A DNA stretch of 64,000 nucleotides, taken from positions 41,464,157 to 41,528,156 of the forward strand of contig OX424562.1 of the NCBI GenBank assembly GCA_949152475.1, given 5' to 3'. The first letter of the stretch is position 1; each line of letters starts with the position of its first letter. Of this stretch, positions 1 through 64,000 are shown one piece after another. The notes beneath the pieces are model-generated. The model did not search any database. It saw nothing but the letters and a program-made list of their open reading frames with translations, and had not been told where the DNA came from. Position numbers and translations under genes: made by a program. This DNA is from Terebella lapidaria (taxonomy: Eukaryota; Annelida; Polychaeta; Terebellida; Terebellidae).

Positions 1-428
1 CCGAATACTACATGGAGTGGGTAGAGGCTCTGTCGACGCATACCCCGGAACGAATCACACTACCACCTCTTCGACAACTAAGTGGCCTCACTCACGGTGT
101 GACATGATTATTATCCTCTTCGGCTGACACATGGATTGAAATTTGACATGATAATTTTAGTTAGTGCGTAACACACGCGGAACAATAGCATACGTTATAC
201 GAGGTCGAAACACATATCATAATGCAATCAATTTTTCACCAGCATCGTAATTATGAAATCATATCAAGTGTATATATATCAAATTCGCCTCACTGACATC
301 TTGTACATATTAAATGCATATATTGTTATTGTAATATAATATATTATTATAAGGAATGACATGATATCATAGTCCATTAGACATGCATAATTCATCATCA
401 ATAGCATCAACCAGATAACAAGGCCGGG
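1..428 (-). other. Non-coding tail of the Ty3/gypsy element
   Basis: This stretch lies downstream of the pol frame on the minus strand and has no credible reading frame. It is AT-rich in the middle (about 120-400). A purine-rich run on the minus strand near 62-75 (CGAAGAGGTGGTAG), followed by TGTGATTCG, is a possible polypurine tract next to a 3' LTR. The first 60 bases do not match the proposed 5' LTR at 7530-8106 by eye, so that reading is tentative. Confidence 0.4.
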
Positions 429-3400
429 TTATCTGTATCGGGCCGGTCTGCGTGCGTTGCGTCTGGGTCGATTTGGTCGTGCAGGCAGGGGCGTAGCCTC
501 GCTTGTCTCGGGGTCGGATGATATCACAGGCTTTTGCCTGCGTGTCTTGCGTGCCGGTTTTGGAGTGTCGGAACTTGATTTGCGTGATCTTTTCCGTTGC
601 CGATGTCGACTTGAGCCGGATGAGGTCGGAGATCGCGATTGACGATCCTGGGTCGCTGACGAGTCAGACTCAGCTGTTTGGTCTGTATCTGTATGCCGAT
701 CTTGTACTGTGACCTCCCAGGGGTAGTAGAACTCCTTGAGGAGCCCCAGGGGGTCGGCCGATTGCTCTGAGCCGGACTTGCTTGACGACGTCGAAGGTCG
801 TACAGGGTGGGAATAGATGTGGGCCGCTTGGTTGTCACCTTCGTACGGCTTGAGCACGTCCAGATGAACAACACGAGTGTTCCGAGGGTTGGAAACCAAG
901 GCGATTCGGTAATCTACCTCGGTCACACGGTCGACGATCCTCCAGGGACCAGTCCAAGGCCGAGCGAAATTATTATTCTGCGTGAGGGGCAGATAATAAT
1001 ATCGGACCAGTTCTCCTGGTTGAAACTGGGGTCGTGGTTTCGCATGAGCGTCGTAGCCCATCTTTTGCCGAATTGCCGCTTTCTCAAGATGGTCTTGAGC
1101 GAAACCGTGGGCCGTCCTGAGGGCTTGCCGTAAATACTCCACATACTCCGGACCACACGGAGATAGAGGTTCGGGGTCGTAAGTCGGGAACATGAGGTCG
1201 ACTGGCAAGTTACACTCGTGTCCGTACACCGTCAGATGCGGGGTGCTTCCTGTGGACGAGTGTACTGAGGTTCGATAGGCCATTAACACATATGGCAGGT
1301 GCACGTCCCAGTCGTTCGCACGATCGCTGACGAATGCACTCAGCATGTTGAGCAATGTCCTGTTGAATCGCTCCACTTGGCCGTCGCTCTGGGGTCGATA
1401 TGGGGCCGTGCGGATCTTCTTAGCGCCCAGAAGATGTACGACATGCCGAAACAAAGAGGACTCGAATTCAGTGCCCTGGTCACTATGGATCGCCTTGGGG
1501 ACACCATGGTAAACTATCCATCTGTTCACCAGGACGTCGGCAACATTTTGGGCGGTATGTCGCCGTAGCGGAAAGGCGTCCGTATATTTCGTGAAATAGT
1601 CCGACACAACGAGAACATACTGATAGCCTCTTCCCGTGACCTTGTGGGTGTCGAGGATGTCCATCGCTATTCGGTCGAAAGGCGCTCTCGTCGGTAACTG
1701 CGTCAGGGGCGATCGTTTTGGGGCCGGTTTACCCTTGCGGGTCACACATTGCGGGCAGCGGGCACACCAGCGGGCGACATCCAGTGCCAGGCCGGGCCAG
1801 TAGAATCGGCGCCTGACTCTCTCGATGGTTCGCTGAATGCCGAGATGTCCGACAATCTTCAGGTCGTGAAGTTGGTGCAAAACCTGCGTTCTGAGTGCTA
1901 CGGGGAGCACGGTTTGCACCACAGGCCGTCCAGCGGGGTCGGGTTTTATGTGCCGAACTAGTACTCCGTCTTGTAGCGCCAGGAGGCTCCATCTGGAAAC
2001 AAGTGTCTTTACCTCCTCCCCATGGCGCGCTACTTCCCGCGTGTCCGGTTTCGTGCCGGCTTGTACCCATTGTCGCACTTTTCCGACGCTTGGGTCGGCT
2101 TGCTGTGCCGCGACAATGTCCTGGGTCGAATAGTCCGAAAGCCACTTTTGTCCATCAAGTGTGGCGTCCAAAGCACGGACTCGAACAACTTGGCGTGCCG
2201 AAATCAGTTGGGGCAAGACCGGTGATGTTATTGAATCACTGTCCGGGAGGTCTGCCCTTGTCTTGGCCGGAACAACAGTGATCCGACGAAGTGGAAGTTC
2301 TCCGGAACTTGTTTCTGGGTCGGTCGGAGGTGTGACGAGTCGTCCGGGACAGTCCTGGTGTTTACAACTGTGACACCGTGACAGGCCGTCTGCGTTGCCG
2401 TGAAGTTTGCCGGGCCGATGCTCTATCTTGAAGTCGTATTGCTGCAACTTAGCGAGCCACCTGGCGAGCATGCCGTCCGCGTCGCTGTAGTTCTTGAGCC
2501 ACCTCAAGGAGCTGTGGTCGGTCCGGAGGAGGAACTTCCTACCCCAAAGATAATGCTGATAATGTTGTACCATTTCTACCACTGCCAGCAGTTCTCTGTA
2601 CGTGGTACAATAGTTCCGTTGGGTTCGGGATAGGGTTTTGCTGGCGAACCCGATGGGGATTTCTTTCCCGTTGACCCTTTGTGAGAGTGCGCCTCCCACA
2701 GCGTAGCCGCTTGCGTCAGTGTCGAGGATGAAATAATCATCCGGACTCTGGGTCGGATGTGCGAGCTTAGGCGCCTGGATGAGGACGTCGCGGAGTCGCT
2801 GAAAAGCTCGTCGCTGGGCCGGTCCCCAAGTGAAGTGACATTCACCTCGGGTGAGCGCTACGAGAGGTTCGGCGATCTCAGCGTAGTCCCTGATGAATCG
2901 CCTGTGGTAATTGGTGAAACCAAGGAAAGATCTGACATCGGAGATCTCGCACGGGGTCGGCCATTCTCTGATGGCTTTAACCTTGTTAGGGTCGACACGA
3001 ATTCCTTGGCCGCTCACTATAAACCCCAAGTACAGAATTTCCCTTTGGAACAGTTCGCACTTCTTGGGTTGAAGCCTCAGGCCTGCCGATCTAATCCGAT
3101 CCAGGACCGCCTCCAGGTTTGCGAGTGCCTGATCGAATGTTCTGCCGTAAGCGATGACGTCATCCAGGTAACACATACACCGTGTCCACAAGTATCCACA
3201 GAGTATGGTTTCCATTAGCCGTTCAAATGTTGCCGGTGCATTGCTGAGGCCGAATGGCATAACCTTAAACTGGTATAGTCCTTTCCTTGTCGCAAAGGCA
3301 GTTTTCGGTCTGTCTGTAGGGTCGCCGGAAGCCAAGTCCAAGGCCGAAAAGTATGTAGCGCCCGCCAGGGCGTCATGAGTGTCCTGAATGTTGGGCAACG

Positions 3401-4016
3401 GATATGAATCCTTGTGAGTGACGTCATTCAGGAGCCGATAATCGACGCAGAATCTTACTTGGCCGTTCTTTTTACGCATGAGCACCACCTGTGCGCTCCA
3501 GGGCGAATCTGACGGCTCAATGCACCCCAAGCGAAGGATCTTGTCGACCTCCTCATCTATGATGCTCTGCTGCGCCTGAGGGACGCGTCGTTGACGTTGC
3601 CGAATCGGGGCCGAGTTGCCGGTGTCGATCTTGTGTTGGACGACTTGGGTCCGTCCTAACTGTCCATCCGGGTGCATGAAGGTGTCCTGATATTGATGAA
3701 TCAGGTTAGCGCAACGCCGGTGTTGTTCTGGCGCTAGTCCAGCGCGATCCACCATCTCTTGTAGATGCGGCGGCAGGTCGCGGTAGTGACTGGCGTCTGC
3801 CGTGGACAGGTCGGGCTCCTCTCCGGGTCTTGGTAAAGCTCCGACGACACTCTCGATCGGACTGGCTATGGCGACGGGGTCGGATCGAGTAAGTATAATA
3901 CCGGTATCTGCTGTATTGACGACAGACACCTTTACACATTGACGGTCCAGGGTCGTTAATGTTCTTCCCATGATGAGGTCGGTGTCCTCGGGAAAGGCCG
4001 TCAGTGGTTGAATCAT
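429..4016 (-). CDS. pol: Ty3/gypsy Pol: reverse transcriptase, RNase H, integrase
   Basis: The frame is 1195 residues. It opens with a linker, then reverse transcriptase at roughly 150-400 (FCVDYRLLND, FSALDLASGD, and YLDD as the catalytic box). RNase H follows (FILDTDASGYAVGGALSQ, LLRTDHSSLRWL). The integrase zinc module (HDLKIVGHLG with CARCPQC) comes next. The integrase core runs from DRIAMDILDTHK through HSDQGTEFES to PYRPQSDGQVERFNRTL, and a GPY/F-like stretch (PWTGPWRIVDRV) follows. The C-terminal 130 residues are basic and Ser/Arg/Pro-rich, perhaps nuclear targeting. The frame looks open throughout. It overlaps the protease frame by four bases, as expected for a frame-shifted gag-pro-pol, although the mechanism is not shown. 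Confidence 0.93.
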   Translation of the reverse strand: MIQPLTAFPEDTDLIMGRTLTTLDRQCVKVSVVNTADTGIILTRSDPVAIASPIESVVGALPRPGEEPDLSTADASHYRDLPPHLQEMVDRAGLAPEQHRRCANLIHQYQDTFMHPDGQLGRTQVVQHKIDTGNSAPIRQRQRRVPQAQQSIIDEEVDKILRLGCIEPSDSPWSAQVVLMRKKNGQVRFCVDYRLLNDVTHKDSYPLPNIQDTHDALAGATYFSALDLASGDPTDRPKTAFATRKGLYQFKVMPFGLSNAPATFERLMETILCGYLWTRCMCYLDDVIAYGRTFDQALANLEAVLDRIRSAGLRLQPKKCELFQREILYLGFIVSGQGIRVDPNKVKAIREWPTPCEISDVRSFLGFTNYHRRFIRDYAEIAEPLVALTRGECHFTWGPAQRRAFQRLRDVLIQAPKLAHPTQSPDDYFILDTDASGYAVGGALSQRVNGKEIPIGFASKTLSRTQRNYCTTYRELLAVVEMVQHYQHYLWGRKFLLRTDHSSLRWLKNYSDADGMLARWLAKLQQYDFKIEHRPGKLHGNADGLSRCHSCKHQDCPGRLVTPPTDPETSSGELPLRRITVVPAKTRADLPDSDSITSPVLPQLISARQVVRVRALDATLDGQKWLSDYSTQDIVAAQQADPSVGKVRQWVQAGTKPDTREVARHGEEVKTLVSRWSLLALQDGVLVRHIKPDPAGRPVVQTVLPVALRTQVLHQLHDLKIVGHLGIQRTIERVRRRFYWPGLALDVARWCARCPQCVTRKGKPAPKRSPLTQLPTRAPFDRIAMDILDTHKVTGRGYQYVLVVSDYFTKYTDAFPLRRHTAQNVADVLVNRWIVYHGVPKAIHSDQGTEFESSLFRHVVHLLGAKKIRTAPYRPQSDGQVERFNRTLLNMLSAFVSDRANDWDVHLPYVLMAYRTSVHSSTGSTPHLTVYGHECNLPVDLMFPTYDPEPLSPCGPEYVEYLRQALRTAHGFAQDHLEKAAIRQKMGYDAHAKPRPQFQPGELVRYYYLPLTQNNNFARPWTGPWRIVDRVTEVDYRIALVSNPRNTRVVHLDVLKPYEGDNQAAHIYSHPVRPSTSSSKSGSEQSADPLGLLKEFYYPWEVTVQDRHTDTDQTAESDSSATQDRQSRSPTSSGSSRHRQRKRSRKSSSDTPKPARKTRRQKPVISSDPETSEATPLPARPNRPRRNARRPARYR

Positions 4017-4768
4017 CCGTGGATGTTGTCGAACCCGAACTCTGGAGGTCGGGACCAGTTCAACAATTGCCTCGCTGCGTTGACAACGTTGGCCTCAATG
4101 TCTTTGTGCGCGAACAGGATCTCTTTGTGCACTTGTATTGTTCCTTCACCGTAATTCACCACAGCGTGAGCTTGCCGGAAAAAGTTCATGCCGAGTATCA
4201 TGCCGTCGTGGATGTCAGCCACGCAAAATGTCACAATCATATGGTTGGTTCCGACCTGAATTGGAAGGTCGATCAGTCCATCGATTGGGCTTGACTGTCC
4301 ATTGACGTCACGAATCGTGGCCGAAGTATGCCGTAACTGTCGTTGATCGGCGGGGACGTGTCGGAGCTGATCGCGTCGGAGCAAAGAGATTTGCGCTCCG
4401 GAGTCGAGCACAGCTTGCATTGTCTTATCCCCGACGCGTACCGATAACTTCCAGCACTCGTGTGCCGCTCTCGAATTGTCTTTGACGGCCGGAACTGCGG
4501 GATCGTCTGGTGGTGGCTTGAAGAGTGTGTGAAATGGCGGCAACTTGGGTTCCGGTCCGTATGGGAACGCGTAGAACCCTCCGTCGTCGGAGATCCATTC
4601 CACCTCGGACATACTATCTGTTCCGGTGCCGTTGGCGGTCGGGGGCGACACCCCATTCAAGACGACGGTTTCCCCGTGGAGGCCGTTGTGGGCGTGGCGC
4701 GGACACCCCTTCATGAGGGAGAGCCGGCTTTGAGGTCGAAGCCTGACACTTAGTGCACACCCCTTCAA
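4013..4768 (-). CDS. pro: Ty3/gypsy aspartic protease frame
   Basis: This 251-residue frame lies between gag and pol. Near residue 115 it has a retropepsin active-site motif in good context (MQAVLDSGAQISLL). The second conserved patch is about 75 residues later (MILGMNFFRQAHAVV), equivalent to the ILG-(M/L)-(D/N)-F signature of Ty3/gypsy proteases. The N-terminal third is proline-rich and resembles linker sequence. It partly overlaps other frames at the end of gag, so its true translation start is uncertain; it is probably made as part of a longer polyprotein. The identity is sure from the motifs and the neighbours. Confidence 0.85.
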   Translation of the reverse strand: MKGCALSVRLRPQSRLSLMKGCPRHAHNGLHGETVVLNGVSPPTANGTGTDSMSEVEWISDDGGFYAFPYGPEPKLPPFHTLFKPPPDDPAVPAVKDNSRAAHECWKLSVRVGDKTMQAVLDSGAQISLLRRDQLRHVPADQRQLRHTSATIRDVNGQSSPIDGLIDLPIQVGTNHMIVTFCVADIHDGMILGMNFFRQAHAVVNYGEGTIQVHKEILFAHKDIEANVVNAARQLLNWSRPPEFGFDNIHG

Positions 4769-4906
4769 GGAGCTGAGGTGTGGGCTGGGCCGGCTGTGGA
4801 GTCGTAACTGTTGGTACTGTTGGTTTGGTAGTTACGACAACCGCAGGTGTGGAGCATGTAACGTTGTTCCGTTGCCCGGAAGGTCCTTGCTCCGCAGCAC
4901 CTTCCA

Positions 4907-7207
4907 CTACTGGTTTAACGACTGGGCCGTTGGCACCGTCGGGGCCGACTTAGTTTGGTTGCCGATTTGGTTAGGTACTGACAATACTTGATCTGTCCTT
5001 CGGTCAGTACCAGCACCTTTAGGTCGAAAAGTTAGTGGCTTCATGCCATTGCGCACTAACACGTCTTTAAGCCGAAAACACCGCATCCAGCGATGGCCGG
5101 GCTTCTTACAGAAAAAGCACACGGCTGGTCGTCCGGGCTGTGGGGGTTGATCGCCTTTAGTCGGGGCCGTAGTTCGCAGGACGGAATAGATGGCTGTCTC
5201 ATCGCATAGTCCATTCTCGTCACTGAGGACGCACTGGAAAGCTTCCGCTACCCACTCGCGTGAGCACGCTGGCACAGAATGTTCTTCACATCCTTGAAGG
5301 CCGGTTGTGTCACTGTCGGCGGGGTCGTAGTAAGCCGCAACTTGTTCAAGGGTTGGTGCTTCCCCCTGATTGATCTGTCCCATGGCACAGGACAGTTCTT
5401 GGTCGACACAATCATCATCCGTGTATCCGTTCACGGAGATGTCGGCACGTCGTGTGCCCCTCTGACGATCTCTGTTTGTCCGTTGCTGACGACTTTCAGC
5501 TTTGAGGACGGCCGTCAGCGCTTCACTGTAACTATGGAAAGTGAACACGCACAGTTTGTCGGCAATGTGGTCGGGTTGGCCGTTGACGAACTGGGAGATT
5601 ACTGTTCGTTGCCGGGACTCTGGCGTGACATCGTCAAACACTTGCTCAGCCAGAGCTTGAAGCCGTTCCAAGTAATGTTCCGCATTCTGCTTCCGTTCTC
5701 TTTTTAGAAACGGGAAATCGTTGGACTGCCGACGAGGTGCGGGTTCCCAGCCCTCCAAGAGCTGACAACGAAACTCCTCCCAGGGAGTCTCGACCGGAAT
5801 GTTCAGAGCTAACGCTTCGGCGCGGCCGCGCAGCGTACTCCGGAAGGTCGTTGTTTTGTTGAGGTCGGAATATGTGAAGGCCGCAGTGAATTGCTCGAAG
5901 CTCCGTATGTACTGTGTGAGATTGCCCTCTTTGAAGGTCGCACGCCATTGAGCCGTTTTAGCCATTGCTAACGGTTGGGGCTCAGACGTGAGTCTCTGGG
6001 GCGTGGGCGTGTCGACGCTCACCACAGTCGGCGTTGTTGTGACGGGAGCAGTCGTTGGCGTGACAGCCGGAGCAGTTGAGGTCGTAACAATCGGAGCTGC
6101 CGAGGTCGTGTTAGCGGGTGCGGTCGGTGCTGTTGTCGCGGAGACGGCGGGCGAAGTAGCGGGTGGTGCCGGAATGCTGTTGGGGTCGTACGCTATTGGT
6201 GCGACAGGGGCCGTTTGACTGTATTGTGGCGTCACCCATGGTATCCCGACTGAGGGTGGGATTACAGCCGGCGGTGGATATCGGTATGTCGATCCGTCTG
6301 GGCCTACACCATGGTACACTAATCCGGTTTGTGCACCATGATAGCCGGTGTCAGCTATCACACTTGGAACGCCACCGTATCCGGGTGGTGGGTTCATATA
6401 GCCGACAGGTGGTTGGTAGTATCCGACAGCTACTCCATTTGGAACACCGCTTGTTGCGCCAGGGTATCCGACTGGCGGTACACCATATCCGTTGGTGTTT
6501 CCGACTGATTGGGAGATCGGAGGTCCGATCATCGGCATAACACTTTCTGCCGGAGCAGACACAACTTGATCTTGCGAAGGATCGAAGCGCGGTTGTTCTC
6601 CGGTAGTCGACGACGGTCGGTACATGGTTGGTGCGGGAGCGCGCGTGTCGGAAGTCGATGTGTCGCGGTCGCAGGGTCGGCGATTTGACGTCGACGGTAC
6701 TTGGCGAAGTCGCGCTTGCCGTGTGGTGGCGCGAAATTCCGTCGTTGTGTTGCTGGGTCGTTGCGGTCGTAGAGGTGTCACGATCGGGGCATCGGTCGTC
6801 GCCGGGATGCTCTCTGTCGTTACTCTCGCCTGGCCGGGTTGTGTGTACTCTACCACCGTTGGCTCGGTCGGTATGCGCGAGTACGTCTCGGGTGCGGGGT
6901 CGTGTCGTCTCAGCGTCGTTGACGGCGCCAGTGGTCGATCTACCGAATAAGCGCTCGGCGGGACCGGTTCCGGAACATTGTCAGACTGACAAACCCACTG
7001 TCGTATCCGAGAGTTACTCGGTGGGTGTGTACCCATTGAGGTGTCTATGGTTACCGGCCGAACGTTCACTGATAACTGTTCTGGGTCGGTAGCACGATAT
7101 ACGCTCGCTCTTTGACGTGAGCGCGTATAGTTTCTGTCGGCAGAGTTCAATAGTCTCTGGATTGTTCTGGCCGACGTTGCCGAATACGCCCTAGCGTGTG
7201 CACTCAA
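4907..7207 (-). CDS. gag: Ty3/gypsy Gag-like protein with zinc knuckle
   Basis: This frame is 766 residues. The N-terminal half is low complexity, rich in Pro, Thr, Tyr and Gly (repeats such as PPVGYMNPPPGYGGVP). A capsid-like region follows at about 420-580 (TAQWRATFKEGNLTQYIRSF and LLEGWEPAPRRQSNDFPFLK), matching the retrotransposon gag pattern of hydrophobic helices. The C-terminus holds one CX2CX4HX4C knuckle (CFFCKKPGHRWMRC), typical of nucleocapsid. Length is above the usual 300-500 residues because of the proline/threonine-rich extension. A further open stretch at 7212-7469 lies just upstream and may be leader or additional N-terminal Gag. Identification rests on the knuckle, the helical core and the position upstream of protease. 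Confidence 0.82.
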   Translation of the reverse strand: MSAHARAYSATSARTIQRLLNSADRNYTRSRQRASVYRATDPEQLSVNVRPVTIDTSMGTHPPSNSRIRQWVCQSDNVPEPVPPSAYSVDRPLAPSTTLRRHDPAPETYSRIPTEPTVVEYTQPGQARVTTESIPATTDAPIVTPLRPQRPSNTTTEFRATTRQARLRQVPSTSNRRPCDRDTSTSDTRAPAPTMYRPSSTTGEQPRFDPSQDQVVSAPAESVMPMIGPPISQSVGNTNGYGVPPVGYPGATSGVPNGVAVGYYQPPVGYMNPPPGYGGVPSVIADTGYHGAQTGLVYHGVGPDGSTYRYPPPAVIPPSVGIPWVTPQYSQTAPVAPIAYDPNSIPAPPATSPAVSATTAPTAPANTTSAAPIVTTSTAPAVTPTTAPVTTTPTVVSVDTPTPQRLTSEPQPLAMAKTAQWRATFKEGNLTQYIRSFEQFTAAFTYSDLNKTTTFRSTLRGRAEALALNIPVETPWEEFRCQLLEGWEPAPRRQSNDFPFLKRERKQNAEHYLERLQALAEQVFDDVTPESRQRTVISQFVNGQPDHIADKLCVFTFHSYSEALTAVLKAESRQQRTNRDRQRGTRRADISVNGYTDDDCVDQELSCAMGQINQGEAPTLEQVAAYYDPADSDTTGLQGCEEHSVPACSREWVAEAFQCVLSDENGLCDETAIYSVLRTTAPTKGDQPPQPGRPAVCFFCKKPGHRWMRCFRLKDVLVRNGMKPLTFRPKGAGTDRRTDQVLSVPNQIGNQTKSAPTVPTAQSLNQ

Positions 7208-7529
7208 AATGTCACTTACTGTGTGTTGAGGTGCGAGCGGGTCTTCGTCGAGGAAATTTCATACCAGGTCGACGGGCGGCGAAGACGATCTCAGGGTCGA
7301 ATGTTCGTCCATGGAGTCGAACAGGCCGGTCGGTTGTTGTTCCTGTGACAACGGAACTGTGTCGCTCATGACAACTGAGCGGGGGCCGGAAGGTCGGGTT
7401 GAACGTAACTCCTTCATCTGTCTGGTCGGCCGACTCACCTCGGAACGCTCCCGGGGCCAATGCCATCACTGCCGGTAAGTTAGGGTCGGTAATCCGAGAC
7501 TAGCTCAGATCCTGGTCTCACGGCGCCAA

Positions 7530-8106
7530 TGTGATAAATATCGTTCTGCGGCCGATATCAGGCCGAAATGTCTGTGATCGTTGTGCAAATCACAAGGCCG
7601 GCAGTTCAGTTCAATAGTTTATTTGGGATGATAGCCGACAATGCCGCAAACACACTACAAGGCCGATCACACCTAAGTCCGAGGTATCCCTGTCGACAAC
7701 ACTATATACTAGATATTTAGTCCTTTGAACAATCCAACATATGAATATCACAGTTCAGTTATCTAATAGTCCTCGTGTTAGGCCTTTACTTTACAATCAC
7801 GGCCACATTTTATAACACGTCTGCTCATGAGGACATCCACTTCTCAACTCCCTGAGAAAAGCCGGGGCCGGCAACATGTGGTGTAGGTTTTCCCGCCAGA
7901 TGTCTGCGGTGTTGTGTCATTGGCTGAATGTATGCTGATCTCACCGGGAAAGTGGAATTCCCCGGTGCGTGTATTGACTACTAAGGTCTGTATCTGTGCA
8001 CGTGATGTGAGTGTTATGCATGTCATGTTCTATGTTTAGAAGTAGGTGCTTGTGAAGGTCAAGGCCGAAACTAACTGGGTCGATGTACCGAATGAATGGG
8101 GCCGCA
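7530..8106 (-). repeat. Probable 5' LTR of the Ty3/gypsy element
   Basis: The inner boundary at 7530 is the TG...CA edge beside a candidate primer-binding site at about 7512-7529. The segment has no long frame, and it shares the GGCCG-rich wording of the element (for example near 7551, 7594, 7660 and 8060). The outer boundary is a guess from where that wording stops, and a partner LTR is not in the window. Confidence 0.5.
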
Positions 8107-9011
8107 AGTGCATGTGGATTGACCTGTGTATGTAACCATGACTACATGGAGTTTATGCTTGTGATCGTATAGTGTGTACTTGTCCTGTATGTAAGTCATG
8201 TAGAATGAATGTTTGTTGTGGAAATATGTATGCGCGGGAGGGACGGGGGTTACAGTCGCTAAAATTACTACATCATTTAAATCCATTTCAATAAAGAACC
8301 ATGAGATTCTGATAATGTTTCTAACTGTCCCTACTGGTGTGCAACCTCCACTGGATTCCGCATTGAGATATATCATGTATTCCGAGCCAACTTCACCAAA
8401 AAGCATATGGAACATGGGATTGGTTGTCGTTGTTATGGGTAGAATTTTCTTCAGATGGTTCATAATCTCTACCTGGTTTACCATCAACCTTGCAGAGGGA
8501 TCCAATTTCAACCAGACAGGTCTTTGAGAATATCTACAGGAGGGCGTGCATGGTACATGTACATGTACCTGTCTAGTACAGATGTACAGTGTAGCCACAC
8601 GTCTCCACTGCCGGGATCTCAGTGACCCAACAGTAAGAGTGGACGTGTCAGTCTGGTACTTGTCAGATCTGCAAGTATCCAAACAACATCCCGACTACAG
8701 TTTTTGAGAGGTGTGCCTGTGGCCTTGTAAATAGCCTCCGTGACACTCATCTTCCTGTTGGTCAGGTATGTTTTACCGAGTCATTGTTAATCGTCTTATC
8801 CCAGTATATTGTGCTCTGCATGGCTCTTCATGGAGGAGCCGACCATCTTCACTCTGCTTCTTGCTGCAATGATATGACACAATATATCGAATGCAGGCGT
8901 ATGCACCAACAACTGACTTGTTTATGCTTATGTACAACCATTTTAGTGGAGGCTATAATGTCCCAGGCTTGTTCTTCAGCAGCGTTTTTTCACTCATGTG
9001 GATCAGTATTA
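8107..9011. other. No supported gene
   Basis: Open frames exist on both strands (for example a 203-codon minus frame at 8071-8682), but they show no domain and no splice context that I trust. A short TGTACATGTACATGTAC run is at about 8550-8575. The right part may be downstream sequence of the Helitron relic that starts at 9012. Confidence 0.4.
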
Positions 9012-9405
9012 AGAAGGTGGACGGGATAAACTGAACCTGTAGGTCCTGTTACCCTTCTTGTATGACCTTGTATAATTCTTGGAATGAAGCTGAACATTAT
9101 TTATAATGTCATGTAACTTGATGTATCTCGTCTGATCAACGTCTTCTGTGTTGATATATTTGTTATTAGCGTCAATAACTTCCTCATTAAACTCCATGTC
9201 CAGCTTGGGAGGATTTTCCACCCAGAAAAGACAGTGAATGTAAGTATCAATATGAGGCCAATCTCTTTGTAGAAACTCAATTCAAACAAAGTAGTCACAG
9301 ACTTTGCAAATTTGATTTGATGAACATCAATTTCATGGAGTTTTTTTACTCTCTGATCGAACATTCTGGCAGCTGTTAAATTGTTTTTATATGCCTAATA
9401 TAATT
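9012..9405 (-). pseudogene. Helitron/Helentron Rep (HUH nuclease) fragment
   Basis: Reading the minus strand, three patches follow one another as in Helitron Rep proteins. First comes AARMFDQRVKKLHEI, matching the family's hFxxRV patch. Next is the region ending IEFLQRDWPHID and CLFWVENPPKLD, matching the family's EFQxRGxPHIHxLxWxxNAPK around the HUH motif. Last is VIDANNKYINT through NVQLHSKNYTRSYKKGNR to YRFSLSRPPS, matching QxHxHxxTCRK...CRFxFPRPP. The copy is decayed. The second HUH histidine reads as Asp (PHID), there is a stop just before IEF, the reading moves between frames, and Cys residues of the TCRK/CRF patch are replaced. No helicase part is seen nearby. The element could be the kind of autonomous partner that once moved the hairpin-ended elements further right, but that is inference. 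Confidence 0.72.
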
Positions 9406-10716
9406 TACTTGGTATGGATATGCCTAATATACTATACTTGGGTTTGATTGCTCGAAAAAATATTATGCTTGGTAGTGGTAATGTTTATTTCGAAGTGGGT
9501 GTGAGTGTTATTAAACAGGTTTGTTTGCATGTGCTTCATTAATTAGTCGTTATCTTGGGCTTTGGACAGTTGGACAGCTTTAAACTGGCCAATCACCATC
9601 AACACACAAAAGTATTTCTTCATGTAGCACCCTCATACCCCAAACCCCAGGACTGGCCACCAGAATTGGCTTCTTGTTTTATGGGATGCTTATTTGTGAA
9701 ATCGAGCTATAATTTGGCAGCTATCTTGGATTCTGGGCAGCCACAAACCATCCAATCACAAAACTGGTTATTTATTTGGAATCCTTATACCCCAAAACCC
9801 AGGATCAGACACCAACTTTGGCTTTCTATCTCAATTTGGCAGGAAATAATGAGTATTTGTGTAAAAACGGCGAGAATTTGGCGGCCATCTTGGATTTTTT
9901 CCATTTGTGGGGGTCTGAATAGGTATTATTAGTATTGTTATGAAAAATATATTTCCATATAACTAAATTGTACCATATTAGACCGAAAGCATCATGACAG
10001 GAGGATAATGTAGCTTCTTTCCTAAAGTACCAAATTTTCGGTGGTGGCCATTTTGAAAAAGGCCATAAAAAAGTTAGCCCAGGAGAAAATTTTGCACACA
10101 TTCTGGAAAAAGTTGTCTAAGACCATTATGAAGCCATATCAATAGACAGAAAAAGTCTGTACTACATTTCCACCCTGAGTGCTATATGCTCGATATTCTT
10201 CCTGACTATGTGTTATTATCAATAAAGTATTTAATAGCTTAGTAAATGGCCAAATGCTATTTATTTTACATTTTTGGCATGTGTTACTTTGTGAAAAAAG
10301 TTGGTATTATCATGATAAACGTCTGTGTTTTTTCTGCGTTTGTTTTTTTTCCTGGCTGGCTGGTACTGTTAGAAAAAAAGTTGACGGGAAACAAAGAATA
10401 CACAACATGGCCTCACATGTATTTGCAGAATACATATTGCAGGATGAACATCAACTGGCATATTCTGTATCCCCAACATGTATTTGCAAATGTTACTAAC
10501 CATGGTTAAGTATGAAATATAGTCAGAAATTGCTAGAACAACTGTAACATTATTAGTGAGACTATGTTTATTATCTCATTCAGTGAACTATAGTGTCTTA
10601 TATACTGTAATCAGTACAGCTATACCATTTACAGTATCTAACATCATATGACAGATCACTGTTTGACAGCACATTGGTTTGAAACCCCATTGAGCCCAAG
10701 TATCATACACTGCGCC
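9406..10716. other. AT-rich unique or old-repeat sequence
   Basis: No convincing gene. The part at 9550-10120 has repeat-like wording (GGCAGCTATCTTGGAT, GGCGGCCATCTTGG, ATACCCCAAA twice) and internal self-similarity of a decayed interspersed repeat. It does not match families A or B at the ends. The rest is AT-rich. Confidence 0.4.
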
Positions 10717-11182
10717 GGCCCAAGTACCGTACACTGCTCCCTAATAGTACTCGTCCACTGAAAACATACCATTTAATCCGTCTCGCACCTTTTTAATCCT
10801 TATTGAATATAGAGGAAGGCGCAGGATATGATACTTGGGCCACTGCGCCTTCTTCTATATTCAATAAGGATTAAAAAGGTGACAGACGGATTAAATGGCA
10901 TGCATTTAGTGGACGAGTAGTATTAAGGCGCAGTGTGTGATACTTGGGCCGTACATTGTTTTGTTGGCCCAAGTACCGTACACTGCTCCTTAATACTACT
11001 CGTCCACTGAAAACATACCATACGATAGGCCCATAAAATTCAAGGCATTACATATTTGGCCCAAGTACCGTACACTGCTCCTTAATACTACTCGTTCACT
11101 GAAAGCATACCATTTAATCCGTCTCACACCTTTTTAATCCTTATTGAAAATAGAGGACGGCGCAGGATATGATACTTGGGCC
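10717..11182. mobile_element. Cluster of a 125-bp MITE, two complete copies, one inverted, one partial
   Basis: Complete copies at 10717-10841 and 11058-11182 each begin GGCCCAAGTACCGTAC and end GATACTTGGGCC, giving imperfect inverted termini. An inverted copy missing one end occupies about 10842-10950, so it forms a long palindrome with the first. A left-half copy lies at 10966-11020. The copy at 11058 is flanked on both sides by ACATATTT (11050-11057 and 11183-11190), an 8-bp target-site duplication as made by hAT-type transposases. The interior has no coding capacity. Confidence 0.8.
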
Positions 11183-11190
11183 ACATATTT

Positions 11191-11814
11191 TATTAACTTT
11201 ATGAAAAGTTACTGAGAAGAACAGATGGGTGCATCGGAAAATAGGTAGACTGTATGTTTTCTGTATTATGTCCGAATCAATTCAATATTCTTCACAGGAG
11301 TGGCACCAGGATTTCCCCGACGTGGGGTCTGAGCTCCCTGACAGGGGGTGGGAAAAAATCGTACACAAATCGTAACCGAGCAGAGCGAGGGAGCCAGCGT
11401 GCGGCGTGGGCTCAAGGGCCCCAGAAGGCAAAGCCTTTTCGGTGTTCCGAGCTTGATTCTGAATTTCTCCTCGCTATTAACTAGTCTGGTTTCCATTCCC
11501 CGGATTTCATACCTTTTTAAGAATTTTCTTGTGATTTTATTTTCGATCATTCAGTGATTGAGCCCATATCGATCTTGTCTAATTTTCCACACAAAATGTG
11601 TGAGAATTGCTACTTCTTGATTTCATGTAAACGCTATATACAGAAAACATATTTGGTCAATTCGAACGGGAGAATCATGTCAATATTTTACATATTTTGA
11701 CAACAGAATTAAACATTTTGGTGTAATCATTATTTATATGTTCCCAGACGGGTGTGGGGGGGGGGTATGATTCACCCCCTTGTACCCCTTTGCTGCCACC
11801 CCTGCTTCACCGGT
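11191..11814. other. No supported gene; repeat-like GC-rich patch
   Basis: A GC-rich patch at about 11290-11450 (GACGTGGGGTCTGAGCTCCC and the GAGCAGAGCGAGGGAGCC wording) looks like a piece of an interspersed repeat and contrasts with AT-rich flanks. Short frames on both strands there show no domain. Confidence 0.3.
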
Positions 11815-13212
11815 ACAGCAAAACAAAAGTCGTGGTGTTCTCCAGAGGAAAAATAAGGAAACTACCAGTATTCATGTTTGGAGATGCTCAATTAGAAATT
11901 GTTCATGACTATCTATTTATGACTATACCTATCTAGGGGTGAATTTTAATTACAATAACACTTTCAAAAAAGCAATAACAGATATTGGTCTCCAGGCCAA
12001 AAGAGCTTTGTATTGTATGATTGGCAAGAATAAGAAATTGTGTCTCCCGTGTGATTTACAAATTAAGCTTTTTCACCACTTGATAACTCCAATCCTAATG
12101 TACGGGTGCGAGGTGTGGGGCTTTGATAATACAAGCCAGGTTGATATATTTCATAGGAAATTCCTGAAAAGTCTATTACATCTCAGAAGTGCAACACCAT
12201 CATGTATGGTTTATGGTGAAACAGGTGAAAAAATGTATTTCACACTATATAGAGAACAGGATGGTAAATTTCTGGTTCCGAATTGTATCTGGAAAGCAGC
12301 ACAAACTGTGATGTATATTGTACAAGTTATCCAAATATTTGCAAGTTCATTGTGGCATAGAACCTAAATGGTTATCCTGTGTCAAACGAATATTAGATAA
12401 CCGAGGCTTCTCCAATCTGTGGGATGTTGACTACACTGTACATACGTTGTCAAAGAACTGGGTTAAAAATAGTATTAAACTTCGAGGGAATGATATTTTT
12501 TATACAGAATTGGTCTGCGGATGTATGGAATCATGATATGTGTCTCAATTATAGAATTTTTAAGGAAACCCATCGCATGGAAAGGTATTTTGAAATTCTT
12601 GATTACTCTGATGTTGTTACGTTCTGTAGATTCAGGTGTCGAAACTCAAAGCTACCTGTATGTACTAAATCTAACGATGCATTCCAGAACAAGTGCAAAC
12701 TTTGTAATTCAGAAAATGTCCCTGATGAGTTCCATTATCTATTTCAATGTAAAGAGCTAGACAAAGTTAGAAAACAGTACTTACTGAAATACTACAGGCA
12801 GAACCCGAATACCCATAAAATACAGCAACTATTTTGTTCCACGAATAGAAGCGTTCTGAAAAACCTTGTTAAATTTATGAAGGAAATAGATAATATTTTG
12901 TTATAATTTGTCTTATCATATGGCTAAATCTGCGGTTCACCATTTTATAGGGGTAAATATAGAATTTGTTGGTATATTTCGGAAACGCCTTGTGTGCCTT
13001 GGCTTTACCACCACAGCCTTCTCCTATTTACTCTGTTAAATGCACTTGTCACCAGGTATGTTTTGTTTTATCAAGTACTCCCATTCTAGAAATATGCTTG
13101 AGGTGCTGTTGCCTATTCCGTCGTTGTTGTAGTTGTTCATATTACATGTATAAATATCTGTATTTTTCTCCAATGCCCCATGAAGGGGTGGCTTGAGAAA
13201 TAAAGATTTATG
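11815..13212 (+). mobile_element. LINE (CR1/L2-like) 3' fragment: end of reverse transcriptase plus 3' UTR
   Basis: The reading starts with a patch KVVVFSRGKIRK and, after a frame change near 11935, continues GVNFNYNNTFKKAITD, LITPILMYGCEVWGF and FHRKFLKSLLHLRSATPSC. This is the C-terminal thumb region of non-LTR reverse transcriptases widespread in invertebrates. A second piece (12424-12906) has the terminal zinc-like patch CKLCNSENVPDEFHYLFQC and then KYYRQNPNTHKIQQLF. There are at least two frame changes (near 11935 and 12320-12430), and the N-terminal nuclease and palm are missing, so this is a 5'-truncated dead copy. The 3' UTR ends with GCCCCATGAAGGGGTGG and AATAAAGATTTATGT at about 13170-13212. 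Confidence 0.85.
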
Positions 13213-13683
13213 TACTGTAGTCCATCGATTTTCACCCCCATGCGGTGTAAATCAATGATGTAGTCCAATCGGAAATCTACTGATTTTCACAGTTCTTTAT
13301 ACACTTGCCAGTTGAGTCAGCTTTTGTTTCACATACAGGTTAACCGTGATGCTTTCCTCAGCAGATTCGTTGCGCAGAGTCCCTGAGTTTCTTAGACGTA
13401 TGACTTTTCATCTGAAAATAATTCTAAAAATCCTTTGGAAATGGATTTTTTTTATGTTTTTAGAGCCGTATTGGCTGATCTGTAGTTTAATGCCAAAAAA
13501 AAATCGCAAAATTCTGGGGGGCCCAAACATACTCGAGCCCCCCCCCCCCCCCCCTGTCAGAAAAGTGTGGGGACCCGGGCCCCCAGAGCTCCGACGCCAG
13601 TGTGACTAACTCTCTTTGTTATGTGAATATTATGTGTATTATTATGTTATAAGAAAATATATAGAAGATGCTCTCGGGCTTTT
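13213..13683. other. Intergenic sequence with a 17-bp C run
   Basis: No gene seen. A homopolymer of about 17 C lies at 13538-13554, followed by GGGACCCGGGCCCC, inside what looks like a decayed repeat. Confidence 0.4.
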
Positions 13684-13710
13684 GACATCCCGGGGTGTCC
13701 CCGGGATGTC
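13684..13710. repeat. Perfect 12-bp hairpin
   Basis: GACATCCCGGGG, a TGT loop, then CCCCGGGATGTC: arms are identical over 12 bp. It stands at the edge of antisense fragments of the satellite families and resembles the terminal hairpins of family B elements, so it may be the end of a related element. Confidence 0.75.
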
Positions 13711-13759
13711 AATCAGTGAACTGATGTTATATATTATTCTTAATATCTCACTATATATT

Positions 13760-14270
13760 GAGAATAGAGATTAGGAATCATTGTCGACGTACAGGAAATG
13801 ATATATGCTAAATATTCTCATGACATTGAACTTGACTGCATTTTCAAGGACAGAGCAAAAAATGGCTAATATCTCGCCTGATATCGACTTTACAACTTTA
13901 TGTCATAGGAAATGATATATGCCGAATATTCTTATGACCTTGAACTTGACCAGTGACCTTATTTTCAAGGTCACGGTACAAATGGCTAATATATAAATAT
14001 AAAACACATATTGTCCTGTATCCTTTCTTAGCCTTTGGGCTATTTTTTTTCCAAAATCATACATAAGAGTTCCCTTATGTTCCTTTGTGACATGTATAAA
14101 TTTTATTGCCATTATTTCGCCAATCTGCACGTTGGAGTCATTTTGATTTTTGGATGCGTCAGCGGAATTTTTTTTCGTCCGAAATCAAGTCACTATCTGT
14201 TTCGAGCCATTTCTTGGACCTAGAAAACTTCATCCACTTTATCGTTCATAATGGGAGCTGTATTGAGTAA
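13760..14270 (-). repeat. Antisense fragments of the 134-bp and 454-bp repeat units
   Basis: On the minus strand, 13780-14010 contains two decayed copies of the 134-bp unit (TCATGACCTTGAACTTGACC is its reverse-complement wording). At about 14030-14050 the plus strand reads TTAGCCTTTGGGCTATTTTT, the reverse of the family A left end. From 14060 to 14270 it reads as a reversed 454-type unit (CATAATGGGAGCTG). The fragment is therefore inverted relative to the main block. Confidence 0.65.
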
Positions 14271-14896
14271 ACTCCCAGAACACTTCAGAATAAAGCCTAA
14301 ATATTGTATTAGTCTCATATGCAGTGGTCATAATACCATGATTTCACTCACCTCGCATGTGGAACATATTTGTTGTACGAAAGAATATATGTCATTAGAC
14401 AAGCTTTAGTGAGGGGGTCACTCAGATGTGCTAAAATGTGAAATTCCTTTGATTGTTTCAAGACTTTCAAACAATCAGCAATGTGATATTTTGCATTTGA
14501 ACACACACACAAACTTGGATGGAATATTCTATAAACTATGGAATTATGGTAGTTTTGCCCCCAAATACCTCCAAATTTTTTTGGCCATTTCCACTAAGAT
14601 AAATTTTCAACGAAAATGACGATACAGTTTGTTTCTAAAATTTTATATATTTATCACGATAAATAAGCCGACAGTGACTCTGGCTCGGACTCAGGCTCCA
14701 TTATGGTATGATGATTCTGCATGACCTATGAACATGATGAACATTTTAATGAATAGCATTTGAGAATTCATGAATGATGTTTTAATTTAAATTAATTACC
14801 TCATGATTGAGTTCCAAAATGTTACTCAAACGAATAAACAGATACACACTCATGGTGTTAAAATTCTTGCCAGTATAATTATATTGCCATTAAACA
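14271..14896. other. AT-rich spacer, nothing recognised
   Basis: There is no open frame above 65 codons and no repeat end. It is simple AT-rich sequence, with a short CA run near 14500. Confidence 0.4.
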
Positions 14897-17436
14897 ACTA
14901 GACGTCAAGGCCTAAAGGCCTTGGAGGCGTTTCAGGGTGAAGCATGAAAAACACAAAATGCTGACTCAGCAAAAACATGATAAGCTCCCAATGAGACGTT
15001 TTTGCAATTACATATATGTGAAGGACAAACTTGATACTCCTAAGACTATCTGTGTAATGTCTGTTTTGCTCTAGGTCGCACCGTTTCTGAGGAATCGATG
15101 AAAATGAAAAATGCCGACTCGGCGAAAAACTTTCAGGTCAAGGTCAAAGTTAATTCCCAATACCCCTCAGAAATGTTTGTCTAGGGCCACGAGTCCGAAA
15201 ATAACTTCCGTTTCGCTCTACGATGCAGTTTCCGAGATATCGATGAAAATGAAAAATGCCGGCTCAGTGAAAAATTAGGCCAAGGGCCGAAGATAGGTTA
15301 CCGGACAATGTTTAATATTTTAGATGTTAGCCAGGTCACTGGTTGAATTCAAGGTCAAGAGAATATTCAGCATATATAACATTAAGCATATATCATGTCC
15401 ACAGTTGATTGCTAAGCTGTAAATTCAATAATCAGAGAGATATTAGCAATTTTGTGCTGTGGCCTTGAAAATGAAGGGGCAAAGGTCAAATTCAAGATCA
15501 TCAAAATATTCAATGTATATCATTTTCTATATCATGTCCACAATTGATTCCCAAGCCATAAAGTCAATAGAGGAGCTAGATATGAGCCAGTTTGTCCTTG
15601 GACCTTGAAAATAAGGTCAGAGGTCAAATTCAAGGTCACGAGAATATTCAGCATATATCATTTCCTATATGTCCACAATTGATTCCTAAGCTGTAAAATC
15701 GATAATAAGTGAGATATTAGCCATTTTGTCATGTGACCTTGAGAATGAGGTCAAAGGTCAAATTCAAGGTCATGACAATAATCTGCATATATCATTTCCT
15801 ATATGTTCATAATTGATTGCTAAGCTGTAAAGTCGATAACAAGCGAGATATTAGCCATTTTGTCCTGTGACCATGAAAATGAGTTCGAAGGTCAAATTCA
15901 AGGTCATCAGAATATTCAGCATATATCATTTCCTATATGTCCACAATTGATTCCTAAGCTGTAGAGTCGATAATAAGCGAGATATAAGACATTTTGTGCT
16001 CTGACCTTGAAACTGAGGTCAGAGGTCAAATTCAAGGTCACGAGAATATTCAGCATATATTATTTTCTATAAGTCCACAATTGATTCCTAAGCTGTAGAG
16101 TCGATAATAAGCGAGATATAAGCCATTTTGTGCTCTGACCTTGAAACTGAGGTCAGAGGTCAAATTCAAGGTCACGAGAATATTCAGCATAAATCATTTC
16201 CTATATGTCCACAATTGATTCCTAGTCTCTAATCTCAATATCAAGTGAGATTTTAGGCATAATGTGTCCCATTATAAAGCATAGGAAAATTTACCATGGG
16301 AAAGTCCCATTTGGGCCGAGTTTGGGCCAAAATGGCCCACTTCGAGCGATTCAAGCGCAACGAAATTTATAGACATCATAGAAGTACATATGAGGAGTCT
16401 TATGTATCAAAAAGAAAAAAAGTTACTGAACAGATTTTGAGAAAAAGTCCAAAATCAGGCATTTTTCGTCGAAAACGGCCGCCATTTTGAAGAAAAAGCG
16501 AAAATCAAAAAACTAAAAAATACCTCCTTCTTGAATTATTTTTAAGTATTTTTCTGCAAAATTTCAGAAAAATTCGCCCATAAACAAAAAAGATAAAAAT
16601 GTGGACGACGACGACGACGACGGACGACGGACGCCACGCCATGCCAATAGGTTATCGGACCATAGGTCCGGTAACCTAAAAATTTAAGGTCAAGGTTCAT
16701 CCCTAGTACCCTTTAGATATGTTTGTCTAGGGCCACGAGTCCGAAAATAATGTCCATTTCGACCTATGACGCACCGTTTCCGAGATATCGATGAAAACAA
16801 AAAATGCCGATAGGTCATAGGTCATAGGTCAACCGTATTACCCTTAAGACATGTTTGTCTAGGGCCACGAGTCCGAAAATAACGTCTGTTTCGCTCTATG
16901 ATGCACCGTTTCTGAGATGTCGGCGAAAACGAAAAATGCCGACTCAGCGAAAAAATTTAAGGTCAAGGTCAAAGGTCATCCATAACACCCCTTAGACATC
17001 TTTGTCTAGGATGACGAGTCCGAAAATAACGTCCGTATCGCTCTACGACGCACCGTTTCCGAGATATGCATGAGAGCCTCAAGGATGACTCAGCTAAAAT
17101 TATTTCGAGCCCTAGGTCAAAGGTCGTTTGACGGATCGGCCTCAAAATCAATAGGCTTCTTCCCTGGTGATATATGAACATCCATGCAAAGTGTCACAGT
17201 CAATGCCATGATACTTTTCGAGTTATCGTGCGGAAACCAAAAATATTGATTTCATCCTCACGGACCTCACGGACCCCGGAGCTGGCTCAAAAACAATAGG
17301 CGTCTTCTACACAACATTTCTGACCAGCGGTGAAAATTTGGCGAAGGTACATCGAGGCAAACTGAAGTTATCATGCGGAAACCGAAAAGTGAAAAAAAAA
17401 ACCATAAAGACATTTCTGCTGAAATGCCTCAACAAG
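14897..17436 (+). mobile_element. Family B hairpin-ended element, interrupted by a family A copy
   Basis: The left end reads ACTAGACGTCAAGGCC followed by TAAAGGCCTTGGAGGC, a small stem. The core has decayed copies of the unit seen at 31-32 kb (GTTTGTCTAGGGCCACGAG, CGCACCGTTTCCGAGATAT, AAAATGCCGACTCAGCGAAA). The right part has the conserved tail (TTATCATGCGGAAACC, poly-A, ACCATAAAG) and ends in the stem ACATTTCTGCTGAAATGCCT near 17430. Without the inserted family A copy (15275-16677) it is about 1.1 kb. No coding capacity. Confidence 0.7.
15275..16677 (+). mobile_element. Family A copy 1 (134-bp core), inserted into a family B element
   Basis: It begins TTAGGCCAAGGGCCGAAG with AGGTTACCGGACAA. 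It contains about seven 134-bp units, then the conserved right flank (GCATAATGTGTCCCATTATA, CATGGGAAAGTCCCATTTGG, a GGCCGCCATTTTG patch, and GAC repeats at 16604-16625). It ends with TAGGTTATCGGACC, ATA, GGTCCGGTAACCT. The flanks, GTGAAAAA on the left and AAAAATTTAAGG on the right, rejoin into the uninterrupted sequence seen in a sister unit at about 16950-16966. That fixes both ends of the element to within a few A bases. Confidence 0.8.
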
Positions 17437-19014
17437 AACTAGACTGCACTTGACAAAGCAATACAAATGATAATATAACAGTGGCGATCTTAAATTATTG
17501 CCTTCAATTTCAGTCAAACTATGCACAAATTTTGTTTTCATTTGTTAAAGTAAAATGTGACATCAGGTATGGATTCCCTGTCATTAAAAACCTAAACTTA
17601 GCAACCACAACTGTACCCGTAGCTAGATTAGGGCAGCGATATGCTATTTTCAAAATTTGTGGCAGCCATCTTAAGACTTTTGCCTCATCCAATTGTATTT
17701 GCCTTTGTCAAAGTGAAATATAACATCATGAATGGATTCCTTGGCATTGAAAAGCTATGTTTAGCCACCAAAATTGTAACTGTAACAACTTTAGGGCCCG
17801 AGATATGATATTTTAAACATAGCACCAAGGATGCTGTAGCTTACCGGCAATCATGAGAAACGCAGAGTATTGATTTTCCAACATATAAATTGTTACACTG
17901 ATATTGAACTCTAATTGTCAAAACATGTTCGTGAATGTTGCTGGAAACACACTTTCTGCATGGACTTTAATACGACATCAAATTACACATCACAAAGGTA
18001 CATAAAGAGAATCTTATACATTATTTTGAGAAAAACTGTCTGAATAGGTTTATAGAATATGGCCACCAAAGACAAAATTCATCGTTTTTGACCTTTCAAG
18101 ATAATTGAAGGTCAAATTCAAGGTCATCACTCAAACCGCAATATTTTTGAAGTCTTCTATGAGTTTACTCCGCACAGCTCCCATTATGAAGGAAAAATTG
18201 GGTGAAATTTTCTAAGTCCAAAAAATTTTTCAATGGCCACAAAAAAAAATCTGGTTTTTCTTGCTGGAAATGGCTCAAAACGAATAGTGACTGATTTCGG
18301 ACAAAACAATTTGTTTTTTTGCCGACCTGTCGAAAAATCAAAATGGCCGCCACACGCAGACCGGCGATTCAAGGGCAACGAAACCCATATACATCATAGA
18401 GGTACATGAGGGGAATGTTTCAAAACAAAAATCTCAAAACTGATCAGACAGTTTTTGAGAAAATGGCCATCAAAAATCCAAAATTGGCCATTTTCTGACA
18501 AAAAAGGTCGTTTTGACCTTCCACATGTTCCAAGGTCATTAAAGGTCAAATTCAAGGTCATCACTCAAACCGCAATATATGATTTCCCATTTGAATGTGC
18601 CAATACTTAGGCTCTATCTTCAAGTGTTCTATGAGTTTACTCTGCACAGCTCCCATTATGAAGGGAAATTGGGGGAAATTTTCAAGTCCAAAAAATTTTT
18701 CAATGGCCAAAAAAAAATTTTTTTTTTTGCTGGAAATGGCTCAGAACGAATAGTGACTTGATTTGGGACAAAAAAAATTTTTTTCGCCTACCCGTCAAAA
18801 AAACCAAATTGGCCGCCACACGCAAACCGGCGATTCAAGGGCAATGAAACTTATACACATCATAAAGGTACATGAGAGGAATGTTTTGAAACAAAAATCT
18901 CAAAACTGATCAGACAGTTTTTGAGAAAATGGCCTCCCAAGTCCAAAATTGGCAATTTTTTGTCAAAAATGGCCGCCAAATAGGCAAAAAGGATTCAATC
19001 AAAAAATTTAAAAA
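17437..19014 (+). repeat. Decayed repeat sequence and two 454-type units
   Basis: The stretch 17437-18080 starts AACTAGACTGCACTTGAC, reminiscent of a family B start, and then is AT-rich without a gene. From about 18090 to 19000 there are two divergent 454-type units (TTCAAGGTCATCACTCAAAC; CTCCCATTATGAAG; GGCCGCCACACGCA; AAACTGATCAGACAGTTTTT). No right terminus is seen before copy 2 of family A begins. Confidence 0.6.
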
Positions 19015-20270
19015 TTAGGCCAAGGGCCAAAGATAGGTTACCGGACAATGTTTAATATTTTAGATGTTAGCCAGGTCACTGGTTGAATTCAAGGTCAAGA
19101 GAATATTCAGCATATATAACATTAAGCATATATCATGTCCACAGTTGATTGCTAAGTTGTAAATTCAATAATCAGAGAGATATTAGCAATTTTGTGCTGT
19201 GGCCTTGAAAATGAAGGCAAATGTCAAATTCAAGGTAATCAAAATATTCAGTGTATATCATTTTTTATATGTCCACAATTGATTCCCAAGACATACAGTC
19301 AATAGAGGAGCAAGATATGAGCCATTTTGTCCTGTGACCTTGAAAATGAGGTCAGAGGTCAAATTCAAGGTCACGAGAATCTTCAGCATATATCATTTCC
19401 TATATGTCCACAATTGATTCCTAAGCTGTAAAATCCATAATAAGTGAGATATTAGCCATTTTGTCCCGTGACCTTGAAAATGAGGTCAAAGGTCAAATTC
19501 AATGTCATGACAATAATCTGCATATCATTTCCCATATGTTCATAACTGTTTCCTGAGCTGTAAAGTCGATACAAGCAAGATATTAGCCATTCTGTCCTAT
19601 GACCTTGAAAAAGGGGTCGAAGGTCAAATTCAAGGTCATCAGAATATTCAGCATATATCATTTCCTATATCTCCACAATCGATTCCTAAGCTGTAGAGTC
19701 GATAATAAGCGAGATATAAGCCATTTTGTGCTCTGACCTTGAAACTTGAGGTCAGAGGTCAAATTCAAGGTCACGAGAATATTCAGCATATATCATTTCC
19801 TATATGTCCACAATTGATTCCTAGTCTCTGATATCAATATTAAGTGAGATATTAGGCATAATGTGTCCCATTATAAAGCATAGGAGAATTTAACATGGGA
19901 AAGTCCCATTTGGGCCGAGCCAAAATGGCCCACTTCGAGCGATTCAAGCGCAACGAAATTCATAGACATCATAGGAGTACATATGAGGAGTGTTATGTAT
20001 CAAAAAGAAAAAAAGTTACTGAACAGATTTTGAGAAAATGGCCGCCAAAGTCCAAAATCAGGCATTTTTCATCGAAAACGGCCGCCATTTTGAAAAAAAT
20101 GCGAAAATAAAAAAACTAAAAAATACCACCTTCTTGAATTATTTTTAAGTATTTTTGTGCAAAATTTCAGAAAAATTCGCCCGTAAACAAAAAAGATAAA
20201 AATGTGGACGACGACGACGACAGACGCAACGCCATGCCAATAGGTTATCGGACCATAGGTCCAGTAACCT
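19015..20270 (+). mobile_element. Family A copy 2 (134-bp core)
   Basis: Left end TTAGGCCAAGGGCCAAAG with AGGTTACCGGACAA; about six 134-bp units; right flank as in copy 1; (GAC)n tract at 20208-20224; terminal stem TTATCGGACCATAGGTCC with the variant end AGTAACCT. Collinear with copy 1 over its whole length. Confidence 0.8.
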
Positions 20271-20708
20271 AAAAACGTCTTTAGATACTGGCCTAAGGTA
20301 TTTTCTGACTAATTTATGGGGAAATTCATCATGTCAAAAAAAAGTTACAGACCCGGACGGACGACAGACGGACGACGGACGAAATACCACGACAATAGCT
20401 TATCGGCCCAAAGGGCGGTAAGCTAAAAATGTTAACGCCGGACGGACGGACGGACGGGTGAACGGACGGGCGTTACGGGCGGACCCAATGTTAAATTTCC
20501 TATCTTAACTTCCCCCATAAGTCCTGAAAAAATCCCCATAAGACCGCACTTTTGGCTTAAACTGTGGTTGTGGGGCGTTTTCAGCTTTATTCCCCCTAAG
20601 AAATCCCCATAACTCCGTTCCGTTTGCCCGGACAGACGGACGGACGGACGTACGGACGACGGACGCAACGCCATGCCAATAGGTTATCGGACCAAAAGTC
20701 CGGTAACC
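20271..20708 (+). repeat. Two or three extra right-end fragments with GGAC minisatellite
   Basis: Two more right ends follow directly. One is a degenerate version at 20390-20426 (CTTATCGGCCCAAAGGGCGG). The other is a good version ending at 20708 (TTATCGGACCAAAAGTCCGG). Each is preceded by GGACGGAC-type tracts (20437-20470 and 20630-20665). They are detached 3' ends of family A, left by truncation or by repeated capture of the end. Confidence 0.65.
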
Positions 20709-20727
20709 TACTAAAGACTGGTTTTAA

Positions 20728-23093
20728 AGTCGGCGCATAATTTATTGGCGCGAACATATCTCATGAAATCTCGGAACTTACTGACTTGTATTATATGAGA
20801 TTCAGGCAACGTTTGAACAAGACTGTGACCAAAGTTGCTGACGTGAATTTGAAGTTTGTTCTTCACACAGAAAATAATTATTTCAATAAATACGATTTAA
20901 ATGGGATTTTACCATTGTAAAAATGAGCGGGAAAGTGGAAAGTTAAAACAGTGGTGAATGCCAATGCAACAGCTCATTAATGCAAAGAAAAGTCATTGGT
21001 CTGACCAATGGTGTGCAACGGTCTGAAAAGTAATATGCGATGACTTATGCTGTTCAAAAACTGATAGTGGTCATATTTTGATGTCCCGGAAAGGCTGAGA
21101 ATATTGGTTTATATTTGGGTGTGAAACTGAGTGTCAGGCCGAACAGGACAAAAATTATATATTTGATTGCAGTGCATTGTTATCTCGCTAAACAGACGAG
21201 CATATTCAGTTTCATCAATATATGAATTGATAATTTGAGGTGTCTAATTTTTGACCAGCTTTGTATCGTGCCCGTCTATGCTCACGTTACTCTGGCCTTT
21301 GAGTCCAATTGAAATCCTCTGAGCTTAGCTTAGTTTTGGTTGAGGGACTGTCTCAAAAAAGCTATGGAAAAGATTTTTTAAAATTAGCCCAAAGGCTAAG
21401 ATAGGTTTCCGGACAATTTTGGTTTGGCCATGGCAGCATTGGCAGGTAACAAACCTTGAGATTTACCAATCAAGGTTCGCAGTGTAAACATATGACCTTG
21501 AGATTTACCAATCAAGGTCAACCGTATGAACTTCGATGTCACCATTACATGTATGTGTGCGGCATTTGATATTCTATATGTTCATAATACAAAGATATAT
21601 CTGGGTGGAATCGTTTAGGCCGCTCAGCTCAATTTACACATTCCAAGTCAGACATTTGGCACTCAAGGTCATCTGACATCAAGTTCAAGGTCATCATTAG
21701 TTGTGCCATATATGTCTTCCTATATGTTCATAATGCAAACATGAGCTCTATCTGCAAGCATTTCATCTATAGAGGCAAATCTGGGCATTTTTCGACCCAA
21801 AAATGGCTGTTTTGACCTTTCAAGGTCATCCAAGGTCAAATTCAAGGTCACCACACAAGTCGCCATATATGACTTCCCATTTGAACGTGCCAATTTCCAA
21901 GCTCTATCTTCAAGCGTTCTATGAGTACAGTCCGGACAGCTCCCATGATGAAGGAAAAAAGTGCCGAAAATTTTCTAAGTCCACAATTTTTTTGAAAGGG
22001 TGAAAAAAATTTTTTGCCTAGAAATGGCCCAAAATGGATAGTAATGCGATTTGGGGCGAAAAAATTTTTTTCGCCGACTTGTCGAAATTTCAAAATGGCC
22101 GCCACACGTAGATCGGCGAATTTAGGGCAACCAAACTTATACATATCACAGACGTATATAAGAGGAGTCTTTATAAACAAAAATCTCAAAACTGATCAGA
22201 CAGTTTTTGAGAAAATGGCCGTCGAAGTCCAAAATTGAGCGTTTTTCGACAAAAACGGCCGCCATTTTGAAACAAATGCGAAAATCAAAAAACAAAAAAA
22301 TACCTCCTTCTCAAAATATTCTTAGGCATTATTGTGCAAAATTTCAGAAAGATTCGATCGTTAACTTTAAAGATAAAATGGTAACGCCGGACGGACGGAC
22401 GGACGGACGGACGGACGACGGACGCAACGCCATGCCAATAGGTTATCGGACCAAAGGTCCGGTAACCTAAAAATGACAAAATGTTTGTGCTTGATTGCGC
22501 TGTTGATCATTCAAGCAAAGTTTCGTTCCTGATAATATATTTTCAACGTACAGCACATATGCCTATATTCTTTAACAGATGAGCCAAAATATACCCGTGC
22601 CCCATAACACATGTATAATAATATCTTTGAGCGTAACATGAAGTTGTTGTTCAAAGTCATCGACAAGATCCACATTGATCGGGTCGGCATACATCTGGGT
22701 GAATCCAGCAGTTCAGATTTGGACTGAAGAATTACCGTAGATATTGTGTGATTATGATTTCTTGAATGCGAAATATATTCAAGCACGTGTAATAGAATTA
22801 ATTATTATCATTGCATTTTCTTTGAGAAGGCCCCTATTCAAATCGGCTATTCCATTGATTTGTCTCAATCCCATACAACATCAAAATGGCAAGCTAGAAT
22901 TCCCATGTTAAAACCCCATAAGGATATATATTTTCCTAGATATCTCGACGAGAAAAGCACACGACAGAAAAACAGCCATTGTTTCACAATGGTCATGGTG
23001 CCGTTTTCACTTTATATAATTTGCAAATAATACAAGTTAGTATGTTCGGAGATATGACGAGATATGTTCGCGCCAATAAATTATGCGTCGACT
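20728..23093. mobile_element. TTAA-flanked inverted-repeat DNA transposon, carrying family A copy 3
   Basis: The left terminus (AGTCGGCGCATAATTTATTG from 20728) and the right terminus (reverse complement AGTCGACGCATAATTTATTG, ending 23093) match at 34 of 35 positions by eye and stay similar for about 70 bp. Both sides are bordered by TTAA (20724-20727 and 23094-23097), the target duplication of piggyBac-like and some other transposases. Subtracting copy 3 of family A leaves about 1.3 kb with no coding capacity, so it is non-autonomous. Confidence 0.8.
21384..22468 (+). mobile_element. Family A copy 3 (about one 454-type unit)
   Basis: Left end TTAGCCCAAAGGCTAAG with AGGTTTCCGGACAA; a core of divergent 454-type sequence (TTTCAAGGTCATCCAAGGTC; GCCGCCACACGTAG); right flank with (GGAC)n at 22389-22424; right end TTATCGGACCAAAGGTCCGG and TAACCT. 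It has the same ends as copies 1 and 2 but a different core. Confidence 0.75.
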
Positions 23094-23107
23094 TTAATAA
23101 CTAAAAA

Positions 23108-24431
23108 TTAGACCAAGGGCCGAAGATAGGTTACTGGACAATGTTTGATATTTTAGATGTTCAGGTCACTGGTTGAATTCAAGGTCAAGAGAATATTCAG
23201 CATATATAACATTAAGCATATATCATGTCCACAGTTGATTGCTAAGCTGTAAATTCAATAATCAGCGAGATATTAGCAATTTTGTGCTGTGGCCTTGAAA
23301 ATGAAGGGGCAAAGGTCAAATTCAAGGTCATCAAAATATTCAGTGTATATCATTTTCTATATCATGTCCACAATTGATTCCCAAGCCATACAGTCAATAG
23401 AGGAGCAAGATATGAGCCAGTTTGTCCTTGGACCTTGAAAATGAGGTCAGAGGTCAAATTCAAGGTCCAAGAATATTCAGCATACATGTATATCATTTCC
23501 TATATGTTCATAACTGATTCCTAAGCTGTAAAGTCGATAACAAGCGAGATATTAGCCATTTTGTCCTATTATCTTGAAAATGCGGTCAAAGGTCAAATTC
23601 AGGGTCATCAGAATATTCAGCATATATCATTTCCTATATGTCCACAATTGATTCCTAAGCTGTAGAGTCGATAATAAGTGAGATATTAGCCATTTTGTCC
23701 TGTGACCTTGAAAATGAGGTCAAAGGTCAACTTCAAGGTCATGACAATAATCTGCATATATCATTTCCTATATGTTCATAACTGATTCCTAAGCTGTAAA
23801 GTCGATAACAAGCGAGATATTAGCCATTTTGTCCTATGACCTTGAAAATGGGGTCAAAGGTCAAAATCAAGGTCATCAGAATATTCAGCATATATCATTT
23901 CCTATATGTCCACAATTGCTTGCTAAGCTGTAGAGTCGATAATAAGCGAGATATCAGCCATTTTAGGCTCTGACCTTGAATTGAGGTCAGAGGTCAAATT
24001 CAAGGTCACGAGGATATTCAGCATATATCATTTCCTATATGTCCACAATTGATTCCTAGTCTCTAATCTCAATATTAAGTGAGATATTAGGCATAATGTG
24101 TCCCATTATAAAGCATAGGAGAATTTAACATGGGAAAGTCCCATTTGGGCCAAAATGGCCCACTTCGAGCGATTCAAGCGCAACGAAATTTATAGACATC
24201 ATAGAAGTACATATCAGGAGTGTTATGTATCAAAAAGAAAAAAAGTTACTGAACAGATTTTGAGAAAATGGCCACCAAAGTCCAAAATCAGGCATTTTTC
24301 GTCGAAAACGGCCGCGATTTTGAAAAAAATGCGAAAATCAAAAAACTAAAAAATTCCTCCTTCCTGAATTATTTTTAAGTATTTTTGTGCAAAATTTCAG
24401 AAGAATTCGCCCGTAAACAAAAAAGATAAAA
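23108..24431 (+). mobile_element. Family A copy 4 (134-bp core), right end lost
   Basis: Left end TTAGACCAAGGGCCGAAG with AGGTTACTGGACAA, about seven 134-bp units, and the right flank up to AAACAAAAAAGATAAAA. At that point copy 5 begins. The GAC tract and terminal stem of this copy do not reappear after copy 5, so the end was lost, not merely displaced. Confidence 0.7.
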
Positions 24432-27400
24432 TTAGCCCAATGGGCTAGAAAGGTCACCGGAGAAATATACAGAGTTAAGCCGAGAAAGTTGAAGGTCAAA
24501 CTCAAGGTGACCACTGAAATCGCCATATCTCTAACCTTGAAAATGGGATCAAAGGTTAAATTCTAGATCACCAAACTATTCAGCATACATCATTTCCTAT
24601 ATGTTCACTATGGACCCCTAAGCTGTAAATTTGATAATAAGCGAGATATAAGCCATTTTGTAATCTGACTTTGAAAATAAAATGACTGACCTTGAAATTT
24701 AGGTCAAAGGTCAAATTCAATATCATTAAAATATTCAGAATATATCATTTCCTATATGTTCACAATTCATTCCTAAGCTGTAAAGTCGATAATAAGCGAG
24801 ATATTAGCCATTTTGTCCTGTTGACCTTGAAAATGAGGTCAAAAGTCAAATTCAAGGTCACTAGAATATTCAGCATATATAATTTCCTATATGTTCACAA
24901 TTGATTTCTAAGCTGTAAAGGCGCTAATAAGCAAGATATTGGCCATTTTGTCCTGTGACCTTGAAAATGAGGTCAAAGGTCAAATTCAAGTTCATGAGAA
25001 TATTCAGCATATATCATTTCCTATATGTTCACAATTGGTTCCTAAGCTGTAAAGTCGATAATAAGCGAGATATTAGCAATTTTGTCCTGTGACCTTGGAA
25101 ATGAGGTCAAAGGTCAAATTCAAGGTCATGAAAATATTCAGCATATATCATTTCCTATATGTTCACAATTGATTCCTAAGCTGTAAAGTCGATAATAAGC
25201 GAGATATTAGCCATTTTGTCATGTGACCTTGAAAATGAGGTCAAAGGTCAAATTCAAGGTCATGAGAATTTTCAGCATATATCATTTCCTATATGTTCAC
25301 AATTGATTCCTAAGCTGTAAAGTCGATAATAAGCGAGATATTAGCCATTTTGTCCTGTTGACCTTGAAATTGAGGTCAAAAGTCAAATTCAAGGTCACTA
25401 GAATATTCAGCATATATCATTTCCTATATGTTCACAATTGATTTCTAAGCTGTAAAGGCGCTAATAAGCAAGATATTGGCCATTTTGTCCTTCGACCTTG
25501 AAAATGAGGTCAAAGGTCAAATTCAAGTTCATGAGAATATTCAGCATATATCATTTCCTATATGTTCACAATTGATTCCTAAGCTGTAAAGTCGATAATA
25601 AGCGAGATATTAGCAATTTTGTCCTGTGACCTTGGAAATGAGGTCAAAGGTCAAATTCAAGGTCATGAGAATATTCAGCATATATCATTTCCTATATGTT
25701 CACAATTGATTCCTAAGCTGTAAAGTCGATAATAAGCGAGATATTAGCCATTTTGTCATGTGACCTTGAAAATGAGGTCAAAGGTCAAATTCAAGGTCAT
25801 GAGAATTTTCAGCATATATCATTTCCTATATGTTCACAATTGATTCCTAAGCTGTAAAGTCGCTAATAAGCAAGATATTGGCCGTTTTGTCCTGTGACCT
25901 TGAAAATGAGGTCAAAGGTCAAATTCAAGGTCACGAGAATTTTCAGCATATATCATTTCCTATATGTTCACAATCGATTCCTAAGCTGTAAAGTAGCTAA
26001 TAAGCAAGATATTGGCCATTTTGTCCTGTGACCTTGAAAATGAGGTGAAAGCTCAAATTCAAGGCCACGAGAATATTCAGCATATATCATTTCCTATATG
26101 TTCACAATTGATTCCTAAGCTGTAAAGTCGATAATAAGCGAGATATTAGCAATTTTGTCCTGCGACCTTGGAAATGAGGTCAAAGGTCAAATTCAAGGTC
26201 ACGAAAATATTCAGCATATATCATTTCCTATATGTTCACAATTGATTCTTAAACTGTAAAGTCGATAATAAGCGAGATATTAGCCATTTTGTCATGTGAC
26301 CTTGAAAATGAGGTCAAAGGTCAAATTCAAGGTCACAAGAATATTCAGCATATATCATTTCCTATATGTTCACAATTGATTCCTAAGCTGTAAAGTCGAT
26401 AATAAGCGAGATATTAGCCATTTTGTCATGTGACCTTGAAAATGAGGTCAAAAGTCAAATTCAAGGTCATGAGAATTTTCAGCATATATCATTTCCTATA
26501 TGTTCACAATTGATTCCTAAGCTGTAAAGTCGCTAATAAGCAAGATATTGGCCGTTTTGTCCTGTGACCTTGAAAATGAGGTCAAAGGTCAAATTCAAGG
26601 TCACGAGAATTTTCAGCATACATGTATATCATTTCCTATATGTTCACAATTGATTCCTAAACTGTAAAGTCGATAATAAGCGAGATATTAGCCATTTTGT
26701 CATGTGACCTTGAAAATGAGGTCAAAGGTCAAATTCAAGGTCACAAGAATATTCAGCATATATCATTTCCTATATGTTCACAACTGATTCCTAAGCTGTA
26801 AAGTCGATAATAAGCGAGATATTAGCCATTTTGTCCTGTGACCTTGAAAATGAGGTCAAAAGTCAAATTCAAGGTCACGAGAATATTCAGCATATATCAT
26901 TTCCTATATGTCCACAATTCATTCCTAGTCTCTAATTTCAATATTAAGTGAGATATTAGGCTTAATGTGTGCCATTATAAAGCATAGGAAAATTTAACAT
27001 GGGAAAGTCACATTTGGGCCGAGTTTGGGCCCAAAATGGCCCACTTCAAGCGATTCAAGCGCAACGAAATTTATACATGTCACAGGGGTACATATGAGGA
27101 GTGTTTTTCATCAATAAGAAAAAAAAGTTACTGAACAGATTTTGAGAAAACGACCGTCGAAGTCCAAAATAGGCCATTTTTTGACGAAAACGGCCGCTCT
27201 GACCTTGAAACCAAGGTCAGAGGTCAAATTCAAGGTCACGACAATATTCAGCATATATCATTTCCTATATGTCCACAATTGATTCCTTGTCTCTAATCTC
27301 AATATTAAGTGAGATATTAGGCTTTAATGTGTCCCATTATAAAGCACAGGAGAATTTAACATGGGAAAGTCCCATTTGGGACGAGTTTGGGCCCAAAATG

Positions 27401-27721
27401 GCCCACTTCGAGCGATTCAAGCGCAACGAAATTTATACATGTCACAGGGGTACATATGAGGAGTGTTATGCATCAAAAATGGCCGCCAAAGTCCAAAATC
27501 AGGCATTTTTCGTCGAAAACGGCCGCCATTTTGAAAAAAATGCGAAAATCAAAAAACTAAAAAATACCTCCCTCTCGAAATATTTTTAGGCATTTTTGTG
27601 CAAAATTTCAGAAAAATTCGATCGTAAACTTTAAAGATAAAATTGTTGACGGACGACGACGGATGACGACGCCGGACGCATCGCCATGCCAATAGGTTAC
27701 GGACCATAGGTCCGGTAACCT
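24432..27721 (+). mobile_element. Family A copy 5: largest 134-bp array
   Basis: Left end TTAGCCCAATGGGCTAG with AGGTCACCGGAG; about 17 units of 134 bp from 24500 to 26930. Each unit has TGACCTTGAAAATGAGGTCA, then AGGTCAAAGGTCA, then TCAAGGTCA, then an AT-rich stretch with ATATATCATTTCCTATATG. Measured spacings of the CCTAAGCTGT word are 134 bp (25041, 25175, 25309). A right flank at 26930-27210 is followed by another partial unit and a second right flank. Then come GAC repeats and the end GGACCATAGGTCCGGTAACC at 27700-27720. About a dozen units keep a perfect DR1. Confidence 0.82.
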
Positions 27722-28155
27722 AAAAATTCATCAAGGCAAAAAAAAGTTATTTGCCGGACAAAAGACGGACGGACGGCTAGACGGAACAAAGTTCAGTGGA
27801 TACTATTATCTTGCCGCATCTGCCGCCACGACCACTGTACAGATTTTATTGTGAACGCTCTGAAGTTGCATCTCTGAACTGATTGTAATATTATTTTATA
27901 AGGACATTTCTTATGGTAGGTTTTTCTGTAAAGTATTTTTTAGAAAATAATAAATCAAAGTAGTTCATTAAAATCAAGAGTATTACTGCATCGATTACTG
28001 GACAGAAAGAGTTAAGACTTTGAACTTTGAACGGCAGAGACGATATTATATCTGATTTAACATACTTTAGACAACCAGGATGATAAGGCATCAGGGGGAA
28101 TAGACCCACGTGGTCGTTGGTGACAGGAAAGCGTCTAGTTATATTGATAGCTCAC
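27722..28155. other. Short unique island beside the EFL1-like exon
   Basis: The first 60 bases carry a leftover GGAC tract (about 27760-27790). The rest is AT-rich. No continuation exon of EFL1 is recognisable downstream (lower coordinates) of the exon at 28156. Confidence 0.4.
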
Positions 28156-28282
28156 CAATAAGGTTGCCCGCCGGAACTTGTTCCATCGACTCTAACTCCT
28201 TGCCCATGAACATGTACACATCGGAAACAGTGGCTCTGTGAATGTATGGGTTGTCCAGCAACTGGGCACCATCCTCCGCAAG
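28156..28282 (-). CDS. EFL1: Isolated exon resembling EFL1 (elongation factor-like GTPase 1)
   Basis: The minus strand encodes a stretch ending ATVSDVYMFMGKELESMEQV and PAGNLIG, followed by the donor GTGAGC. A likely acceptor is the AG of TTTAAAG before CTTGCGGAG. It matches the domain II region of EFL1, where the human protein reads [20 protein letters not shown] then NVLGI; EF2 itself is less similar here. EFL1 works with SBDS to remove eIF6 from pre-60S ribosomes in the cytoplasm. The exon stays open and ends at phase 1. No other EFL1 exon was found, and both sides are repeats. It may be one exon of a gene with very large introns, or a stray or captured fragment. Confidence 0.55.
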
Positions 28283-28615
28283 CTTTAAACACAGTAACAC
28301 ATCAGTAATCTGACATCTACATGATCTACTGGCAATATTGTGCATCTTCAAACGTCAACATATTCAAATACATAAACAAAGCCCTAGTATCAAATGCATA
28401 GCACCAAATACATAGCACCAAGTACATAGCACCAAATCTGCTGTAGTCTGCTGACATTTCGTTCAGATGGCTCTTTCCTGAGAGTGAACATAGGGCCGAG
28501 AGCCCTGTAGCTCAAGAATACCAGAATATTTCACCAAGTTATATGTTGTGCATTTATGATTTCCTATATCATGTACATATATGTTCATAGATCTAATACA
28601 ATACCAACAGAACAG

Positions 28616-28740
28616 CTAGACGTCAAAGCCTATTGATGCCTTGGAGGCATTTCGGTGTAGAGACTAACCTGTAACATTTATAATATGCTGGTCACGAAAG
28701 ATACCAAACAAACAAACAAAATGGTAACTCACATGAAACA
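28616..28740 (+). repeat. Family B left-end fragment
   Basis: It reads CTAGACGTCAAAGCCTATTG then ATGCCTTGGAGGCATTTCGG, the family B start with its small stem (GATGCCTTGGAGGCATTTC). It is cut short after about 125 bp by family A sequence. Just before it (28395-28440) there is a three-fold repeat of ACATAGCACCAA wording. Confidence 0.6.
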
Positions 28741-29257
28741 TTGGGCCAAGGGCCAAAGATAGGTTACCGGACAATATATGTTTAATATTTTAGATGTTAG
28801 CCAGGTCACTGGTTGAATTCAAGGTCAAAAGAATATTCAGCATATATAATATTAAGCATATATCATGTCCACAGTTGATTGCTAAGCTGTAAATTCAATA
28901 TTCAGAGAGATATTAACAATTTTGTCCTGTGGCCTTGAAAATGAAGGCAAAGGTCAAATTATCAGAATATTTGGCGTATATATGTCCTTCATTAATTCCC
29001 ACACTATGAAGACAAAAAGTGAGATATTAGCCATTTTGTTCTGTCACCGTGAAAATCAGGTCAAAGGAAATTTGAAAAAAATTAGCCCAAGGGCTAAGAA
29101 AAGTTACCGGGCAATATATATTTTAGATATTAACCTTCTGTCCCCTGACCTTGAAAATGAGGTCATTGGTCAATTCAAGGTCATGAGAATCGACTGGACA
29201 ATTTACCATTTTCCATAATTCTGCAGAAATACGAAATATTGTATTCAAAATATAAAA
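28741..29257 (+). repeat. Two truncated family A left ends
   Basis: Left ends at 28741 (GGGCCAAGGGCCAAAG, AGGTTACCGGACAA) and at 29082 (TTAGCCCAAGGGCTAAG, AAGTTACCGGGCAA) each lead into only one or two 134-type units before the next element begins. They show repeated insertion or truncation at family A left ends. Confidence 0.65.
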
Positions 29258-30411
29258 TTAGGCCAAGGGCCAAAGATAGGTTACCGGACAATGTTTAATA
29301 TTTTAGGTATTAGCCAGGTCACTGGTTGAATTCAAGGTCAAGAGAATATTCAGCATATATAACATTAAGCATATATCATGTCCACAGTTGATTGCTAAGC
29401 TGTAAGTTCAATAATCAGTGAGATATTAGCATTTTTATGCTGTAGCCTTGAAAATGAAAGGGCAAAGGTCAAATTCAAGGTCATCAAAATATTCAGTGTA
29501 TATCATTTTCTATATCATGTATATCATGTCCACAATTGATTCCCAAGCCATACAGTCAATAGAGGAGCAAGATATGAGCCAGTTTGTCCTTGGACCTTGG
29601 AAATGAGGTCAGAGGTCAAATTCAAGGTCACGAGAATATTCAGCATATATCATTTCCTATATGTCCACAATTGATTCCTAAGCTGTAAAATCGATAATAA
29701 GTGAGATATTAGCCATTTTGTCCTGTGACCTTGAAAATGAGGTCGAAGGTCAAATTCAAGGTCATCAGAATATTCAGCATATATCATTTCCTATATGTCC
29801 ACAATTGATTCCTCAGCTGTAGAGTCGATAATAAGCGAGATATAAGCCATTTTGTGCTCTGACCTTGAAACTGAGGTCAGAGGTCAAATTCAAGGTCACG
29901 AGAATATTCAGCTTATATCATTTCCTATAGGTCCACAATTGACTCCTAGTCTCTAATCTCAATATCAAGTGAGATATTAGGCATAATGTGTCCCATTATA
30001 AAGCATAGGAGAATTTAACATGGGAAAGTCCCATTTGAGCCGAGTTTGGGCCAAAATGGCCCACTTCGAGCGATTCAAGCGCAACGAAATTTATAGCCAT
30101 CATAGGAGTACATATGAGGAGTGTTATTTATCAAAAAGAAAAAAAGTTACTGAACAGATTTTGAGAAAATGGCCGCCAAAGTCCAAAATCAGGCATTTTT
30201 CGTCGAAAACGGCCGCCATTTTGAAAATAATGCGAAAATCAAAATACTAAAAAATACCTCCTTCTTGAATTATTTTTAAGTATTATTGTGCAAAATTTCA
30301 GAAAAATTCGCCTGTAAACAAAAAAGATAAAAATGTGGACGACGACGACGACGACGGACGACGGACGCAACGCCATGCCAATAGGTTATCGGACCATAGG
30401 TCCAGTAACCT
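29258..30411 (+). mobile_element. Family A copy 8 (134-bp core), both ends present
   Basis: Left end TTAGGCCAAGGGCCAAAG; about five 134-bp units; right flank; (GAC)n at 30337-30365; right end GGACCATAGGTCC then AGTAACCT. With about 1.15 kb it is one of the shortest full copies and a good reference for the family. Confidence 0.8.
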
Positions 30412-30416
30412 AAAAA

Positions 30417-30735
30417 TACATGAAACTGTATTCCTGTTGTCCGTACAAAATACACAATATCGTATTTGTAAACTCTGAAACCTGTTTTAACTTCATTACA
30501 CATTGTCAACACTAGCAACCTATCACACTTGGCTCCTTTAAGCACTTTTCAATCTGAATTGCCGAATCGGGATTGATACGGATTGAAAGAGAGGTTCTTG
30601 GAGTGATATTCCACCTAAATTGCCAAGTGTGATATCTTCCAAGTTTGGAAAATGTGTAATGAAGTTCACAGGTTTCAGTGTTTACAAGTACGATATTTTG
30701 TATATTGTACTGACAATACAGTTTCATGTATTTAT
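30417..30735. mobile_element. Imperfect inverted-repeat (fold-back) sequence
   Basis: The arm at 30417-30503 (ACATGAAACTGTATT, CACAATATCGTA, CTTCATTACACATT) is the near reverse complement of 30646-30735, with a spacer of about 140 bp. It abuts the right end of family A copy 8. It may be a MITE of about 320 bp. No target duplication was recognised and there is no frame of interest. Confidence 0.6.
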
Positions 30736-30867
30736 ATAATTTGAATACCATAATTCGTATTTTGTATTATAATAATACGAAATACGCTTTTGTTATATTG
30801 TCCGGACTGGAGAATGTTCAACATATATCATTTCTAGTATACATGTTCACAATCGATTCCTACCATA

Positions 30868-32652
30868 ACTAGACGTCAAGGCCTGAAGATGCCTTGGGGC
30901 ATTTCGTGTGAGTTCTATTCCTACCTAACATTTACCTAAGAGACCGCGTAGAACCATAATGACTCTGAATCTGTCCGTGGTCAAAGTTTAAGTAACATAC
31001 CCCGTCCTTAGGCATTTTTGCGTTTCGCTCTACGACGGACCGTTTCTGAGATATGGCAAACAGGAAGTGCTGAGTCGGCAAAAAAAAATTCGACACCAGA
31101 AGTCGTCTCGACGCAAGATACCCTCTAGACTAGTTAGTCTAGTGCCAGGAGGCCGGAATTGAGCTCCGTTTCGCTCTACGACGCACCATTTCCGAGATAC
31201 GGCCAAACAGGAAGTGCCGAGTCGGCGAAAAAAAAATTCGACACCAGGGGTCGTCTCGACCCAAAATACACACTAGACTAGTTTGTCTAGTGCCAAAAGG
31301 CCGAAATTGAGCTCCGTTTCGCTCTACGACGCACCGTTTCCGAGATACGGCCAAACAGGAAGTGCCGAGTCGGCGAAAAAAAAATTCGACACCAGGGGTC
31401 GTCTCGACCGAAGATACACACTAGACTAGTTTGTCTAGTGCCAGGAGGCTGAAATTGAGCTCCGTTTCGCTCTACGACGCACCGTTTCCGAGATACGGCC
31501 AAACAGGAATTGCCGAGTCGGTGAAAAAAAAAATCGTCACCAGGGGTCGTTTCGACCCAAGATACCCCCTAGACTAGTTTGTCTAGTGCCAGGAGGCCGA
31601 AATTGAGCTCCGTTTCTCTCTACGACGCACCGTTTCCGAGATAGGGCGAAACAGGAAGTGCCGAGTCGGCGAAAAAAAAAATCGGCACCAGGGGTCGTCT
31701 CGACCCCAGATACACACTAGACTAGTTTGTCTAGTGCCAAAAGGCCGAAATTGAGCTCCGTTTCGCTCTACGACGCACCGTTTCCGAGATACGGCCAAAT
31801 AGGAAGTGCCGAGTCGGCGAAAAAAAAATTTGACACCAGGGGACGTCTCGACCGAAGATACACACTAGACTAGTTTGTCTAGTGCCAGGAGGCCGAAATT
31901 GAGCTCCGTTTCGCTCTACGACATACCGTTTCCGAGATACGGCCAAACAGGAAGTGCAGAGTCGGCGAAAAAAAAAATCGACACCAGGGGTCGTTTTGAC
32001 CCAAGATACACACTAGACTAGTTTGTCTAGCGCCAGGAGGCCGAAATTGAGCTCCGTTTCGCTCTACGACATACCGTTTCCGAGATACGGCCAAACAGGA
32101 AGTGCCGAGTCGGCGAAAAAAAAAATCGACACCAGGGGTCGTTTCGACCCAAGATACCCCCTAGACTAGTTTGTCTAGTGCCAGGAGGCCGAAATTGAGC
32201 TCCGTTTCGCTCTACGACACACCGTTTCCGAGATATGCAAGAATGCCTCAAGGATGAATCCGCAAAAATTCTTCCGAGCTCTAGGTCAAAGGTCATTCGA
32301 CGGAGTGATCCCAAAATCAATAGGGTTCTTCCTTGGTGGTATATGAACTCCCATGCAGAGAATACTTGCCATTGCATGAATACTTTTTGAGTTATCGATC
32401 GGAAACCAAGTCTCAAAATCAACCTTGATTTCATCCTCACGGACCCCGGAGCCGCCTCCAAAACAATAGGGGTCTTCCATGTAATATTTCTGACCAGTGG
32501 TGTAAATTTGGACAAGATCCGTTCAGGCGTTCCCGAGTTATTGATCGGAAACCAAAACGACGGAAAGTAAAAAAAAAAGAAGAAAAAAAAAAAAAAAAAA
32601 AAAAAAAAACCAGACAAAACCATAAGGGCATTTCGGGCCGAAATGCCCTAAT
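30868..32652 (+). mobile_element. Family B element with eight-unit 148-bp tandem core
   Basis: Left end ACTAGACGTCAAGGCCTGAA with GATGCCTTGGGGCATTTCG. From about 31030 to 32230 there are eight units with a period of 148 bp (equivalent points at 31139, 31287, 31583, 31731, 31879 and 32027). Each has AGACTAGTTTGTCTAGTGCC, GACGCACCGTTTCCGAGATA and AAGTGCCGAGTCGGCGAAAA. A conserved tail follows (AAAATCAATAGGGTTCTTCC; GTTATCGATCGGAAACC; poly-A at 32569-32609; AAAACCATAAG). The element ends in GGGCATTTCGG, G, CCGAAATGCCC, a perfect 11-bp stem, then TAATTA. No protein is encoded; repeated 71-codon frames simply follow the period. Confidence 0.8.
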
Positions 32653-33075
32653 TATTCAATTAGTTCGAACACTCTAATTATTCGAACACCAAAAATTATT
32701 CAAGACAATAATTTTTAAATTGACTCGTTTAGTTCAAACAGGCAAATTTACGAGCGAAATTTCGATTGAAACAACGAACGAAATCAACTTGTCAGCTGCC
32801 AAAACTTAAGAAAATATTCGCCAGGTGGCAGTGTTTGCGATTACCGTATTTATTCAATTAGTTCGAACAGCTAAAAATAATTAAATTTTGGAATGTTCGA
32901 ATTATTAGATTCACGATAAAATCATCCGTCAAAACGACAAAAAAACCCCAATCCCAGATCGATCATGCCTTGGCAGATAGGCCTACGCGAGTTGACAGAT
33001 GCTGCTCATGTTGGCTGGTTAGGGCCTGTACGATTGATAGGTTAACTGCAGACAACTAGCAAGCATTTTTAAAAA
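32653..33075. other. Unique island with small inverted TTCGAA-type repeat
   Basis: No gene. TCTAATTATTCGAACA near 32675 and its near reverse complement TGTTCGAATTATTAGA near 32897 suggest a small MITE of about 240 bp. ATTCAATTAGTTCGAACA also occurs directly twice (about 32656 and 32855). Confidence 0.4.
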
Positions 33076-35019
33076 TTAGGCCAAGGGCCAAAGATAGGTT
33101 ACCGGACAATGTTTAATATTTTAGATGTTAGCCAGGTCACTGGTTGAATTCAAGGTCAAGAGAATATTCAGCATATATAACATTGAGCATATATCATGTC
33201 CACAGTTGATTGCTAAGCTGTAAATTCAATAATCAGCGAGATATTAGCAATTTTGTGCTGTGGCCTTGAAAATGAAAGGGCAAAGGTCAAATTCAAGGTC
33301 ATCAAAATATTCAGTGTATATCATTTTCTATATCATGTCCACAATTGATTCCCAAGCCATACAGTCAATAGAGGAGCAAGATATGAGCCAGTTTGTCCTT
33401 GGACCTTGACAATGAGGTCAGAGGTCAAATTCAAGGTCCAAGAATATTCAGCATATATCATTTCCTACATGTCCACAATTGATTCCTAAGCTGTAAAATC
33501 GATAATAAGTGAGATATTAGCCATTTTGTCCTGTGACCTTGAAAATGAGGTCAAAGGTCAAATTCAAGGTCATGACAATAATCTGCATATATCATTTCCT
33601 ACATGTTCATAACTGATTCCTAAGCTGTGAAGTCGATAACATGCGAGATATTAGCCATTTTGTCCTATGACCTTGAAAATGGGGTCAAAGGTCAAATTCA
33701 AGGTCATCAGAATATTCAGCATATATCATTTCCTATATGTCCACAATTGATTCCTAAGCTGTAGAGTCGATAATAAGTGAGATATTAGCCATTTTGTCCT
33801 ATGACCTTGAAAATGGGGTCAAAGGTCAAATTCAAGGTCATCAGAATATTCAGCATATATCATTTCCTATATGTCCAGAATTGATTCCTAAGCTGTAGAG
33901 TCGATAATAAGTGAGATATTAGCCATTTTGTCCTGTGACCTTGAAAATGAGGTCAAAGGTCAAATTCAAGGTCATGACAATAATCTGCATATATCATTTC
34001 CTATATGTTCATAACTGATTCATAAGCTGTAAAGTCGATAACAAGTGAGATATTAGCCATTTTGTCCTATGACCTTGAAAATGGGGTCAAAGGTCAAATT
34101 CGAGGTCATCAGAATATTCAGCATATATCATTTCCTATATGTCCACAATTGATTCCTAAGCTGTAGAGTTGATAATAAGCGAGATATCAGCCATTTTGTG
34201 CTCTGACCTTGAAATTGAGGTCAGAGGTCAAATTCAAGGTCACGAGAATATTCAGCATATATCATTTCCTATATGTCCACAATTGATTCCTAAGCTGTAG
34301 AGTCGATAATAAGTAAGATATTAGCCATTTTGTCCTATGACCTTGAAAATGGGGTCAAAGGTCAAATTCAAGGTCATCAGAATATTCAGCATATATCATT
34401 TCCTATATGTCCACAATTGATTCCTAAGCTGTAGAGTCGATAATAAGTGAGATATTAGCCATTTTGTCCTGTGACCTTGAAAATGAGGTCAAAGGTCAAA
34501 TTCAAGGTCATTACGATAATCTGCATATATCATTTCCTATATCTTCATAACTGATTCCTAAGCTGTAAAGTCGATAACAAGCGAGATATTAGCCATTTTG
34601 TCCTATGACCTTGAAAATGGGGTCAAAGGTCAAATTCAAGGTCATCAGAATATTCAGCATATATCATTTCCTATATGTCCACAATTGATTCCTAAGCTGT
34701 AGAGTCGATAATAAGCGAGATATTAGCCATTTTGTGCTCTGACCTTGAAATTGAGGTGTCAAATTCAAGGTCACGAGAATATTCAGCATATATCATTTCC
34801 TATATATCCACAATTGATTCCTAGTCTCTAATCTCAATATTAAGTGAGATATTAGGCATAATGTGTCCCATTATAAAGCATAGGAGAATTTAACATGGGA
34901 AAGTCCCATTTGGGCCGAGTTTGGGCCAAAATGGTCCATTTCGAGCGATTCAAGCGCAACGAAATTTATAGACATCATAGAAGTACATATCAGGAGTGTT
35001 ATGTATCAAAAAGAAAAAA
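33076..35019 (+). mobile_element. Family A copy 9 (134-bp core), interrupted on the right
   Basis: Left end TTAGGCCAAGGGCCAAAG; roughly a dozen 134-bp units to 34800. Units with ATAATCTGCATATATCATTT (33573, 33976 and a variant at 34518) recur among the others, suggesting multi-unit duplication. The right flank is followed to ATCAAAAAGAAAAAA, where copy 10 begins. Its GAC tract and terminal stem probably reappear at about 39540-39803. Confidence 0.75.
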
Positions 35020-36823
35020 TTAGCCCAAGGGCTAAGATAGGTTACCGGACAACTTTAGTTGAAACAGAACAGGTGAGATATGACGTTAAGATGAACCAAT
35101 CATCTTCGTGAACTTCAATGTCATCATTAAGTGTGCAGCATATAACATTGTATTCATGTATGTTCAAAATACAAATACAAGGTCTATCTACAAGTCTTTT
35201 GTCTATAAACGAAATTTATACATTTCTTGTTGGACGTGACACTGAGATATAGCACTCAATGTCATCTGACGTCAAGTTCAACGTCACCCAAAAAAGCCAC
35301 ATATATATGTGGTATACATGTATATGACTTCCAATTCCAGCTATACCTACAAACATTTTTTGGCTGTAGAGGCCAATTTACACACTCAAGGGGCCTTTTA
35401 AGCAATTCAAAGCACTCCATCTTTATACACAATGTCAGGGACCCCAATTAGCATGTTTTATAACAAAAATCTCAAAACTGATCAGATAAATTTGAAGGAA
35501 AACGACCAAAAATTAAATTTGGGGCCTATTCAGCCTAAATTTCTAGCCTTTTGAGCAATTCAAGGCACTTCATACACTATATACATATTTATACACATCA
35601 TGTCAAAAAACCCAATTACTATGTTTTGAAATAAAAATCTCAAAAGTGATCAGACAGTTTTCGATTAAAGACAAACAAGGTGCAAATTTGGGCATTTTTC
35701 GACTCAAAAATGGCTGTTTTGACATTTCAAGGTCATCCAAGGTCAAATTCAAGGTCACCACACAAGTCGCCATATATGACTTCCCATTTGAAAGTGCTAA
35801 TTTCTAAGCTCATCTTCAAGCATTCTATGAGTACAGTCTAGGCAGCTCCCATTATGGAGGAAAAAAGTGCCGAAAATTTTCAAAGTCCCAAATTTTTTTC
35901 AAAGGGTGAAAATTTTTTTTTGGCCTAGAAATGGCCCAAAATGGATAGTAACGCAATTTGGGGCAAAAAAAAATTTTTTCGTCGACCCGTCAAAAATTCA
36001 AAATGGCCGCCACACGGAGACCAGCGATTCAAGGGCAACAAAACTTATACACATCATAAAGGTACATAGAGGGAATCTTCTGAAACGAAAATCTCAAAAC
36101 TGATCAGACAGTTTTCGAGAAAAGACAGAAAAGCTGCAAATTTGGGCATTTTTCGACCCAAAAATGGCTATTTTGACCTTTCAAGGTCATCCAAGGTCAA
36201 ATTCAAGGTCACCACACAAGTCGCCATATATGACTTCCCATTTGAAAGTGCCAATATCTAAGCTCTATCTTTAAGCGTTCTATGAGTACAGTCCGGGCAG
36301 CTTCCATTATGAAGGAAAAAAGTGCCGAAAATTTTCTAAGTCCAAAATTTTTTTCAAAGGGTGAAAATTTTTTTTTTGCCTAGAAATGGCCCGAAATGGA
36401 TAGTAACGCGATTTGGGGCAAAAAAAAAATTTTCCGCTGACCCGTCAAAAATTCAAAATGGCCGCCACACGGAGACCGGCGATTCAAGGGCAACAAAACT
36501 TATACACATCATAAAGGTACATAAGGGGAATCTTTTGAAACGAAAATCTCAAAACTGATCAGACAGTTTTTGAGAAAATGGCCGCCAAAGTCCAAAATTG
36601 GCCATGTTTCGTCAAAAATGGCCGCCATTTTGAGAAAATTGCGAAAATCAAAAAACTAAAAAAAAACCCCCTCTTGAAATATTTTTAGGCATTTTTGTGC
36701 AAAATTTCAGAAAAATCCGCCTGTAAACTTTAAAGATACAGCTGTGGACGGACGACGGACGACGGACGGACGACGGACGCAACGTGACGGCAATAGGTTA
36801 TCGGACCATAGGTCCGGTAACCT
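35020..36823 (+). mobile_element. Family A copy 10 (454-type core)
   Basis: Left end TTAGCCCAAGGGCTAAG with AGGTTACCGGACAA; a diverged leader; 454-type units from about 35690 and 36150; right flank (GGCCGCCATTTTGAG); GGAC-rich tract at 36748-36780; end GGACCATAGGTCCGGTAACC and T at 36803-36823. It is inserted in the right flank of copy 9. Confidence 0.75.
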
Positions 36824-39535
36824 AAAAATGTGGAAAAAAAAATGTGCCATTTATACATGACTTTTTTACAGGCTTATACACAATCCTAACCTGTATGTGC
36901 AAAAGTTTATGCTTCAGAGGCCACTTTCAAGATTTCAAGTCAGACATTTAGCACTCAAGGTCATCCAAGGTCAAAATCAAGGTCATCATTAGTTGTTCCA
37001 TATATGACTTCCTATATGTTCATAATGCAAACTGAAGCTCTATCTACATGCATTTCATCTGTAGAGGCATCTGTAGAGACCTTTCAAGGTCAAATTCAAG
37101 GTCCCATCCCCAATCGCTATATATGACTTCCTATTTGAAAGTGCCAATATCTAAGCTCTATCTTCAAGCGTACTATGAGTACAGTCCTGGCAGCTCCCAT
37201 TATGAGGGAAAAAAGTGCCGAATATTTTTTAAGTCCAAAACTTTTTTCAAAGGGTGAAAATTTTTTTTTGTCTAGAAATGACCCAAAATGAATAGTAACG
37301 CGATTTGGGGCAAACGAAACTTTTTTCGCCGACCCGTCAAAAATTCAAAATGGACGCCACACGGAGACCGGCGATTCAAGGGCAACAAAACTTATAGACA
37401 TCATAAAGGTACATAAGGGGAATATTTTGAAACAATAGTCTCAAAACTGATCAGACAGTTTTCGAGAAAAGACAGTCCAGGTGCAAATTTGAGCATTTCT
37501 CGACCCAAGAATGGCTGTTTTGACCTTTCAAGGTCATCCAAGGTCAAATTCAAGGTCACCACACAAGTCGCCATATATGACTTTCCATTTGAAAGTGCCA
37601 ATATCTAAGCTCTATCTTCAAGCGTTCTATGAGTACAGTCCCGGCAGCTCTCATTATGAAGGAAAAAAGTGCCGAAAATTTTCTAAGTCCAAAATTTTTT
37701 TCAAAGGGTGAAAAATTTTTTTTGTCTAGAAATGACCCAAAATGGATAGTAACGCGATTTGGGACCAAAAAAATTTTTTTCGCCGACCCGTCAAAAATTC
37801 AAAATGGCCGCCACACGGAGACCGGCGATTCAAGGGCAACAAAACTTATAGACATCATAAAGGTACATAAGGGGAATATTTTGAAACAATAATCTCAAAA
37901 CTGATCAGACAGTTTTCGAGAAAAGACAGTCCAGGTGCAAATTTGAGCATTTCTCGACCCAAGAATGGCTGTTTTGACCTTTCAAGGTCATCCAAGGTCA
38001 AATTCAAGGTCACCACACAAGTCGCCATATATGACTTTCCATTTGAAAGTGCCAATATCTAAGCTCTATCTTCAAGCGTTCTATGAGTACAGTCCCGGCA
38101 GCTCTCATTATGAAGGAAAAAAGTGCCGAAAATTTTCTAAGTCCAAAATTTTTTTCAAAGGGTGAAAATTTTTTTTGTCTAGAAATGACCCAAAATGGAT
38201 AGTAATGCGATTTGGGACCAAAAAAAATTTTTTTCGCCGACCCGTCAAAAATTCAAAATGGCCGCCACACGGAGACCGGCGATTCAAGGGCAACAAAACT
38301 TATAGACATCATAAAGGTACATAAGGGTAATATTTTGAAACAATAATCTCAAAACTGATCAGACAGTTTTCGAGAAAAGACAGTCCAGGTGCAAATTTGA
38401 GCATTTCTCGACCCAAGAATGGCTGTTTTGACCTTTCAAGGTCATCCAAGGTCAAATTCAAGGTCACCACACAAGTCGCCATATATGACTTTCCATTTGA
38501 AAGTGCCAATATCTAAGCTCTATCTTCAAGCGTTCTATGAGTACAGTCCCGGCAGCTCTCATTATGAAGGAAAAAAGTGCCGAAAATTTTCTAAGTCCAA
38601 AATTTTTTTCAAAGGGTGAAAATTTTTTTTTGTCTAGAAATGACCCAAAATGGATAGTAACGCGATTTGGGACCAAAAAAAATTTTTTTCGCCGACCCGT
38701 CAAAAATTCAAAATGGCCGCCACACGGAGACCGGCGATTCAAGGGCAACAAAACTTATAGACATCATAAAGGTACATAAGGGGAATATTTTGAAACAATA
38801 ATCTCAAAACTGATCAGACAGTTTTCGAGAAAAGACTCCAGGTGCAAATTTGAGCATTTCTCGACCCAAGAATGGCTGTTTTGACCTTTCAAGGTCATCC
38901 AAGGTCAAATTCAAGGTCACCACACAAGTCGCCATATATGACTTTCCATTTGAAAGTGCCAATATCTAAGCTCTATCTTCAAGCGTTCTATGAGTACAGT
39001 CCCGGCAGCTCTCATTATGAAGGAAAAAAGTGCCGAAAATTTTCTAAGTCCAAAATTTTTTTCAAAGGGTGAAAATTTTTTTTTGTCTAGAAATGACCCA
39101 AAATGGATAGTAACGCGATTTGGGACCAAAAAAATTTTTTTCGCCGACCCGTCAAAAATTCAAAATGGCCGCCACACGGAGACCGGCGATTCAAGGGCAA
39201 CAAAACTTATACACATCATAAAGGTACATAAGGGGAATCTTTTGAAACAAAAATCTCAAAACTGATCAGACAGTTTTTGAGAAAATGGCCGCCAAAGGCA
39301 AAAATTGGCCATTTTTCGTCAAAAATGGCCGCCATTTTGAGAAGAATGCGAAAATCAAAAAACTAAAAAATAACCCCCTCTTGAAATATTTTTAGGCAAC
39401 TTTGTGCAAAATTTCAGGAAAATCCGCCTGTAAACTTTAAAGATAAAAATGTGGACGGACGACGGACGACGGACGCCGGACGACGGACGGACGACGGACG
39501 CAACGCGACGGCAATAGGTTATCGGACCATAGGCC
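36824..39535 (+). repeat. Tandem array of about 454-bp units, four nearly identical
   Basis: After a diverged start (36824-37500), four units begin at equivalent points 37511, 37965, 38419 and 38872: periods of 454, 454 and 453 bp. Differences between them are a handful of bases and poly-A/T length changes. Each unit contains TTTCAAGGTCATCCAAGGTC, CCACACAAGTCGCCATATAT, GCAGCTCTCATTATGAAGG, GGCCGCCACACGGAGACC and AAACTGATCAGACAGTTTTC. It ends with a family A right flank and GGAC tract (39450-39500) and a broken right end at about 39535. The 66-codon frames repeated in it are by-products of the period. Confidence 0.82.
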
Positions 39536-39879
39536 ACTTTGGCCACCAAAGTCCAAAATCAGGCATTTTTCGTCGAAAACGGCCGCCATTTTGAAAAAAA
39601 TGCGAAAATCAAAAAACTAAAAAATACCTCCTTCTTGAATTATTTTAAAGTATTTTTGTGCAAAATTTCAGAAGAATTCGCCCGTAAACAAAAAAGATAA
39701 AAATGTGGACGACGACGACGACGACGGACGACGACGACGACGACGACGGACGACGGACGCAACGCCATGCCAATAGGTTATCGGACCATAGGTCCGGTAA
39801 CCTAAAAATGTGGACGACGACGACGACGACGGACGCAACGCCATGCCAATAGGTTATCGGACCATAGGTCCGGTAACCT
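39536..39879 (+). repeat. Family A right end, with its last 76 bp duplicated
   Basis: A 134-type right flank (CCACCAAAGTCCAAAATCAG) with a long GAC tract (39708-39760) ends at 39803 with GGTCCGGTAACCT. The sequence from AAAAATGTGGACGACG to the terminus is then repeated, ending at 39879. It is probably the displaced right end of copy 9. The double terminus may come from slippage in the GAC tract or from end read-through and capture. Confidence 0.7.
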
Positions 39880-40556
39880 AAAAACTCCCTATTTATGGAA
39901 GTATACTGGAGTGTCCAGGAGGCAACGTTTGTTTGGGTTTGACAGATACCACAGAACCACTTGACATTCTTTCCTGTAATATACTTTATATATATATTCT
40001 TCTCTTTGAAATAACAACACTCAAATACATTTTACCATATCATTTATTGGGTGATATAAAATTCACAATGAGTTTAATGTAATAAAACACCAGCTTATAG
40101 GGTCATTTTGATTTTAACAAAGAGGTGTGTTATATCAATGGTTGCCACATTCAAATTAATCTTGCAACTTCCAGAAATACAAAATCTGACGTTCAACATC
40201 ACTCCGCACTTATATTGCATAGTTAAAATGACAGCTTTAGTTTTGTGTGTTTTACTCTTCATGTATTGCCTCGTATAACTTCATCAGACCTACCTGTATC
40301 AACACATTTTGAATCTAATTCACTCGACTGGATCTTGACAAATCACAGCATTTACCTATTGTGGCATATATACACATTTCATTCTGTAACATTTACAACC
40401 TGTTCTCTAATCACACTTCATTATCAAGTCTAAACGTCTAAAAATTCAGAAAGTTATTGGTCAAAAGCAGAGATGAAAAGAGGACAATCAGGAATTAATA
40501 CAACAATATGGAATTCTGTACCTGGAAGAATACAGAACTGTTATCAGCTTATATAT

Positions 40557-40602
<46 letters not shown>

Positions 40603-42090
40603 TAAATAATACAATATACACACAAAAAAACTTTATAATATGTACATCACAGGTGAAAGGTATTTCACAAGTACAGTTGTAAGCTAAAAACATTTACGGT
40701 GAGACAGTTTAGGGACAAGTCATTCAATGTTATTACAAGTACACTGCAAGTGACATTCAACGAGGTATAAAAGCTCTGGATCTCCTTCTGAGTGGTGAAT
40801 ATGTAACCGGCTCTAATTTACGGTGTACTGCCTCGTATAACAGTCTGATTAACATAATGTTATTCACTCATTTGCAATATTTGCTACCTCCAAGTCCCAG
40901 TTTTTGAACCATTGTAAATGGCTGATGTCAAGGTTGGACTTGAAACTGATCCAACTTGCGACTTGGCACGAGTATAAAGTGTGCAAAATACACAGCTACA
41001 AAACATTCCAACTATTAATCTAGGTAAGCAGTCTGATAAACACACATCAGTCACACAAATAGTGCAAATCTGAAACTGGATCAATATATTCTAGTTCATT
41101 TACGATTCGTTACACTAAAATGTTCAAGCTAGTCTCCTCTGATAAAGAAACTTACGAAAAAAAATAATATTTCATGTTATAACTCATTCAGATGACAAAC
41201 ATACCATTTACACCCATACACCAGGCTACTCTGTACATTGTACTTTTCACACTCCAAGCCTTACACTTTGGGGGATACCACTACACTAACAACAATAACA
41301 AGTCACTTTCCTGTCATTCACAAATGATATCATCACTGAAACAAACCTGTACAAACAGTGATGAGCATGTCAGAAACAAAAATACACATCACTTCTGCAA
41401 CGTGTTCCACAAACTAATCATTCATACGAACATAGTCTCACTCTGCCAAAAGTAATACTACTGACTGCAGTGTAAACTGAAGACAATACATTTTACTAAC
41501 TTTACGATCAGGACTTGTTCCAAACTTGACAATACAGTGTCAAGTGGGAACAGGACTCTATTGTAGCAAGCATGATCGGAGTTCACTTCTGTAAGCCCAT
41601 CATTATTCGCACCTCACTTCTTCACTTGCACATTCAGAAAACAAGGTCCTAATAAAAACATTTTCCCCTTCATTAAACGACAACAACGGTTTGAGTGAAG
41701 CGAACTTTTGGAATCAGGAGACAAAAAAAGAAAACAACGCCTGGACTTGAACAATCACAAGTGGCCACTCGCAAGCTCTCACATCTAAGACTTCCTCTGT
41801 CTCAAGTCTTCAGAGTCTTTGCCTTTGTGATCATTGGAGTTTGTACTGAAAGAGAAGAATGACCTCATTATTAATATATAATGCATCAGATATATGATGT
41901 GACGAGATTGAACATTTATCAAAGTCTTATAAAGTAACATATATTGATGACCGTATAAGCATCTCTTATATTGAGAGACCAAAATATATTTGTGAAATTT
42001 GCAACTTAATTGGGACTTGAATCCAATGTTTTCACAGTAAGTTGCAGGTCAGAGTGAATAACTCGCTATCCCCCACCCGAGACCCGTCAC
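39880..42090 (-). other. Probable 3' UTR and downstream flank of the Ig gene
   Basis: AT-rich, non-repetitive sequence directly after the stop codon of the basigin/neuroplastin-like gene (minus strand). The nearest AATAAA on that strand that I see is at 40053-40058, which would give a 3' UTR of about 2 kb; this is not proven. Otherwise it holds only a TA microsatellite and no coding frame of interest. Confidence 0.4.
40563..40602. repeat. (TA)n microsatellite
   Basis: About 20 uninterrupted TA repeats. Confidence 0.95.
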
Positions 42091-42230
42091 TCACAGCTGG
42101 TCGGCTTCCTCACGGCGCTCCTCCTCTTCGATCTGCTTAGCGCGCTTCTTCTCGTAGATAAAGATGATGGTGCACAGGATGGCTACCTCAGCCACGATCC
42201 CCAGGAACGGCCAGAGAGCTGCCAGCTTGT
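42091..42230 (-). CDS. BSG/NPTN: Last coding exon of the Ig gene: transmembrane helix and cytoplasmic tail
   Basis: Acceptor CTGTGCAG, then a phase-1 join giving D322. The exon encodes the transmembrane helix and a 20-residue tail rich in Lys and Glu, with the stop at 42091-42093. The tail is much shorter than in vertebrate BSG and NPTN. Confidence 0.93.
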
Positions 42231-45200
42231 CTGCACAGATACAACCGGTCAACTATATCAGTCTAACACTGTCATGGTAACGCACATGTGAAGCTTGTAT
42301 GGTATACCGAGTAGCTAAATACTGGAGTATAATGTCAGTGACAGCAATTATACACATGATACAGGACGGCTTTGTTGTTGTCGTACAAGGTAATACTAGT
42401 GGTTATGATAGCACATTGTTTCTATTGCTTCCCAGCCAAAAAAATCCATTCAGCCATTGACAATTATTCCTGATCAAACAAACAAACTTCACCTTTGACT
42501 CGGACTGTGATTGTGTGATTGTTGTTTCCGTATTCGTTATAGGCAAAGCACATGTAGTCAGCCTGATCGTCAAAAGTCATATCCTCGATTCTGAGTTTAG
42601 CATTGTTGGCAGTGTAACCCGTCTCTTCATCGGTGTAGTTGGAGAAAGACACTTTACTGTGAAATAATTACACAAAAATGTGTGTCAATACAAATTTATA
42701 GTGTGTATCAGTTGAAAAGAAGTCTTCTCAATTTTCAGTGATGAGGTAGAGAGCCGAACCAAACATTCAATGCTGTATTTTTCCAGTCATAGCATGGGTC
42801 TGACACATACCCATCCGTGGCGTTAAGCTCCTCCCCGCCGCGCGACCAGCGGACGTTGACGGTGGGCAGGCCCCAGGTTTTACACTCCAGCACCAGGGGG
42901 TCGCCCTCCACAAGGTTCTTACTCGTCACCTCCTTGTTCCTGATCCTGGGCGCCGCTGTAACCCGCAAAATACAACAATGTACGGGCAGGATTCTAGTGG
43001 AATGTTTATCAATGGAAACCACAATGTAACTTACTTTCTGCTCTTAACGATCGAAAAACCTTTTATAGTTGTGGCTGTTTTCAGGATACATTCTTGCAAG
43101 TGTTTGTTTTTATTACGAACACTAACCATACAACATGACTTCTGCACTGAAGTTTCCTCCGTCATTCATAAATACACAGACGTACGGGCCTATATCAGCT
43201 TCACCTGCAAACCGAACAAGTCAATCGTCAGCACAGAGAACTAACATACGAAAAAAGGATTTAAGTATTCTTAAGTAATTTTTATTGGGTACTACTCAGT
43301 ATATCACAGTCAAAACTACATATATATATATATATATACCATCGTATAGCAGTAAATATTTACAAAACATATTGATACATTTTGAGCAGATCAAGACTAC
43401 ATGTGACAGCACATACCAACATGGTTGACAGTCAGGGAGTGATCAAGGTTGGAGATGACATATTTGGGATCTTCGTCCTCCGGAGGCGATTCCTCAACCA
43501 TCTCATCGTTACGATACCATGCCAACCGTTGGAAAGGCTCGAAGCCGACTTCACAGCGCATCACGGCTGAGTCACCATTCTTGGTGGAGTTACCGTGGAT
43601 CGGTGTAACTAAAACAGGACGAGAGGCACAGGAGGTCAGAGTATGAAAGGACGTCGGACAGCTGGGTAACAGTATCAATCATTACGACGTCTGTGATACA
43701 GGCAATAGAGGCATAGATGTTAGTAAGCTGCAGTTACTTGGATATAATACTCATGCCTCGGTTATGTAACATTTTCACAAAGCATCACTTGTCAGGACCT
43801 TGGCTTTACTTGAGATGCAATTCTGTAATCTCTAATGAAGGCAGGCAGATGAGCTGAACAAAAAAACACTCTCACAACATAATAAACCTTAATTTGGATA
43901 CAGGTACTGGTTTAGGTGTGTTACAACAACAAAACACAGCATGAGAAGTAACATATTACGATTTAGTTTTTCCTTTTATCTGAACAAACTAGGGATGATA
44001 ATTTTTCATACAAATAAACATTCTATAGACCACACAATGAACTATAAGTCACGCAATCACATAATGGGGACAAAGGCAGAACAACATACCTAACAAGTAC
44101 CATGAAATAACTGAACATGAAGCGGTGTACTAGAACCTACTGACTAGAACATCGCACTGTAATCTAACTAGACATAAAAGCCTATAGGCTTTGTGGCATC
44201 CCCCAATTTTTCTTTTCTTTTCTAATGGTGAAACTTGACTGTTATTATAATACATATACCAGGATTATTGAACACAGGTGGGAGTGAGAGTTCAAATTAT
44301 AGCAGTTGCTCACTAGACAAATGTCCATCAGATATTTGTTTTAATCTCAATAGGTATTAAATGTACAGACATGACAGACATTCATAATACAAGCAAAAAG
44401 GAAATTATTCTGGGTTCTGACTAAGTAAAACAATGATAATTTGGTCACTGCATGTGAAATACAGCTAGAAAACAAAACAATGCATGTAGTTTCATCCAGA
44501 TAAACACAGTGCTGTTTTAACTGAATACAATGAACAATTGACCGGCAAGCAAGGCCCAGGCAGACCTTCAAAGCTGTTATCTTCAGTTTGGGTCATCATT
44601 ATATAACCACCTATTGTTTTCTTTAGAAAGGGAAGGAGGGCATTGTTCCAACTTGTTGGTGTTAGTATAGTAAACTGGGGTGAGGGGACAGGAGAGGGGG
44701 GGGGGGGAAGAGGGGCAGTGCATACAAGTCACTGATACATTGCTACATTCATATGCAGATTAGACTGGCTGACAGTGGAGGTGGGGGAGGGAGAGGGGGG
44801 GGGGGGGGTATTGCCTTATCACAGGCATTACTGAGCAGGGCTCTCATATACTGCACTGGCTGAGAGGGCAGAGCCTAGCCTCATGCTGGACATGCAGGCT
44901 GCAGTCAGTGAATACAGTAGCATGGCTCAGTCACAGTATTACATCTGCATGGGGGCAGGTGAGGGAAAAATTCCAAGTCCAAAAAAAAATACACCCAAAA
45001 ATTTTTTTCCCCCTGGAAATTGCCTGAATCAAATTATGACATTGACAGGAATCGCCCGATTTTTTTTTCCAAAATGGCCGCTGGCGGCCATCTTGGATTT
45101 CGGGTCTCGACGAAAAACAATAGGGGTTAGGAGCAAAGTATTTCGGATGAGCTGTGAAAATTTCGGAAAGATAGATTAAGGCGTTCAAGAGTTATGATCC

Positions 45201-48200
45201 GGAAACCGAACGGCGGAAGAAAAAAAAAAAAAAGAAAAAGAAAAAAAAAAAAAAAAAAACAGACAAAAACATAAGGCCTCCCGATTTTCAATCGGGATGC
45301 CTAATGAACGCAGTGCACAAGTACAGCGAATGTATGAACAATACACAGAGCGGACTTTGAACATGATGAACCTTTGGAGCAAACATGACACTCTTTACAT
45401 GGAAATGAACAAAAACAAAGTTCTATATTCATGTGTATCACTGAATGGACTGAAAAATAATAAATGACTCAGCAGTAAATCTGATCATATGAATTAATTT
45501 ATATTGAGGTTATATTCATGATATACCAAACAATCAGTCTAGATAAATATTAAATGTGGGTTATGACTGTACACACCGGCTTCAAGTACCGGCACAATTA
45601 TTCTACACAGTGTGTGTGATTTGTTTATTCAAGTTCATACCCCATGTACACTGTTGTAACTTTGGTCTACAGAACCTTGCTCGGTACTTTGTCGCTGTAA
45701 TTTGTCTGGTTAATGTCGAGTACAGCAAACTACTACATTCAAGGCAATCACCAATGAGTATTAATGATGTGCGTAGATTGATCACTGATATCAGTTACCG
45801 TGGTTACGGTACATTCAGTAGTCATCTGCATGCTTCCAAGGACATGCATATCATGTATACTCCCAGCTGGAAAGCAATGAAAATATCAATATTAATCACT
45901 GGGGCTGACCGAGATAGCAGTAGGATTATCATCATCGCCACAGTGTCCTGGGACTGCACAGACATGTTATGTACAAGTAACATGCTTGTTTGTCAACTGT
46001 TGAGAAATAAATGATGTTCAAATCACATACACATAAAACTCCAAACAGCACCTTTTTTTTTCAAGTTACTGCCAATACTAGAATTATATCTGACAACAGG
46101 TTTAGCACAAAATATGTTGTTCAGACCACTTTCACAATCAAAATGCTGGCATCAAATTCTTTTTTCTTCTTCAGATTTTGAAGTTATTTTTGTTCTCATA
46201 GGAGGGTGACATCCTAATTTATCTTCCAAGAGTTTCGAAAACTTTGTCAAGAAATTGATATATAGATACTTGCAAGGCCTGAAGAAAACACAGCCAATTC
46301 CAAATTTCACTGACAGTTGAGGTAGCGATGCAAATCATGTGTAAATACACATGTAAATGTCGGCCTTCAGATCACGATGGTTCAACTAAGAACCATATAA
46401 GATACGGCCTTCAGATCACGATGGTTCATCTAAGAACCATATAACATACGGTAGGTCAGAGGCACCATTTCCTAGCAGTTTTAATGGCTAATATTCACCA
46501 GTGCTGTTTACACAAAGCCTTAGCTGGATGATGAGAGCAGTCGCCTAGAAGTGGAGTGTTAAGTACTCTGGAATCATTAAAAGGTTACAAGAGACCACTT
46601 GGTGACGGACTGCTGATGGCAGATCAATCCGGTGAATTCTATTATTTGTATTGCAAATTGTGACTAAGAGCAGATTACAATATCACGAATGTATTGGGGA
46701 GCACTTATGATTTATATAGATCTGCTGAAATAACATGCCTGAATCGTCACCTCTTGTCCTGTTTGAAGATCACTAAAAAGTACATCAATGGACAGTGATA
46801 AACAACATCACTTGTTAGAGTTTTATGCGCAGAGGTAACTTGACTGATCGATGCTTGGAGCTGGTTTATCCAGACCAGCACCATCACAGGAGGCCAAGTC
46901 ACATGACAGACCTCAAGCAGGAATATATCTAATAATTTCTGCTACAAATAGCTGGAAATAATTCGTGATGCTGGAAACATGTTGCAAATATGCAAAATCT
47001 CAACATGTTCGCGTGTATTTAAGTTCGTGACTGTTGTGAATGGTCGACCCCCCGATTGAATAACCGTGTATTCGCATGTATTTATTTTTGCTTTTTTTTT
47101 TCAAACGCGAATTTCGCGAAATCAATACATCGCAAAATTTCATACGTTTACAGTAGTCAATTTGAATGGCTTACATCATGTTTTAGTGTGTGTGGGGAAC
47201 ACATCCAAAGTGCAGGGGTACTTCGACTTGAGCTGGTGGAAAAAGAACCCACAGAATCCGTACAAGTAGTTCCATGCACATGTACTGTACCCTCATTGGT
47301 CAGAATCAGTCCACCGAATCATGTCACTGAACTTGAGATAAATAGCATCATTCTACTAAAAGATGTCTGAATCTACATCCTGAAAATGTGATGTTCATTA
47401 TTGGAATCCTGTATATGTCCATGGTCCACTGGTTCTCATATCGAAATCACCATCACAAAAAAAAAAAATTGATAGTGTCACTGCCAGATAATTCTCTGAT
47501 GGCATGTTGACACAAAAAAATTACAGAATTTTGTTTGAGTTCCCTCCTATCTATTTTCGTTGTCATTGATGTGAACTAATAAATCTGAAATGATGACTGT
47601 AGTGAATGCACATGTACAGTACAATACATGAGTACAGGTGAACTCCATGAACTCGGTATGTTTTTGGATGCACCATTGAGACCTCTTTTCCCTGTTGTGT
47701 TTGAGGTACCTATATATACAAGACATAAATTTGAAACATTCACATATTGCAGTATATCAGAACTTGGTTAATATTCCAGGTTTTGTGGTGGATTTTGTAA
47801 TCACAATTCTTGGCACCATGTACCAGGTACATGTAGTTTTTCCTATAATTTCTCTCTGGGTATAGAGGAACAAGAAAGCACAATTAATAATCCACAAAAG
47901 AAAAATCACAATATGGAACAAGTACATACAATACCAAATATTAAATAGCTGTATACACCACAGACAATATTTACAGATAATATACAAACAGGATAACTGA
48001 TGACATTTATAATGCTTGCAACTGAGCCAAAAAGTCTCCTACGACAACAGAAGCTGTGCAAGAGAACAACTGGACGGAGCACTGTGCCGGAGATGTTACC
48101 ATGCGAACAACAGTGACCTGAGTGAGACTAGAGTACGCGAGACTGGCTGTGAGAGCGAGCGAGCGCTGGGAGCTACGTCTGCTGACCTACTACTGTACTA

Positions 48201-51200
48201 CCTAGCCCGTGTGACCCCCCCGTGTACACTTACAACTGGACACCACGACGTTCTGTACAACATTACGCTCCGGATGTCGGCCGTGCTGGCAGTAATAGCT
48301 GCCTGTCTCCTCCAACGTCAAGTGGTTTTTTATCAGTTCGCTGGTGACAGTTCGTCCATCAAACGTCCGTTGAGAAAGCACAACAAAACCTGTGCCGTCC
48401 GTTCTAATGAGCTCTCTGTCTTTACGCCATTCGAGTCTCTGACCGTCGTACTGTTTGCACACCAGGTGGAGCCGCCCACCCTCCTGGATCAGAAGAGTCG
48501 GGTGGTCCACAGCACCGAGGATCTCCATCTGGCCTGTCCGCGCGGACAGATGAACAGACGGAAGGCAGCAGGGAACAGAAGGCATATCACTGATTCACTG
48601 TACATACTCCACCATCTCAGATTCAACTGAGCATCAGGCAATCACATAGAATTTTTTAGATTTGTTTTTGATGAGTAGAAAAATATTAAAATATTAGAGC
48701 GGACAGATGTTGACTTTGAAAATTCAGTTAAACATAATCTACATTTTTCTGTCTGAAACTGTGCATTGTTTGTATTTGATTCAATGCCCACAGATGGCAG
48801 ATAGCTACACTTGACAGGTGAACAGTTCACAGTCCTGGTACCCACAGGTGTGTCAGAGCAAACAACACTATTGTCCTCAGCTTCTATATCAGTGCAAGCC
48901 AAACAGCTGATCCATTTAACAATGAAAACTGATGTGGAACAATGCCTCGAACAATTATCTGTGAATCAAGTTTTCCTCAACCTAACAGCATGCAATTATC
49001 GCACAGAGTTTGCTGAGACACGACTGCTGTAATATAGCACTGCTATCAGCATGATCAGGTAATAACAACCCCACAGCCTCCCTCAAACATCAGCCCATTG
49101 TTATAACACAGCTAGAGAATACTGATGTTTTTGTAAATCACTGATTGTGTTATCAGCATTTGATATCAATAAAGCTGCTGTAGAAACACTACATTTGTGT
49201 GTACGCCATAAATGTGGCCAAACATGCTCAGTGATAACAATGTAGATTGTTCTAATCTGATAGTAATATTGGCATCAAATACCAAAAGTCACTACAAATC
49301 ATTTTCATGCAACAATAACTAATAATCTGGCCTGAACAAGCCCGCATCTGAATGCAAGAACACTAGGATTACAAATCAAATCTATTAATATCTCTGTGTG
49401 GTGATAAAACCCTGTCGAGTTATGCACGGACTTGCATGATTTATTACAGTTTGTGACGCACATGCAGTCTACACTACCTAGATTTACATGTACTTGTAGC
49501 TATGGAATGCTTGTGATCAATTAACGTGTCATACGCAAGGACTTTCTCTGTATAAATTAACATTCGCACCTCTCTTATGATGCCAGCTTACAAGCTTCAT
49601 TAAATATATAGGGCAAGAAATTAAAGAAGCCAAACGCTGACGACCAAGTCGTTTCAGGCCAGTTACATGTTGTTCACAATCAATACAACTCCAAAATCAC
49701 AATCACAAATAAAGTAAACATAAACCAGTACTTGAATAGAATGGAAGTGTCACCAGCACAAAATAAAATGACACAAAATCAACGGCACACCAATAAACAT
49801 ATAAATGTATATTTCAACAAAATCATAAAAGTTGTGTACATTCACCTAAATAACACATACAAAAACTAAAAATGAATCTATTCTAGTCTTCACCAATATG
49901 CATCATATGGGATTTACTGTACGTTACAGGAATCACTTCATGCAATAAAAAACATAAATAAAACAAACACTTATGATGAAAACATATAAAACTGTGGATA
50001 TCATACATATACTCTATTCAAAATGTTCATGAGGTTTGTGGGCAACAAATATTGCAGCACAGTAACAAAGCTTAACCAACAGTTCAATAGTGTAACTAAT
50101 ATTTATGTTCTCATCATACCATGTAACATAATCCAGGCATAACACTAACAAAATAAAACACCACTGGGTTCGTATGTTATAATGGTCATCTACTGAGAAC
50201 AAACAGTTGTGCATTGCATATATAATATATGCACATGTATCATGACATAATCACAAACTTTCATAATCATGATGATGCATGTTGTGAAATATTATTTACT
50301 ACCGGTAGGTCCGGTACTATAAAGATCAGACTTCAACTGTTTTGGCTTACTGGTAATTCCAATTATGTTTAGCCCCACTTTCCCATGTTTTCCCCCACTC
50401 ACACAAGTTTCAGATTAATGAAAGAAACCATCTTGTTCAGTGTAAATCCAATCGCATGCGTCGCTGTAAGGAAGCTCAGTCTTGACTGTCTGTTTGATCA
50501 AATTCATGCTAATGATTTAGAATCAATTAGCTATGTATTTCTAGTTTAGCAGTTAATGTATTGATATAAACTAGCAACTGAAGTTACTATTGCAGATATC
50601 AGTGATGAGCAAATTAAAGCTACATAAGAAAGAAAGTTATAGCATATCATGCGACCAACATCCTGACGCAACATTTGTTATCATCTCGAACATACACGAT
50701 ACAACAATCTTGTTAGCACAGAGATACATTGATAGCCTGAACTTGTTGATTCTGAGTCTGACTGCTGTTGAGTTCACTGGAAGCATACTTGCGACAGCAT
50801 ATATAAGATTGCAAGAAAGTTCTTTACTTACTGGCGCTGGAATCTGACTGCGCTGTAAAAGTCATGTGTAAACAATGTTAGGAACAAAATGAAACAACGG
50901 ACTCAAACGATCTACAACTCGTGAAATGTCATGCTGCCACATATGTAGCAGGAACTTTCATGCTTCAAACAAATTCATTTGATTAGATATATTGCTGGTT
51001 TTCTATACACTACAGGGAACACATACTTGTCTTCCAAATATTCCTTGGCCGAAAATGAACAGATTTTACCAATATACAACACGAAAATCATTTATGGATG
51101 ATATGCAAACAAGAAATCCAAGACATGTGCAGCTGCAGTATTTCAGTTGTTTGCGATATCCACATCGGTAATCTCACTGTCTTGCAGCCATGTGAATGTT

Positions 51201-52877
51201 CCAACAACAGTGCAAGGTTAGGTTTGTGTAATAGAATGAAGAGTGCATGTATTTTTATGGTATAAAGAAATCATGACACTAGACTGCATCAAAAAAATTC
51301 AACAGATACTAGGATGATAAACTAGTGGAGAAACAACTATAACTGTATAGTAACCTATAGACATAGATTACTGTAGTGGTCTAAACACTGGAATATAACG
51401 GTGGACACATAATAGCAAACTGCAATCAGAGGTACTGTTTCAAGATTATGGTGTACCATACACAATTTTAATGAATTATAGTATCAAATTTGTATTCTGA
51501 AGACCCCTTCAAAATAAGACTTCCCTGTCTCATAAAGACTTTCGTATTCCCCCAAAATCAATTTAGCACGTTGATGAACTTGTGAAATAAGACCTGCCTG
51601 TCAGATAAGACCTTATTTTCGCTGCAGAAAGTGAAGTCTTATCTTACAGGGACCAAAAGTGGTATAAAATTTGAAATGCATAGAAACAACAACTTCCAAG
51701 CTGAATGGAATTTGTGATATCTGGACACAACTTGCATTCCAAATTATACTCAAAATATTGATAACAACAATGATCAAATGGAAAGTGAGAACAAATTTCT
51801 TTGAGAACGAACACTTAATTATATAACTATAAAGGATCACAGCAGACAGTCAAACAATCCTACAAACACTAACATAAACATGTAAATGGACCCATTAAAC
51901 TGACCATAAAACTGGCCCTCATATTTTAGATTATTGAATCAATACTTAAATATCTCATATACTACAAATGAATACGCTGGGAAGCTCGATGAGATTCTCA
52001 ACACCTCTGACTCCAGAACGACACGATGTTGCTGTGATCATCGATCAAGATAGGCAACAGGCTACTAAATCTACATTTACCATCATGAGACCATGTACCT
52101 ACTCGGTTATCTTTACACTGATGAGAGTGTTCAGTGTGTTACTCTGTTACTGTGTATCATCGCTTGCACCGTTACAGTAATCAGTTTGCACAGAAATCCA
52201 TTGATATTTTTGGATCTTATATATGAATCTTAATTATTAAACCTCTTCTATTCTCATAGAACGTTTTCTTCATTCCTCTGATGATGACATTGATATCATG
52301 GATAGATCTAGTCAGATTTAGATCTACAATTAGTTAAACTTTACATAGATCTATCGTCGGGGTACCTAATCATCGACCCTGTCCTTAATCATCGACCCCT
52401 GCAAACACTGCCAAACAGCTGTACAAAACAGACATTTGACAATAACCAGTGAACCACATCGAAAGTATTTCTAATACACATTTCACATTTTAGTTTATTG
52501 AAGTTTTGTCCAGCCGTTTGCAGGGGTCGACGATTGGGGAGAGGGTCGATGATTAGGTACTCTGACGCTAGTCTGTAGACTGTCTTACATCTGATCCCGC
52601 ATGAATATGAGAATTTTGTCTCAGTAAACCAATCCATTCACCTGTAAATTTTTATTACTAAAATGAATGTGCAGGAGCCTGAGAAAATACATATACAAAG
52701 TGCACGAAGTGCAATACACAATTTGACAAATTAAGTCAGCTGATCATTGAGCAGCCAGAAGCCGAGAAAGGGGATCTGCCGTCTGGACCGAAAATTATCG
52801 CGCATTTACTCACCTTCTGTTAAGTGCACAGAGCATATACAACACGATAAAGCTATCAAAGCGATTCTGTAAGCCAT
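42091..52877 (-). CDS. BSG/NPTN: Basigin/neuroplastin-family immunoglobulin membrane glycoprotein, 8 coding exons
   Basis: Coding exons in order: 52814-52877, 50832-50852, 48234-48533, 43417-43608, 43127-43204, 42811-42955, 42493-42656, 42091-42230. All have GT-AG borders and together give 1104 nt (367 residues plus stop). The ATG is followed by a hydrophobic signal peptide ([16 protein letters not shown]). Three Ig domains follow at about 29-128, 129-218 and 219-320, each with Cys...Trp...D/ExGxYxC-type marks (VCKQYDG/ETGSYYC; MRCEVGF/DIGPYVC; LECKTWG/DQADYMC). Several NxS/T sites are present. The membrane segment at about 322-350 ([20 protein letters not shown]) keeps the family's conserved buried Glu (336). 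A short charged tail [12 protein letters not shown] ends the protein. Family members chaperone monocarboxylate transporters and Ca-ATPases and act in adhesion. The vertebrate BSG/NPTN split is later, so one symbol cannot be chosen. Confidence 0.92.
43609..44166 (-). other. Intron 3 of the Ig gene, 3' part
   Basis: AT-rich intron sequence; no exon or repeat end recognised. Confidence 0.5.
44167..45304 (+). mobile_element. Family B element inside intron 3 of the Ig gene
   Basis: Left end ACTAGACATAAAAGCCTATA then GGCTTTGTGGCATCC. The interior includes G runs (about 44696-44708 and 44796-44808) and a GGCCGCTGGCGGCCATCTTG patch. The tail is the family's AAAACAATAGGGGTTAGG, GTTATGATCCGGAAACC, a poly-A tract and AAAAACATAAG. 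The final stem is CCTCCCGATT, TTCA, ATCGGGATGCC. No tandem core is present, unlike the copy at 30868. Confidence 0.7.
45305..48233 (-). other. Intron 3 of the Ig gene, 5' part
   Basis: No exon recognised. Poly-A/T rich, with one 44-bp tandem duplication (46361-46448). A 152-codon plus-strand frame at 45556-46014 shows no domain and lies antisense in the intron. Confidence 0.5.
46361..46448. repeat. 44-bp tandem duplication
   Basis: CGGCCTTCAGATCACGATGG starts at 46361 and again at 46405, with only a few differences through AAGAACCATATAA. Confidence 0.9.
48234..48533 (-). CDS. BSG/NPTN: Ig0-type cassette exon of the Ig gene
   Basis: Exactly 300 nt with phase-1 introns on both sides, so it can be skipped without a frame change. 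It encodes the membrane-distal Ig domain ([18 protein letters not shown] to [11 protein letters not shown]). In vertebrates the same domain is the optional one: present in retinal basigin and neuroplastin-65, absent in the shorter forms. The borders are ...CGGACAG on the acceptor side and GTAAGT as donor. That it is alternatively spliced here is inference from phase and family. Confidence 0.85.
48534..50831 (-). other. Intron 2 of the Ig gene
   Basis: AT-rich, no exon or named repeat seen. A short CCGGTAGGTCCGG palindrome is at about 50301-50313. Confidence 0.5.
50832..50852 (-). CDS. BSG/NPTN: Candidate 21-nt microexon of the Ig gene
   Basis: TTTTACAG precedes CGCAGTCAGATTCCAGCGCC plus one A, and GTAAGT follows. 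It is 21 nt, phase 1 on both sides, and adds AQSDSSA between the signal peptide and the first Ig domain without changing the frame. The rest of the gene works with or without it. It might be a chance pairing of splice sites in a long intron, but both sites are strong and the frame fits. Confidence 0.6.
50853..52813 (-). other. Intron 1 of the Ig gene
   Basis: AT-rich. It holds the inverted-repeat element at 52362-52560. Around 51500-51650 there are several ATAAGAC/TCTTAT words in both orientations (AATAAGACTTCCCTGTCTC, GTGAAGTCTTATCTTACAGG) that may be a decayed MITE. Confidence 0.45.
52362..52560. mobile_element. MITE of about 199 bp with 45-bp inverted termini
   Basis: Left arm 52362-52406 and right arm 52516-52560 are reverse complements with about four mismatches. 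Each arm contains the word TAATCATCGACCC twice (the second slightly changed), so the ends are themselves a direct duplication. There is no frame and no certain target duplication. Confidence 0.8.
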
Positions 52878-53020
52878 TATGTCGCCTTTCGTCGTATTTT
52901 CAGACAGAGATGGTGTTATCCCCACGAGATAATAACAAAATGACAGCGAAGAAATAAAGCTCGCTGTTTTCTATCTCCGCTGGTCCAATGAATAGTCACG
53001 TGATCATGTGACGTCAGAAA
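52878..53020 (-). promoter_or_regulatory. Likely promoter region of the Ig gene
   Basis: Immediately upstream of the ATG-bearing exon there is a compact group: CCAAT at 52985-52989, the E-box CACGTG at 52997-53002 and a perfect cAMP-response palindrome TGACGTCA at 53009-53016. They lie about 110-140 bp from the ATG. Function is inferred from position and consensus only. Confidence 0.5.
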
Positions 53021-54784
53021 TGTCAAATGAACAAAGATCATTCTCAAGGACGTTTTGGAAGCGTTTGCTAATACAAATCTAATTCTTTATTCATGTTGGA
53101 TTATTTCACGTATTTGTAATACATTCCTAGAGTAGTTCAGCAAAAAAACATATTTTCCCTTCATAAATTATCTAAATATAGACACAGAAACCCAAGGGAT
53201 GCTCGACTGTCGTTTCGGAAATTGCATAAATACTCAGAGGCGTATCTCAAATTAAGCAGTAATTAAGCAAATATTAGGAATATCTAAAGAAAGAAAGAAG
53301 AGGAAGAATAAGAATGAGCGGAACATAGTGTTCAAAGTTTCGACCAAATTTCAGCTGACGTTTAGTTGACGTTTAGGGGCTAAATCGACAGTTTTTTTTC
53401 TCTTTTTTATGCGATAGAAATGTGAAATTTGGCATGAATTTGCCGCTTGATTCTCAGAGGAAGTATGCCAAATCAAAATACGAAACCATTTAGCATCGCA
53501 AAATATCAACAACAAAATTGTTTAAATGAGTTAGAAAAATCAGAGTAAGCCCTAGTTTATACAACACAAATTAGAAGTTGCTCAAAAATACGACCCAGCA
53601 TTATAAGAACATAGCTCCCCCCCCCCCCCCCCCACCCCTTGGGACCTTACAGCGTATATAGATCTTGTCTGTATTACAGACAAGATCTATATACAATATT
53701 TCGCTTATTCTTGTGGGTCATTAACCTCTGTTGGAACATGGATGCATGAGCGTGGTTTAGATTGGAGCATGGTTTAAATTAGGCCTACGAATATCACGCC
53801 CATTAGAAAAAGCACATTGGCGTGGCGGCTGGGGGCCCCAGACGCTATTGGTGACTAAGTGTTCTGTGTTGCACACCCAGTAGATATTTGGAGCATATAT
53901 TGGAGTATACTTGAGTTATTCATGCCCAAAGTTTGGTATGTATTCTCGGTTATTTACATGTATTGTCTCCATTTACGACAGTTTTAACAAAACCGATGAC
54001 GTCCCAGCCATTTGGTAAAGAAGTCGGTTTGGTTTGAATCGGGAATATAATGCAAAAGCTTCGACATTGATGTACACTATGGACAACACCCCGACCGGGC
54101 CCCAGAAGCTGATGGTGACTGGTTGCTCTGTGAATGGTTCTGAGCATATATTGAGACCAAGATTGAGTTCTTCATAGGGTATATCACAAGAATGTTTTAT
54201 ATATATTTGAAGACACCTATTGAGCCGAACAGAACATATACATTATATCTATACATTAGGGTGAAGCCAGAGCCCCGACATGATGCAAACAACCCTACCT
54301 TTTTTTGTGGTGAGGATTGCATAAATTGAATGTATTCCAGAAATTTCAGATTGATTGAAGCAATTTTAGGTGAAGCAGTCGTGATATACATATTCGCCCG
54401 TTTTTGGCTGAATATAGCGAAAAACCATGTGGCATTTTCAACTTCTACCTGACGAACAGTAGAGAAACGAACGACTGTTTTCACTTCATTTGTTTTCTTT
54501 GAAGAGGAAATACAGTAAGTTCATGCAGCATATATCTCTCACACACAGGAAGCTGTTCAGTGTGCAGTATTCAGAGATGCAAAAACCACATTTTAGACTT
54601 TACATGGTGCTTTCGTTCATCCGGGACTTGTTTTCTGTCATTTTCGCTCACCTGCAATACAATATATATTATACAATATATTACTGTTTCATGCAAATGT
54701 GTACATTGTACAGTCAAGCAGAAAAAAATATCCGCCATTCATATAAGATTGTTCTGAAAAACTGTTACAAACCTGGAGAGTATT
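53021..54784. other. Intergenic sequence upstream of the Ig gene
   Basis: No supported gene. It contains a 17-bp C run (53617-53633), a perfect palindrome (53654-53694), and two similar stretches about 260 bp apart (around 53828-53910 and 54090-54170, both with GGGCCCCAGA, TGGTGACT and GAGCATATATTG), a decayed local duplication. Confidence 0.5.
53654..53694. repeat. Perfect 20-bp inverted repeat with 1-base centre
   Basis: GTATATAGATCTTGTCTGTA, one T, then the exact reverse complement. On either strand this could form a long stem. Confidence 0.95.
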
Positions 54785-56828
54785 TTGATACTGGGATTCT
54801 ATCTTGGCTGATGAGAGGAAGTCGTTCCCAAGCTTCACGCCTCGTTCAGCACTGTCATTCACGACTCGTAATTCAGCAACTGTTTTAAATGTAGTCTGCT
54901 ATTCCTTGTCAAGTGGCCAGGCATCTACTGGCAGTTGCAAGAATGACGACTGTAATCCAAGTGTCCTGAAGACTCCCCAGGAGTCACGCCCTACTAAGCT
55001 GTGCAAGGAAGTCGAATCATCAACTACAGTTGGAAAGACTGGTTTCCCGAAGCCTGTACCTGTCCGCTTACTGAAGATGTCTCCATTCTCATCATCCTTT
55101 GAGGAACCTAGGACTTCGACCATTTTAATCTTCTCTTCGTTTGACACGATACCAGAGAACAAAGCCAAAGGAACAAGCTCTTCCGTGATATACCAGAGAT
55201 GTTTGAAGAATGCTTTCGTTGCAGCTTTCGAGATGACCTGATCTTCATATGCTTGTGATCAGTTCACCCATGTTTGTACTTGATTTGTGTGGCAAAGCTG
55301 GAACTCCCAGAAGCTTGACACCACTTTCACCTGCAGCCAAAATATACATAATTAGTGGTTATTTCATAGTCCACTATTGTTGGATAAGCAGGAGACAGGA
55401 GAAGTTCACTAGACAAATATATTATTATTCAGCTTCCATAGGCATACGGTCAGTGGAACAAGAACAGGAAGAAAGTTGATAAAATGACACAGTGTACAGG
55501 CAGTTAGATTGATGGACCCCTTGTTATAATACTCCATACCAGAAACTAGAATAGGAAGTCTTTCCTCGGCAGTGTACTTGGATGAGAGGGAATCCATCAA
55601 CTTTCCATCCCAATGTAGAGCTCCAACAGGTGGAGCCTCCCACGTCTGACGGACATTGTCACTGATAGTTTTTGCAGTTGCCAGGCGGTATCTATAAAAT
55701 TTGTTGGATTAGGTTATGGATATTAGCAACCGGAAATCATTCACCAACAATATGTCTAATTGCCTTCACGTACCTGTAAGACTGAGTGTAATGCAAGTAC
55801 ATACCCGTTGTGTCCCCATCGTTGCATGCAGAAATCAGAGAATGCATCAAGGCCGCAAGAGCTGTCGGAGATATCTTGTTTTGAATCGCAGTGGATTGTA
55901 CGATCTGGTTCTTGAGTATGTCTGGTGGTATGTGGATATCAACGCCTTTGTTGATTCTTCTGTGCTTCCTCTTGGGTTCGGCCTCATGTGACGATCCAGT
56001 TTCTGAATCATCCTCTTCTGGTTCATTGTCATCTGGCAGAGATGTCTGGACTTGACTTGCCGATGGAGTATTCTCAGCAACTCTCTGTGGAATGAGCCGT
56101 CTCTTTTCTCTGGCCGTTACTATAGAGTCATAAAATTTATCCCTCCCCATATAGGATGCAGTTCTGTCTGTCATCATGCTACTCAGAACGTTCATATCAC
56201 TCTCAATAGCCTCTCTCTTTCTTCCTGCTTTATGTTTGGTCTCATTTTCTGTTCCTTCAATTCGTCCATGATGATTCTGGGCCAAAACGGCATTGTTTGA
56301 TCCAACTCGGTTCTGAATTCCGCCACTTTCGGACAATCAGCGTCCCTTTCACCTTTGTTGATTTTCATGATGGACATGTACTTCTCCGACAATGCTTCAA
56401 CCTTTTCCGCCATTTTGTGCTCATGTATGGTTCTGATTCCTGCTTTGTGGTAGTGAGGCATTACTTGAGATACAACCTGTTTTGCTGCCTCCCTAGTGAT
56501 TCTACTTTGCTTTGAGAAATCATCCTGCCGCAGTTTTGCTTTAAATGACAAGAAAGACCGCAAGACTGGCTGTTGGCAAGCGACATCCTGTTATTGTTTG
56601 GTCATCATCGGTAATGGTTTGTTCAAGCAAAAATAAAGATTTGCCTGCGCTTCTGGACTGTCTGGTGTTCATTGTCCAAGCTGAAAATCTTGTGCAACAC
56701 CTTGCTGCAGTGTCAGCAATGAACAGTTCGCTACACACTGAACAACACCAAGACACTTCTTTCAATGGAAGTTGAAGACAATCGTTGTCATGACAACAGC
56801 AAAGGTGAAAAACAGTATGACCATCCAC
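54785..56828 (-). pseudogene. Broken multi-exon gene of an uncharacterised invertebrate family
   Basis: Not named. Minus-strand pieces in order are as follows. A Cys-rich start has WCCSVCSELFIADTAARCC. A basic helical part follows (AKQVVSQVMPHYHKAGIRTI, then SMMTDRTASYMGRDKFYDSI and KRRLIPQRV). The next exon ends QSYR at 55774 with donor GTACGT. An exon at 55540-55691 (TWEAPPVGALHWDGKLMDSL) has proper splice sites. An exon from 55330 reads ESGVKLLGVPAL. A C-terminal part reads HLWYITEELVPLALF to LVGRDSWGVFRTLG and NDSAERGVKL. As I recall them, such proteins (with GxLHWDGK, HLWYLSEELV and NDxAERGVKL) recur in cnidarians, aphids and lancelets. They are longer, with a central CRHH-bearing part that is missing here. 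There are at least three interruptions, so it is not functional. It could be transposon-derived. Confidence 0.6.
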
Positions 56829-56854
56829 ACAAAGTGTTTCTCAAGGAGAAAAAC
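56765..56854 (+). CDS. Possible 30-codon first exon, plus strand
   Basis: An ATG frame (MEVEDNRCHDNSKGEKQYDH, then PHKVFLKEKN) runs exactly to GTAAGT at phase 0, opposite the start of the broken minus-strand gene. Nothing downstream supports it: an inverted-repeat element begins 11 bp after the donor. It is weak and listed for completeness. Confidence 0.2.
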
Positions 56855-56865
56855 GTAAGTATATC

Positions 56866-58074
56866 AGCGGGCGTATTTTATTTGTACGGATCGGAAACCT
56901 GATCCCGGATCGGGATCAGGTTTCTGATCCGTACAAAAAAAACATGTTTTCTTGATTCAAGATCAGACTTCTGATCCGTACGGAAAAATGTCTGATCCCG
57001 ATTCCTGATCAGTGATCAATAATAGTTGCTAGGTAACCAGAACATATTTGAACACAAACAAAAATACAACGATGACAATGGGGCGTGGGCAAAGCTCATT
57101 CGATAGGTGGCAGCATTGTAATAGTGGTAAATTTGACGCCAAATCACTAGGGAATGTCGTCTGTTGTGAACCATGCACATGGCATTTGGCGCGAAAATTC
57201 CGTATGTTTGGAGTAATACCATGGTATCCTGATAATAAATAACGTTATGACGTCATTTTACCACTAAAACAGTGCTGCCAGTTGGCGAATAGGCGTTTTT
57301 CTGCTCATGCCCCATTCCGTACGTAGGCCTACAGCGTACAGTTGTATGTTAGTTTGGTAATCATGTTCTATCACAGCTAAATCATACATGTAATGTACCC
57401 AGTAATGCCTAAGTCACATTTGCACCGATGCCTACGCAGATTAGGATACGATACCCGGAAAGGCTGAAATTTGGCGATTTTGGTCGGTCACCAACCGAGT
57501 ACGGGCAATTCATTCGTGGCCATCGGGCAATAATCGGACATCGTAGACACGCCGGTGGAGGCATCGGAAGAAAATAATGGAGAGTTATTTTCTTGAGGCA
57601 ACCGGAGGAAAAAATGACATCAGTAGTGAATTGCTAGCACGCCTGCTGGCGACCGGCCAGAGCCCCTTCAGATGCCCACCAGATGCCGAGGGGATCGACG
57701 AATTTTTCGGTCGACCAATGTGGGTAGTTATCAGTTATAGATGTCTGACAAACTATCACCGGCGGCCTGTGCAAATGTGACTTAGGCATAAGACACATTA
57801 TGTTCCAACTTGGAATTCACCCCTTTTATTTCATTTTTAAGATGGTTTGTCAGTTAAATATACTACACTGACAGTCTAAGTGACAGGCATGGACTAGGTC
57901 AATCAAGTAAAACTCATAATCAGGTTTTGATATCAAGCAACCATTTGTAACCAATTCTGATCTTTCTGATCCCAAAAATGTTTGATCGGAATCATGATCC
58001 GTACACTTTTCGTAGGGATCAGTTTTCTGATCCGGGATCAGGTTTCTGATCCGTACAAATAAAATACGCCCGCT
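56866..58074. mobile_element. Inverted-repeat element with GATCCG-rich termini
   Basis: The left end (AGCGGGCGTATTTTATTTGT then ACGGATCGGAAACCTGATCC) and the right end are reverse complements over about 46 bp with one mismatch. The subterminal regions repeat CTGATCCGTAC and GGATCAGG in both directions. The interior is non-coding, and a second inverted-repeat element (57406-57788) sits within it. No clear target duplication was seen. It is non-autonomous; superfamily not assigned. Confidence 0.85.
57406..57788. mobile_element. 383-bp MITE with perfect 20-bp ends and TAA duplication
   Basis: Both ends read TGCCTAAGTCACATTTGCAC (right end in reverse complement), flanked by TAA at 57403-57405 and 57789-57791. 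A 3-bp TAA/TTA duplication is the mark of PIF/Harbinger transposases. The GC-richer interior has one 67-codon frame (57577-57780) that runs into the terminal repeat and shows no domain. It is inserted in the element at 56866-58074, so it is younger. Confidence 0.85.
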
Positions 58075-58953
58075 AGCATCTTTCTACACAGTATTTGTAG
58101 TTTGTGCCCAAAAAAACAGTTATTTTATGTTTCAATATGTGTAAAACAGGGAAAATTCACGCTGATATCATCCGGATATTTGCCTCATTACTGGTATACC
58201 TAAATAGCTTCCAAAAATTATGAAATTTTATATTTAGGCTGCTGTTGTTACATCCTCATTAGAAAAAAAGGTAGAAGGCCTGCTTTGAATAATTTATTTT
58301 ATGTGGGCCACATCTTCACCCTACTATACATGTGTATCATGATTTGTTCAAAAGTTATCTAGCTATTTCAATTGCTTCCAACTATTGTCTGTCCTTCTTT
58401 TCCCTCTTTTTTCTCCCCTTTCGCTCTTCCACTTATAATTTTTTTTCTGGTATGAAAAGTGCCCCCATCAGTTACGGCCCTGGACTTCTTTTGAAAACTG
58501 TGAATATAATGAACTCAACGCCAGAACGTCACAAATCCCTTGACAATAGGATATGATGGGAAATGATAACTTTTTCTATGCAGATGAGTGGTAAACAATG
58601 ACAAATGTGGCGATTTTGCCCGAAGATTGCGATAGGAGTAGAGACTGCTATCGTTCTCCATACCTACCGGTACCTGTTTTTGCTGCTTCACGTTTGAACC
58701 TCATGTGTTGCCTTGGTGACGCATTGTTTTTTTATTGATCCACCATACTGTAACAATGGTCATGACATCACACCCTCGCTTTCGTGCTCTGCTAGCTTCA
58801 TTGCCAGCAGCCTGTCTTGTTTCTTTGAGTTGTTTCAGAGCTGTCAAGGCGAGAGGACAATGGTGAGCACGGCCATGTGTTCCTGGTCTTCTTGGCTAGA
58901 GGGTCTCAGAGGACCCCGAGAACAATCCCAATCGGTTGCCCAAAACGGAGGCT
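58075..58953. other. Intergenic, nothing recognised
   Basis: A 129-codon plus-strand frame at 58713-59102 has no domain and runs through a repeat. No other feature was seen. Confidence 0.4.
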
Positions 58954-59303
58954 GCTTTGACCCAGGGGCTCACGCATATTTAACATTAAGTTCATGTATT
59001 GCATCCTTTTGGAAAAAAATCCTAAATAAATTAGAACTAAAGAATAAAACTATGGCATATATCAGCCCCTGTAGAGCGGTGCTTCAATATATAGTGAGTT
59101 GAATCGTTGTTTTTTAAATTCATAATTAAAATTATGCTTTGATCCAGGGGCTCACGCTCACGCGTATTTAACATGAAGTTCATGTATTACCTTCTGGAAA
59201 AGAATCCTAAATAAATGAGAACTATATATCAGCCCCTGTAGAATGGTGCTTCAATATATAGTGAGTTCAATCATTGTTTTTTAAATTCATAATTCAAATT
59301 TCA
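58954..59303. repeat. Tandem duplication of about 180 bp
   Basis: The segment from GCTTTGACCCAGGGGCTCAC (58954) is repeated from GCTTTGATCCAGGGGCTCAC (59135). Both contain CTAAATAAATTAG-like wording, TCAGCCCCTGTAGA and GGTGCTTCAATATATAGTGA. The two copies have diverged by several indels. Confidence 0.85.
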
Positions 59304-59409
59304 ATGGTGTTATGAAATATAGATTTCCGAAGAAGTTGTTTGGTGATTTATATTTTTATGGGTATAAAAACTTTCTAATACCTTGATAATTTAAATTTTA
59401 CATTATTTG

Positions 59410-61960
59410 GTTTACCTAAGGTGGTTCAATCTGATCAAGGTGAAAATTTCACCTCTTAGGTATTCAAGCAGTCATTGTATCAGTTAGGTGTAGAGCATGT
59501 CACATCAAGTGCATATCATCTTCAATCGCAGGGAGCCCTAGAGAGGTTCCATCAGACTCTGAAAACAATGCTCAAGACCTTCTGTCATGGTTCTGATAAA
59601 CATTGGGACGAGAGTGTCCATCTGCTGTTGTTTGCCATAAAAGAAGTAGTACAAGAATCCTTAGGATTCTCTCCAAACGAGTTGGTATTTGGCCACTCAG
59701 TACATGGTCCCTTAAAGGTTCTTAAAGACAGGTGGTTCCTTGAGGAGGAAGAGGACAATTTGTTGGACTATGTGTCTAAGTTCAGGCATAGGCTTGCGAG
59801 AGTTGGCCCAGGAGATTCTGGTGCATTCTCAGAGTAAGATGAAATCCTGGTATGACAGAAAGTTGAAGCAGCGCAGCTTTAGTCCTATTGATCAGGTGTT
59901 GGTGTTATTCCCAGTGATGGGACATCGTTATCTGGGACCTTATACAGTAGAAAGTAGGTTAAGTGATGTCAACCATGTTGTCGGAATTCCTGATCGTCGT
60001 AAATCCAAACAGCTTTGTCACATAAACATGCTGAAGGAGTATCACAACAGAGACACAATTGTTCCAAAACCAGTTATGACCATGAATCCAGAATTGGACA
60101 TGGAGTCCGATGACACAGTGGGTGATCAAACCAAGGAGGAATCCCATTCTCAGAGTAGGCTTCAGGATTCGCAGGTCAGCAGCTGACACATCTTTCTGTT
60201 GTTGAATGTGAGGATGTGAAGATTTTAGTTGTTGCTTACCCCAGTATCTTTACTGATGTTCCTAGTAGAACAAAGTTGATATATCATGATGTCGATGTTG
60301 GTGATAGCAGACCAATCAAACAGCATCTGTATCGCATGAGTCCTCTGAACCATGATGTGATGTGCAAGGAAATTGAGTATACATGTTAGATAACAGCATA
60401 ATTGAAAGTAGCTCAAGTCCTTGGAGTTCTCTTTGTTTACTGGTACCTAAGGCAGACAAGTCATGATATCGCTCTTGCACAGATTTCAGGAAATTGAATG
60501 CCGTAACAAAAACAGATTCTTACCCAATTCCACGTGTTGATGACTGTATCGATCAGGTTGGGAAAGCTGTCTATGTCACTGAGTTTGATCTGCTCAAAGG
60601 ATATTGGCAGGTCCCTCTGACAGAAAGGGTCAAGGAAGTTTCGGCATATGTGACTCCGGATGGATTTTTTCAGTATGTTGTGATGCCATTTAGCATGAAA
60701 AGCTCAGCTGCATTTCAGCGCTTAGTTAACAGTGTGATCAGTGTTTTGAATGGCTGTTCTACATATGTAGATGACATTGTTGTGTTCAGTGAGAACTAGT
60801 CAGAGCATTTGATGCGAATCAGAGCTCTTTTCGAGAGGTGAGCAGCAGCAAACCTAATTGTTAATTTGGGTAAAAGTGAGTTTAGAAAGGCTACTGTCAC
60901 GTTTCCTGGCTATGTTGTCGGAGGTGGGAGAGTTTGTCCTGTATCAGCCAAGGTAGATGCTATCCTTCAGTTTTCCAGGCCAAAAAACAGGGAAGAGTTG
61001 ATGAGGTAATTAGGTATGATATGGTACTACAGAAAATTCTGTAAAAAATTCTCTTCTGTTGCTGTCCCTCTTACTGAACTCTTGCGTAAGAACGTAAAGT
61101 TTCTCTGGAAAGCCGAGTGTCAGCAGTCGTTTGATGCATTGAAAGCTATTCTGTCTGATGGTCCAGTCCTCATTGCTCCTAAGTTGTATGAATTCAAGTT
61201 GACGCCAGTGATTTTGGTGCAGGAGCTGTACTACTACAGTCTGGTGATGACTCCATAGAACCTTCAGTATTCTTCTTTTCGAAGAAATTCGATAGACATC
61301 AGCGAATTTATTCTACGGTTGAAAAAGAAGCAGTAGGTCTGGTCATGGCTTTGAGCCATATTGATGTATATATTGTAAATTCTCCTCATCCAGCTATTGT
61401 ATATACTGACCATAATCCTCTAGTGTTCATCAGTAAGATGAGAAACAAGAACCAGCGTTTGTTGAAGTGGTCTCTGTTACTTCAGAATTATAATCTAGAT
61501 ATTAGACACATAAGTGGTACGAACAATGTTGTAGCTGATGCATTGTCTAGAGTGTAAGGTATGCTCCAAGTCAAGTAGACTTAAGTGTATTTGAGTTTTC
61601 TCATCAGAAAACTTTCAGTGAGAGTGTAACGATGTAATTATTTCTATATTATGTAGGTTGGTATTTTTTCAGGGAACAGTTTACCCACAGTGTGAATGTA
61701 ATGTTTTGTTTCCATTTCGGATGTGCTCCAATGAGTCGATGTCTGGGCCACTGGCAGAGCTCTCACGCGTAAAGTGGAACTCACGCGGGAGACAGAGCAG
61801 CGTGCACATACAGTGGGCCAGTGACAGGCAGACACGAGCTGGACAGTGACGGGGCAACATCGCATTCGAAAGTTGAACTTATTTAACCAGTGTACATAGA
61901 TTTTGGATTTTAATTAAACATTCAAAAACTTACAGGTTTGTTTTTGTTGGTTTCACGGTG
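59410..61960 (+). mobile_element. Broken Gmr1-like LTR retrotransposon (integrase before reverse transcriptase)
   Basis: Parts in order: an integrase core from about 59410 (SDQGENFTS; SSAYHLQSQGALERFHQTLK) and its C-terminal region to 60186; the reverse transcriptase leader near 60260; reverse transcriptase from about 60490 (TDSYPIPRVDDCIDQ; FDLLKGYWQVPL; YVDDIVVFSE); the connection (YYRKFCKKFSSVAVPLTELL); and RNase H to 61557 (YTDHNPLVFISKM; HISGTNNVVADALSRV). RT sequence is Ty3/gypsy-like, but integrase precedes it as in Ty1/copia. That combination defines the Gmr1 group. Gag and protease are absent on the left. A possible 3' LTR starts near TGTAACGATG at about 61626. It is an old fossil with several breaks (at least five). 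Confidence 0.85.
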
Positions 61961-62969
61961 ACTGGCTAGTAAATGCAGAACACTGAATAATATATTGAAC
62001 CTGAAGAATGAAAAAATTGTCATAAACAGCCAAAGAATGCTTGCAAAAGTGACTTCGAGCACCAATAATCATAGTGCAATGCTCAATTTTTTTATCATGA
62101 TCAATTACAACACATAGATTGTGAAGAATTTTTGTCGATATATTTTGTTGTTGAGAGCTTTTTCAAAAACCCTTATATCGATCACTGCTCACTAGGACAA
62201 ATTATCATTTCTCATAATTTATTAAGAAGACCTACATTTCTCACTCCACTAATTAGCAGTACTACCATCATAAGATACAGTACCAAGAAAGTTCTGAACA
62301 CATTCTTCGTCAAATAATTTTCACACTTTTGCAGCCCGTGGCCTCGAAGCTCACCCTCGGAAGGCCCAGATGTACACTCTCGGTGTTCAATGCTTGTTGA
62401 GTTGCTAACTCGTTTACACCATTATATGCTGATATTTTTGTGATGATATTATGGTGTCATATTAAAGCTTGGCAGAATTTCACTATTGGGGGTTCATGAG
62501 TTTCCCTGTCATTTTTGTTTTCTCTCACTTCGTATGCCTGATATGACTTTCTGTCCCCGGGCTATGAGATTGGATAACGGACCCTGTTTTGTTTGCTCAA
62601 AATACTTAATACTGGGTGTTGATTCCACGTCTATTGGCATACTTGACCCGGAAATCAAAGAGCAATTCCTACCGAATTTCAGACTGCTATCGCAAAAATT
62701 GGAAAAGTTGGCAATAGGTTATCAAAACATAATACTAGTAGTCTAAACCTAGCTCTACAGATAGCATGATTTCTGAATCTCTTAAAATGTAACTTTTACA
62801 GAGGTGGAAAATGTCCAATTTTGTGCTTCCACATTTCATGCAATGATAACACATAAAACTACTGTCATTGGAGAAAAAGATGTAAACTATTTTTGGTTGG
62901 AGTTACTCCATGAATATCTGAAAACTCAGCTTTTTTTCAAATAAGCATCCGTAACCTGTCATATTTATG
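61961..62969. other. AT-rich intergenic sequence
   Basis: No supported gene; short frames lack domains and splice context. Confidence 0.4.
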
Positions 62970-63131
62970 TTCTGTAGGCCTACTTTGGTTTACCAAATCA
63001 GGACAAGTCAGATTGTTTTGGTGCATCGTCTATATCTTGTCACAAATTTAAGTGGGCATATCCTCTGTTTTTATTCTTGTTTAAATATGGACCTTGTGTC
63101 TGAAATAAATGCATTCAATTCAATTCAATTC
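62970..63131 (+). mobile_element. LINE 3' end with ATTCA tail
   Basis: The wording TTCTTGTTTAAATATGGACC then TTGTGTCTGAAATAAATGCA is typical of the 3' UTR of CR1/L2-type LINEs. It ends in the short repeat ATTCAATTCAATTCA, the microsatellite tail such elements carry. No coding part is present. It differs from the LINE at 11815. Confidence 0.55.
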
Positions 63132-63699
63132 AGTTACCGAATCATCGTTGATACTTATAACAGTCATATCGGTGAAATTACACATGGAACATGACAGAAT
63201 TTCACTAAATTGGTTCAGACCCGACGAATGAGAAAGTATTGAGCAAAAATAGCCCAAATATATATAAGCCTACGTCATAAATACAAAAAAAAAATTGAAT
63301 ATAGATTCTACATACACGCCGCGTCCATCCTGAAAATGATTCGTGTGTCCCCCAGTGATTATTGGTCATCATTTGCTATTGATTGCTGGTTCATTTAATT
63401 TTTTAACACACAAAGTCTATATTTACACCATATTCCCTAATTGCTGGTTTATAGATTCTACATGAAATTGATGCAAGAAAACCCAGTTTTAATGAGGATT
63501 ATCGAATTACCCTGATGGACCCCACCGTTCGTTTTGACACCTGATAAAATTTCTTCCACAAAGCTTCAGCGAACACCTCAAAATCATCTCGCGCACGGAC
63601 ACCCCAGTGATTAATAGCTACGCGCCTGTACGACGGTCAACCAGCGTAGTTTGATTTCCGAATATCCGTCGAGCCTCTTTGTTGACAAAATTATCCAAA
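63132..63699 (+). promoter_or_regulatory. Upstream region of GNB5
   Basis: This is the 570 bp before the GNB5 start codon. It must hold at least the 5' UTR if exon 1 is the first exon. The GC content rises in the last 150 bp (CGCGCACGG, CTACGCGCCTGTACGACGG). No TATA box in a convincing position was recognised. Confidence 0.35.
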
Positions 63700-63826
63700 A
63701 TGGCAACGGAAGCGCTGAGTCCAGCCATGGCTGAGTCGCAAGATTCGATTGAAGCGTTAAGTAGAGAAGCAGAGCAACTTAAGTCAAAGCTTGAAGAAGA
63801 AAGAGCAAAGCTAAACGATGTAGATT
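63700..63826 (+). CDS. GNB5: Exon 1 of G protein subunit beta-5
   Basis: The ATG at 63700 sits in a good context (CAAAATGG). The exon encodes 42 residues beginning MATEALSPAMAESQDS and ending REAEQLKSKLEEERAKLNDV plus D; the donor GTGAGT starts at 63827 (phase 1). Human GNB5 begins [20 protein letters not shown] and continues SLKGKLEEERAKLHDVE, so the match covers the start and the coiled-coil N-terminal helix. The insertion PAMAESQD is local. GNB5 replaces G-gamma partners with R7-family RGS proteins and controls GPCR signal shut-off in neurons. The WD40 exons lie beyond the window. Confidence 0.88.
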
Positions 63827-63897
63827 GTGAGTATTGTGTTTTAGTCTGCCTGAATTGAATCGTACGAGAACTGACCCTCTCGTTATAATCATTCTCA

Positions 63898-64000
63898 ACT
63901 AGGGCTTAGGCGAGTACTCGTTGACGGTTACAAAAAGACTTCTAACCGGTTAGGAATTGGCTAACCGGTTACTCGTGAATTTCAATAAGTGATAAAAAAA
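63898..64000. repeat. Possible hAT-like transposon end in GNB5 intron 1
   Basis: The wording TAGGGCTTAGGCGAGTACTC followed by CTAACCGGTTAGGAATTGG and GGCTAACCGGTTACTCG resembles hAT-type ends with GAGTACTCG. It runs to the window edge, so the other end cannot be seen. Confidence 0.3.

Follow-up and report, generated by a model that had tools for sequence, protein, structure and literature searches.

Satellite-carrying Helentron-associated elements (HINEs) are already known, and the satellites that they bear are abundant in oyster genomes according to PMC11136912. Cg_HINE of Crassostrea gigas, as described in PMC7492417, has a 5' subTIR, a complementary inverted repeat and a GTC-type microsatellite on one side, a central satellite array in fixed orientation, and a 3' subTIR with a palindrome on the other side, and it sits in T-rich targets without target-site duplication; the group 2 copies of that description have related flanks around different arrays. 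These features recur in the elements reported here from the annelid Terebella lapidaria, a likeness drawn from the description of Cg_HINE, and the overall plan is also shared with pearl/CvE, MgE and DTC84 of bivalves, named in the same paper, and with DINE-1 of flies and HINE-Mo of mites in the account of PMC4067079. The Discussion of PMC7492417 calls the relation of the C. gigas HINEs to autonomous Helentrons unresolved, and its description relates no autonomous Helentron to them; in contrast, the present genome holds Helentrons that bear both kinds of ends. What is new is the family together with a candidate partner.

The window (the whole stretch of 64,000 nucleotides that was analysed, contig OX424562.1, positions 41,464,157 to 41,528,156) had been predicted to hold at least ten left ends and about ten right ends of one family, and both counts were recovered. 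A search with a 13-mer, allowing up to two mismatches and excluding matches in the right-end hairpin arms and words within the 134-bp arrays, found 10 left ends on the plus strand from 15,295 to 35,039, with one degenerate occurrence on the opposite strand near 14,012. Right-end hairpins (AGGTTATCGGACC, ATA or AAA, then GGTCCGGTAACCT, with up to four mismatches in the 20-mer) number 10 between 16,649 and 39,879; that at 39,516 is truncated. Insertions are fewer than ends because two of the ten right ends are copies of a tandem 76-bp module and because 35,020-36,828 and 36,829-39,533 form a head-to-tail pair in which two 5' ends share one 3' end. Genome-wide, 16,134 left-end 13-mers (7,973 and 8,161 on the two strands) compare with 20 (13 and 7) for the reversed pattern, and 11,139 exact 28-base right ends (5,449 and 5,690) with 0 (0 and 0), and these controls exclude a chance origin of the ends.

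Two details of the original prediction had to be corrected. Its left boundary at 13,684 is a different hairpin (GACATCCCGGGGTGTCCCCGGGATGTC) and not an end of this family, and its orientation is reversed: what was called the left end is the 3' end, and the anatomy reads on the minus strand. On the sense strand, the 5' side consists of TTTTT-AGGTTACCGGACC (the 5' subTIR), a loop and the inverted copy GGTCCGATAACCT, followed by a conserved block (ATTGGCATGGCGTTGCGTCC or close variants), a GTC microsatellite, a tail of about 350 bp and the tandem array. On the 3' side, (T)GTCCGGTAACCT (the 3' subTIR) is followed by a palindrome, either TTAGCCCTTGGGCTAA or a variant of it, and then by a T-run of the host. 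Subterminal inverted repeats of 11-15 bp (AGGTTACCGGAC / GTCCGGTAACCT) are found at both ends in the window and in Helentron copies, a palindrome or stem-loop (TTAGCCCTTGGGCTAA or TTYGGCCCTTGGCCTAA) stands immediately at the 3' end, and the microsatellite and central tandem repeats, which are frequent in Helentrons and HINEs without being universal, are present as well. This anatomy is that of Helentron-associated elements, and the array in the window looks like a cluster of nested non-autonomous Helentron elements on the minus strand, six copies of which are complete and uninterrupted (Table 1).

Table 1. HINEs and HINE pieces in the window (positions are those of the window).
Feature	Position	Strand	Remarks
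Degenerate HINE piece, opposite orientation	13780..14046	+	3' end TTAGCCTTTGGGCTA; limits by eye
Complete HINE, 134-bp core (6.5 units)	15275..16682	-	3' end 15275; 5' end 16682, T5 on minus strand
Complete HINE, 134-bp core (5.5 units)	19015..20275	-	
Isolated 5' end and microsatellite remnant	20640..20709	-	
Complete HINE, 454-type, about 1 unit (by eye)	21384..22473	-	5' 358 bp match bases 1-371 of the Helentron
HINE 3' end and 134-bp core	23108..24431	-	Split by nested 24432-27726; 5' end not seen
Nested complete HINE, 134-bp core (16.9 units)	24432..27726	-	
Two truncated 3' ends	28741..29257	-	AGG at 28761 and 29101
Complete HINE, 134-bp core (3.5 units)	29258..30416	-	
HINE 3' part, 134-bp core (12.7 units)	33076..35015	-	Interrupted by 35020-39533
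Complete HINE, 454-bp core (2.1 units)	35020..36828	-	
454-type HINE 5' part, 4.9 units	36829..39533	-	Cut hairpin at 39516; without own 3' end
Rest of the element starting at 33076: tail (resumed), microsatellite, 5' end	39534..39803	-	Continuation by eye
Tandem duplication of 5' terminal module	39736..39884	-	76-bp unit, 98%

As predicted, such ends enclose arrays with units of 134 bp and of 454/455 bp. Ends and arrays co-occur in one orientation: of 59 core clusters in the part of C1 examined, none had a wrongly oriented end, and for 9 of the 36 clusters with a 134-bp core no exact end lay within 3.5 kb to either side. Among 100 left ends listed, 57 had an exact right end on the same strand within 6 kb, at distances of 1.0-5.9 kb (median 1,656 bp), against 4.5% at random. 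This dispersal of copies with paired ends speaks against the idea that the arrays are an assembly or duplication artefact, a satellite block with scattered end-like words, which the dense nesting in the window and runs of 200 N's in two related loci might suggest and which we consider scarcely credible.

The target sites are T-rich and, T's possibly excepted, show no duplication, which the original prediction had named as support for a Helentron; insertion may be T|T or A|T. At one insertion, three 99%-identical empty sites show no duplication, the T's possibly excepted, and a fourth empty site is 93% identical. Of 12 joined flanks, 3 retrieved a spanning site among the loci examined. Within the window, the HINE starting at 15275 lies within a 132-bp monomer that belongs to a different repeat family, host copies without the insertion being 68-84% identical, and the HINE starting at 29258 has an insertion-free paralogous site (82%) at 30654-30762. 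An insertion on C4 lacks 12 bp that are present in other host copies. Eleven flank pairs, two of them with rearranged flanks (w24432 and w35020), share no base other than T. A T-only duplication of 5 bp is possible at one site, that on C2, where it is indistinguishable from T's owned by the element, and it is contradicted in 4 of the 11 pairs by shorter or unequal T-runs, which mutation could explain. Exactly five T's precede 7,005 of the 11,139 exact 5' ends genome-wide, and six or more precede a further 1,953. Since five is the commonest state on the 5' side, these T's most plausibly belong to the element. The base before the five T's was A in 53, G in 29 and C in 17 cases (99 of 100 ends listed).

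These sites bear on two other classes of transposon. In a cut-and-paste MITE, AGGTTACCGGAC/GTCCGGTAACCT would be terminal inverted repeats, and the subterminal motifs do form an inverted match, while the flanking T's, five before the 5' end and four to seven after the 3' end, can be read as a T-only duplication of 5 bp; that apart, no target duplication of constant length was found. We give this reading almost no credence, since neither the flank pairs nor the three-fold empty site share a non-T base, the ends are asymmetric (hairpin and microsatellite at one, palindrome at the other), and the coding elements found with both ends encode Rep/helicase/endonuclease. That the elements are passengers of a canonical Helitron (Helitron1) is very unlikely: the 3' terminal CTAA fits CTRR and the site on C2 can be read as A|T, but the 5' end is TTTTTAGG instead of TC, subTIRs are present, the base before the five T's varies where a strict A|T site would be expected, and the candidate partner has a C-terminal endonuclease match, which canonical Helitrons lack.

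Comparison of the termini with autonomous elements of the same genome, proposed with the original prediction, yielded coding Helentrons with the same kind of ends. One copy (C4:47270082-47289278; 19,197 bp) has HINE ends at both sides, starting with TTTTTAGGTTACCGGACCTTTGGTCCGATAACCT and ending with TCCGGTAACCTTTCTAGCCCTTGGGCTAA, and its 5' end carries the HINE tail and a 134-bp array. Its frame of 2,517 codons without a stop, with HxH and Walker A motifs, has no ATG in the first 120 codons; the 2,484 aa examined match Helitron_like_N, DUF6570 and PIF1 above the cut-off, and these Rep and PIF1 domains point to rolling-circle transposition. Exo_endo_phos scores 21.5 bits on the long protein (cut-off 24.5) and 27.8 bits on the C-terminal 224 aa, where an AP-type endonuclease is thus matched above the cut-off; this C-terminus aligns with that of the family A Helentrons, whose endonuclease match exceeds the cut-off, and a sequence search of solved structures in the PDB with the C-terminal piece gave no match at E <= 0.01. 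Another copy, on C2, matches it at 99.97% identity over the first 6,669 bp and at 100% over the terminal 1,420 bp on the 3' side, with different flanks at both sides, and such near-identical copies in different flanks suggest that the Helentron has probably moved recently. HINE-type 3' ends were found in six of the seven Helentron 3' regions examined (L047 and L051-L055; not L050), in six different flanks, and HINE-type 5' ends in loci L062, L063 and L067, with none in L069.

The 5' regions of 454-type HINEs are 77.7-80.6% identical to the first 371 bp of this Helentron, and the first 1,487 bp of the HINE starting at 24432 are 87% identical to its first 1,533. The 3' end of the latter HINE (TTTCTCCGGTGACC...) is of the kind borne by the 19-kb Helentron and is the closest to it, over a common sequence of only about 30-35 bp; most HINE 3' ends in the window (TGTCCGG...ATCTTAGCCC or ATCTTYGGCCC) are several bases off that of the Helentron (TCTCCGG...TTCTAGCCC). 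A Helentron partner with Rep/helicase and endonuclease is also a feature of the fly, mite and Culex systems described in PMC4067079, where the Culex HINEs are more than 95% identical to their partner, in contrast to 78-87% on the 5' side and about 35 bp on the 3' side here. Judged from these homologies, the 19-kb Helentron is the probable driver of the window HINEs; given the differing 3' ends and the lower 5' identity, the Helentrons found may be cousins of the exact driver.

Other Helentrons were considered as partners. Family A (OTU, Rep, PIF1 and endonuclease) was set aside: the two copies compared share sequence to the edge of the piece examined and so look like a segmental duplicate, and a scan for inverted repeats did not reveal convincing ends. 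In the flanks examined of families A, B, C and E1, no HINE end was seen whose orientation would make it a boundary of the element; families A and C have HINE ends nearby in the opposite sense, those of A being old. By eye, none of 58 5' ends lacking the HINE's next base lay within 100 kb of a listed Rep match (Rep matches used: 150 of 234 candidates scored).

The inference that the elements are rolling-circle passengers is thus supported, in a Helentron-type form, by the same-ended coding Helentrons, the T-rich target, the flank pairs that share only T, the three-fold empty site, and the co-occurrence of arrays and ends in one orientation. Very probably, the HINEs are nested non-autonomous Helentron elements, mobilised in trans by Helentrons that reside in this genome and have ends of the same type. 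By sequence, they look like the 5' module and 3' terminus of a Helentron with the coding middle missing.

The claim that the fixed ends carry exchangeable satellite cores was not supported. Local alignment with shuffled controls was relied upon, because gap-tolerant global alignment inflates identity. One part of the 454-bp unit is homologous to the 134-bp monomer (z 14.5) and another to the tail of 134-type elements (z 21.9), with 0 of 200 shuffles as good in either case. Core exchange, in which unrelated satellites are put between fixed ends, has been proposed for group 2 of the oyster Cg_HINE in PMC7492417, and our second core differs from that description in being partly homologous to the first one's monomer and tail. 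Here such exchange is unlikely. In its favour, 134-bp or 454-bp arrays are borne by the same kind of 5' ends, and about 170 bp of the 454-bp unit are only weakly similar to the 134-type element in gap-tolerant global alignment. Against it, the matches to monomer and tail agree in order and orientation, some 350-370 bp on the 5' side are common to both core types and the Helentron, and in the Helentron itself a tail and a monomer are duplicated together in a comparable way, with a length of 360 bp. Rather than swapped cargo, the two "different" satellite cores would seem to be related parts of a single element. The units of a second family were not taken as relatives: as many as 123 of 200 shuffles matched the 134-bp unit as well as its 148-bp unit did, 2 of 200 did so for its 132-bp unit, and 8 of 200 for the 148-bp unit against the 454-bp unit.

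The 134-bp unit contains AGGTCAAAGGTCA and TCAAGGTCA, AGGTCA half-sites that resemble nuclear-receptor sites. Among 118 full-length monomers of 152 matches, the half-site columns are slightly better conserved than the others (0.929 vs 0.899; 8 of 131 circular shifts as good), at G/C columns (0.937 vs 0.840) and not at A/T columns (0.922 vs 0.927). With conservation only slightly above that of other columns, we make no functional claim, and a literature search on AGGTCA half-sites of this kind found nothing.

What is exchanged is, on the sequence, an end. A sister Helentron terminates at a HINE 3' end, and its body-to-HINE junction was found at five places, which supports the reading that this chimeric lineage took over that end. 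Helraiser/Helibat, as reported in PMC4778049, likewise has a 3' hairpin terminator whose read-through yields new 3' ends; that is a canonical Helitron followed in cultured cells and bat genomes, while ours is a Helentron, with a passenger's 3' end, read from the assembly.

From what is known of the family, a Rep/helicase/endonuclease would nick at the HINE 5' end, rolling-circle copying would pass through the array and stop at the 3' palindrome, and the copy would enter a T-run, leaving the target unduplicated. If the 5'-proximal module were copied again, the outcome would be tandem monomers (134 bp) or tandem units of monomer plus tail, which measure 360 bp in the Helentron and 454 bp in other HINEs; reading past one terminator to the next would give elements with a borrowed 3' end. 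Tentatively, and as a possibility that we rate below even, one Helentron lineage may act as a satellite generator, in which rolling-circle rounds re-amplify the 5'-proximal module, the limits of the unit shifting from round to round (134, 360 and 454 bp), and neighbours exchange 3' ends when the 3' terminator is bypassed; the "different" satellites and HINE families would then be states of one element, and new coding lineages would arise from passengers.

A family with 11,139 exact 5' ends thus has candidate partners in the same assembly, and the composite 454-bp unit is a caution: where related ends enclose "unrelated" cores, these may turn out to be related when the comparison includes the tails. 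The origin of dispersed satellites becomes testable in one genome, where the birth of the array in a driver, its spread in passengers and the exchange of ends can be read.

Between window positions 15,275 and 39,879, a single family accounts for ten left ends and ten right ends, with six complete uninterrupted HINE copies (non-autonomous Helentron-associated elements) among them, and arrays of 134-bp or 454/455-bp units sit between these ends, as the original prediction had it. The left-end 13-mer occurs 16,134 times in the 761.6-Mb genome (window on contig C8) versus 20 times for a reversed-pattern control, and exact right ends number 11,139 versus 0. The nest had been drawn as starting at 13,684, where the hairpin is a different one and lies outside the family. 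Read on the minus strand, the 5' part of the HINEs comprises T5, AGGTTACCGGACC, a three-base loop, GGTCCGATAACCT, ATTGGCATGGCGTTGCGTCC (variants exist), a GTC microsatellite and a tail leading into the array, which is followed by (T)GTCCGGTAACCT, ATCT, TTAGCCCTTGGGCTAA (or TTYGGCCCTTGGCCTAA) and then host T's. This order matches that given for Cg_HINE in the excerpted text of PMC7492417 (5' subTIR, IR, microsatellite, array, 3' subTIR, palindrome), and thus the end first drawn as left is the 3' end, the orientation being reversed. One 3' end with two 5' ends occupies 35,020-39,533, comparable to the tandem truncated Helitrons of plants, with many 5' ends and one 3' end, cited in an excerpt of PMC12628747; at 39,736-39,884, 5' termini stand in tandem.

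Ends and arrays also occur together elsewhere in the genome. The comparison covered the start of contig C1 and exact matches only. It drew on the full listing of 100 left ends (out of 16,134) and on 69 right ends from a listing of 100; the 100 listed words of the 134-core all entered, forming 36 clusters, as did 29 of 100 for the 454-core, forming 23 clusters. Genome-wide, core words number 30,785 (134-core) and 3,725 (454-core). Among these listed matches, a same-strand left end lay within 3.5 kb of 19/36 134-core clusters, a right end of 21/36, both of 13/36 and either of 27/36, with 20/23, 18/23, 17/23 and 21/23, respectively, for the 454-core clusters. Under random placement, 2.5-4.4% of clusters would have one such end nearby and 1.3% would have both, and none of the 59 clusters had a wrong-orientation end within 3.5 kb. 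An exact right end lay on the same strand no more than 6 kb from 57 of the 100 listed left ends (median 1,656 bp; random 4.5%). A search of paper text with six end and core words retrieved no match; sequence strings rarely occur in running text.

The Helitron Rep domain was scored at 150 of 234 candidate places, and flanks were fetched for six Rep families (A, B, C, E1, E2 and E3), among which HINE ends were found on the Helentron family E2. Its 3' end, TCCGGTAACCTTTCTAGCCCTTGGGCTAA, is present in six of seven fetched 3' regions (absent from L050), each time followed by a T-run and a distinct flank. Its 5' end, TTTTTAGGTTACCGGACCTTTGGTCCGATAACCTATTGCC, is present in the copies on C4 (L062), C2 (L063) and C5 (L067, where TTATT replaces T5), and absent from L069 and the pieces L046 and L056-L061. 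In the 19,197-bp C4 copy, a reading frame runs 2,517 codons from stop to stop, with no ATG among the first 120. Across 2,484 aa of this frame, Helitron_like_N (98.3 bits), DUF6570 and PIF1 score above cut-offs and the C-terminal endonuclease profiles below them, which slightly weakens the Helentron reading. The C-terminal 224 aa alone reach 27.8 bits for Exo_endo_phos (cut-off 24.5) and retrieved no match in a PDB sequence search; the C-terminus aligns with that of a family A Helentron, whose endonuclease match exceeds the cut-off. The C2 and C4 copies lie in unrelated flanks and share 99.97% identity along 6,669 bp and, at the 3' end, 100% identity along 1,420 bp; L047 and L052 are 100% identical across 900 bp with differing 3' flanks. 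Because near-identical copies stand in different flanks, E2 movement is probably recent. The window elements carry every HINE sequence feature examined, and E2, a coding Helentron of the same genome, bears 5' and 3' ends of the HINE kind. We consider it very likely, in line with the Helentron-type passengers originally suggested, that these elements are HINEs, presumably moved by Helentrons of the same genome, with E2 as candidate driver.

Complete HINEs were reverse-complemented and aligned to the C4 Helentron, and the alignments begin at Helentron base 1. Copies of the 454-type, at 21,384 and 35,019, aligned over 350-358 bp, up to Helentron position 371 (77.7-80.6%), and a partial copy at 36,829 matched positions 17-371 (80.3%). 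The 134-type copies at 15,270, 19,010 and 29,255 aligned to position 585 at 83.6-85.7% and onward through the array, and the HINE at 24,432-27,726 reached 87% over 1,487 bp. The common 3' sequence spans only about 30-35 bp, the HINE at 24,432 being closest, and for this reason the most abundant HINEs may have as their exact partner a cousin of E2 not yet seen.

Coordinates of features in the C4 Helentron and of copies of the sister lineage E3
Feature	Sequence	Position
134-bp array	C4 Helentron	822-1,533
360-bp tail-plus-monomer duplication	C4 Helentron	232-945
Matches to second tail-plus-array module	C4 Helentron	1,539-2,609
E3 copy	Contig C2	19,094,638
E3 copy	Contig C4	21,223,670

The exchangeable satellite cores, the part of the original prediction that would have been new, are not borne out. 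The 454-bp unit (laid out as monomer, about 170 bp less similar, and tail) matches both the 134-bp monomer (z 14.5) and the tail of the 134-type HINE (z 21.9), with 0/200 shuffles as good in either comparison, and the 454 core is therefore most readily seen as a larger piece of the same element repeated in tandem. A true exchange of cores between fixed ends would draw on the part of the unit that is only weakly similar to the 134-type element, but is improbable given the two matches. Re-tandemisation within one lineage, together with 3'-end exchange, appears to explain the cores better. The arrays of 132/148-bp units that lie near 16,687 and 31,021 are of another family. A second, unrelated array-bearing family of HINE-like plan was noted at window 30869-32650, and also at 14898, 17402 and 28616, with left end CTAGACGTCAAGGCCTGAAGATGCCTTGGGGCATTTCG, right end CCATAAGGGCATTTCGGGCCGAAATGCCC and core units of 132-148 bp. 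The consensus 134-bp monomer (e.g. window 24687-26959) holds AGGTCAAAGGTCA and TCAAGGTCA, which we take to resemble nuclear-receptor sites; a 24-mer containing the two is found 30,785 times across the genome, and the conservation test is weak.

For 11 insertions with both flanks (two, at 24,432 and 35,020, with rearranged flanks, and one with a 5' flank of only 17 bases), the longest match between 5'-flank end and 3'-flank start is 2-5 bases, all T. The C2 Helentron has three paralogous sites without the insertion at 99% over 295 bases and a fourth at 93%, the empty site reading GA-T6-CACTAGC versus GA-T5-[element]-T6-CACTAGC when filled. Full-length sites account for 20 of 40 matches for the C5 copy (90-93%), 12 bp are missing at the C4 insertion relative to other copies of its host repeat, and a spanning site was found for 3 of 12 joined flanks searched against the fetched loci. 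Since exactly five T's precede 7,005 of 11,139 5' ends (six or more, 1,953; exactly four, 987), the simplest reading is that the element itself begins with these five T's. A five-base duplication of T's alone stays formally conceivable at the C2 site, but four of the 11 flank pairs have shorter or unequal T-runs, and a paralog of window site 29,258 (82% identical) has only three T's. The proposed lack of target-site duplication thus holds for every base other than T in these pairs and agrees with the 99% empty sites.

The sister Helentron lineage E3 resembles E2 in its 3' untranslated region (by eye), after which come a HINE 5' end, a microsatellite and a 134-type array. Its two copies share 95% identity over the first 1,486 alignment columns and 81% over the last 369, the alignment ending just past the 134-type 3' end, with different flanks beyond. 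Five places in the genome carry the body-to-HINE junction, three of them 5.7-7.2 kb downstream of a listed Rep match and two near no listed Rep match, and the one copy examined (L068) has a HINE-type 5' end about 10 kb upstream of its Rep match. That E3 ends at a HINE 3' end fits a bypass of the terminator like that shown for Helraiser in the excerpted text of PMC4778049, the E3 case being read from sequence. At L051:936-1010, a Helentron 3' end, TTTTTATTTTT and a HINE 5' end follow one another in a head-to-tail abutment.

Several further features were observed. At L046:3339-3538 and in L058, 200-N runs adjoin the same sequence, the two loci being 100% identical over 854 bp. On the minus strand of window 429-7207, frames look by eye like a candidate Ty3/gypsy-type retrotransposon, with GC of 52-55% versus 34-44% elsewhere in the window. 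Between HINE ends, about 2.4 kb (window 20730-23091) has inverted ends TCGGCGCATAATTTATTGGCGCGAACATAT / ATATGTTCGCGCCAATAAATTATGCGTCGA. A variant hairpin end, AGCTTATCGGCCCAAAGGGCGGTAAGCTAAAAA, at window 20380-20430 is alike in design with a different subTIR, and only two words of this type occur in the fetched loci. If the other end of this variant covaries, the two ends would be recognised as a pair.
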